Positions 1-64,000 of a stretch of DNA of 64,000 bases are shown here, in pieces. A program made the translations under genes and the position numbers. The number at the start of each line of letters is the position of its first letter. Position 1 is the first letter of the stretch. The stretch covers positions 3,789,501 to 3,853,500 of the forward strand of contig NC_133917.1 of NCBI RefSeq assembly GCF_964199755.1, given 5' to 3'. The stretch is from Larus michahellis (lineage: Eukaryota > Chordata > Aves > Charadriiformes > Laridae). Under the pieces are notes generated by a model that was not told the DNA's origin, made no database searches, and saw only the letters and a list, made by a program, of their open reading frames with translations.

Positions 1-300
1 GAGGGGCCCAAAACTGAACACAAAATTTGAGGTGGGGCCGCCCCGGTGCCGAGAACAGGGGACAATCACTGCCCCAGTCCTGCTGGCCACGCTATTCCTG
101 ATACAGGCCAGGATGCTGGTGGCCTTCTTGGCCACCTGGGCACACTGCTGGCTCTTCTTCAGCCGGTTGTTGACCACCACCCCCAGCTCCTCTTCCACCG
201 GGCAGCTCTCCAGATGCTCTTCCCCCAGTGTGTAGCGTTCATGGGGTTGGTGGGACTCTTGGCCTTGTTGAACCTCACACCGTTGGCCTCGTCCCATATG
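1..300 (-). mobile_element. CR1 LINE fragment, 3' part of ORF2
   Basis: Read on the minus strand, the first ~300 bases match the well-known CR1 retroposon segment near the end of the reverse-transcriptase ORF. Recognisable pieces are the stretch meaning 'GTTCAACAAGGCCAAG' near 265, the 'CAGCAGTGTGCCCAGGTGG' block around 130-150, and the 'TGTGTTCAGTTTTGGGCCC' block at the left edge. The copy is truncated by the window edge and its reading frame is broken, so it is a dead insertion. It lies in the last SP1 intron, antisense to SP1. CR1 is the dominant LINE of birds and other archosaurs, which supports the host assignment. Recognition is from memory of the family consensus; the right boundary is approximate. 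Confidence 0.82.
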
Positions 301-385
301 GATCCAGCCTGTCCAGACCCCTCTGTAGAACCATCCCCCCCACACCTTCCCCCCACCTCACCCCTCTCTCCATCCCGTCTTCCAG
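301..385 (+). other. SP1: 3' end of the last SP1 intron
   Basis: Short stretch between the CR1 remnant and the SP1 coding exon. It is pyrimidine-rich from 310 to 383 and ends in the splice acceptor CCAG at 382-385. No other feature is visible. Confidence 0.75.
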
Positions 386-705
386 GGGAGAAGAAATTCG
401 CCTGCCCGGAGTGTCCCAAACGCTTCATGCGGAGCGACCACCTCTCCAAGCACATCAAGACCCACCAGAACAAGAAGGGAGGCCCGGCCAACAACGTGGC
501 CATGAACGTCTCCGCCGTCCCCATGGACACGGGGGCCTCGGCGGAGGGTAACGGCGGGGCCACCCCCTCGGCCCTCATCGCCACCAACATGGTGGCCATG
601 GAAGCCATCTGCCCCGAGGGCATCGCCCGCCTGGCCAGCAGCGGCATCAACGTGATGCAGGTGGCCGACCTCCAGTCCATCAACATCAGCGGCAACGGGT
701 TCTGA
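386..705 (+). CDS. SP1: Transcription factor Sp1, last coding exon (third zinc finger and C-terminus)
   Basis: Sp1 is a nuclear C2H2 zinc-finger activator that binds GC boxes in promoters. This exon starts after an acceptor at 385, entering with one base of a Gly codon carried over, and runs to TGA at 703-705. It encodes about 105 residues: the third finger (CPECPKRF...[12 protein letters not shown], with both Cys and both His present), a Lys/Gly-rich linker, then a conserved tail ending in SINISGNGF, the known vertebrate Sp1 C-terminus. The RSDHLSK helix is typical of Sp1 finger 3 rather than Sp3 or Sp4, and the tail wording ([17 protein letters not shown]) also fits Sp1. Fingers 1 and 2 and the glutamine-rich activation domains lie upstream of the window. 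The AMHR2 gene follows on the same strand, as in mammals. Confidence 0.96.
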
Positions 706-1174
706 GGGGCGACGCGGGACGCGGGCACCGGCGGGCGACGGGGCGAGGCGACGGCGCCGCCGGGCGGCACGGGGCCGAGAGAGCGGAGCGCAGCCGAAGC
801 CAGGAGCTCTTCCCACCGCGAGGGCGACGTCCCTCGTCACCCTCCAGCACTAAAGCCCGGCTCCTCTTCCCTGGGATCGCGGCCCTCCTTGAGCTGTCCG
901 ACCTCCGGGGCCCGGTGACCACGCACGAAGGCCAGAGCTATATATATATATTTTTTAATTTCGGCTTCACCTTATTATTATTATTATTATTTCCCTTTTT
1001 TTTTTTTTTTTTTTTTTTTTTTCCCCCAACCCCCTCTCCCCGCCTTTCCCTTCCACTCCCTTCCCGAGATCCGTCTGCCCTTTCCGGTAGCCAGCCTTCG
1101 ACGCCGTCATGCCTTGGGGAGGGGGGGGGGAAAAAAAGGACGGGGGGGGGAGGTGGGGTGGCGGAAAAAAAAAA

Positions 1175-1180
1175 AATAAA
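1175..1180 (+). terminator. SP1: Possible proximal SP1 poly(A) signal
   Basis: AATAAA within an A-rich stretch about 470 bases after the SP1 stop, with G/T-rich sequence downstream. It could produce a short-UTR isoform, but it sits in a poly-A run where the hexamer arises easily by chance. Confidence 0.3.
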
Positions 1181-2929
1181 ATTATGATCGTTGGGAAAAA
1201 AAAACCAAAACACAACGACAAAAAAATCACCAAAAAAAAATATTACTTTTTAGCAAAAGGAGAAAAAAAAAAAAAACCCCACCAAAAAAAAAAAACCAAC
1301 AAACCCCCCCAAAAAAGAAAAAAAAAAAAAAAAGATTCTATATTATTATTATATATATAAAAATATAAAATGTGTTCGTTTGAGAGAGGAGAGGTTTTGC
1401 TGCGACCATGGCTTTGGTCTCTTTGATGCCTTATCTTGGAGCAGGGGGACGGTTCGGCCGGTGCCCGACCTGTCGCTCAGACCTTTATATTCCATTTTAC
1501 AGCGTAACCTAAAAAAAAAAAAGAAAAAAAACCAAAAAACAACGGAAAAAAAAAAAAAAAAACAGGAAAAAAAAACAAACCAACCCACCACCCCGACATT
1601 CCCCCGCCCCCCAGCCCCGGCCCCCGGTCTTTTTTTGTACGCTTTGCTTTTAGGTTGTTCTTTAATTTCTTTGTAATTATTTGGGTGAGATTTTGATTTA
1701 TTATTATTTCCCCCCCCCCCCCTTTGTAAAAAAAAAAAAACCAAAAAAAAAAACAAACCCACAAAACAAACCAGCTCCTTTTTCCCTGCCTTTCCCCGGC
1801 CTTTTTCCCCCCACCCTCTCTTTATTTTCCAGCGATTTTCCTTCTTTTTTTTTTTTTTTCTTCTCCCCCCCCCCCGGTTTTTCTGCTCCTCTCCCACCCG
1901 GGATGGATTCGGGAAGGGTTTCGTGCGGGTTCACTCGAGCCGTTTCGCAGAGGGGCTGGGACCCGGCGCGTCAGGAGGCCCTCGGGCTTGGGGGGGGGGA
2001 AAAGCTTAGGTTATTTTATATATTTTTATTAATTTTTATTAATTTGGGGTTTTTTTGGAGGGGCGGGGGGGCGCTGCTGTTTGGTCTTAAGAATAGGAAG
2101 ATTAATAATAAGCCAGAAAAATCAGCGCCCGTGGAGCCGGGCGGCGGGAGATGGAGCTTTTCCCCCCTGGGGGGGTGGCGGGGACACGGGGACGGGGCTG
2201 TCACCGCCGGGGGGGGGGGGGGGGACACGCGCTGGGGGTGGCTCCTCGCGCTGCCCCCTTTCCAAAGGCTGTTGGAAAGGGGGACGGGGGGAGAAAAACC
2301 CCGTTGGTTTTCCGATATCCGGCTTTTTCCACCCAAGGGAGGGCCGGGACGGCTCCGTCCTCTTCCGTTCTTCCTCCCGCTCCCTCCCCTTCCTCCCCCG
2401 CTCCCGGCGCCCCCTTTTCCGCCCCCCCCCGGGGGTCCCCTCTCTGCCTCAGGGGGACGACGACCCAGCGCCGTGTCCCCCCCGCCCCGATTCCAGGGGG
2501 GAATTTTCATCTCAGGGTGATGCCGGGGGCGGGGGGGGGGTTTATCCCAACCCTGAAACCAGGCAGGGGGGAGCCGCGGGGTGAAATCCTGTGTTTCCCA
2601 GGGGAAATTTTGGGGTGAAAGGAGGGGAAAAGGGGTCGGAGAGTTTCGAGGGCAACCGGGCGGGAAGGACCCCGGGGTGCGGAAACTGTCCCCTCGGGAT
2701 GCGGGGGCCCGGAGAGGCGGAGGGGGCCAGGGACGTCCCCCTTGTCCTCGTGTGTCCCGTCGCTCCCCGGGGGGAAGGGAGAAGCCTCCGGTTTTCCTCC
2801 TTGATCCGTGAATCCCACCGGAGTCCACCCCCCAGAGCTGGGGGTCCCGCTCCAGTGTTTTCTTAGAAACGTTTGGAATTTTTTTTTTCCCCGGCCTGAG
2901 GGGAACCAGGGATTCCCCAGGCTGTGGAG

Positions 2930-4830
2930 AGCGGTGGCCGTCCCGGGATTGTCCTCCCCCGCCATCGTCCCCGTGGCTGTCCTTCTCCGCCATCGTCCCC
3001 GTGGCCTTCCTTCCCCACCATCCTCCTCGGAGCCGGGCTTCCCCGCGATCCCTGTCCTTCCCCGCCATCGTCCCCAAGGCTGTCCTTCCCCGCCATCGTC
3101 CCCAGGGCTGTCCTTCCCTGCCATCGTCCCCATGGCCTTCCTTCCCCGCCATCGTCCCCAAGGCTGTCCTTCCCCACCATCATCCTCGGGGCCGGGCGTC
3201 CCCATGATCCCTGCACATCCCCGCACTGATCCCCGTGGATGGGCTTCCCCGTCATCGTCCCCATGGCTGTGCTTCCCGGCCATTCCCGTGGCCATCGTTC
3301 CCCGCTGTTGTCCCCTACCATCGTCCCCATGGCCGGGCTTCCCCGTGACCCCTGTGCATTCCCGCTGTCCCCGTGGGCGGGCTTCCCTGTCATCGTCCCC
3401 ATGGCCGGGCTCCCTGGCCCTCCCCGTGGCCATCGTCCCCCACCGTCCTCCCCGTGGCCGTGCTTCCCCTCGATCCCTCTGTGTCCCCGCCATCGTCCCC
3501 GTGGCCATCCTTCCCCGCCCATCCCTGTGCGTCCCCGCTGTCCCCATGGTCGGGCTTCCCGGTGATTGTCCCCATGGCCGTGCGTCCCCGCCATCATCCC
3601 TGTGGCTGTGTGTCGCTGCTGTCCCCATGGTCAGGCTTCCCAGTGATCGGCCCCATGGCCGTACGTCCCCACCATCGTCCCTGTGTGTCCCCACCATCCC
3701 TATGGTCGGGCTTCCCAGTGACCATCCCCATGGCGGTGTGTCCCCGCCATCGTCCCCGTGTGTCCCCACCATCCCTATGGTCGGGCTTCCCAGTGACCAT
3801 CCCCATGGCCGTACGTCCCACCATCGTCCCCGTGTGTCCCCGCCATCCCTATGGCTGGGCTTCCCGGTGATCCCCATGGCTGTGCGTCCCACCATCGTCC
3901 CCGTGGCCGTGCGTCCCCACTGTCCCCATGGCCTGGCTTCCTGGTGATCATCCCCGTGGCCATACGTCCCCACCATCGTCCCTATGGCCATCGTTCCCCG
4001 CCATCCCCGTCCTTCCTGGCCATCGTCCCCGTGGCCAGGCTTCCCTGTGATCCCTGTGCATCCCCGCCATCGTCCCCATGGCCATCGTTCTCTGCTGTCC
4101 CCATGGTCATTGTTCCCTGCCATCGTCCCTATGGCTGTGTCTCCCCATGATCCCAGTGGCCGTCGTTCCCCGCCATCATCCGATGGCCACCGTTTCCCAC
4201 CATTGTCCCCATGGCCATCATTCCCTGACATTGTCCCCATGGCCATGCATCCCTGCCATCATCCCCATGGCCGTTGTTCCCCGCCATCGTCCCCGTGGAC
4301 ATCGTTCCCCACCATTGTCCCCATGGTGAAGTGTCCCTGCCGTTGTCCCTGTGGCCATCATTCCCCGCCATCGTCCCCATGGCCAAGTGTCCCTGCCATT
4401 GTCCCCATGGCCATCATTCCCCGCCATCGTCCCCATGGCCAAGTGTCCCTGCCATCGTCCCCATGGCCATGCGTACCCGCCATCGTCCCCATGGCCATCG
4501 TTCCCTGCCATCGTCCCCATTGCCGTCATTCCCCACCATTGTCCCCATGGCCATCGTTCCCCACCATTGTCCCTATGGCCAAGTGTCCCTGCCATCGTCC
4601 CCATGGCCATGCGTACCCGCCATCGTCCCCATGGCCATCGTTCCCTGCCATCGTCCCCATTGCCGTCATTCCCCACCATTGTCCCCGTGGTCATCGTTCC
4701 CCACCATTGTCCCTATGGCCAAGTGTCCCCGCCATCGTCCCCATGGCCGTGCGTCACCACGATCCCCGTGGCCATCGTTCCCCGCCATCGTGCCCGTGGC
4801 CATCGTCCCCTGCTCCCGGAGATGCCACCT
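2930..4830 (+). repeat. 28-bp minisatellite in the SP1 3'UTR
   Basis: Tandem array of a C-rich unit of about 28 bp built from the words CCATCGTCCCC and ATGGCCATCGTTCC, about 65-70 copies over 1.9 kb. The period is confirmed by a near-exact internal duplication: the words at 4441 (AAGTGTCCCTGCC) recur at 4581, exactly 140 bp or five units later. Copies diverge more on the left side (2930-4000) than in 4200-4750. Because 28 is not a multiple of 3, translated frames cycle among three peptides; no coding role is implied. Confidence 0.92.
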
Positions 4831-6756
4831 CCTTCCCGGTGGGCTTCGGCAGAGCCGGGCCCCCCAGGAGGGACGTGTCACCCAGTGCTGGGGGGGGACG
4901 ACACGAGGTGGTGACAATCGCTCAGGTGGGGCTGGGAAAGCCTTTGGAGAGGGGTTCGACCAGCGCTCCCCAACAACCCCCCCCGCGCCCCCCCCCCCCC
5001 CCCCCGCCCCCGGCGGGGCTGGATTTTTTTACCAAATTCCGAGTAATTCCGAGTAAATCCCTACTCGGACGCTTCCCAGGGTGGGGTGGGAACCGGGAAA
5101 CTCCCTCCGCTTCCCGGGGGGCCCAACCCCCGGTGGCAACCCCCTCCCCCAACTCCCCCCCCCCCACCCCCCCCCCGCCAAACTGTGAAGCGCAAAAAAA
5201 GGTGTTTGTACCTTGATTTCTTTTTTTTTTTAATTTAAAAAAAAAAAAAGGAAAAGGAAAAGCTCCGGGGGTGGGGGGGGGGTGGGTGTGTGAGGCTGCA
5301 GGGGGGGGGCCACACACACACAGAGGATTCCTCCGGCCGATCTTGCCCCCCCCGCCGCCCCCCCCCCGCGCGCGCGCTCTTCTCTCTCTCGATATATATT
5401 TTTGCATTTGTATATTTTTATATAGGAAACTTTAAGCATTTGTATTTTAATAATCTGTGAAGCACTATGAGCTCCCCAGCGTCGTGTGTCCCCCCCCCCC
5501 GTACCCCCCCCCCCACCCCCCAAACCCTCCCCCCCCAACCTTGATACTGGAAACTACACCGAATTGGTAGAAAACAGGAGGGTTTTGTCTTAATTTAATC
5601 GTTGAGTTTAATTTTTGGTTTCCCCCCTTGACTCCCCCCCCCCCACACCCCGTAACCCCGACACCCCCCCCCCCCCCCCCATCTCTGCCCCCAGCAGGAA
5701 TCAAGTGCCAAACCCCCAGACCTCGCCGAGGGGTTTTTGGGGTGTCCCCCCCCGCCCCCCCCCTTGCCCCCCCCCTCGGTGACGTCCCCGTCATCCCTGA
5801 CGGAGCTTAATTTTCCTATGGAAACGCGGCCGGGAGGGAGGGGGGTCCCGGGGAGGGGGGGGGAGTGTTCAGGTGTTCTCCCTCCCCCCTGTTTTGGGGG
5901 GCTCAGAGGATTTTTTGGGGGGGGGTGGGTGGGATATGTCACCGGGGCTGTTCCCGGCACCAGTTGGGGGAGGGGGTGGGGGGGGCACAGCTGGGCCTGA
6001 TCATCCCCGTTTTGTCCCCAGTTGTCCCCATTTCAGCTCTGTGGCACCCCAGGACCCCCCCCCCCCAAAAAAAAATACCCCCAGCAGCCCCCCCCCCCCA
6101 AAACACCTCCAGCCATCCCCGGAACACGGGGCAGGGGGGGGGACACAAACGTGCCTTGATAAAGGGGGTGACAGGCTGGGGACATCCCCTGCTCACCCCC
6201 CCCCAAGACTTTTCCATCCCCCCCCCCCCGGGGATTGGGGCTGGGGGGGGGGAAATGGGGGTGTCGGGGTCGTCTCCAAGACTCCCCCCATCTCCCAGCT
6301 TTAATCCGCCGTCACCCCTTCATCCCGGGGGGGGCCGGGGCCGGTCTATGCAGCGTGGGGCTGGGGGGGGGCCCGGGGGTGTCCCGCAGGATCCGGCCCC
6401 CCCCCGCACTGGCAATAATTCTCTCTCCTTTGATCTTGTCATGTCTGTGATATATATTAATTTGGGGGGGGGGGATGTTGTTTCTTAAAAATCCGGTGGC
6501 CGATGTAATAACGCCCGAAATGGGGGGGGGGGGGGGGGCGTTTTTTTTTTTTTGGGGGGGGGGTGGAGGGTGGTTTTGGGGTTTTTTTTTTTTTCTTTCT
6601 TTTTTTTTTTTTCCCCAAAGTGCTATTTTTTTGTACAAAAGGATTTAGACGCAAATGTTAGATTTTTTGATTTTTTTTTTTTTTTTGGGGGGGGGGGGTG
6701 CGTGGAGGGGGGGGAAACGCTCCTTTGTAAACGGGGAACGACGATTTCTTTTTTGT

Positions 6757-6762
6757 AATAAA
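6757..6762 (+). terminator. SP1: SP1 distal poly(A) signal
   Basis: AATAAA preceded by a T-rich tract (TTTCTTTTTTGT) and followed about 20 bases later by TCTGG and a long G run. It is the last signal before AMHR2 and is taken as the SP1 transcript end, near 6780. Confidence 0.72.
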
Positions 6763-6784
6763 CACGAGTCGCTGGCGCTGTCTG

Positions 6785-7149
6785 GAAATCTGCGGGGGGG
6801 GGGCAGATTTCGAGGCGGGGGGGGGGCACGGCTGGTTTTTCGGGGGGGGGGGGGTGGGGTGTGGATTCAGCCCCAGGTGGGGAAACTGAGGCACGGCCCC
6901 ATATGGGGCTGAGCTGGGGGCGGGGGAAACTGAGGCAGGGAGCTCAATGCGGGGGGGGGGGTTGGGGTTGGGGGGGGGGGGCACCCAGTCCCTGCTCTCC
7001 TCCCCGTTGCGGGGGCAGCACCTTCCTCCTCCTCCTCCTCCTCCTCCTCGCCGGGGTGGGGGCGGGGGGGGGCCCAGGTCCCCGCTTTCTTCCTTCTCAC
7101 CGGCCCCCGCACGGATCCCGCGGCTCCTTCCGCAGCCGGGGGGGCACCC
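6785..7149 (+). promoter_or_regulatory. AMHR2: AMHR2 5' flank / presumed promoter
   Basis: The roughly 365 bases between the SP1 poly(A) site and the AMHR2 ATG are G-rich with no TATA box. They hold two copies of the motif GGGAAACTGAGGCA (6879 and 6924), which recurs after the AMHR2 stop. A run of CTC triplets at 7027-7050 could encode poly-leucine in another frame (see findings). The intergenic space is very short, so the AMHR2 promoter must lie here or in the SP1 3'UTR. Confidence 0.4.
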
Positions 7150-7174
7150 ATGGGGCTGGCGCCGGGGCTGCCAG
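7150..7174 (+). CDS. AMHR2: AMHR2 exon 1 (tentative start)
   Basis: ATG at 7150 followed by eight codons and one extra base, then a good donor (CCAG|GTGGGT). Phase 1 matches exon 2. The encoded start (MGLAPGLP) is far too short for a signal peptide, although human AMHR2 also has a short first exon. There is no upstream in-frame ATG. A poly-Leu stretch in another frame just upstream suggests a missing or extra base, so the true start may be earlier. Confidence 0.45.
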
Positions 7175-10100
7175 GTGGGTGCTGGGGACCCCCCCACCCT
7201 GGGGACTCTAAATTGGGGGGGGGGGTAAGGTTTTTTTTTGGGGGGGGGGTGGTTGGGAGGGTTCACCACCATATTCCACCACCCTCCCCCCCCCCCCCCC
7301 CAGGCGCCCGCAACCTCAGCTGCGTCTCCTATAAGCACCCCAGCGTGCGGGGAGGGTTGGGGGGCGCGGGGGGGGCCACGGCCGGCACCGTCCACTGCCC
7401 CCCCGGCCAGTGCTGCATCGGCATCTGGAACCAGAGCCACGCGCTGGTGCAGGGTGAGACACCCCCCCGCCCCCCCCCCGGGGGGGCCACATGGCCTGGG
7501 GGGGCTGGAGAAGGGGCCTGATCCTGCCCTGGGGGGGCTAAAAGGGGCTGGGGTAGGATGGAGGGGCCTGATCCTGCCCTGGGGGGGGGCTAAAAGGGAC
7601 TGGGGCAGGATGGAGGGGCCTGATCCTGCCCTGGGGGGGGCGTAAAAGGGGCTGGGGCAGGATGGGGGGGGCTGATCCTGCCCTGGGAGGGGTTAAAGGG
7701 GCTGGGGCAGGATGGGGGGGCCTGATCCTGCCCTGGCGGGGGGGAGTAAAAGGGGCTGGGGCAGGATGGAGGGGCCTGATCCTGCCCGGGGGGGGGGCTA
7801 AAAGGGACTGAGGCAGGATGGAGGGGCCTGATCCTGCCCTGGCGGGGGGGGTAAAAGGGGCTGGGGCAGGATGGGGGGGGCTGATCCTGCCCTGGCGGGG
7901 GGGGTAAAAGGGGCTGGGGCAGGATGGGGGGGCCTGATCCTGCCCTGGGAGGGGGTAAAAGGGGCTGGGGGGGGATGGAGGGGCCTGAGCTTGTCCCGGG
8001 GGGGGCGGTAAAAGGGACTGGGGCGGGATGGAGGGGCCCGATCCTGCTTTGGCGGGGTATCAGTGGGGGGTTAAAAAGGGCTGGGGCAGGATGGGGGGCC
8101 TGATCCTGCCCTGGGGGGGTGGTCAAAGGGGCTGGGGCAGGGCGGAGGGGCCTGATCCTGCCTGTAGGGGCAGTGGGGGGGTGCGGGGGGGGGCTGGAAG
8201 CCCGGCCGCCCGGGTCCGTGCCCAGCTGCTGCGCTTGACCTTGGCCTTGAGAAGTAGCGACGGCGGCGCTGGGCTGGAGCGGAGCTGCGGGGGGGGGTCG
8301 GGAGGGGGGTCCCGGGCAGGGGGGGTCCCAGGGAGGGGGAGTCCTGGGGAGGGGGGAGTCCCAGGGAGGGGGGTCTCAGGGAGGGGGATCTCAGGAGGGG
8401 GGTCCCAGGGAGGTGGGGGGTCCCAGGAAGGGGGATCCGGGGGAGGGGGGGGTCGTCCGGGGGAGGGGGGGTCCCAGGGAGGGGGGTCCCAAGGATGGGG
8501 GTTCTTAGGCGGGGAGGGGGGGGGTCACAGGGATGGGAGTCCCAGGAGGGGGGTCCCAGGGAGGGGGGGGAGTTTCAGGGAGAGGGGGGTCCCAGGGGAG
8601 GGGGGGGGTGGGTGTCAGGGAGGGGGGTCCCAGGGAGGGGGGGGTCGTCCCGGGGAGGGGGGTCCCAAGGATGGGGGTCTCGGGGGGGGGGGGGGGCGGG
8701 TCACAGGGATGGGAGTCCCAGGAGGGGGGTCCCAGGAATGGGGGTCTCAGGGAAGAGGGTCCCAGGAGGGGGGTCCCAGGGAGGGGGGGGGTGGGTCTCA
8801 GGGAGGGGGGTGCCAGGGAGGGGGGGTCGTCCCGGGGAGTGGGGGTCCCAGGGAGGGGGGGTCTCAGGCCGGGGGGGGGGGGGGGTGTCACAGGGATGGG
8901 AGTCCCAGGAGGGGGGTCCCAGGAATGGGGGTCTCAGGGAAGGGGGGGGGTGGGTCTCAGGGAGGGGGGTCCCAGGGAGGGGGGGTCCCAGGGAGGGGGG
9001 TCCCAAGGAGGGGCGTTCTCAGGCGGGGAGGGGGGGGTCACAGGGATGGGAGTCCCAGGAGGGGGGTCCCAGGGAAGGGGGGGGAGTCTCAGGGAGAGGG
9101 GGGTCCTGGGGGGGGGGGGTGGGTGTCAGGGAGGGGGGTGCCAGGGAGGGGGGCGTCGTCCCGGGGAGTGGGGGTCCCAGGGAGGGGGGGTCTCAGGCCG
9201 GGGGGGGGGTGTCACAGGGATGGGAGTCCCAGGAGGGGGGTCCCAGGAATGGGGGTCTCAGGGAAGAGGGTCCCAGGAGGGGGGTCCCAGGGAAGGGGGG
9301 GGTGGGTCTCAGGGAGGGGGGTCCCAGGGAGGGAGGGGGTGTCTCAGGGAGGGGGGTCCCGGGGGGGGGGGTGTCTCAGGGAGGGGGGTCCCAGCCTGGG
9401 CCCCTGCCCCTGTCCCGGGCGTCGGGGTGCCCTGGGCAGCGCCCCGGGGTGCCCCGGTGACGGTGTCGGTGTCCCCAGGCTGCTGGGGGGGGCGGGGGGG
9501 CCTCCTGTCCCTCTGCCACCTGCGCCCCCAGCCCCGCGGGCCCCCCCGGCGGTGCCATCCTCGTCTGCCTCTGCCACGGCCACCTCTGCAACGGCAACGC
9601 CAGCGGCAGCGGCACGGCCGGGGGGCTGGGGGGACCCCCCGCGACCCCGGTACTGGGGGGCACCGGGAGGGGGGGCTGGACGGGATCCACTGGGAGGGCA
9701 GGGGGGCCCGGGGACACATGGGGGGGGCTCTGGGGACACATTGAGGGGTGGGGGGCGGGGCGGACACACATGGGGGATTATGGGGGACCCATGGAGGGGC
9801 CTGGGGACACGGGGGGGGCTCTGGGGAGCCATGGGGGGGCCTGGGGACATATGGGGGTCCCTGGGGAGACATGGGGGACCGGGGGGGACCCATGGGGGGG
9901 GCTGGGGAGACATGAGGGGGCCTGGGGACACATGGGGGACCGGGGGGGACCGATGGGGGGGCCTGGGGAATGGGGGACTAGGGGGGACCCATGGGGGGGA
10001 CGCTGAGACCTTCGGGGGACCCACAGGGAGCCGTGGGACCCATGGGGGGGGGGGCTATGGGGGGGCTGGAGGCCCACGGAGGGGGGTGCTTGGGACCCAT

Positions 10101-13100
10101 AGGGAGCCCGGGCGGGACTGGGGGACCCATAGCGGGCTGGGGGGGGGGGTTGGGACCCTTAGGGGACCTATGGGGGGGGATGTGGGTCCCAGAGCGGCCT
10201 GGGGGAGTGATGGGGGTCCTGGGACCCATAGGGGACCTATATGGGGCTGGGGCATCCGGGGGGGGGGGTGGGTGGCGGTTCTGGGCCCCACGGGGGGAGG
10301 CTGGGGAACCCATGGGGTCCCCAAAAAGGGGGGGGGGGCTCCATGTCACCGCAGCCTGTGTCCCCAGCACCCGGTGGCGTGGGGGCCGGGGGGGCCCTGT
10401 GGCTGTGGGGCACCGGCCCCCTCCTCCTCCTCCTCCTCCTCCTCTTCCTCGCCTGCCTGGCCCTCCTCGGTAGGGATGGGGACATGGCGGGGGGGGGGAC
10501 GGACACGGGGACCCCCGGGCACAGGCCACCCCCTACCCTGTGTCCCCTGGGTGTCCCCAAATGCCACGTCCCTGCTGTCCCCAGGGTGTGGGTCTCCTGG
10601 GGGGGGGGGGGGGGGGGCCCAAGTGTCGTATCACCCTGTCCCTGAGCTGGGGGGGTCCCCAAGTGCCGTGTCACCCTGTCTCTGGGCCGGGGGGGTCCCC
10701 GGTGTCTCAGGGGGCCGTGGGGGTGCCCGGGTGGGGTGTCCCCGGTGTCCCCAGGACGCGGGAGTCCCCCCCCCCCAGGCGCGGGGATTCCTGGGTGCCA
10801 CATCCCCCGTGTCCCCAGGGTGGGGTGGCCGGGGGGGGGGGTCCCCGCTGTCCCCAGGTCCCGTGTCCCTGGTTGGGGGGGGCGGGGGGGGTGGTGTCCC
10901 CGGGCGGGGGGGGTGTCCCCAGTGTCCCCGTGTCCCACATGTCCCCGTACCAGCGCTGAGACGGAGGAGGACCCAGAGGGGGCGGCCGCCGCAGGGGGGG
11001 CGGGGGATCGGGGCCCCCCCGGAGCCCCCCAGCCCGGACCTGCCTGCGCTGCGCTTCCTGCAGGTGCGGGGAACCGGGGAGGGGGGGGGGCACCCCGGGG
11101 CGGGGGGGGCATCCATGGGGGGGACACCCACCTTGGGGACACTGATGGGAGCTTGCGGGGGCGGGGGGGGGAGGCAAATGGGGGGCACTTAAGGGGCAAT
11201 AATTGGGGAGGGACCCACCTGGGGGCACCTCGGGGGGGGGACGACGACCTGGGGGGGCACCCACGGGGGGGGGCAGCCGTTCAGGGGGGGCACAGTGAAA
11301 CACAGGGCTGAGGGTGTCCGTGGGTGGCCAGGACTGGGGGTACCGGGTGTGGGGGGGTCCGGGGCTGGGGACCCCCCTGGGTGCCAGGGGGTCTCTGGGG
11401 GGGGGGGGGTTGTCCGGGACTGGGGCCACCCATGGGTTCCAGGGGGTCCCTGGGTGTGGGGTGTCTGGGGGCACCCACGGGGATGGGGATCCCTGGTGGT
11501 GGGGGGGTGTGGGGGGTGTGCATGGGGCTGGGGACACCCATGGGTGCCAGGGGATGGGGGGGCCCCGGGTGTGGGGGTGCTGGGGAATGGGGGCACCCAT
11601 GGGTGTCCCCATGGGGTGGGGGTGGGGTGGGGTGCATGGGGTGGGGACACCCGTGGTGTGGTGGTGGCAGGCGATGGGGATCCCCGGGTGTGGGGGTGTC
11701 CGGGACTGGGGCCACCCATGGGTGCCTGGGGTCCCTGGGTGTGGGGGTGCACGGGGCTGGGGACACCTATGGGTGCCAGGGGATGGGGGTCCCGGGTTTG
11801 GGGGTGGTCGGGAATGGGGACACCCATGGGCGCCTGGGGATGGGGATCCCTGGGGATGGGGACGCTCAGGAATGGGGGCACCCATGGGTGCCCAGCACTG
11901 ATGGTATGGGCTGGGGGTTCCTGAGGCTGGGGCCACCCATGGGTGCCAGGGGATCCCTGGGTGTGGGGGCTCCTGGGGCTGGGGCCACCCATGGGTGCCT
12001 GGGGTCCCTGGGGACACCCATGGGTGGCAGGGGGTCCTTGGGTGTGGGTGTTTCTGGGACTGGGGACACCCATGGGTGCCAGAGGATCCCTGGGTGTGGG
12101 TGTTTCCGGCGCTGGGGACACCCATGGGTGCCAGGGGGTTCCTGGGTGTGGGTGTTTCTGGGGGTGGGGCCACCCATGGGTGCCAGGGTGTCCCTGGGTG
12201 TGGGGGCTCCTGGGTGCCTGGGGTCCCTGGGGCCACCCACGGGTGCCAGGGGGTCCCTGGGTGTGGGTGTTTCTGGGGCTGGGGCCACCCATGGGTGCCA
12301 GGGGATGGGGATCCCTGGGTGTGGGGGCTCCTGGGGCTGGGGCCACCCATGGGTGCCAGGGGGTCCCTGGGTGTGGGTGTTTCTGGGGCTGGGGCCACCC
12401 ATGGGTGCCAGGGGGTCCCTGGGTGTGGGTGTTTCCGGGACTGGGGCCACCTATGGGTGCCTGGGGTCCCTGGGGACACCCATGGGTGGCAGGGGGTCCC
12501 TGGGTGTGGGCGTGCATGGGGCTGGGGCCACCCATGGGTGCCAGGGGGTCCTTGGGTGTGGGTGTTTCCGGGACTGGGGCCACCCATGGGTGCCAGGGGG
12601 TCCCTGGGTGTGGGTGTTTCCGGGACTGGGGCCACCCATGGGTGCCAGGGGGTCCCTGGGTGTGGGGGCTCCTGGGGCTGGGGCCACCCATGGGTGCCAG
12701 GGGGTCCCTGGGTGTGGGTGTTTCCGGGACTGGGGCCACCTATGGGTGCCTGGGGTCCCTGGGGACACCCATGGGTGGCAGGGGGTCCCTGGGTGTGGGC
12801 GTGCATGGGGCTGGGGCCACCCATGGGTGCCAGGGGGTCCTTGGGTGTGGGTGTTTCCGGGACTGGGGCCACCCATGGGTGCCAGGGGGTCCCTGGGTGT
12901 GGGTGTTTCCGGGACTGGGGCCACCCATGGGTGCCAGGGGGTCCCTGGGTGTGGGGGCTCCTGGGGCTGGGGCCACCCATGGGTGCCTGGGGAGCCCTGG
13001 CTGCGGGGTGTCGGAGGCCGCCCCCTGGGTGCTCGGGGCTGCCCGTCCCCGGGGCGGGGGGACCAGAGGCCGCCATCACCCAGGGGCACCCCCGGGCAGG

Positions 13101-16100
13101 TGCTGCAGGCGGGCCGCTTCTCGGCGGTGTGGCGGGGCACCCTGCAGCAGCGGCCGGTGGCCATCAAGGCCTTCGCGGCGGCGGCGGCCGGGCGCTTCGC
13201 GGCGGAACGGGCCGTGCACGCGCTGCCGCTCATGGAGCACCAGAACGTGGCCCGGCTGCTGGGGACACGGGGCGCCGGACCCCGCGCCCGCGGGGGGCTC
13301 CTCGTCCTCCAGCTCTACCCCGCCGTGAGTGGCACCGGGGGGACGGGGCGGGGGGGGCTGGGGCGTGTGGGAGGGTCGGACACGGGTGCACATGGGTGTC
13401 CATGGGGTGCACATGGGTGTACATGGGTTACATGGGTTACATGGGTGCACATGGGTGTACGTGGGTTACATGAGTGTCCATGGGGTCTCCATGGGGTGCA
13501 CATGGATGTACATGGGTGCACATGGGTGTACGTGGGTTACATGGGTGTCCATGGGGTGTGCATGGGGTGCATGTGGGTGCACATGGGTACATGGATGTAC
13601 ATGGGGTGCACATGGGGTGTACGTGGATGTACATGGGTGCACATAGGTGTCCATGGGGTGCACATGGGTGCACATGGGGTGTACATGGGGTGCATGAGGT
13701 GTACATGGGTGCATGTGGGTGTACGTGGGTTACTTGGGTGTCCATGGGGTGCACATGGGTGTACATGGGTGTACATGGGTGCACATGGGTGTGCATGGGG
13801 TGGACATGAGTGTGCCTGGCTGGTGGCACTGCACACGCGTGCGCCCGGGTTGCTGGCGTTGCACACGTGTGCGCCCTGGATGGTGGCGTGGCACACATGT
13901 GTGCCCGGGGTGCTGGCATTGCACACGCGTGTGCCCGGGGTGCTGGCGTTGCACACGCATGTGCCCGGGCTGCTGGCGTTGCACACGTGTGTCCAGGTCG
14001 ATGTCATTGCACACACGCGTGTCAGGGCTGCTGGTGTTGCACACATGTGGACCTTGCTGCTGGTGTTGCACACGCGTGTGCCCGGGCTGATGTCATTGCA
14101 CACGCATGTGCCCGGGCTGCTGGCCTTGCACACGCGTGTGCTTGGACTGACGGGTGTGCACACGTGTGTGCCCTGGATGCTGGCGTGGCACGCGCATGTG
14201 CCTGGTCTGATGCTGTTGCACACGCGTGTGCCAGGGCTGCTGGGTGTGTGCACACATGTGTCCAGGCCGATGTCATTGCACACGCGTGTGCTCGGGCTGA
14301 TGTCATTTCGCACATGTGTGCCCAGGCTGATGTCATTGCACGTGTGTGTGCCCAGGCTGATGTCATTGCACACGCGTGTGCCGGGGCTGATGTCATCGCA
14401 CACGCGTGTGCCCAGGCTGATGTCATTGCACACGCGTGTGCCGGGCCTGATGTTGTCGCACACGTGTGTGCCCAGGCTGATGTCGTCGCACACGCATGTG
14501 CCGGGGCTGATGTCGTCGCACACGCGTGTGCCCAGGCTGATGTCATTGCACACGCGTGTGCCTGGGGCTGATGTCATTGCACACGCGTGTGCCGGGGCTG
14601 ATGTCATTGCACACGCATGTGCCGGGGCTGATGTCGTTGCACACGCGTGTGCCGGGGCTGATGTCATCGCACACGTGTGTTCCGGGGCTGATGTCATCGC
14701 ACACGCGTGTGCCGGGGCTGATGTCATTGCACACATGTGTGCCCAGGCTGATGTCATTGCACACGTGTGTGCCGGGGCTGATGTCGTCGCACACGCGTGT
14801 GCCCAGGCTGATGTCATTGCACACGCGTGTGCCGGGGCTGATGTCGTCGCACACGCGTGTGCCCAGGCTGATGTCGTTGCACACGCGTGTGCCTGGCTGC
14901 TGGCCTTGCACACGCGTGTGCCCGCGCCGCCAGGGTAGCCCACGCAGGCTTTACCGCGGCCACACACGCGCCGGGGTGGGGGTGCAGCTGGGTGCGTGCA
15001 CCAGGGTGTGCGTGTGTGTGGGTGTGTGTCACCCCGTGTCCCCCGGTGTGTCCCGTGTCCCCAGGGCTCCCTGCGGCACTTCCTGGGGCAGCACGTGGGG
15101 ACGTGGGCCGGCAGCGTGCGCCTGGCCCTGTCCCTCGCCCGCGGCCTGGCCTTCCTGCACCAGGAGCTCTGGCGCGACGGTGAGTGCCGCCACCCCTGCA
15201 CCGAGCTCGCCCGGTCTCTGCGGGGGTGTCACGTCCCATCCCGTCCCCCGTGTCCCCCTCCTGTCCCCTCCCCGGCCAGGCCTGTACAAGCCCAGCGTGG
15301 TGCACCGGGACCTGAGCAGCCAGAACGTGCTGGTGCGGGAGGACGGGACCTGCGCCATCGGGGACTTCGGGCTGGCGCTGGCCCTGCCACCGCGCGCCCA
15401 GGCCGGCACCGGCGCCCGCCACGCCGTGCCCATCCGCAAGGTGACGGGGGCGGGACGGGGATGGGGACAGGGACGGGATGAGGATGGGGACAGGGATGGG
15501 ACGGGGATGGGGACGGGGATGGGATGGGATGGGATGGGGATGGGGATGGGGATGGGGACGGGGATGGGATGGGGATGGGGATGGGATGGGGACAGGGATG
15601 GGATGGGGATGGGGATGGGATGGGGACGGGGACAGGGATGAGATGGGATGGGATGGGATGGGGATGGGGACGGGGATGGGATGGGGATGGAATGGGGATG
15701 GGGATGGGATGGGGACAGGGATGGGGAGGGGGATGGGATGGGGACAGGGATGGGATGGGGATGGGGATGGGGACGGGGATGGGACGGGGATGGGGATGGA
15801 GGGATGGGATGGGATGGGATGGGATGGGATGGGATGGGATGGGGATAGGGACAGGGATGGGATGGGGATGCGGATGGGATGGGGATGGGATGGGATGGGA
15901 TGGGGATGGGGACAGGGATGGGATGGGGATGCAGATGGGGATGGGATGGGGACAGGGACGGGGATGGGGACAGGGATGGGATGGGGATGGGATGGGATGG
16001 GATGGGGATGGGGATGCCATGGGGATGGGGACGGGGCTGGGGACAGGGATGGGATGGGATGGGGATCGCAATAGGGATGGAAATGGGATGGGGCCAGGAT

Positions 16101-18707
16101 GGGGACGGGGATGCCATGGGGCTGGGGACAGGGATGGGACGGGGCTGGGGATGGGATGGGGATGGAAATGGGATGGGGCCAGGGATGGGGCCAGGGATGA
16201 GGCTGGGGATGCCATGGGGATGGGGACAGAAATGGGATGGGGATGGAAATGGGATGGGGCCAGGGATGGGGATGGGGATGGAAAGGGGATGGGGCCAGGG
16301 ATGGGGCCAGGGTGGGAACGGGGATGCCATGGGGATGGGGACAGGGATGGGATGGGGATGGCAATGGCGATGGAAATGGGATGGGGCCAGGATGGGGACG
16401 GGGATGGGGCCAGGGATGCTCTGGGGCCAGGGATGCCATGGGGACAAGGATGGGGATGGGGCCGGGGCCGGGACCGGCAATGGGGATGGAAATGGGCTGG
16501 GGCCCCGTTCCCCCCCCACCCTGTACCAGCCTCACCGGGGTGCCCGTCCCCCCGGGGGGTGCGGTGCGAGGCAGGGTGGGGTGGGCGCAGGCGGGCACCC
16601 AGCGGTACCTGGCGCCCGAAATCCTGGAGGAGAGCCTGGACCTGCGGGCGTGGGGGCGGGCGCTGCGGCAGGCGGACGTCTACGCCCTGGCACTGCTGCT
16701 CTGGGAGATCCTCTCCCGCTGCCAGGCCCTCAGCCCCGGTGAGCACCCATGGGTGCCCCCTCCCCACCCCAAAGACACCCCCTCCCATCCCTGCTGACCC
16801 CCCCCCCTCCGGCCCCGCAGGGGTGCCCGTGCCGGCGTTCCGGCTGGCCTACGAGGCGGAGCTGGGTGCCAGCCCCACGGGTGCCCAGCTCCGGCGCTTG
16901 GCCGTGGAGGAACGACGGCGGCCGCTCATCCCCCCCGCCTGGCACTGGGCCCCCCAGGTCAGACACCCCCCCCTACCCCCCCACGGCGGGCACCCTGTCG
17001 GGGTCCCGGCCTGGATGCCCAGGGGTGTTTTTGGGGTGCCCAGAGGTGCCCATGCCATGGGGGGGGTCCCTTCCTCTGTGCCCAGGGGTGTCTGGGGGGG
17101 GGCTGCTGGGTGCTCAGGGGTGCCCATGCCCGGGGGGGTCCCTGCCTGGGCACCCAGGGGTGTTTGGGGGTGCCCGGGGGTGTTGGGGGGGGGGGAGATG
17201 ATGGGTGCCCACCCAGAGGTGCCCAGAGGTGCCCATGCCATTGGGGGGGTCCCTTCCTGGGTGCCCAGGGGTGTTTGAGGGCACCCGTGCCAGGGGTGTT
17301 TGAGGCACCCTGGGGGTGTCAGGGGGGGGGGACTGTCTTGGGTCTCAGGGCTGGTTTTGGGGGTGCCCAGGGGGTGCCCATGCCATGGGGGGGGTCCCTT
17401 CTGGGTGCCCAGGGGTGTTTGGGGGGGGACCCAGGGGTGCCCAGGGTGCCCCTGCCTGGGGGGGGGTTGTCCCTGCCCAGGTACCCGGGGGTGTTTGGGG
17501 TGCTCAGGGGTGCCCATGCCCGGGGGGGTCCTGCCTGGGCACCAGGGTGTTTGGGGGTGCCCAAGGGCATTGGGGGGGGGGGGATGATGGGTGCCCAGGG
17601 TGCCCATGCCATGGGGGGGTCACTTCCTCTGTGCCCAGGGTGTCTGAGGGGGGGGCTGCTGGGTGCTCAGGGTGCCCATGCCCACGGGGGGGTCCCTGCC
17701 TGGGCACCCAGGGGTGTTTGGGGGTGCCCGGGGGTGTTGGGGGGGGGATGATGGCTGCCCAGGGGTGCCCATGCCATGGGGGGGTCCCTTCCTCTGTGCC
17801 CAGGGGTGTCTGGGGGGGGCTGCTGGGTGCTCAGGGGTGCCCATGCCCGGGGGGGTCCCTGCCTGGGCACCCAGGGGTGTTTGGGGGTGCCCGGGGGTGT
17901 TGGGGGGGGGGGAGATGATGGGTGCCCACCCAGAGGTGCCCAGAGGTGCCCATGCCATGGGGGGGTCCCTTCCTGGTGCCCAGGGGTGTTTGGGGGGGAC
18001 CCAGGGGTGCCCAGGGTGCCCCTGCCGGGGGGGTGTCCCTGCTTGGGGGGGGGTCCCTGTCCGTAGGGGTGTCCCTGTCTGGGGGATCCTTGTCCCGGGG
18101 GGGGTCCTGCTTTGGGGGTCCCCATTCCGAGATGGGGTGTTCCTGCTTGGGGGGGGGGGGGTGTCCCTGCTTGGGGGGTCCCTGCTTGAGGCTCCCCCTG
18201 CCCGAGGAGCAGGTGTTCCTCCTGGGGGGGGGTCCCATCTTGGGGGTCCCTGCTCTGGGGGGGGGGGGGGGTTCCCTGCTTGGGGGTCCCTGCTCGGGGG
18301 GGGGGGGCATTTTTGGGGGGGCTCCTGCCCGGAAGGGGGGGATTTCTCTGCTTGGGGGTCTCATGCCTGGGGGTTCCCCCACTCGGCTCCCCCCCCCCCC
18401 TTGCTGAGGCCGTTGTCTGGGGGGGGGGGATGGGGGGGTGTCCCGCAGCCGGGGGGGGGCCCTGCCGGAGCTGCTGGAGGATTGCTGGGACCCCGACCCC
18501 GAGGCCCGGCTCTCGGCCGAGCGGGCGCTCCAGCGGCTGCAGCGCCTGGCCGCCGGCCCCCCCCGGCTGCCGGCCCCCCCCCGCCTTCTGCCGGGCCCCC
18601 CCCACTTCCTACCGGCTCCCCCCCGCCCACCACCACCCCCCCGGGGCTCCGGCCTCCGGGCCACCCCTCCGGCGCCTGAGCGAGAGGTGAGTGCGGAGGG
18701 AAACTGA
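7150..18707 (+). CDS. AMHR2: Anti-Mullerian hormone receptor type 2, 11 coding exons
   Basis: AMHR2 is the single-pass type II receptor kinase for anti-Mullerian hormone (TGF-beta family); it phosphorylates a type I receptor to signal through SMADs during gonad development. Eleven exons are assigned: 7150-7174, 7304-7453, 9479-9649, 10368-10469, 10954-11063, 13100-13324, 15065-15179, 15280-15440, 16591-16738, 16821-16957 and 18449-18707. Together they give a cysteine-rich ectodomain, a poly-Leu transmembrane segment, and a kinase domain with VAIKAF lysine, HRDLSSQN loop, IGDFG and APE. Most junctions agree in phase. Exon 3 and exon 11 carry apparent one-base frame breaks in G runs, and exon 1 lacks a clear signal peptide. 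Most introns are minisatellites. Identity rests on ectodomain cysteine spacing, the kinase motifs and its place between SP1 and PRR13. Confidence 0.92.
7304..7453 (+). CDS. AMHR2: AMHR2 exon 2, ectodomain first half
   Basis: Follows a long poly-C tract and CAG acceptor; ends CAGG|GTGAGA. It encodes a cysteine-containing segment with LSCVSY near the start and [15 protein letters not shown] at the end. This aligns with the CC-x-GIWN signature of vertebrate AMHR2. NQS is a potential N-glycosylation site. One base is carried into exon 3. Confidence 0.88.
7490..8165 (+). repeat. About 51-bp minisatellite, AMHR2 intron 2 (left part)
   Basis: About 13 copies of a unit of 50-54 bp with the words GGCCTGATCCTGCCCTGGG and TAAAAGGGGCTGGGGCAGGATG. 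Copies differ mainly in the length of the G run, so the period wobbles by a few bases. Confidence 0.9.
8290..9400 (+). repeat. G-rich minisatellite, AMHR2 intron 2 (right part)
   Basis: Tandem variants of GGGTCCCAGGGAGGGGGG alternating with GTCTCAGGGA and GTCACAGGGATGGGAGTCCC, with subunits of about 18-30 bp. Longer blocks of roughly 300 bp recur (compare 8530-8760, 8890-9000 and 9210-9310). Very strong strand asymmetry: almost no C outside the CCC words. Confidence 0.88.
9479..9649 (+). CDS. AMHR2: AMHR2 exon 3, ectodomain second half (internal frame breaks)
   Basis: Acceptor GTCCCCAG at 9471-9478; donor CCCG|GTACTG at 9650. The conserved core reads [16 protein letters not shown], whose C-x-C-x4-CN spacing matches the end of the vertebrate AMHR2 ectodomain and includes an NAS glycosylation site. 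That core is in a frame shifted from the one demanded by exon 2 and exon 4. The entry and exit phases agree with each other, so two compensating one-base errors are implied, in G runs at about 9485-9500 and 9619-9633. No stop interrupts either frame. Confidence 0.75.
9700..10260 (+). repeat. G-rich minisatellite, AMHR2 intron 3
   Basis: Imperfect tandem units of GGGGACACATGGGGG and GGGACCCATGGGGGG, roughly 18-40 bp, degenerating to the right into GGGACCTATAGGGG-type units. Confidence 0.82.
10368..10469 (+). CDS. AMHR2: AMHR2 exon 4, transmembrane segment
   Basis: Acceptor TCCCCAG at 10361-10367; donor CTCG|GTAGGG. In the frame that joins exon 5 it encodes a Gly/Ala/Trp lead-in followed by eight leucines and FLACLALL, a typical single transmembrane helix. 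Entry with one carried base matches exon 3's exit phase. Confidence 0.85.
10470..10953 (+). other. AMHR2: AMHR2 intron 4
   Basis: 484 bases of G-rich intron with loose repeats of GGGGTGTCCCCGGTGTCCCC and AAGTGCCGTGTCACCCTGTC. Less regular than the neighbouring arrays; no other feature seen. Confidence 0.6.
10954..11063 (+). CDS. AMHR2: AMHR2 exon 5, juxtamembrane region
   Basis: Starts after GTACCAG and completes the Ala codon left by exon 4. It gives a basic stop-transfer stretch (LRRRRTQRG) right after the membrane helix, then [12 protein letters not shown], which aligns with the ELPELCFSQ segment preceding the kinase. Ends CTGCAG|GTGCGG in phase 0. Confidence 0.85.
11290..12990 (+). repeat. 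51-bp minisatellite, AMHR2 intron 5
   Basis: About 33 copies of a unit close to 51 bp combining GGGTCCCTGGGTGTGGG, TGTTTCCGGGACTGGG and GCCACCCATGGGTGCCAG. Left copies (11290-11900) are more diverged. A block of about 289 bp is duplicated: the words at 12432 (TTTCCGGGACTGG...CTATGGG) recur at 12721. Since 51 is divisible by 3, both strands carry very long open frames that are artefacts. Confidence 0.93.
13100..13324 (+). CDS. AMHR2: AMHR2 exon 6, kinase N-lobe
   Basis: Acceptor CCGGGCAG; donor GCC|GTGAGT; both phase 0. It encodes [13 protein letters not shown], the divergent glycine loop of AMHR2, then PVAIKAF with the ATP-binding lysine. After that come the helix-C region ([22 protein letters not shown]) and the beta-4/5 strands ending LLVLQLYPA. 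No frame problems. Confidence 0.95.
13375..13810 (+). repeat. 10-12-bp minisatellite, AMHR2 intron 6 (left)
   Basis: Short units of the type GTGCACATGGGT, GTACATGGGTTAC and GTCCATGGGGT, grouped irregularly. GTGCAC and GTAC alternate purine and pyrimidine. Confidence 0.88.
13811..14935 (+). repeat. 30-bp minisatellite with CACACGCGTGTG core, AMHR2 intron 6 (right)
   Basis: About 37 copies of a 30-bp unit: GGGCTGATGTCATTG followed by CACACGCGTGTGCC. Right-hand copies (14280-14890) are very homogeneous; those before 14250 are diverged (CTGCTGGCGTTG variants). The core is a perfect palindrome and strictly alternates pyrimidine and purine for 12 bases. The array ends about 130 bp before exon 7. 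Confidence 0.95.
15065..15179 (+). CDS. AMHR2: AMHR2 exon 7, kinase hinge and helix D/E
   Basis: Acceptor GTCCCCAG; donor GACG|GTGAGT. Encodes [16 protein letters not shown] followed by [18 protein letters not shown], the helix-E stretch leading to the catalytic loop. Leaves one base of a Gly codon for exon 8. Confidence 0.94.
15280..15440 (+). CDS. AMHR2: AMHR2 exon 8, catalytic loop and activation segment
   Basis: Acceptor CGGCCAG; donor CGCAAG|GTGACG. Encodes [20 protein letters not shown] with the catalytic Asp, then [12 protein letters not shown] with an intact metal-binding DFG. From memory, human AMHR2 has DLG here. It ends with a short, alanine- and arginine-rich activation segment. 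Confidence 0.95.
15441..16500 (+). repeat. GGGAT / GGGGAT satellite-like array, AMHR2 intron 8
   Basis: About 1 kb of 5-6-bp units (GGGATG, GGGGAT, GGGACA) arranged as GGGATGGGGATGGGGACAG. It is almost purely purine on the + strand and contains hundreds of G triplets, giving very high G-quadruplex and triplex potential. Right-hand copies include GGGGCCAGGGATG and GATGCCATGG variants. Confidence 0.95.
16591..16738 (+). CDS. AMHR2: AMHR2 exon 9, kinase C-lobe (APE to helix F)
   Basis: Acceptor GGGCGCAG, donor CCCCG|GTGAGC. Encodes [18 protein letters not shown], then [17 protein letters not shown] with the helix-F aspartate. Phase 0 entry follows exon 8 directly. Confidence 0.93.
16821..16957 (+). 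CDS. AMHR2: AMHR2 exon 10, kinase C-lobe
   Basis: Acceptor GCCCCGCAG; donor CCCCAG|GTCAGA. Encodes [18 protein letters not shown] and [14 protein letters not shown], the conserved segment between helices G and H of type II TGF-beta-family receptors. Intron 9 before it is only 82 bases. Confidence 0.94.
16990..18110 (+). repeat. Minisatellite with ~716-bp higher-order repeat, AMHR2 intron 10
   Basis: Units built from GGTGCCCATGCCATGGGG, GTCCCTTCCTCTGTGCCC and AGGGGTGTTTGGGG, about 55-110 bp. A long block is repeated: the words around 17200 (GATGGGTGCCCACCCAGAGG) recur at about 17917, and the ~160 bp before each copy also match. Confidence 0.9.
18111..18448 (+). other. AMHR2: 3' part of AMHR2 intron 10
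   Basis: Degenerate repeats of TCCCTGCTTGGGGGGTCC for about 250 bp, then a short non-repetitive stretch and the acceptor GTCCCGCAG at 18440-18448. Confidence 0.65.
18449..18707 (+). CDS. AMHR2: AMHR2 exon 11, end of kinase domain and C-terminal tail
   Basis: After the acceptor comes CC, nine G, then CCCTG. In phase 0, the exit phase of exon 10, this reads out of frame; one G fewer gives [20 protein letters not shown]. That is the unmistakable last kinase helix of AMHR2, with the Arg of the C-lobe core. The tail is Pro/Leu/Arg-rich and ends at TGA 18705-18707. A strong donor-like GAG|GTGAGT at 18686 means the tail could instead be spliced onward. Confidence in identity is high; confidence in the exact C-terminus is lower. 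Confidence 0.8.
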
Positions 18708-19215
18708 GGCACGGGGGGGGGGGGGAGGGGGACACACACACACCCCCCCAGGCGTCCCTGTTCACTCCCCAGTTTAGTGTGTGTCCCCCCCCCCGCCCCC
18801 GCCAGGCCTCCGCCCCCCGCACCTGAGGGAGAGGCGGGTGCAGGGGGAAACTGAGGCACGGGGGGGGGTGGGGGGCGGGGGAAGACGGGGGGCCACCCAG
18901 GCTTGACCTCCCAGTTCAGTGTCGTCGTGTGTGTCCCCCCCCCCGGCAAGGGACCCAGGCGTCCGCCCCCCCGCCCCGCCCCCCCCCCCGGCCAACCCCA
19001 CCCCCCCCCCCCCGCAGCTGAGCTAGAGGCGGTGCGGAGGGAAACTGAGGCACGGGGGGGGTGGGGAAGGGGGGGCGGTGTGTGTGTGGAAGGAGGGGGT
19101 GGCGGGGGGGGGGGACGGACACCCAGGCGTCCCAGTTGACCTCCCAGTTCACTACCCGCCCCCCCCACTCCCCCCCCGGGCTCCGCCCCGCCCCGGGGAG
19201 GATCCAGGCGTCCCG
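18655..19215 (+). repeat. Three imperfect ~170-bp tandem copies overlapping the AMHR2 3' end
   Basis: Each copy has the order CCTGAG(C/G)GAGAGG, GGGAAACTGAGGCACGGG, a G/A-rich run, CCCAGGCGTCC and an AGTTCA or AGTTTA word. The GGGAAACTGAGGCA motif sits at about 18700, 18846 and 19040. The first copy contains the last AMHR2 codons, so the repeat has incorporated or duplicated the coding end. Confidence 0.72.
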
Positions 19216-19286
19216 CCCCGCCCCCCCCCCCCCCCCCCCCCCCGCGCTTCCTGCGGGCGGGGCCGCGGCCGGAGCGGAGGCGGCAG
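19170..19286 (+). promoter_or_regulatory. PRR13: PRR13 promoter and untranslated first exon (tentative)
   Basis: CpG-rich stretch containing CGCTTCCTGCGGGCGGGG (an ETS-like TTCC core plus a GC box) followed by GGCCGCGGCCGGAGCGG. It ends in a consensus donor GGCAG|GTGGGA at 19286. Its position, about 1 kb upstream of the coding start and just after AMHR2, fits a non-coding first exon. No transcript evidence is available here. Confidence 0.45.
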
Positions 19287-19299
19287 GTGGGAACGGACC

Positions 19300-20040
19300 C
19301 CCCCCCCCCCCACCCCCGGGGCCCCCCACATCCCCCCTGAGCCCCCCACATCCCTCTGCAACCCCCCCGTCCCCCTCTGCACCCCCAAATCCCCCACGCA
19401 CCCCCCAGATCCCCTCGGCACCCCCAAATACCCCCTGCAACCCCCCTTCACCCCCCACTCCTACTTGCACCCCCCAAATCCCCCCTGCTCCCCCCCCCCC
19501 GCACCCCCCCACATCCCTCCTGTACCCCGTGAGCCCCCCCCCAGTCCTCCCTGCACCCCCAAATCCCCCCTGCACCCCCCCGGTTCCCTTGTGCACCCCC
19601 CAGATCCCTCCTGCACCCCCCAAATCCCCTCCGCACCCCCCCCAGCACCCCCAAAACCCCCCCTCTGCCCCCCCGAATCCCACCTGCAGCCCCTCTGCAC
19701 CCCCCCCAGACACCCCCTCTGCACCCCCGTACGCCCCTCCTGCACCCCCAGATCCCCCTGCACCCCCCCAGCCCCCCTGCACCCCCAAATCCCCTCTGAA
19801 CCCCCCCCGCACCCCCTGTGCACCCCCCAGATCCCTCCTGCACCCCCAAATCCCCCCCGCACCCCCCCCAGATCCCTCTGCAGCCCCCCCGCACCCCAAA
19901 TCCCCTCTGAACCCCCCTGCACCCCCAGGTGCCCCTGCAGCCCCTGTGCCCCCCCCAGCCCCCTCTGCACCCCCATTCCCCTCCTGCACCCCCGTATCCC
20001 CTGACCCCCAGTGACCCTGAACCCCCCCCACCCCCCAAGT
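19300..20040 (+). repeat. C-rich ~19-bp minisatellite, PRR13 intron 1
   Basis: Tandem variants of CAAATCCCCCCTGCACCCCC, with CAGATCCCTCCTGCACC variants, continuing with decay to about 20110. Pyrimidine/C-rich on the + strand, the reverse of the AMHR2 arrays immediately to the left. Confidence 0.87.
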
Positions 20041-20322
20041 CCCCCCTACAGCCACCCCCCCCCCAAACTCCCCCCCCTGACCCCCCAAGCCCCCCTTGGA
20101 CCCCCCGACCCCCCTGGATCCAGCCCCGGGACACACACACACGGCTGGCCCCCCCCGGCCCCCCCCCCCCGAGCTGCCGTGACTCAGTTTCCCCTCGGAG
20201 GCAGCGGGGGGGTCCCCACGGAGTTGGGGGCTCCCCATGGCTGGGGGGGCTCCCAGGGACCCCTCCTGGGGTTTTGGGGGGGGGGGGCCCCCCCAACTCA
20301 CCCTGTATGCCCCCCCACCCAG

Positions 20323-20362
20323 GTCCCAGAGCTGTCACCCGCCATGTGGGACCCCAGTGCAG
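20323..20362 (+). CDS. PRR13: PRR13 exon with start codon
   Basis: Acceptor CACCCAG at 20316-20322, a short leader, ATG at 20344, and donor GCAG|GTAAGG after 20362. Encodes MWDPSA plus the first base of Gly. The first 21 bases are 5' UTR. Confidence 0.85.
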
Positions 20363-21009
20363 GTAAGGTGGGGGGGGCACCCCCAAAGTGTGGGGGGGGC
20401 TGCCTCGACCCCCACTCCTGCCCCCCTGTGGCAATGAGGGGGTCGGGGCCCCCCCTCAATTTTCTCTTTTCTCCCTCCCCCCCACCCTCCCCAGGGCAGC
20501 CGCCCCCCCTCAACCCCGTGTACCCCCCGAACCCCACGTACCCCCCCCAGCCCCCACCCCCCAACCCCGCGTACCCCCCCAACCCCACGTACCCCCCCCA
20601 CGGGGTACCCCCAAACCCGCTGGGGGGGCCTGGACAGCCCCCTTACCCCTCCGGGACCCCCCGTACCCCCCGGGGGCTCCTCCGGTCCCTTTCGGGGCCC
20701 TCCCTGTGCCCGCTGGGACCCGCGGGGTGCCCCCCCCTGCAGCCCCCCTACCCCGGGGTGCCCCCCTGTACCCCCCCGGGCTGGACAAGAAGGCGGCGAA
20801 AAAGCTGAAGAAGAGGATGAAGGAAGGCTCACAAGAGGCAGAAGGTGAGGGGGGGATTTGGGGGGGGGGGGGGACACGGACGTGGGAGGGGGGGGGGGTG
20901 TCACCCCGGCCCCCCCCCCCCCCCCCAGGGTGCTGACGGCCGGCCTGTCCCCCCGCAGCGCTCTTCGTCCTCCTCCTCCTCCTCCTCCTCCAGCAGCGAC
21001 TCCGACTGA
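20344..21009 (+). CDS. PRR13: Proline-rich protein 13 (TXR1), three coding exons
   Basis: PRR13 is a small nuclear proline-rich protein, linked in human cells to repression of thrombospondin-1 and taxane response. Exons: 20344-20362 (MWDPSAG), 20495-20844 (Pro/Tyr/Asn-rich repeats, then a basic segment LDKKAAKKLKK) and 20959-21009 (a long serine run ending SSDSD and TGA at 21007). The MW-P-AGQP start, Pro-rich middle, Lys/His-rich helix and poly-Ser-DSD end match vertebrate PRR13 in order. Exon 2 shows two compensating one-base breaks: the start and end are in one frame, and the middle from about 20655 to 20823 is in another. Total length is near 150 residues, similar to human. Located between AMHR2 and PCBP2 as expected. 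Confidence 0.88.
20495..20844 (+). CDS. PRR13: PRR13 exon 2, proline-rich and basic region (two frame breaks)
   Basis: Acceptor CCTCCCCAG; donor CAGAAG|GTGAGG. It begins QPPPLNPVYPPNPTYPP in the phase set by exon 1. From about 20655 the sensible frame moves by one: YPPGAPPVPFGALPVPAG onward to GLDKKAAKKLKKRM. It then returns to the first frame after an apparent extra G near 20823, giving KAHKRQK as in human. Read literally, frame one stops at 20806-20808. Confidence 0.82.
20959..21009 (+). CDS. PRR13: PRR13 last coding exon, poly-serine tail
   Basis: Acceptor CCCCGCAG at 20951-20958. In phase 0 it encodes Arg, a run of serines (TCC/TCG/AGC) and DSD, then TGA. This acidic-serine tail is the hallmark C-terminus of PRR13. 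Confidence 0.88.
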   Translation, partial: RSSSSSSSSSSSSDSD

Positions 21010-21099
21010 GGCCACCGTCAACGTCCGGCTCCGGCCACGGCCACCTGGGACCAGCCGTGACCACCGGGATCACCCGTGTGCCCGTGACCACCCGGGTCC

Positions 21100-22400
21100 T
21101 CCCGCGACCCCCCCCCCCCCCGTGTGCCCATGACCACCCATGACCACCCACGTCCCCCCCCAGGCCCACCCATGGCTCCCTGGGCACTGTGACCATCCGT
21201 GGCCAGACGTGACCACCTGGGAGGACCCATGTCCACCTGTGTGAAGCCATGACCACCCGTGTCCACCTGGGACCTCCCGTGTCCATCCATGATGACACGT
21301 GGTGAACCAGGACCACCCATGTCCACCTGTGTGAAGCCATGACCGCCCATGTCCCCCTGGCACCTCACGTGATGATCCATGACCAACCAGGACCACCCAT
21401 GACCACCCGTGTCCACCCATGACCACCTGTGACCTGCCATGTCCATCCATGACCGACAAACCAGGACCTCCTATGACCTCCCGTGTCCATCCATGACAAC
21501 CTGGAAGCACCCATGGCCGTCTGTGACTTCCTATGTCCATCCACAACCATGCATGAGCAACAAGGATGACCCATGACCACTTGTGGCCACCCATGACCAC
21601 CCATGGCCACCTGGGACCTCCCATGTCCACCCATGACCACCTGGAATCACCCATGACCGCACATGTCCACCTGGGACCTCCCACGTCCATCCATGACCAC
21701 CCATGACCAACCAGGACGACCCGTGACCACCTGGGACCTCCCATGTCCACCCATGACCACCCAGGACGACCCATGACCACCTGGGACCTCCCATGTCCAT
21801 CCATAACCACCCATGACCAACCAGGATGACCCATGACCACCTGAGACCTTCCATGTCCACCCATGACCACCACCTGGAACCACCCATGACCGCCCATGGC
21901 CACCTGGGACCTCCCACGTCCATCCATGACCACCCATGACCAACCAGAATGACCCATGACCACCTGAGACCTTCCATGTCCACCCATGACTACCACCTGG
22001 AACCACCCATGACCGCCCATGGCCACCTGGGACCTCCCATGTCCATCCATGACCACCCATGACCACCCAGGACGACCCGTGACCACCTGGGACCTCCCAC
22101 ATCCACCCATGACCACCCATGACCAACCAGGATGACCCGTGACCACCTGGGACCTTCCATGTCCACCCGTGACCACCACCTGGAACCACCCATGACTGCC
22201 CATGTCCACCTGGGACCTCCCACGTCCATCCATGACCACCCATGACCAACCAGGACAACCCGTGACCACCTGGGACCTCCCATGTCCACCCATGACCACC
22301 TGGAACACCCGAGACCTCCCACGTCCATCCATGTCCACCCGCGACCAGCCATGTCCACCTGGAACCACCTGAGACCTCCCGTGACCACCCGTGTCCCCCC
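21100..22400 (+). repeat. Minisatellite in the PRR13 3'UTR
   Basis: Tandem units built from CCACCCATGACCACC, TGGGACCTCCCATGTCC and ATGACCAACCAGGA, with a basic step of 12-15 bp combined into blocks of about 60-130 bp. Two nearly identical longer blocks lie around 21830-21960 and 21960-22070. Low G on the + strand. Confidence 0.92.
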
Positions 22401-22489
22401 ATGTCCCCCGTGGCGGGGGGGGGGTGGCCCTGGGTGCTGCCGGGGTTGGGGGGGAGTCGCCGGGTTCTGGGGTGCCCCCGCTGCCCCCC

Positions 22490-22495
22490 AATAAA
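22490..22495 (+). terminator. PRR13: PRR13 poly(A) signal
   Basis: AATAAA followed 15-25 bases later by GTGCCGTGTCAGCGTCTCC, a reasonable GU-rich downstream element. Confidence 0.8.
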
Positions 22496-22564
22496 GCCCT
22501 GGGACCCTGTGCCGTGTCAGCGTCTCCTTCGCGCCGTCGGCGGAGGGGGGGGACACACGCAAAC

Positions 22565-24115
22565 CCTCGTCAGCCCCGTTGCCCCCCTCCTGCCCCCCCC
22601 ATTGCCCCCTATTCCCCCCAATTGCCCCCCCCCATTGCCCCCTATCCCCCTCAATTGCCCCCCTCCTGCCCCTATTGCCCCCCGTTGCCCCCTCCTGGAT
22701 CTGTTGCCACCTATTGCCCCCACATTGCCCCCCATCGCTCCCTATTGCCTCCCTCCTGCCCCCAGTGCCCCCCCACTACCCCACCATTGCCCCCCTCCTG
22801 CCCCCACATTGCCCCATATTACCCCCCTATTGCCCCCCTCCTGCCTCCATTGCCCCCCGTTGTACCCCCCACTGCCCTCCCATAGCCCCCCTCCTGCCCC
22901 TGTTGCCCCCCTCCCACTCCCATTGACCCCCTCCTGCCCCCATTGCCCCCCTGGGTCCACCCATTGCCCACTTCTGCCCCCCCCGTCCCTGTTGCCCCCC
23001 CTGTCCCTGTTGCCCCCTGTTACACCCCCGTTGCCCCCTATTGCCCCCCTCCTGCCCCTATTGCTCCCACTCCCACTGACCCCCTCCTGCCCCCATTGCC
23101 CCCCTATTGCCCCCCTCCTGCCTCCATTCCCCCCATTGCCCCCCCTTGCCCTCCCATAGCCCCCCTCCTGCCCCTTATTGCCCCCCTATTGCCCCCAGTG
23201 CCCCCCCATTGCCCCCTTGTTGCCCCCATAGCCCCCCTCCTGCCCCCATTGCCCCCCTTTTGCCCCCCTATTGCCCCCTTAGCTCCCCTCCTGCCCCTAT
23301 TGCCCCCCCTATTGCCCCCCAGGGTCCCCCCCATTGCCCGCCTCTGCCCCTATTGCCCCCCCTATTGCCCCCCAGGGTCCCCCCCATTGCCCGCCTCTGC
23401 CCCTATTGCCCCCTCCTGCACCCATTGCCCCCCATTGCGCCCCTATTGCCCCGTTGTTGCCCCCATAGCTCCCCTCCTGCCCCCATTGCCCCCCCTATTG
23501 CCCCCCAGGATTCCCCCATTGCCCGCCTCTGCCCCTATTGCCTCCTCACGCCCCCCCTGCCCCTATTGCCCCCCATTACATCCCCATTGCCCCCTATTGC
23601 CCCCCATTGCCCCCCTTCCCATGCCCCCCACTCCCTAATACCCCCACTGCCCCCCCCGCCTCCATTTCCCCCCATTACCCCCCATTGCCCTCCCATAGCC
23701 CCCCTCCTGCCCCCATTGCCCCCACTGCTCCCCTATTGCCCCCTCGTTGGCCCCATAGCCCCCCCTCCTGCCCCCACTGCCCCCCTATTGCCCCCTCGTT
23801 GGCCCCATAGCCCCCCCTCCTGCCCCCACTGCCCCCCTATTGCCCCCTCGTTGACCCCATAGCCCCCCTCCTGCCCCCACTGCCCCCCTATTGCCCCCTC
23901 GTTGGCCCCATAGCCCCCCTCCTGCCCCCACTGCCCCCCTATTGCCCCCTCGTTGCCCCCATAGCCCCCCTCCTGCCCCCTATTGCCCTCCATAGACCCT
24001 CTCCTGCACCCATTGCCCCCCTATTGCCCCCCGTGCCCCCTCCCTGTCCCTACTGCCCCCCACTGCCCCCCTGCCGCCCCCTTCCCGTGCCCCCCACCCC
24101 CCAATACCCCCCTTG
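22565..24115. repeat. C-rich intergenic minisatellite between PRR13 and PCBP2
   Basis: About 1.5 kb of units made from CCATTGCCCCC, TATTGCCCCCC and TCCTGCCCC, with steps of 10-12 bp. At 23690-23960 these are organised into about five cleaner copies of a ~53-bp unit (CCCTCGTTGGCCCCATAGCC). It runs right up to the PCBP2 CpG island. Confidence 0.93.
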
Positions 24116-24119
24116 CCCC

Positions 24120-24534
24120 CCTCCCCGCAGTCCTCCGAGCCGCGGGTGGCGCTGTGGCGGCCCGCGGCCGCTCTACCCCCCGCCTCCCCTCCCCCCCCCC
24201 CGACTCCTCGTTGGCTCCCGCGGGGCGGGGCGGGGCGGGGCGGGGCGCGCGGGGGAGGGAGGAGGCCGCTCTATCCCCGCCCCGCCGCGCCTCGCTGGTG
24301 CGCGGCGTCCGTTTCCGGGTCGGGGCGGGGTGTAAATCGGGCCGCTCCCGCCGCCCCCTCCCAGACCCGCCGCGGCCGCCGCAGCAGGAGCAGCCGCCGC
24401 CGCCGCCTCCCGCCGCCATCCCGCCCGCCCGCGCTCCCTCTCCCCCCCCACCTCCCTCCCCTCCTCCCCGCCCTCCCTCCTCCCGCTCCGCCCGGAGCGC
24501 CCTTCTCCCGCCGCCGTTACCGGCGCCGCTCCAG
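24120..24534 (+). promoter_or_regulatory. PCBP2: PCBP2 CpG-island promoter and untranslated first exon
   Basis: Dense CpG sequence with a run of overlapping GC boxes (GGGGCGGGGC repeated, about 24222-24250), no TATA box, and a GCC/CAG-rich leader typical of PCBP genes (about 24350-24420). It ends in the donor CTCCAG|GTAGGC at 24534. Transcription probably starts between 24300 and 24345. The exon is non-coding; the ATG is in the next exon. Confidence 0.72.
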
Positions 24535-27300
24535 GTAGGCCCGACCCCCAACCCCCCCCCCCCCCCCCAACCCCACCACACACCCCACGCCGCCTCCCGA
24601 CCCCTTCCCTTCCCCCCCGCCTCCCCTTAACTCCCCTCCTCCGCCGCCATCCGGCACCGACTTCCATAACGGCCGCCGAGCCGCGGCCTCGCGTAGCGGC
24701 CCCGCGCCGCCCGCCGCCGGCCGCGCCCCTCACGCCAGCCCGCGGCCTACTTGCGGCCTAGTCGCGGCCTAGGCCGCGGCCTGCGCGCGCGCCGCCGCCG
24801 GGCCCGGGGGGGGGGGTGTCGGTTTTTGGGGGTTAAGGGGGGGTTGGCGGCCCCCGCCACCTCTCCCTCCCCCTCCCCGCCACCCCCTCACGACCCCCCC
24901 TGCGGGGACCGGGACCGGGGGGGGCCGCGGAGCCGCGTGCGTCACATGGCGCCGCCACCGCCCCCCCCTCCCCCCCCCCCTTCGGTACCGAGAGCCGTTG
25001 CGGAGGGGGTGGGGTGGCGGGGAGGAATTTCGTTTTTCTTTTTTTTCCTTTTTTTCTTCCTTTTTTGTGTTTTTCTTGCTTTAGATTTTTTCCTTCCTTT
25101 TTTTTTTTTCTTTTTTTTCGATCAGCTTTTGCCGCCATCCCAAGTTGTTTTTCCCCCCCGGTTCGTGGCGTGGCCGCCGAGGGCGCGGGGTGAGTGGGCC
25201 CGGCTCGGAGCCGCCACCCTCCCCCCGCTTTTCCAGCAGTTGGGGGTTCCCCCCCTTCATCCCCCTGGGACCGGCTCAGTTTGGAGCCGCGATCCCGGCC
25301 CGGGATGTCTCCCCCCACCCGCCTATGGGTGCTGAGGTGTTTTTAGAGCCGCGGAGACGGTTTTGCCTGCCCCGCTTCGGGGTCCAGAGCCGCCCCCCAT
25401 CTCCTCGGGGCTGAGCCGCGCTCCCGGCACTTGGCCGGTTTCCCCTTCCCTCCTCCGGGTCCGGTTTAGAGCCGCGATCCCGGGACTGGGGTCCCTCTCT
25501 TACCCGCCTTTGTGGACCCCCTGGGCCTGGGGGTCGCTCCGTGGCGCACCCCCCCCCTCCCCCTCCCCCGCCCCACCCCTCCGGCCCCGTTCTCCCCCTG
25601 GCCAGCGAGGCCAGATTCAGAGTGGGGATCTCCAGCTCTGGAGTTGTTTTTTCACCTCCCCCCAGCCGCAGGGATGAGCCGGTTTTGGAGCCACGTTTCC
25701 CCCGGCCTCGGGGATGGGCTGGTTTTGGAGCCAAATCCCTGCCCCGGCAACCACTTTTTCCCCTAAAATGGTCCCAGTTTGGGGCCGGGATCCTGAGGGG
25801 GGAGGCCCCTGGTGGGTGTTTGATCCCGGTACAGGCAGGGGCTGGGCCCTCCACGTGCACCGTGGGGGAAGGCAGGGCTGCCGGATGGAGGTAAGGAGAA
25901 GTTTTGGGGGGAAGTTTTTCCTGCGGAAGAACCTCACTGGGAGCCCGGATCGGAGAGGCGGCTGCTCGCTGGCCTCGGCCTGCCCCACACGGCTTGGCTT
26001 CTCCCTTTGCGTAACCCCTCGGCAGGTTTGGTCGGCTCCTTTTGTCCCTGATGGGCTGCGAGGCAGCCCCGTAACCGACCCAAGCTCGTTCGACTGGCAG
26101 AACCGCTGCCAGGAAAGCAAATTAATGCTAACGAAGGCGAACTGGGACGCTGAACTGGTGGGAGGAGGAGTGGGTTCAGAGCCGGAGAGACGGCGGCGGG
26201 TGCCAGCGAGGCTCCTGCCACCTCCGGTGAACCGGGAAACTCGTAAACAACCGGCTCGTGGGCTTGGGTCTAGACTCTCCTCCTCGCTCCGCCACTGCCA
26301 GGCTGGGATCCTGAGCCCTTCCTTCCAAACTAGGCAAACGGGCGCCTTTTTGGATCCGACGGGATGTCAGGCTGAGTTTATGGAGGCCGTAACTCGTCAT
26401 TACGGCAAAAAAATAACCACCCTTCCATGCCAGCGGCTTCCCCTTAAAAGAGCATTAACCCGGAGTGTGGCAGCGCTGCCCGCTTGGCATGGTCCCCTGC
26501 CAGATTAATCCCCTTGCCCTCACCCCGGCTTCTTCTTTCCCTGGGCTTGGTTAAACTTTGATGGGGCGGTGACCAGCCGGACTGATAAAAAAAAAAAAGA
26601 GCTGAAATTTAGTTTATTTAATTTATTTTGAAAGTTAAACGGCTGACTAACCAAGCCGGTGGCCGGTCGGGGTGTTTTGCAACTGCTGTCGACTCAGGCC
26701 GCAGGTTGTTTGAAACCTGATCGTGTGCTCATGTGGCCTTATCTGGTTTGAGTAAATCAGCTTGGAAACCAGTCTGAAAGGCCTCCCCACGCAGGCTCAG
26801 GGCACAGATAAGTTATTATATTTTTATTTTCTCAACAGCCCGGCTCCCCAAGCGGGTTAAACCAAAGGGGAACGGGGCGGTCGCTCCGCCAGGCGCGTGT
26901 GTGTCTACACGCAGCTGCGGAGGAAAGCTTGTAATCTAGATGAAGGTGTGGGGATCGCAAGTAGAGGCAAGTTCCCCGGAGCTGTAGGTGAAGCTTCTGC
27001 GAGAAGCGGGGCTGGAAAGAGGCAGGGATGAGCCCTCGCGGCTCCGGCTGTTGCTTGATGCAGGTGGGATTGTGCCAGTTCAGCCTTGGGAAACTCCTGG
27101 CAGGAGGATCGGCCTGTTGGGGAGCTGAAGTGCTGTGGATCAGCTCTCCTGGTCACGGCTTGAAGGGGAGAGCGGCCCTAAAACTGCTAGGGGGATATGC
27201 AGGAGGAGGAAAAAAAACCTTAGAGATGTTGAATTCCCTGGGGACGGGTCAGAGACCGGGTTGGCTCAGCCCCTCAACGCAACCCCTCTCTCGTTCTCAG
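24535..27300 (+). other. PCBP2: PCBP2 intron 1
   Basis: 2.8 kb. The left end remains CpG-rich to about 25000, with T-runs at 25030-25120. The rest is ordinary single-copy sequence, GC-moderate, with an AT-rich patch at 26580-26640 and no tandem array. A donor-like GGAG|GTAAGG at 25888 could mark an alternative leader exon but cannot be supported. Confidence 0.6.
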
Positions 27301-27367
27301 CTCTGCTCACTCAGCGACCAAAGATCTGACCACTGACAAAGCCTGACTCAACCCAACGCAGCTCAAG

Positions 27368-41200
<13,833 letters not shown>

Positions 41201-41885
41201 GGGCCCCCCCGCGGAGCCGGGCCTCACCTCACCATCCATCTGTGTAGTCCCTTTAGCGGCAGCCCCAGGTTTTAAACTAGTTTGTAAATTTTTCGGTTCC
41301 TCCATCCTCTCCGCGGCCACTCATCAGGTTTATTTTTATTTTTATTTTTTTTTTTCCGTTTTATTTTTTTTTCTCGTTGTTGGTTTAGTTTATTAATTTT
41401 TTTTTCCTTCTTTTTATTTTTCTTTTATTTTTTTTTTTTGTCGGTTGGTTTGTTTTTTTTTTTTTCTTTAATCCCCCCCCCCACCTTCTTCCTTCCCCGT
41501 TTACAGCATTTTAATTCCTTTTTCTCCGTTCAGCCGTGAAACCGCTGAGCCCCAGATCTTAGTTTTATAAAAGCTTCTCTCTCTCCTCTCCCAGCCCTTC
41601 ACCCCCCCCCTCCCGTCCCCCCCCCACTCCACAAACCTCCCGAAAAACCCACCCCCCCCCACCCCCCTCCTTTTTTTTTTTCGGCTCATGAAGTTTCTGT
41701 TTTGTCATGAAATGTAAGAGTGGAAGAGACAAAAACAAAAAAAAAAAACAAAAACAAAAAAAAAACAACAAAAACAACAAAAAACCAAACAAAAAACAAA
41801 AACAAAAACATTTCAGTTTAGTTCTGTAACGTCAGGAAATTTTTCAAAAAAAAAAATTAATAAAAAGATGGACTGGAGCTTTTCC
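41201..41885 (+). other. PCBP2: 3'UTR of the canonical PCBP2 isoform
   Basis: About 690 bases, T-rich from 41330 to 41475, A-rich (AAAAACAAAAAC) from 41735 to 41810, ending after AATAAA at 41859. Confidence 0.8.
41859..41864 (+). terminator. PCBP2: PCBP2 distal poly(A) signal
   Basis: AATAAA in TTAATAAAAAGATGG; T/G-rich sequence (TTTTCCTTGTG) follows within 25 bases. Only 75 bases from the MAP3K12 signal on the other strand. Confidence 0.82.
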
Positions 41886-41919
41886 TTGTGAATAGAAACT
41901 GGAGGATATTTTGGTTAAT

Positions 41920-42774
41920 GGATCTGCCTGTCTCCGTCTTTATTTGAAACACCCCCCCCACACACACACACTCCCCCTCATCCACCCCCCCCCCTCCAGT
42001 TCAGCCCAGTTCGGGGGTGAGGGGGGGTTTGGAGCCCCACTTTGGGGGGTTCTGGGGCCCCAGTTGCGGGGTTTTGGATCCCGGTTGGGGTTTGGGTTCC
42101 CTCTGGGGGTGGAATTAGGTGTCTGTGTCCCCCCCCCCCCCCCCCGCCCCCACCAGGTTGGGTAAACCAGTGCTCGAGGGAGTTCTTCGATACTCCCCAT
42201 GCAGTTTTTTTTTTTGGGGGGGGGGAATTTCTCTTCCCAGTACCCTCCAAACTGGTCTTTAATGGAAACCAGTGTCCCAGGTGGGTGTATTCACTCTCTG
42301 CCTCTTCTTCCCATCCCCGGGGGGGGGGGCTTCCTTTGCTTCACAGGGGTAAGAGCAGTTACCCCCCCCCCCATTTCTCCCTGGGGGGGTCCAGTGCTCC
42401 CAGTTCTACCAGTAAAGAAGTGGGATTTTAAGGGGGTTCAGCCCCTGCTTCCCCCCTGCCCCCAACTTGGCCTGTCCTTGGGAGACAGGTCCCTTCTCCA
42501 TCTTGGGGGGGGGGGGGGGGGGGGGGCGCTATTGCAGTAGGGCCTACATAAACACAGGAGGCAGAGAGACAACCTCTATCCCCCCCCACCCCAAAATAAC
42601 CCCCCAGTGACCCCCCCCCCGCCCCCCCCCACCCAGGCACAGAGACAGCACAGAGCTTTCCGTAGAGATCCATAGATATTTATATAAATATTTGGGGCTG
42701 TACAAGTGGGAGGGGGGCGTGTGGGGGGGTGTGTGTGTGTGCAGGGGGGGGGTTGGGGGGTGGGGGGACACAGG
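41920..42774 (-). other. MAP3K12: MAP3K12 3'UTR
   Basis: About 850 bases between the MAP3K12 stop and the poly(A) signal. Contains long G and C runs (42125-42145, 42505-42526) and an AT-rich patch at 42666-42694; no tandem array and no other gene. Confidence 0.78.
41939..41944 (-). terminator. MAP3K12: MAP3K12 poly(A) signal
   Basis: AATAAA on the minus strand (TTTATT on +), about 830 bases past the MAP3K12 stop, in AATAAAGACGGAGACAGG context. Cleavage would fall near 41920, almost touching the PCBP2 end. Confidence 0.8.
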
Positions 42775-42867
42775 TCACAGGCCGGGGGGGGCCGTGGGCC
42801 GGGGGGGCCCCTCGCCGCTGCCTGAGTGATCCAGCTCCGCGCTGTCGCAGTCCGAGTCCTCGGAGAC
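42775..42867 (-). CDS. MAP3K12: MAP3K12 last coding exon
   Basis: 30 codons and TGA (42775-42777). Encodes [18 protein letters not shown], matching the conserved [14 protein letters not shown] motif of human DLK, then a short Pro/Gly tail. The acceptor is CCCCCCAAG (a less common AAG). Confidence 0.92.
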   Translation of the reverse strand, partial: VSEDSDCDSAELDHSGSGEGPPRPTAPPGL

Positions 42868-45800
42868 CTTGGGGGGGGGCGAGCGGGATTAAGGGGGGGG
42901 TTAAACATCCTCAGAGCCTCCTCTTGCCCCACAGCTGGTTGGGGGGGGGGGACACCCCCCCCTCCACACCCCCATTTTGCAAGGCAGAGCCCTGAGGACA
43001 CCCCCCCACACACCCGTAGTAACTGGTCCTGGCCCCCCCCCACCCCCCAGCCCATGGTACCCAGCCCTGGGGGACCCCCTTCCCTTTCCTACCCCCATCC
43101 TGGGGGGGGGCTCAGGGGTCTCCCACCCCATAGTAGAGCCCTGGGGGACCCTGGGGAGCCCCCCCCAATGGCACCCAGCCCTGCGGGACCCTGAGGGACA
43201 CCCCCCCCTCAATGGCACCCATCCCTGGGGGACCCCCTTCCCCTTGCTAATCCCTTCCTGGGGGGGCTCAGGGGTCCCTCACCCCGTAGTACGAGCCCTG
43301 GAGGACCCTGGGGACCCCCACCCAATGGCACCCAGCCCTGGGGGACCCTGAGGGACCCCCACCCAATGGCAACCATCCCTGGGAGACCCCCTTCCCCTTG
43401 CTGATCCCTTTTTAGGGGGGTTTCAGGGGTCCCCCACCCTGTAGTATGAGCCCTGGGGGACCCTGGGGACGCCCCACCCAATGGCACCCATCCCTGGGGG
43501 ACCCCCTTCCCCTTGCTAATCCCTTCCTGGGGGGGCTCAGGGGTCCCTCACCCCGTAGTACGAGCCCTGGGGGACCCTGGGGACCCCCCACCCAATGGCA
43601 CCCAGCCCTGGGAGACCCCCTTCCCCTTGCTGATCCCTTTTTAGGGGGGGCCTCAGGGGTCCCCCCACCCTGTAGTACAAGCCCTGGGGGACCCTGGGGA
43701 CCCCCCCCCAATGGCACCCAGCCCTGGGGGACCCCCTTCCCCTTGCTAATCCCTTCCTGGGGGGGCTCAGGGGTCCTTCACCCCGTAGTACAAGCCCTGG
43801 GGGACCCTGGGGACCCCCTCCCAATGGCACCCAGCCCTGGGGGACCCTGAGGGACCCCCCCCAATGGCACCCAGCCCTGGGGGACCCCCTTCCCCTTGCT
43901 GATCCCTTTTTAGGGGGGGCCTCAGGGGTCCCCCCACCCTGTAGTACGAGCCCTGGGGGACCCTGGGGACCCCCCACCCAATGGCACCCAGCCCTGCGGG
44001 ACCCTGAGGGACCCCCCCCCCCAATGGCACCCAGCCCTGGGGGACCCCCTTCCCCTTGCTAATCCCTTCCTGGGGGGGCTTAGGGGTCCCCTATCCCACA
44101 ATAGAAGCCCTGGAGGACCCTGGGGACCCCCACCCAATGGCACCCATCCCTGGGGGACCCCTTTCCCCTTGCTAATCCCTTCCTGGGGGGGCTCAGGGGT
44201 CCCTCACCCCGTAGTATGAGCCCTGGGGGACCCTGGGGACCCCCCACCCAATGGCACCCAGCCCTGGGCGACCCTGAGGGACCCCCCCACCCAATGGCAC
44301 CCATCCCTGGGAGACCCCCCTTCCCCTTGATAGTCCCTTCCTGGGGGGGCTTATGGGTCCCCTATCCCATAATAGAAGCCCTGGAGGACCCTGGGGACCC
44401 CCACCCAATGGCACCCATCCCTGGGGGACCCCCTTCCCCTTGCTGATCCCTTTTTAGGGGGGGTTCAGGGGTCCCCCACCCTGGAGTATGAGCCCTGGGG
44501 GACCCTGGGGACCCCCCACCCAATGGCACCCAGCCCTGGGGGACCCTGAGGGACCCCCCCCAATGGCACCCATCCCTGGGGGACCCCTTTCCCCTTGGTA
44601 ACCCCGTCCCGGGGGACCTTAGGGACTCCCCCCACCCCATAGCACCACCCTTGGGACCCCCACCCCGTGCTACCCATCCCTGGGAGCACCCCCTCCCAGG
44701 GTGCCCACCCATCCCTGGGGAGGGGGGGGCTGTGGGTGCTGCTCCCCACTACCACCCCCGGGGGCTGGGGGGCATCACCTTGGGGCTGAGCCCCCCGTGG
44801 CGGCGGCCGGGCCCCTCGGGGGGGGCGGCGTCCAGGGGGATCTCGGAGCCCTGGGAGAGCAGGTCCTCGGAGCGGTCGTCGGGGCGCTCGTCCGTGTTGG
44901 TGCTGCCCACGTCGGGGGTGGCGCTGTGCGAGGGCTCGCTCGTGTGCCCCTCGTCCCCGTCCCCGTCCCCGTCCCCGTCCGAGAAGTTCTCCGAGCTGAA
45001 GGTCGACAGCGACTGGCGCTTGCTCATGCCCGGGGGCCACCTGGGGTGGGGGTGGGGGGTGGCGGGTGGGGGGAGTGAGGACCCGGCTGTCCGACCACCC
45101 ACAGACACCCCCCAACCCTGCACCCATCCCAGGTGTCCACGCACCCACACGTGGCCTTGCACCCATCCCGGGCAGCGGGGCACCCGTTGACCACCTGCAC
45201 CCATCCTGGGCTTCCAACCACCCATGGACCACCACCCTGCACCCATCTCCATGGACCACCACCCCACACCCATCCTGGGCTTCCAACCACCCACGGACCA
45301 CCACCCTGCACCCATCTCCATGGACCACCACCCAACACCCATCTTGGGCTTCCAACCACCCATGGACCCCCCCCTGCACCCATCCCAGGTCTCTGAGCAC
45401 CATGGACCACCACCCTGCACCCATCTTGGGCTTCCAACCACCCATGGACCCCCCCCCGCGCCCATCCCAGGTCTCTGAGCACCCATGGACCACCACCCTG
45501 CACCCATCCTGGGCTTCCAACCACCCATGGACCCCCCCCTGCACCCATCTTGGGCTTCCAACCACCCATGGATCCCCCCTGCACCCATCCTGGACTTCCA
45601 ACCACCCATGGACCCCCCCCTGCACCCATCTTGGGCTTCCAACCACCCATGGATCCCCCCTGCACCCATCTTGGGCTTCCAACCACCCATGGACTCCTCT
45701 CTGCAACCATCACAGGTGTCCACGCACCCACACGTGGCCTTGCACCCATCCGGGGCAGCGGGGCACCCGTTGACCACCTGCACCCATCCTGGGCTTCCAA

Positions 45801-48800
45801 CCACCCACGGACCACCACCCTGCACCCATCTCCATGGACCACCACCCCACACCCATCCTGGGCTTCCAACCACCCACAGACCACCACCCCGCACCCATCC
45901 TGGGCTTCCAACCACCCACGGACCACCACCCTGCACCCATCTCCATGGACCACCACCCAACACCCATCTTGGGCTTCCAACCACCCATGGACCCTCCCCC
46001 GCACCCATCCTGGGCTTCCAACCACCCACGGACCACCACCCTGCACCCATCTCCATGGACCACCACCCAACACCCATCTTGGGCTTCCAACCACCCATGG
46101 ACCCCCCCCGCGCCCATCCCAGGTCTCTGAGCACCCATGGACCACCACCCTGCACCCATCCTGGGCTTCCAACCACCCATGGACCCCCCCCTGCACCCAT
46201 CTTGGGCTTCCAACCACCCATGGATCCCCCCTGCACCCATCCTGGGCTTCCAACCACCCATGGACCCCCCCCTGCACCCATCTTGGGCTTCCAACCACCC
46301 ATGGACTCCTCTCTGCAACCATCACAGGTGTCCAACCACCCATGGCCCTCCTCTGTGTACCCATCCTGGGCATCTGGGCACCCACTGACCCCCCCTGCAC
46401 CCAACCTGGGTGTCCAACCACCCATCCACACACTCCCCTGCACCCATCCCAGGTCTCTCCGCACCCATGGATTCTGCCCCACCCCAACACCCAGCCTGGG
46501 CATCCAGGCACCCATGGACTCCTCTGCACCCATCTTGGGCTTCCAACCACCCATGGACCACCACCCCGCACCCATCTCAGGCCTCTGAGCACCATGGACC
46601 ACCCCCCTGCACCCATCCTGGGCTTCCAACCACCCATGGACCTCCTTTCTGCAACCATTCTTGGTGTCCAACCACCCATGGACCTCATGCACCCATCCCA
46701 GGCATCTGGGCACCCACCAACCCTCTGCACCCATCCAGGGCTTCCAACCACCCATGAACCTCCCCCCAGCATCCAGCCTGGGGGTCCAACCACCCATGGA
46801 CACCCCCCCCATGCCCATCCCATCCTCGGCTTCCAACGACCCACGGACTCCTCTCCGCACCCAACCTGGGTGTCCAACCACCCATGGACCCCCCCCGGCA
46901 CCCATCCTGGGTGTCCAACCACTCACAGACCCCCCCCCCGCACCCATCCTGGGCACCCACTGACCCCCCCGCACCCATCCTGATCTTCTGAGGACCCATA
47001 GACACCCCTCCTGTGCCCACCCCGGGGGTCTGAGCGCCCATGGACCACCCCCCCCTGCACCCATCCTCGTCTTCCAACTACCCATGGACCCCCCACCCGC
47101 ACCCACCCCAGGTGTCCAACCACCCATAGACACCCCCCCCGCACCCATCACAGGCCTCTGAGCACCCATGGACCACCCCCCCCCAGAGCACCCATCCTGG
47201 CTGTCCAGCCCCCCCTGCACCCACCCCAGGTGTCCGAAGGCCCACAGACCCCCAAAGGGATGTGGGCACCCAGGGCCGGGGGGGGGGGTGTGGGGGGGTG
47301 TCAGCACCCACCTCTGCCGCAGCGGCAGCTCCACCTCGCTGTCCACTTCCCCCTCCTCCTCCTCCGACGAGACCCCCCGCTTCTGGGGGCAGAGGGGGGG
47401 GGCGTTGGGGTCCTCCCGCTGCCCCTCGGGAGGGACCCATGGGGCCTGACCCCCCCCCCCTCCACCCCAGAGGGACCCACGGGGCCTGACCTCCCCCCCT
47501 CCCCCCCAAGAAGGACACAGGGGTCCTGACCCCCCCCCCAGGACGCACCCATAGGTCCCAAGACCCCCCCTTCCACCCCAGGAAGGACAGAGGGGTCCTG
47601 ACCCACCCCCCCAGGATGCACCCATAGGTCCCAAGACCCCCCCCTTCCACCCCAGATGGGTGCATGGGTCCTGACACACCCCCCCCCATCCCCAAGGATG
47701 CACCCATGGGTCGTGACCCCTTCCCAGAATGGATCTGTGGGTCCTGCCCGCCCCCCCTTCACCCCAGGAAGGACAGAGGGGTCCTGACCCCCGCCGGGGT
47801 GCACCCATAGGTCCCAAGACCCCCCCCTTCACCCCAGGAAGGACCCATGGGCCCTGACCCCCCCCCAGGATGCACCCATGGGTCCTGACCCCCTCCCAGG
47901 ATGGATCCATGGGTCCTGCCCCCCCCCTTCACCCCAGGAAGGACAGAGGGGTCCTGATCCCCCCCCCCCAGGATGCACCCATGGGTCCCAAGACCCCCCC
48001 TTCACCCCAGGAAGGACAGAGGGGTCCTGATCCCCCCCTCCCAGGATGGATCCATGGGTCCTGCCCCCCCCCCCTTCACCCCAGGAAGGACCCATGGGGC
48101 CTGACCCCCCCCCCAGGATGCACCCATGGGTCCTGCCCCCCTCCCAGGATGGATCCGTGGGTCCTGCCCCCCCTTTCACCCCAGGAAGGACAGGTCCTGA
48201 CCCCCCCTCCGAGATGGACCCATAATCCTGCCCCCCCCCCTCCCAACTCAGGAGGGACCCCTGTGTCTGACTCCCCCCCCGCCCCCCCCGAAGGGATCCA
48301 TCCCACTCCCCACGGCTGGGATGGACCTGGGGGTCCTGCCACCGCCCCCCCCCCCCAAATCTGTCGTCTCCCCCCCAAAAATGGGACCCGGGGGTCCTGG
48401 GGGGGGGGGTGTCTCACCTGCCCGCGGGTGACGGCCGCCCGGTACAGCAGCGCCGCGGGGGTGAGGTGCTGCCCGGGCCCCCCCTTGCCCCCCCGGCCGG
48501 TCCCGCTCTCCCGCTCGGGCTCGCCGGGGGCCGGGGCCCGCGGCGGGGGGGACCCTTGGGTGCCCGTCGCCCCCCCAGGTCCCGCGTCGGGGACGGCGGC
48601 CGGGGGGGCGCCCGCAGCCTCCAGGGTACCCCCGAGGAGATCGGGGCCGGCGGCGGTGGGGGGGGGTCCGGGAAGTCCCCGGGGGGGTCCGGTCTCGGGA
48701 CCCGGTTCCCCGCAGCCCCCCCGGGGTCCGGCTTTGCGATGGCGGCCCTTGGCCCGACGGCTGCGGCCGGGCGAGGGGGGGCCCTTGGGACACCCCGGCA

Positions 48801-51800
48801 GGGCCACCTGCGCCATGGCCGCGTCCAGCTTGGGCAGCAGCACCTCCGGCTTCAGGATGTCGGGGCTGGGGGGGGGACACACGGGGGGGGCTGCGGGCGG
48901 GAACACGGGCACCCGGGAGCCCCTGTGATCCGCCCCCCCCCCCCCCCCCGCCCCAGCCAGGAGGGACCCCCATGGCCAGACCCTGGAATCCCCCCCCCCC
49001 AGCCGGCAGGGACCCCCATATCCAGACCCTCCAAATCCCCCCCCCCATATCCAGACCCTGCAATCCCCCCCCCGAGCTGGGAGGGACCCCCAACCCCCAT
49101 ATCCAGACCCTCCAAATCCCCCCCCCTCAGTCAGGAGGGACCCCCATGGCCAGACCCTGGAATCCCCCCCCCCGCCCCAGCTGGGAGGGACCCCCATATC
49201 CAGACCCTCCAAATCCCCCCCCCCCCATATCCAGACCCTGCAATCCCCCCCCCGAGCTGGGAGGGACCCCCATATCCAGACCCTCCAAATCCCCCCCCCC
49301 AGCCAGGAGGGACCCCCATGGCCAGACCCTGGAATTCCGCCCCCAGCCAGGAGCGGGGTGACCCCCATATCCAGACCCTCCAAACCCGCCCCCCCCCCAG
49401 CCAGGAGGGACCCCCATGGCCAGACCCTGGAATTCCCCCCTCCCTGGAATTCCCCCTCCAATTCCCCCCCCTCCCAGTCAGGAGGGACCCCCATATCCAG
49501 CCCCTCCAAATCCCCCCCCCAAGTCAGGAGGGACCCCCATGTCCAAACCTCCAACCCTCCAACCCCCCCCCCAGCCAGGAGGGACCCCCATGGCCAGCCC
49601 CTGGAATTCCCCCTCTCCCTGGAATTCCCCCTCCAATTCCCCCCCCAGCCAGGAGGGACCCCCATGTCCAAACCTCCAAACCCCCCCCCAGCCAGGAGGG
49701 ACCCCCATGGCCAGCCCCTGGAATTCCCCCCTCCCTGGAATTCCCCCTCCCCCTGGATTTCCCCCTCCAATTCCCCCCCCCAGCCAGGAGGGACCCCCAT
49801 GGCCAGCGCCTCCAAACCCACCCCCCCACCCCCAGCCAGGAGAGACCCCCGTGTCCAGCACGCCCCCCCCCCCCCCCCAAAAGGTCCTGTCACCCCCCCC
49901 CCTTCCAACCCCACACCCCCCCCAAAAGCCCCCCCCCCGCCCAAGGGACACTGGCATCTGCACCCCCAGCGCCCCCCCCACCCCAAAGGACCCCAGCACC
50001 CCCTGTCCCACACCCCTGTCCCCAACGGACCCCGGGGCACCCAACTCCCCGCCCCCCCCGCCGCAAAAGGACGCAGGGGACCTGGCTCCCAGCCCCACAA
50101 GGACCCCCACATCCATGTCCCCACACCCCTACCCTGAGGGACCCCCACATCCATGCCCCCCCCACTCCTCCCACGAAGCACCCAGGTACCTGAACCCCCC
50201 AGACACCCCCCTCCAGGGTCTACTCGCCCCCCCCCCTGCCCAGGTCTCCCCCCGACCCAGGCGTCGGGGCGCACCGCTTGCCGTGGGGCGAGAGCTTCTG
50301 GGGGACGTTGCGTTTCTTGATGAGGGTCTCGACGGCGTTGCCGTGCAGGAGCCCCCGCGGCGCCCGCGGCTTGAAGAGCCCGGGGTAACGCTTCTCCAGC
50401 GCCTGCTCCCGCCTGCCAGGGACCCGGCGTGGGCACCCGCCCCCCCAGGGGACGCCGCATGGGGTGGCCATGGCCTTGGGGAGGGGGTGGCCTTGCGGGG
50501 GGGTGGCCGTGGGGTAAGGGCTGGTCATCGGCTCAGGGTAGCTATGGGGTGGGTATAGGGCTGGCCGTGGCCATGGGGTCGATATAGGGCTGGCCATGGC
50601 CATGGGGTAGGTATAGGGTTGGTTGTGGCCATAGGGGTCGATATAGGGCTGGCTGTGGCTGTGGGGTAGATATAGGGTTGGCTGTGGCCATGGGGTCAAT
50701 ATAGGGCTGGACATGGCCATGGGGTAGGTATAGAATTGGCCATGGCCATGGGGTCGATATAGGGCTGGCCATGGCCATGGGGTAGGTAGAGGGTTGGTTG
50801 TGGCCATAGGGGTCGATATAGGGCTGGCTGTGGCCATAGGGGTTGATATGGGGCTGGCCATGGGGTCGATATAGGGCTGGCTGTGGCTGTGGGGTAGATA
50901 TAGGGTTGGCTGTGGCCATGGGGTCAATATAGGGCTGGACATGGCCATGGGGTAGGTATAGAATTGGCCATGGCCATGGGGTCAACATAGGGCTGGCCAT
51001 GGCCATGGGGTAGGTATAGGGTTGGTTGTGGCCATAGGGGTCGATATAGGGCTGGCTGTGGCCATAGGGGTTGATATGGGGCTGGTTGTGGCCATGGGGT
51101 AGGTATAGAATTGGCCATGGCCATGGGGTTGACATAGGGCTGGACATGGTCATGGGGTGGATATAGGGCTGGCTGTGGCCATGGGCTAGATATAGGGTTG
51201 GCTGTGGCCATGGGGTCAATATAGGGCTGGTTGTGGCCATGGGGTAGGTATAGAATTGGCCATGGCCATGGGGTGGATATAGGGCTGGTCGTGGCCATGG
51301 GGTAGGTATAGAATTGGCCATGGCCATGGGGTCGATATAGGGCTGGCCGTGGCCATGGGGTAGATATGGGGCTGGCCATGGCCATGGGGTCGATATAGGG
51401 CTGGCCGTGGCCATGGGGTAGATACAGGGGTCGATATAGGGCTGGCTGTGGCCATGGGGTAGATACAGGGTTGGTCATGGTCATGAGGTGGCTATAGGAT
51501 TGGCCATGGGGTGGCTATAGGCTTGACTATGGCCATGGGGTGGCTATGGGGTAGATATAGGGTTGGCCACGGCCATGGGGTGGATATAGGGTTGGCATGG
51601 GGTGGCCATGGGGTGGGTATAGGGTTGGCCATGGCCATGGGGTCGATATAGGGTTGGCCATGGCCATGGGGTAGATATAGGGTTGGTCATGGCCACAAGG
51701 TGGCCATGGGGTGGATACAGAGTTTGCCATGGCCGTGAGATGGCTATAGAATTGGCCATGGGGTAGCTATAGGGCTGGCCACGGGGTGGATATAGGCTTG

Positions 51801-54800
51801 ACTGTGGCTATGGGGTAGATATAGGGTTGGCCATGGCCATGGGTTGGATATAGGGTTGGCATGGGGTGGCCATGGGGTGGCTATAGGGTTGGCCATGGGG
51901 TGGCTATAGGGCTGGCCATGGGGTGGCTATAGGGTTGGCCACGGGGTGGATATAGGGTTGCCATGGGGTGGCTATAGGGCTGGCCATGGGGTGGCTATAG
52001 GGTTGGCCACGGGGTGGCCACGGGTTTGCGATAGGATTGGCCGTGGGCTGGCTAAGAAGGTTGGCCGTGACCACGGCGGGTGGCCATAGGGTTGGCCGCG
52101 GCCATAGGGTTGGTGCGGCGTTGGCCGCGGCCGTGGGGCGGGTCCGGGGGGGGGGGGGGTGGGGGGGGGTGCTGGGGGCGCCCCCTCACCTGAGCAGCTC
52201 CTTCTCCTTGAGCTCCAGCTGCAGCATGAGGGCGCTGAGCTCCATGTAGAGGTTGTTGGCGCGTTCCAGCTTCCGCTCGTAGTGCTCCCGGATGTCCAGC
52301 GCGTGCCTGGCACCGGGGCGTTGGCACGCGCGGCACCCCACGGCGCCCCACGGTACCCCACGGCACCCCACGGCGTCCGCCACGCGCAAGGACAGCCACC
52401 CAACAGCCCTCCCTGTACGCCAGCGCCCCCTGATCCCCCCCCGGCCCTGGCCCTGGTCCCCCCCCGCCATGTCCCTGGTGCCCCCATGGCCATGCCCCCG
52501 CCCTGGCCCCAGTGTCCCCAGTGTCCCCAGTGTCCCCAGTGTCCCCAGTGCCCCGCGGCCGGGCCCCACCGGAGCTCCTCGCGCCGGCGGTTGATGAGCT
52601 CCTCCTCCAGCCGGTGCAGACACGTCCCCTCCGACTTGATCTTCTCGAAGTGCAGCTTCACCTCCTCCCGCCACTCCGCCTGCGGCACGCGGGCACCGGC
52701 TACCGCGGGCACCGGCCACCACGGGCACTGGCCACCATGGGCACTGGCTACCACAGGCACTGGGCATTGACCACCATGGGCACCGGCCACCATGGGTACC
52801 GGACACCCTGGGCACTGGCTACCATGGGCACTGGGCACCTGCCACCATGTGCATTGGGCACCCTGGGCACCGGCCACCATGGGCACCGGCCACCATGGGC
52901 ACCCTGCACCCTGGGCACTGGCTACCATAGGCACTGGGCACCCCCGACAGTGGGCACCTCGGACACTGGCTACCATGGGCACCGGGCACCCTGGACACTG
53001 GCTACCACAGGCACTGGGCACTGGCCACCATGGGCACTGGCCACCATGGGCACCCTGCACCCTGGGCACTGGCTACCACTGGCAATGGGCACCCTGGGCA
53101 CTAGCTACCACAGGCACTGGGCACCAGCCACCGTGGGCACAAGCCACCATGGGCACACCGCACCCTGGGCACTGGCTACCATGGGTACCGGGCACCCTGG
53201 GCACTGGCTACCATGGGCACTGGGCACCTACCACCATGTGCATTGGGCACCCTGGGCACCGGCCACCATGGGCACCGGGCACTCTGGGCACTGGCTACCA
53301 CAGGCACTGGGCACTGGCCACCATGGGCACTGGCCACCATGGGCACCCCGCACACTGGGCACTGGCTACCACTGGCAATGGGCACCCTGGGCACTGGCTA
53401 CCATGGGTACTGGGCACCCTGGGCACTAGCTACCACAGGCACTGGGCACCAGCCACCATGGGCACGGGCCACCATGGGCACCCCACACCCTGGGCACTGG
53501 CTACCACAGGCACTGGGCACTAGCCACCATGGGCACTGGCTACCACAGGCACTGGGCACCAGCCACCATGGGCACAAGCCACCATGGGCACCCCACACCC
53601 TGGACACTGGCTACCACAGGCACCGGGCACGCCCAACAGTGGGCACCTCGGACACTGGCTACCATGGGCACCAGGCACCCTGGGCACAGGCTACCACAGG
53701 CACTGGGCACTGGGCACTCTGGGCACGGGCCACTCTGGGCACCGGCCACCATGGGCACCCCACACTCTAGGCACTGGCTACCACTGGCAATGGGCACCCT
53801 GGGCACTGGCCACCATGGGCACCCCGCACCCTGGTCACTGCCTACCATAGGCACTGGGCACCCCCAACAGTGGGCACCTTGGACACTGGCTACCACGGGC
53901 ACTGGCTACCACAGGCACTGGGCACCAGCCACCATGGGCACAAGCCACCATGGGCACACCGCACCCTGGCCACTGGCTACCACGGGCACTGAGCACCCTG
54001 GGCTCTGGCCACCATGGGTACCGGGCACCCTGGGCACTGGCTACCATGGGCACCGGGCACCTGCCACCATGTGCATTGGGCACCCTGGGTACTGGCTACC
54101 ATGGGCACCAGGCACCCAGCGCACTGGCTACCACAGGCACTGGGCACCAGCCACCACAGGCACCAGGCACACTGGGCACTGGCTATCACAGGCATCGGGC
54201 GCCCCGGGCAGCGGGAACCCTGGGCACCAACTATGGCAGGCACTGGGCACCTGGGCACTGGCTACCACGGTCACTGGACACCCTGGGCACCGGCTACCAC
54301 AGGCACCGGGCACCCTGGGCACTGGGTGCTGTGGGCACTGGGCACCGTGGGCACTGGCTACCACTTGTACTGGGCACCCTGGGCACCGGCTACCATGGTC
54401 ACCAGACACCCCGGGCACCAGTTACTGCAGGCACTGGGCACTCCTAGCATTGGCTACTGAGGGTACTGGGCACTGCGGGCATTGGCTACCAAGGGCACTG
54501 GGCACCCTGGGCACCAGGCACCCAAGCACCAGGTACCGTAGGCACCTGGCACCCCAGGCACTGGGTACCCCATGCACTGGCTACTACTTGTACTGGGCAC
54601 CCTGGGCACTGGCTTCTGTGGGCACTGGGCACCCTGGGCATTGGCTACCGAGGGCACTGGGCATCCCGGGCACTGGCTTCTGTGGGCACCGGGCACCCTT
54701 GGCACTGGCTACAGCAGGCACCAGGCACCCTGGGCACTGGCTACCGAGGGCACGGGGCACCCTGGGCACCAGGCACCCAAGCACCAGGTACAACAGGCAG

Positions 54801-57800
54801 CTGGCAACCCAGGCACTGGCTATCGTGGGCACCGGGACACCCCAGGCACCAGTTACTGCAGGCACCGGGCACTCCTGGCACTGGCTACCGTGGGCACTGG
54901 GCACCCTGGGCACTGGCTACCACATGTACTGGGCACCCTGGGCACTGGCTACTGAGGTCACCGGGCACCCTGGACAGGAGCTACCACAGGCACCGGGCAC
55001 CCTGAACACCGGGCACCCAAGCACCAGGTACAGCAGACACCGGGCACCCTGGGCACTGGCTACCATGGGCACCAGTTACTGCAGGCACGGGGCACCCCGG
55101 GCACTGGCTACCACGGTCACCAGACACCCTGGGCACTGGCTACCACAGGCACCGGGCACCCTGGGCACTGGGTGCTGTGGGCACTGGGCACCCTGGGCAC
55201 TGGCTACCACATGTACTGGGCATCCCGGGCACTGGCTACTGTGGGCACCGGCTACCGTGGGCACCAGACATCCCAGGCACCACTTACGGCAGGCACTGGG
55301 CACCCCGGGCATTGGCTACTGATGTCAACGGGCACCCTGGGCACCGGCTACTGCAGGCACTGGGCACCCTGCACACCAGGTATGGCAGGCACTGGGCACC
55401 CTGGGCACTGGCTACCACGGTCACTGGACACCCTGGGCATTGGCTACCACAGGCACCAGGCACCCTGGGCACTGGGCACCCTGGGCACTGGCTACCGTCG
55501 GCACCAGACACCCCGGGCACCAGTTACTGCAGGCTCGGGGCACCCCGGGCATTGGCTACCACGGTCACCGGACACCCTGGGCACTGGCTACCACAGGCAC
55601 CGGGCACCCTGGGCACTGGGTGCTGTGGGCACTGGGCACCCTGGGCACTGGCTACCACATGTACTGGGCACCCCGGGCACTGGCTACCGTGGGCACCGGA
55701 CACCCCGGGCACCAGTTACTGCAGGCACTGGGCACCCCAGGCATTGTCTACTGAGGTCACCGGGCACCCTGGGCACCAGGTATGGCAGGCACTGGGCACC
55801 CTGGGCCCTGGCTACCACGGTCACTGGACACCCTGGGCACTGGGCACCCTGGGCACTGGCTACCACGGTCACTGGACACCCTGGGCCCTGGGCACCCTGG
55901 GCACTGGCTACCGTGGGCACCAGACACCCTGGGCACCAGTTACTGCAGGCACTGGGTACACCAGGCATTGGCTACTGAGGGCACTGGGCAACCCGGGCAC
56001 TGGCTACTGTGGGCACTGGGCAACCCAAGCACTGGGCACCCTGGGCACCGGCTACTGTGGGCACTGGGCAACCCAAGCACTGGGCACCCTGGGCACCAGC
56101 TACTGTGGGCACTGGGCAACCCAAGCACTGGGCACCCTGGGCACCGGCTACTGTGGGCACTGGCCACCATAGTCACTGGGCACCCTGGGCTCCCAGGGGC
56201 ACGAGACGGCCCGGTCACTGCGTTACCCGGGTGCAGCTGCTCCAGGCACTGGGATATACTGGGAGCAGCTTCCACGAGTGCTGGGATACACTGGGCAAGG
56301 ATACCCCGGGCACTGGCTCCCACTGGCACCAGTTGCCCCAGCGCCAGCCCCCCCAGTCACTGGGGTGTGAAGCAGGTCTCCTGCGGGGTTTGGGGGTGCG
56401 CGGGGCGGGGTGGGGGGGGTCCCAGGGTGCTGTATGCCTCTGGGTGCTTGGGGGGGTCCTGGGTGCTGGGGAGGGGGGCCCAGGGTGCTGGGTATCCTGG
56501 GGGTCCCTGGGTGTTAGGGCTCCTGCGGTGCTGGGGGAGTCCTGGGTGCTGGGGGGGGGCCCAGGGTGCTGGGTATCCTGGGGGTCCCTGGGTGTTAGGG
56601 CTCCTGGGGTGCTGGGGGAGTCCTGGGTGCTGGGGGGGGGCCCAGGGTGCTGGGTATCCTGGGGTGCTGGGGGGGTCCTGGGTGCAGGGGGGGGCCCAGG
56701 GTGCTGGGTATCCTGGGGGTCCCGGGGTGATGGGGGTCCTGGGGTGATGGGGGGTGCTGGGTGCTGGGGGGGGCCCAGGGTGCTGGGTATTCTGGGGGTC
56801 CCTGGGTGTTAGGGTTCCTGGGGTGCTGGGGGTGTCCTGGGTGCTGGGGGGGGACCCAGGGTGCTGGGTATCCTGGGGGTCCTGGGGTGATGGGGGGGTG
56901 CTGGGTGCTGGGGGGGGGCCCAGAGTGCTGGGGGTCCTGGGGTGATGGGTATCATGGGGGGTCCCTGTGTACCAGGGGTCCCGGGGTGCTGGGCTCCTGG
57001 GTGCTGGGGTCCCAGGTAGTGGGGTGCTGGGGTGCTGGGGGTCCCGGGGTTCTGGGGTGCCAGGGTGGTGGGGTCCCAGGTGGTGGGGTCCCAGGTGCCG
57101 GGGGTCCAGGGGTGCTGGGGTCCTGGGTGGTGGGGTCCCAGGTGGTGGGGTCCTGGGTGCCGGGGGCCCAGGGGTGGTGGGGTGCTGGGGGTCCCGGGGT
57201 TCGGGGGTGCCGGGGTGCTGGGGTCCTGGGTGGTGGGGTCCCCAGTGCCAGGGGTCCAGGGGTGGTGGGGTCCCGGGTGGTGGGGTCCCGGGTGCCAGGG
57301 GTCCAGGGGTGGTGGGGTGCCAGGGTGTTGGGGTCCCAGGGTGGTGGGGTGCCGGGTGGTGGGGTCCCCGGTGCTGGGGGTCCAGGGGTGGTGGGGTGCC
57401 GGGTGGTGGGGTCCCCGGTGCCGGGGGTCCAGGGGTGGTGGGGTGCCGGGTGGTGGGTACCTGGGATTTGAAGTAGGTCTCCTGGGGGGTGGAGAGGACG
57501 TCGGCGGAGGCGATGTCGAGGTGCAGCAGGATCTGGCGGAAGGACGGCCGGTTCCGGGGCTTGCTGTTCCTGGGGGGAGCGGCAGGGCGCTGGGTGGGGG
57601 CTTTGGTGGGGGGGTTGGGGGGGTGGGGGGCAGGTGGGTGCCAGGGGGTGACGCAGTGCCGGGGCTTTTTGGGAGCAGGGGCAGAGAAGGGCGCACAGGA
57701 GACAGTGGGGCACCCGAGGGGCAGCGGTGCCCGGGGTGCAGCCTGGTGGGGGGCGGGGGGCCATGGACAACCCTCCCCCCCCCCAGGATGGGGGTCCCTA

Positions 57801-60800
57801 TGAGCACGGTGGCAGGTCCCTCATGGTGGTCCCTACAGTGGGGTGCCCATGGTGGGGCGGGGGGGGGGTGTCCCCCATGGGATGACTCCACCACGGCGTG
57901 GGTGCCCGTGGCGTGGCCCCATCTAGGGTGTCCCCGTGGGGTGTCACCCAAGGCGGGGGGGGGGGGGGTGTGTGTCCCCAAGCGGGGCGTCCCCGTGGGT
58001 GCACTCACCAGCACTGGCGCAGCAGCACCTTGAAGCCGTCGGGGCAGCCGGAGGGGACGGGCAGGTGGAGGCTGTTGCTGCCCACCCCCCAGATGATGGC
58101 CGAGGAGTCCACGTCCTTGTAGGGGATCTCCCCCGTCAGCAGCTCCCACAGCACCACCCCGAAGGACCTGGGGACACCCCCACGGTCCCCGTCACCCACG
58201 ACCCCCGTCGCCCATGGTTGGGCACCCCCAGTGTCCTCCCGCTGTCTCCCACCCTGCCCCGGTGTCCCCTCCCTGCCTCTGCCCATGCTGGTGGCCCCGG
58301 TGTCCCCTGCCCCTCCTGTGGTCCCCGATGTCCCTCATCCCTGTCCTTGCAATGTCCTCACTGGTATCGCCAATGTCCCCCCGTTCCTATTGTCCCCAAC
58401 CCTTCCTGTGCCCCCCGGTGTCCCCAGTGCCTCCCAAAGACCCCCGTCTTGCTGTGTCCCCGGTGCCACCATAGCTCCCTGGTGTCCCTGAGGCTCCCAT
58501 GTCCCCCATGTCCCCGAGGTCCCTGCACCCTCACCAGATGTCAACCTTCTCGGAGACGGGCTCATTGCGGATGACCTCGGGTGCCATCCAGGCCACCGTG
58601 CCAGCGAAGGACATCTTGGTGCTCTTGTCAATGAGCTCCTTGGAGGTGCCGAAGTCCGAGATCTTCACCACGTCGTCGTAGGTGATGAGCATGCTGGGGG
58701 GCACCCGCTCAGCGCCACGCCAATGACACGGGCACGGCACCGCCACCGCATGCAACTGCTATGAGCATCATCGGGTCATGGGCATGCCACCACCACGGGC
58801 ACAACACCATCATGGACATGCCACCACCACAGCACCACCATGGGCATGGCACCACCATGGGCATGCAACTGCCATGAGCATGGTCCCGTCACGGACGTGC
58901 CACCACCATGGCCATGGCACCATCAATGAGCATGGCACCACCAAGGATGTATCATCGCCATGAACATGGCACCACCATGGCCATGGCACCACCAAGAATA
59001 TGTCAGTGCCATGAACATGGCACCACCATGGCCATGGCACCACCAACGCATGGTGGTCCCGTCATGGACATGCCACTACCATGGCCATGGCACCGCCATG
59101 AGCATGGTCCCATCATGGCCATGGCACCACCATGGCCATGGCACCACCAACGCACGGTGGTCCCATCATGGACATGCCACCACCATGGCCATGGCACCAT
59201 CAATGAATATGGCACCACCAAGGACGTATCATCGCCATGAACATGGCACCACCACGGCCATGGCACCACCAAGAATATGTCAGTGCCATGAACATGGCAC
59301 CGCCATGGCCATGGCACCACCAAGAATATGTCAGTGCCATGAACATGCCACCACCATGGCCATGGCACCATCATGGACATGCAACTGCCATGAGCATGAT
59401 CCCATCATGGACATGCCACCACCATGGACATGGCACCACCATGGGCATGCAATTGCTATGGGCATGGAACCACCGTGGGGATGGCACTGACATGGTCATA
59501 CAACTGTCATGGACATGCAACCACCATGTTCATTGCACTGCCACACGCATGCCACTGTCATGGAGATGTCACCGCCATGGAGATGTCACCGCCATGGACA
59601 CACAGCCACCATAGACATGGCACTGCTGCAGGTGTGCAACTGCCATGGGCATTGCATTACCATGGGCACCACCATGGCCATGGTACCACCAAGGACATGT
59701 CACCACCATGAACATGTCATCACCATGGCCATGGCACCACCAATGCATGGCGGTCCCGTCATAGACATGCCACCACCATGGATGGACATGCCACCACCAT
59801 GGTCATGCAACTGCCATGAGCATGGTCCCGTCATGGACATGCCGCCACCATGGATGGACATGCCACCACCATGGTCATGCAACTGCCATGAGCATGGTCC
59901 CGTCATGGACATGCCACCACCACGGATGGACATGCCACCACCATGGTCATGCAACTGCCATGAGCATGGTCCCGTCATGGACACACCACCACCAGGGTTA
60001 CAGCACCGTCACCACCACGGCCATGGCACCACCAGTGGGCATGGCACCACCATGGCCATGGCACCACCATGGGCATGCAACTGTCACCGACGCGCAACCA
60101 TTGAGGACAATGTACCACCATGGGCATGGCACTGCCATGATCATGCAACCGCCACATGCATGTCCCCGCCACGGGCACGGCACCATCACGAGCACGTCAC
60201 CGCCTGGGGCACCCCCCCCTCCCCAGCACCCGTGGGTGCTCCCTGAGCCCCCAGCCCCGCTCACTTGGGCGACTTGAGGTCGCGGTGGATGATCTTGTGG
60301 AGGTGCAGGTAGTTCATGCCGCCGGCGATGCCCATGGACCAGTCGACGAGGAGGGAGGGGGTGACCTTGCGCCCGGCGCGCAGCACCTCGTAGAGCTGGC
60401 CCTGGGCGCAGAACTCCATGATGATGCAGTAGCAGGGTGCCTGGGTGCACACACCCCTGCGGGCACAGCGGCACCCTCAGCACCCGCCGCCTGGCCAGCC
60501 GGGGCACCCAGCAGCACCCGGGCAACCAGCTGCACCAGGGCACCCAACATCGCCAGGACACCCAACTTCTCTAGGGCACCCAAATTCTCCAGGGCACTCA
60601 GCTTCACCAAGGCACCCAACTTCACCAGAGCACCCAACTTCTCTAGGGCACCCAGCTTCTCCAGGACACCCAACTTCTCTAGGGCACCCAGCTTCTCCAG
60701 GACACCCAACTTCACCGGGGCACCCAATTTCTCTAGGGCACCCAACTTCTCCACAGCACCCAACTTCTCTAGGGCACCCAGTTTCTCCAGCACCCCCAAC

Positions 60801-63447
60801 TTACTTCTCCAGGACACCCAACTTCTCTAGGGCATCCAACATCTCCACAGCACCCAACATCTCCAGGGCACCTGGCTTCACCAGAGCACCCAAATTCTCC
60901 AGGGCACACAATTTCTCTAGGGCACCCAACATCTCCACAGCACCCAACTTCTCTAGGGCACCCAACTTCTCCAGGACACCCAACTTCTCCAGGACATTCA
61001 GCTTCTCTAGGGCACCCATCTACACTCAGGTCCCCATCAGCACCCATCAGCACTGGGGCACCAAGCCCCCCCGTGTTAGCACCAGGAGCACCCGTCTTCA
61101 CCATGGGCACCCCTCTGCACCCAGAGACCCGGTAGCACCGGGGCACCCATCTGAGTTGGGGCACCCACCTGCAGCCGGGCACCCATCGGCGCCGGAGCAC
61201 CAGGCCACCCGTCTGCACCCACGTCACCCTGTGCCAGGAGTGCCCCGTCTGTGACAGACCTGTCCCCTGTGTGGCTGTCCCCTGTGCCACGTGTGGGACG
61301 TGCCAGTGTGTCCCGTGTCCATGCCGTGTCCTGCCCACCCAGGTCCATGCCATGCTGCTCTGCCCCACGCCCATGCCATGGCCGGGACCTCTGTGCCTGT
61401 CGCATGGCGTGGCCGTGCCTGTGACCATGCCATGGCCATGGCCATGCTCATGGCGTGTCTATGTTCATGGCATGTCCGTGCCCCATGCCCATGGCATGTC
61501 CATGTTCATGCTCACGGCGTGTCCATGCCCCGTGCCCATGGTTCTCCCCATGCCCATGGCGTGTCCATGTTCATGCTCACGGCGTGTCCATGCCCCGTGC
61601 CCATGGTTCTCCCCATGCTCACGGCGTGTCCATGCCCCATGCCCATGGTGCTCCCCATGCTCACGGCGTGTCCATGTTTATGCTCACAGTGCGTCCATGC
61701 CCCGTGCCCATGGTGTTCCCCATGCTCATGGCGTGTCCATACCCCGTGCCCATGGTGTTCCCCATGCCCCATGCCCATGGTGCTCCCCATGCCCATGGCG
61801 TGTCCATGCCCTGTGCCCATGGTGCTCCCCATGCCCATGGCACGTCCATGGCCCGTGCCATGTTCATGCCCATGCCATGGCCATGACCTCTATGCTTGTA
61901 CCTGCGGCATGTCCATGCTCATGCCATGTTCGTGCTTGTGCCCATGGCGTGTCCATGCCCCGTGCCCGTGCTGTTCCCCATGCCCATGGCGTGTCCATGG
62001 CCCTCGCTGTGTCCATGCCCGTGCCATGTCCATGCCTCCATCCCTCATGCCCATGGCATGTCCATGCCCCACACCGTGTCCATGCCCATGCTGTGTCTGT
62101 GCCCTGTGCCCGTGGTGTTCTCCAGGCCCCATACCCATGATCTCCATGCCCCATGCCCACGGCTTGCTCATGCCATGTCCATGTTCCATGCCCCACGCCA
62201 TGTCCATGCCCCGCGCCCATGGTGTTCCCCATGACCATGCCTTGTCCATGCCACAACCACACTCCATGCCCATGGTATGCCCATGGCATGCCCATGGTGT
62301 CCCCACACCCATCCCATGACCATGCCGTGTCCATGCTGTGCCCATGGTGTCCCCATGCTCATCCCACGCCCATGCTGTGTCCGTGCTCTGCCCATGGTGT
62401 CCCCAAGCCCATGGTGTCCCCATGCCCATCCCATGCCCACACTGTGTCCATGCCATGTCCATGGTGTCCCCACACCCCTCCCATGACCATGCCATGTCCA
62501 AGGTGTCCCTGTGCCCATCCCATGCCCACACCATGTCCATGCTCTGCCCATGGTGTCCCCACGCCCATCCCATGACCATGCCGTGTCCATGCTGTGCACA
62601 TGGTGTCCCTGTGCCCATGGTGTCCCTGTGCCCATCTCATGACCATGCTGTGTCCGTGCTGTGCCCATGGTGTCCCCATGCCCATCTCATGACCATGCTG
62701 TGTCCGTGCTGTGCCCATGGTGTCCCCATGCCCATCTCATGACCATGCTGTGTCCGTGCTGTGCCCATGGTGTCCCCATGCCCATGGTGACCCCATGCCC
62801 ATCCCACAACCATGCTGTGCCCATGGTGTCCCCAAGCCCATGGTGACCCCAAGCCCATCCCATGTCCTACACTGTGTCCATGGTGTCCCCATGGTGTCCC
62901 CACGTCCATCCCATGACCATGCCGTGTCCTTGGTCTCCCCAAGCCCATGGTGTCCCCGTGTCCATGGTGTCCCCATGCCCATGGTGTCCCTGGGCCCATC
63001 CCATGACCACGCCGTGTCCTTGGTCTCCCCAAGCCCATGGTGTTCCTGTGCCCATGGTGTCCCCGTGCCCATCCCACGACCATGCCATGTCCTTGGTCTC
63101 CCCAAGCCCATGGTGTCCCCGTGCCCATGGTGTCCCCGTGCCCACCCCATGACCATGCCGTGTCCTTGGTGTCCCCAATCCCCTGGTGTCCCCATGCCCA
63201 TGGTGTCCCCAAGCCTGTGCCCAATCCCGTCCCGCGCCCCGCGCCAGCAGCACCCGCGCTCACTTGAAGGTGATGATGTTGGGGTGCTTGAGCTTGCGCA
63301 GGTGCTTGATGTCGGTCTCCTTCAGGTCCCGCACCTTCTTGACGGCCACCTCCTCCCCGTGGAAGCGGCCCAGGAAGACGGCGCCCTGCGCCCCGCTGCC
63401 CACCCACTGCAGGTCCAGGATCTCCTCGAACGGCACCTCCCAGGGGT
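42775..63447 (-). CDS. MAP3K12: Mitogen-activated protein kinase kinase kinase 12 (DLK), 12 visible coding exons, 5' end outside window
   Basis: DLK is a mixed-lineage MAP3K that activates JNK and p38 cascades through MKK4/MKK7 in axon injury and neuronal stress. From 5' to 3' the exons are 63264-63447, 60265-60456, 58535-58693, 58009-58167, 57461-57569, 52570-52679, 52190-52306, 50275-50412, 48418-48865, 47312-47382, 44779-45040 and 42775-42867. They total 2042 nt, about 680 codons including the stop. Domains in order: kinase (GSGAQG loop, VAVKK lysine, HRDLKSPN, DFG, APE), two leucine-zipper helices, a Pro/Gly-rich region, and a conserved acidic C-terminus. Every junction is in phase and no exon is broken. 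The N-terminal exon(s), with the start codon, lie to the right of the window. MAP3K13 is the nearest relative, but the neighbour PCBP2 and the C-terminal wording favour MAP3K12. Confidence 0.96.
42868..44778 (-). other. MAP3K12: MAP3K12 intron before the last exon
   Basis: 1.9 kb, mostly the 43040-44640 array described separately. Splice sites are AAG|G at the 3' side and AAG|GTGATG at the 5' side. Confidence 0.8.
43040..44640 (-). repeat. ~115/155-bp minisatellite, MAP3K12 intron
   Basis: About 13 copies of a complex unit: CCCTTGCTAATCCCTTCC, a G run with CTCAGGGGTCCC, TAGTACGAGCCCTGG, GACCCTGGGGACCCC and CAATGGCACCCAGCCC. Spacing of the CCTTCCCCTTGCT word is about 113-117 bp, or about 150-160 bp where the GGCACCC segment is repeated once more. 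Copies are highly similar, suggesting recent amplification. Confidence 0.93.
44779..45040 (-). CDS. MAP3K12: MAP3K12 exon, C-terminal region with Asp-Gly run
   Basis: 87 codons plus one carried base. Encodes [18 protein letters not shown], a (DG)n run from a coding GACGGG hexanucleotide repeat, then [20 protein letters not shown] and SQGSEIPLD, all recognisable from human DLK. Confidence 0.94.
45090..47250 (-). repeat. 42-bp minisatellite with ~583-bp higher-order repeat, MAP3K12 intron
   Basis: Unit of 42 bp on the + strand: CCAACCACCCATGGACC, ACCACCCTGCACCCATC and CTGGGCTT. About 40-50 copies. A block beginning AGGTGTCCACGCACCC at 45131 is repeated from 45714, about 583 bp later, with near identity. 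Copies right of 46600 are more diverged. Confidence 0.94.
47312..47382 (-). CDS. MAP3K12: MAP3K12 exon, acidic motif
   Basis: 71 bases encoding [19 protein letters not shown] and LRQ plus two bases, matching the [17 protein letters not shown] signature of DLK. Confidence 0.94.
47420..48240 (-). repeat. ~60-bp minisatellite, MAP3K12 intron
   Basis: Units of CCTTCACCCCAGGAAGGAC, AGAGGGGTCCTGACCCCC and AGGATGCACCCATGGGTCC, steps of about 55-65 bp, roughly 13 copies; C-run lengths vary. Confidence 0.9.
48418..48865 (-). CDS. MAP3K12: MAP3K12 exon, Pro/Gly-rich region
   Basis: 448 bases. Starts [19 protein letters not shown], then [19 protein letters not shown], a low-complexity Gly/Pro/Ala stretch, and ends [18 protein letters not shown]. 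Start and end match human DLK closely; the middle is more GC-rich and diverged. The donor is CAG|GTGAGA on the minus strand. Confidence 0.93.
48940..49860 (-). repeat. ~50-bp minisatellite, MAP3K12 intron
   Basis: + strand units of CCAGGAGGGACCCCCATGG, CCAGACCCTGGAATTCC or CCAGACCCTCCAAATCC with C runs; about 18 copies of 45-55 bp, extending in decayed form to 50220. Confidence 0.9.
50275..50412 (-). CDS. MAP3K12: MAP3K12 exon, second zipper end
   Basis: 138 bases encoding [32 protein letters not shown] and [10 protein letters not shown]. Donor CG|GTGCGC is a weaker site. Confidence 0.94.
50470..52130 (-). repeat. ~30-bp minisatellite, MAP3K12 intron
   Basis: + strand units such as GGCCATGGCCATGGGG, TCGATATAGGGCTGG and TAGGTATAGGGTTGG, about 28-32 bp, about 50 copies. 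The right part (51760-52130) uses shorter GGGGTGGCTATAGGGTTGGCC units. Confidence 0.93.
52190..52306 (-). CDS. MAP3K12: MAP3K12 exon, leucine zipper
   Basis: 117 bases encoding [20 protein letters not shown] and [18 protein letters not shown], a heptad helix used for DLK dimerisation. Donor AG|GTGAGG. Confidence 0.95.
52570..52679 (-). CDS. MAP3K12: MAP3K12 exon, start of zipper region
   Basis: 110 bases encoding [18 protein letters not shown] and [16 protein letters not shown]. The minus-strand acceptor (GTGCCGCAG) lies at the very edge of the neighbouring tandem array. Confidence 0.95.
52690..56200 (-). repeat. ~32-bp minisatellite, the largest array in the window (3.5 kb)
   Basis: + strand units GGGCACCCTGGGCACTGG, CTACCACAGGCACT or CTACCATGGGCACT, about 30-33 bp, more than 100 copies. 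Subfamilies change along the array: ACCATGG-rich to about 54100, then GTTACTGCAGGCACC and TATGGCAGGCACTGG types. It fills most of one MAP3K12 intron. Confidence 0.95.
56390..57455 (-). repeat. G-rich minisatellites adjoining the previous array
   Basis: 56440-56950: units of about 85-100 bp with GGGCCCAGGGTGCTGGGTATCC and TGGGGGTCCCTGGGTGTTAG. 56980-57455: shorter units GGGGTGGTGGGGTCCC and GGGTGCCGGGGGTCC of 15-35 bp. The array ends at the donor of the next exon. Confidence 0.9.
57461..57569 (-). CDS. MAP3K12: MAP3K12 exon, end of kinase domain
   Basis: 109 bases encoding [18 protein letters not shown] and [18 protein letters not shown]; contains the conserved Arg of kinase subdomain XI. Donor CAG|GTACCC. 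Confidence 0.95.
57570..58008 (-). other. MAP3K12: MAP3K12 intron, single-copy
   Basis: 439 bases, GC-rich with G runs at 57590-57630 and 57950-57968. No tandem array or other feature seen. Confidence 0.6.
58009..58167 (-). CDS. MAP3K12: MAP3K12 exon, kinase C-lobe
   Basis: 159 bases encoding [38 protein letters not shown] and GFKVLLRQC. Acceptor CCCCAG, donor CTG|GTGAGT. Confidence 0.96.
58168..58534 (-). other. MAP3K12: MAP3K12 intron, mildly repetitive
   Basis: 367 bases with loosely repeated TGTCCCC words on the + strand but no regular array. Confidence 0.6.
58535..58693 (-). CDS. MAP3K12: MAP3K12 exon, activation segment
   Basis: 159 bases encoding [20 protein letters not shown] with the DFG motif, then [19 protein letters not shown] with the APE motif. 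Near-identical to human DLK. Confidence 0.97.
58770..60150 (-). repeat. 12-bp-based minisatellite, MAP3K12 intron
   Basis: + strand units of ATGGCACCACCATGGCC and ATGCCACCACC with 12-bp steps. Longer repeats are embedded: at 59780-59990 a block with ATGGATGGACATGCCACC and GCAACTGCCATGAGC occurs three times. CCATGG palindromes are frequent. Confidence 0.93.
60265..60456 (-). CDS. MAP3K12: MAP3K12 exon, hinge and catalytic loop
   Basis: 192 bases encoding [40 protein letters not shown] and [16 protein letters not shown] with the catalytic Asp and Lys. Donor CCCAA|GTGAGC. Confidence 0.97.
60530..61020 (-). repeat. 18/36-bp minisatellite, MAP3K12 intron
   Basis: + strand units CACCCAACTTCTCTAGGG and CACCCAACTTCTCCAGGA, about 27 copies of 18 bp, partly paired into 36-bp units. 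Lower GC than the other arrays. Confidence 0.93.
61290..63210 (-). repeat. CATG/GTGTCC minisatellite, MAP3K12 intron
   Basis: 61330-62290: units CATGCCCATGGCGTGTCC and CATGGTGCTCCCCATGC. 62290-63210: CCCATGGTGTCCCCATGC and ATCCCATGACCATGC. Steps of about 12-30 bp. A 63-bp segment (CCCATCTCATGACCATGCTG) occurs three times in a row at 62630-62790. Confidence 0.92.
63264..63447 (-). CDS. MAP3K12: MAP3K12 exon, kinase N-lobe (5'-most exon in window)
   Basis: 184 bases encoding [20 protein letters not shown] with the glycine loop, [18 protein letters not shown] with the ATP-binding lysine, and [11 protein letters not shown]. Acceptor GCCCGCAG, donor TTCAA|GTGAGC. Upstream exons (including the start) are outside the window. 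Confidence 0.97.
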
Positions 63448-63469
63448 CTGCGGGCACCCGCCGCACCCC

Positions 63470-63960
63470 CGCCTCAGCACCCCACGGCAGCACCCCCACC
63501 CCCCCGGCACCCCCCCGGCGGCACCCCACGGTGCACCCCCACCCATGGCACCCCCACAGCAGCACCGCCACCCCCACAGCACCCCCACATCAGCACCCCA
63601 CGGTGCACCCCCACCCACGGCACCCCCACGGCGGCACCCAATGGTGCACCCCCACCCCCACAGCACCGCCACATTGGCACCCCCACACCCACAGCACCCC
63701 CACATCGGCACCCCATGGTGCACCCCCACATCAGCACCCCCACATTGGCACCCCCACCCCCACAGCACCCCCACATCGGCACCCCACGGTGCACCCACGC
63801 CTGCAGCACCCCCACATTGGCACCCCCATGCCCACGGCACCCCCACTGCACCCACACCCGCTCCTTTGCCCCCCTGCACCCTCCTTCACCCCATTACACC
63901 CTCCCTGCCCCATAGCACCCTCCTGGCCCCATTACACCCTCCTGGCCCCATAGCAACCTC
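63470..63960 (-). repeat. Minisatellite in the next MAP3K12 intron, window edge
   Basis: + strand units CACCCCCACATCGGCACCCC and ACGGTGCACCCCCACCC, about 16-32 bp, to 63850, then CCCATAGCACCCTCCTGGCC units running to the window edge. Confidence 0.88.
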
Positions 63961-64000
63961 CTTTGCCCCCTTACACCCCCCCTGCCCCATAGGACCCTCT

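Follow-up and report, generated by a model that had tools for sequence, protein, structure and literature searches.

The window, which is the whole 64-kb stretch of DNA analysed here, contains genes that we identify as SP1, AMHR2, PRR13, PCBP2 and MAP3K12, in the same order as at human 12q13. Exons of AMHR2, MAP3K12 and PCBP2 were placed by tblastn with human protein queries and the splice sites were assigned by eye; several exon ends are approximate. The numbering of AMHR2 exons follows the human gene, on our assumption that the first extracellular exon found is exon 2, and MAP3K12 exons are counted from the first one found in the window. The coding features are the following.

386-705, plus strand: final coding exon of a gene with C2H2 zinc fingers, the open stretch 31-702 matching zf-C2H2 at E 2.6e-6, with stop codon and acceptor assigned by eye
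7304-18730, plus strand: AMHR2 exons 2-11, from tblastn and splice sites, the end of exon 11 being approximate
20495-21009, plus strand: PRR13, two coding exons (about 20,495-20,842 and 20,950-21,009)
27368-41200, plus strand: PCBP2 coding region with 13 nearly array-free introns, from KH domains, the 2p2r_A match and exon placement
42778-63447, minus strand: MAP3K12 exons 1-12, from the 5cen_A match, tblastn and splice sites, the ends of exons 9-12 being approximate

We take the zinc-finger exon at 386-705 to be the end of SP1 and the two small exons near 20.5-21.0 kb to belong to PRR13. Open stretches matched PDB chain 5cen_A for the MAP3K12 kinase (E 7.8e-30) and 2p2r_A for PCBP2 (E 3.8e-31). 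Ten stretches were scanned against Pfam. Six lie at or near the kinase or KH family cut-off (two KH and four MAP3K12 stretches, the first of the latter below the cut-off at E 0.0006), an AMHR2 stretch gave a weak Pkinase match to one exon, also below the cut-off (E 0.005), and three of the ten had no match. MAP3K12 exons 1-9 form one open reading frame throughout, and AMHR2 exons 6-10 are open in one frame. The frame is broken relative to the expected adjoining exons in a PRR13 exon (about 20800-20842, plus strand) and at the start of AMHR2 exon 11 (18449-18480, plus strand), in each case near short runs. Indels from assembly, genuine changes and an incorrectly chosen splice site may each be responsible and look alike here. 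In the would-be last SP1 intron, an antisense stretch (1-357, minus strand) resembles what we take to be the end of a CR1 LINE protein, for which Pfam returned only a weak, unrelated match below the cut-off. A search for tRNA genes in the window found none.

Much of the remaining sequence consists of tandem arrays. We ran Tandem Repeats Finder (TRF) on the window, as a preliminary description of this DNA had proposed, and merged all rows with a score of at least 100 and a period of at least 5. The 368 rows collapse into 32 arrays covering about 28.2 kb, or 44% of the window, and 23 of these exceed 250 bp, in line with the at least 20 separate arrays counted earlier. The unit sizes had been given as 5 bp to about 155 bp; the measured range is 6 bp up to blocks of several hundred bp. 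Three arrays, in the last intron and the 3' flank of PCBP2, are short and A/T-rich; the other 29 are 57-78% G+C. At the same threshold, 20 locally Markov-shuffled windows (10 first-order and 10 third-order) contained 0-383 covered bases (at most 0.6%), which rules out chance or low complexity as the source of the arrays. Their positions are listed below, with no strand assigned.

2950-4810: 3' of SP1, 28-bp unit in 140-bp blocks
7501-8162 and 8300-9394: AMHR2 intron 2, units of 52 bp and 15 bp respectively (TRF)
9693-9999: AMHR2 intron 3 (TRF)
11357-11461 and 11514-13007: AMHR2 intron 5, the second with 52-bp units in 289-bp blocks (TRF)
13380-14924: AMHR2 intron 6, 10-bp then 30-bp units
15443-16467: AMHR2 intron 8, (GGGATG)-like, starting 2 bp past the exon
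17034-17170, 17323-18047 and 18133-18307: AMHR2 intron 10 (TRF)
19322-19890: downstream of AMHR2 and ahead of the first PRR13 coding exon placed, perhaps in PRR13 intron 1
21225-22403 and 22593-24070: PRR13-PCBP2 gap, 20/60-bp and 20/51-bp units respectively
43044-44615: MAP3K12 intron 11 (TRF)
45198-47226: MAP3K12 intron 10, 41-bp unit
47430-48237: MAP3K12 intron 9 (TRF)
48944-49815: MAP3K12 intron 8 (TRF)
50544-52026: MAP3K12 intron 7, 29/58-bp units
52690-56190 and 56411-57457: MAP3K12 intron 5 (TRF)
58777-60078: MAP3K12 intron 2, 17-bp unit
60502-61018, 61403-62069 and 62264-63215: MAP3K12 intron 1, the last two sharing sequence
63455-63999: upstream of the first MAP3K12 exon found (TRF)

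The arrays are confined by exons and are distributed very unevenly among the genes. They make up 7,328 of 9,794 bp in AMHR2 introns (75%) and 14,750 of 18,603 bp in MAP3K12 introns (79%), against 89 of 12,703 bp in PCBP2 introns (1%). Among introns of 600 bp or longer, all 14 that belong to AMHR2 and MAP3K12 carry 250 bp of array or more, compared with none of the 7 PCBP2 introns (Fisher p 9e-6). In AMHR2 these are exactly introns 2, 3, 5, 6, 8 and 10, the set named in the preliminary description (human-based numbering), and eight MAP3K12 introns qualify where it had at least seven. The six AMHR2 and MAP3K12 introns that lack a large array are all short (82-453 bp); AMHR2 intron 4 has a 92-bp array only. 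Stripped of their arrays, the other introns have a median length of 282 bp, compared with 315 bp in these six (p 0.55). Since the stripped introns are no different in length from introns without large arrays, the arrays constitute the excess length. Gaps between array and exon can be as small as 2 bp (AMHR2 intron 8) or 3 and 10 bp (MAP3K12 intron 5). None of the 4,830 mapped exon bases is covered, some exon ends being approximate (0 of 1,633 in AMHR2, 0 of 2,067 in MAP3K12 and 0 of 1,130 in PCBP2), as expected from the earlier statement that exons bound the arrays. That nearly every large non-coding interval is an array holds for introns outside PCBP2 but not between genes: from the SP1 stop codon to AMHR2 just 28% is array, and no array with a TRF score of at least 100 and a period of at least 5 lies in the interval 24,071-27,367, ahead of the PCBP2 start codon. 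The labels used earlier for arrays in PRR13 intron 1 and in 3'UTRs are plausible, but only two PRR13 coding exons were placed. Classical GC-rich minisatellites consist of variant copies of a unit of roughly 10-100 bp, with one G-rich and one C-rich strand, and the arrays resemble them in all three respects. Unlike classical minisatellites, 23 arrays above 250 bp occur in one 64-kb stretch, with at least one per long intron.

PCBP2 also differs from its neighbours in composition. The GC content of its introns is 0.62, whereas AMHR2 and MAP3K12 introns outside the arrays have 0.72 and 0.75; G/C runs number 12.1 per kb, versus 22.6 and 33.3 in the other two genes. The gene harbours the ultraconserved element uc.338 (RF02271; 33144-33318, plus strand; Rfam 158.5 bits, E 4e-40), which overlaps a small coding exon; a passage of PMC9829027 reports uc.338 within PCBP2. 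PCBP2 could have been spared through composition, constraint or both, which the data cannot separate, and its low composition could itself be a consequence of not having expanded. A clean gene between two array-filled ones offers a comparison within one neighbourhood, in which the region is the same while composition and constraint differ.

A close precedent exists in the 'sequence stuttering' of chicken dot-chromosome introns. In the passages of Hron et al. 2026 (PMC12954441) used here, motifs expanded separately in each intron, stuttering introns are isolated by intact exons whose edges are sometimes copied, and 86% of dot-chromosome introns vary in length; variability is slightly elevated on chromosomes 22, 25 and 33. 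Replication stress at G-quadruplexes (G4) or meiotic conversion are named as possible causes. As in that system, introns in the window each have their own imperfect tandem expansion, in blocks of tens to hundreds of bases between intact exons; the genes are GC-rich bird genes, and intergenic arrays occur too. We read the window as an instance of published stuttering rather than a new kind of repeat. The density of arrays had been called unusual in the preliminary description, a view not supported by comparison with PMC12954441, whose passages present array-filled introns as usual on chicken dot chromosomes. Tandem-repeat introns with G4-forming motifs are also described for GC-rich avian 'missing' genes in passages of Beauclair et al. 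2019 (PMC6792250). Those are other genes, and G4 motifs are given there by plus and minus strand, with no coding-strand tally in these passages.

Two differences from the chicken system concern location and the clean gene. Chicken PCBP2 and MAP3K12 are placed at chr33:7.40-7.44 of GRCg6a in the consulted part of a population study (PMC13064311), and PCBP2 is clean between stuttering genes. Chromosome 33 lies outside the ten dot chromosomes but has some dot-like features, according to passages of Huang et al. 2023 (PMC9974502) and PMC12954441; for AMHR2, the part of PMC8622242 consulted gives no chicken chromosome. The main text of PMC12954441 does not name the genes of the window, the 115-gene list being supplementary. 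If the segment is on the equivalent of chromosome 33, full-strength stuttering is not confined to the ten dot chromosomes. To the published picture the window may add a location that is probably outside the dot chromosomes, a clean gene flanked by stuttering ones and, provisionally, the strand bias described below.

We consider it probable that the arrays arose by sequence stuttering, that is, by local and independent expansion, intron by intron. In a GC-rich segment of a bird microchromosome, introns and intergenic gaps would each have amplified a short local sequence of their own into tandem arrays. G-runs and G-quadruplexes might stall replication, perhaps during transcription, and give rise to small tandem duplications; we put this particular step at slightly less than an even chance. 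Once a few copies were present, block duplication, unequal exchange and conversion could enlarge and shuffle the arrays. Limits would come from selective constraint on exons, on splice sites and on conserved non-coding DNA, as in PCBP2 with uc.338. The arrays themselves need have no function.

The internal structure of the arrays bears on how they grew. Unit identity barely varies with distance within arrays (10 unit sets), a pattern more in keeping with homogenisation or an old burst than with continual slippage between neighbours. In 14 of the 23 large arrays, an ungapped window of at least 100 bp recurs elsewhere within the array at 95% identity or more, a count made with no shuffled control. 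Offsets range from 36 to 652 bp, and examples are 400 bp at 97% identity (offset 289, AMHR2 intron 5) and 200 bp at 99.5% (offset 652, MAP3K12 intron 10). Gapped blastn at thresholds of at least 95% and at least 100 bp detected such duplicates in none of the 23 arrays, perhaps, we think, from extension into diverged copies. We infer that block duplication took place on top of older short-unit arrays. It is possible, and the most serious alternative, though a less probable one, that frequent crossover and conversion on tiny chromosomes misalign and expand short repeats locally, with G-quadruplexes playing no special part. The near-independence of identity from distance is as under conversion, the block copies at their various offsets favour such a process as well, and meiotic conversion is among the alternatives in the consulted passages of PMC12954441. 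Meiosis alone does not explain why PCBP2 is clean between two stuttering genes.

The arrays are strongly depleted in CpG. Observed/expected ratios are 0.07-0.74 in arrays (median 0.21, n=23) against 0.55 in the 13 PCBP2 introns (p 7e-5), and reach 0.39 in the non-array intron parts and 0.73 in the exons of AMHR2 and MAP3K12. CATG occurs 21.1 times per kb in arrays versus 2.3 in PCBP2 introns, an approximately ninefold excess, and the ratio of CATG to CACG+CGTG is 583:224 in arrays and 29:65 in PCBP2 introns. CATG was considered as a seed motif shared by the arrays and rejected, as it is not above second-order expectation (1.07) and fits CpG decay. Together, the CpG depletion and CATG excess suggest a CpG-decay signature and germline methylation of the arrays.

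The arrays also show strand asymmetry. Among the 15 introns with any array, the 92-bp one included, the array is G-rich on the coding strand in 13 (p 0.007), and the non-array rest of the intron in 12. Array skew does not correlate with that of the residual intron across introns (rho 0.20, p 0.48), and inheritance of the skew from the rest of the intron was rejected on this result. In the 14 main introns, taken whole, 224 G4 motifs fall on the coding strand and 48 on the template, with the coding strand ahead in 12 introns and the template in 2 (p 0.013); PCBP2 introns have 23 on each. The exceptions are MAP3K12 introns 5 and 7, which are C-rich on the coding strand. AMHR2, on the plus strand, and MAP3K12, on the minus strand, have opposite genomic skew. 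Gene direction thus fits these two genes better than replication strand, which we rejected as the cause of the skew; the arrays on the PRR13 side and at SP1 disagree with gene direction. Between 19,322 and 24,070, the arrays have G4 motifs only on the minus strand while PRR13 is read on the plus strand, and a single G4 motif, on the minus strand, occurs in the array 3' of SP1. The coding-strand G4 bias is a provisional lead rather than a result, based on two genes in which introns of one gene may be non-independent.

This 12-to-2 bias is left unexplained by a purely meiotic origin. It would fit selection that retains the arrays for a function, such as RNA G-runs that help intron definition in splicing. 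G-runs can act as splicing enhancers, and the preponderance of coding-strand motifs across the 14 array introns is in keeping with such a role. We nevertheless regard selective retention as improbable. MAP3K12 introns 5 and 7 have the opposite strand composition, arrays occur outside introns too, and the length variability of 86% of chicken dot-chromosome introns, in the cited passages of PMC12954441, argues against tight selection on length.

Returning to stuttering, one could speculate that it is directed by transcription, an idea we hold to be rather unlikely as it stands. Arrays would grow where the G4-forming strand is the displaced coding strand, R-loops or transcription-replication conflicts would seed the duplications, and PCBP2, with its balanced strands and constrained introns, would be immune; the process would act outside dot chromosomes too. 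The main text of PMC12954441 contains no coding-strand tally: 'strand' is found twice, neither time about coding strands, and 'transcription' is absent as the start of a word. A coding-strand G4 bias across chicken dot-chromosome introns is a simple prediction.

Copying of exon edges was assessed in two ways. A single candidate emerged:

56360-56389, minus strand: copy, 26 of 30 nt identical, of the 3'-terminal 30 nt of MAP3K12 exon 5, between both arrays of intron 5

The copy is located about 1.07 kb downstream of exon 5, in the exon's own intron, and the splice donor is not retained after it. Its score is 40, whereas 200 shuffles reached 28 at most and another 100 reached 30, and the same exon end scored 21 or less against every other intron of the three genes. 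Of 66 exon ends tested, 3 exceed all 100 nulls (0.65 expected), only exon 5 by a wide margin. In a screen modelled on the published one this copy is the best proximal match at 37.4 bits, below the published cut-off of 42.1 bits, below the best distal match (39.2) and within the range of ten shuffled-set maxima (35.6-49.1); it is the one candidate for exon-edge copying as in the chicken system. We also compared intron and exon edges with their own array versus arrays of other introns. The four tests, uncorrected, gave a mixed picture: p was 0.018 for the acceptor side (13 introns), 0.038 for the downstream exon start (14), 0.32 for the donor side (12) and 0.52 for the upstream exon end (14). 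Masking removed two queries on the donor side and one on the acceptor side, and the edges are approximate in three of the MAP3K12 introns.

An assembly artefact, in which mis-joining or errors in long reads would have produced or enlarged the arrays, is very unlikely. The frame breaks in AMHR2 exon 11 and the PRR13 exon lie near short runs, as residual indels would, although the choice of splice site could also cause them, and a passage of PMC12954441 warns that part of local variation may be technical. Mis-joining would not be expected to give distinct units per intron with intact frames in MAP3K12 and AMHR2 exons 6-10, and the same source confirmed one comparable chicken intron in raw reads.

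Finally, each unit was compared with each other array among the 23 arrays above 250 bp (506 ordered pairs, 20 shuffled controls). All 20 controls were exceeded by 44 pairs, where about 24 would be expected. Highest, at 42 and 24 above the best control, is the match in both directions of two MAP3K12 intron 1 arrays (61403-62069 and 62264-63215). Two further pairs, next in rank, join different introns and are moderate: 61403-62069 with 52690-56190 (19 above) and 62264-63215 with 11514-13007 (17 above). All other pairs are 12 or less above the best control. Apart from a slight common vocabulary, the units are essentially private to their introns. The preliminary description had proposed local expansion over one spreading repeat and named units shared among introns as evidence to the contrary. 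No common unit was found among the 23 arrays, and the near-private units, together with the copy of its own exon end in one intron, agree with its proposal. One or a few repeat families spreading through the introns is scarcely credible, as the slight excess of matching pairs and the two moderate matches between introns come with no consensus common to introns, the strongest sharing being between two arrays of a single intron.

A small expansion is also seen within coding sequence. At about 44949-44979 (minus strand), in a MAP3K12 coding exon, the 6-bp unit GGGGAC is repeated in frame and encodes a short Asp-Gly run, six residues beyond the human protein. This run is a small tandem expansion inside the coding sequence.
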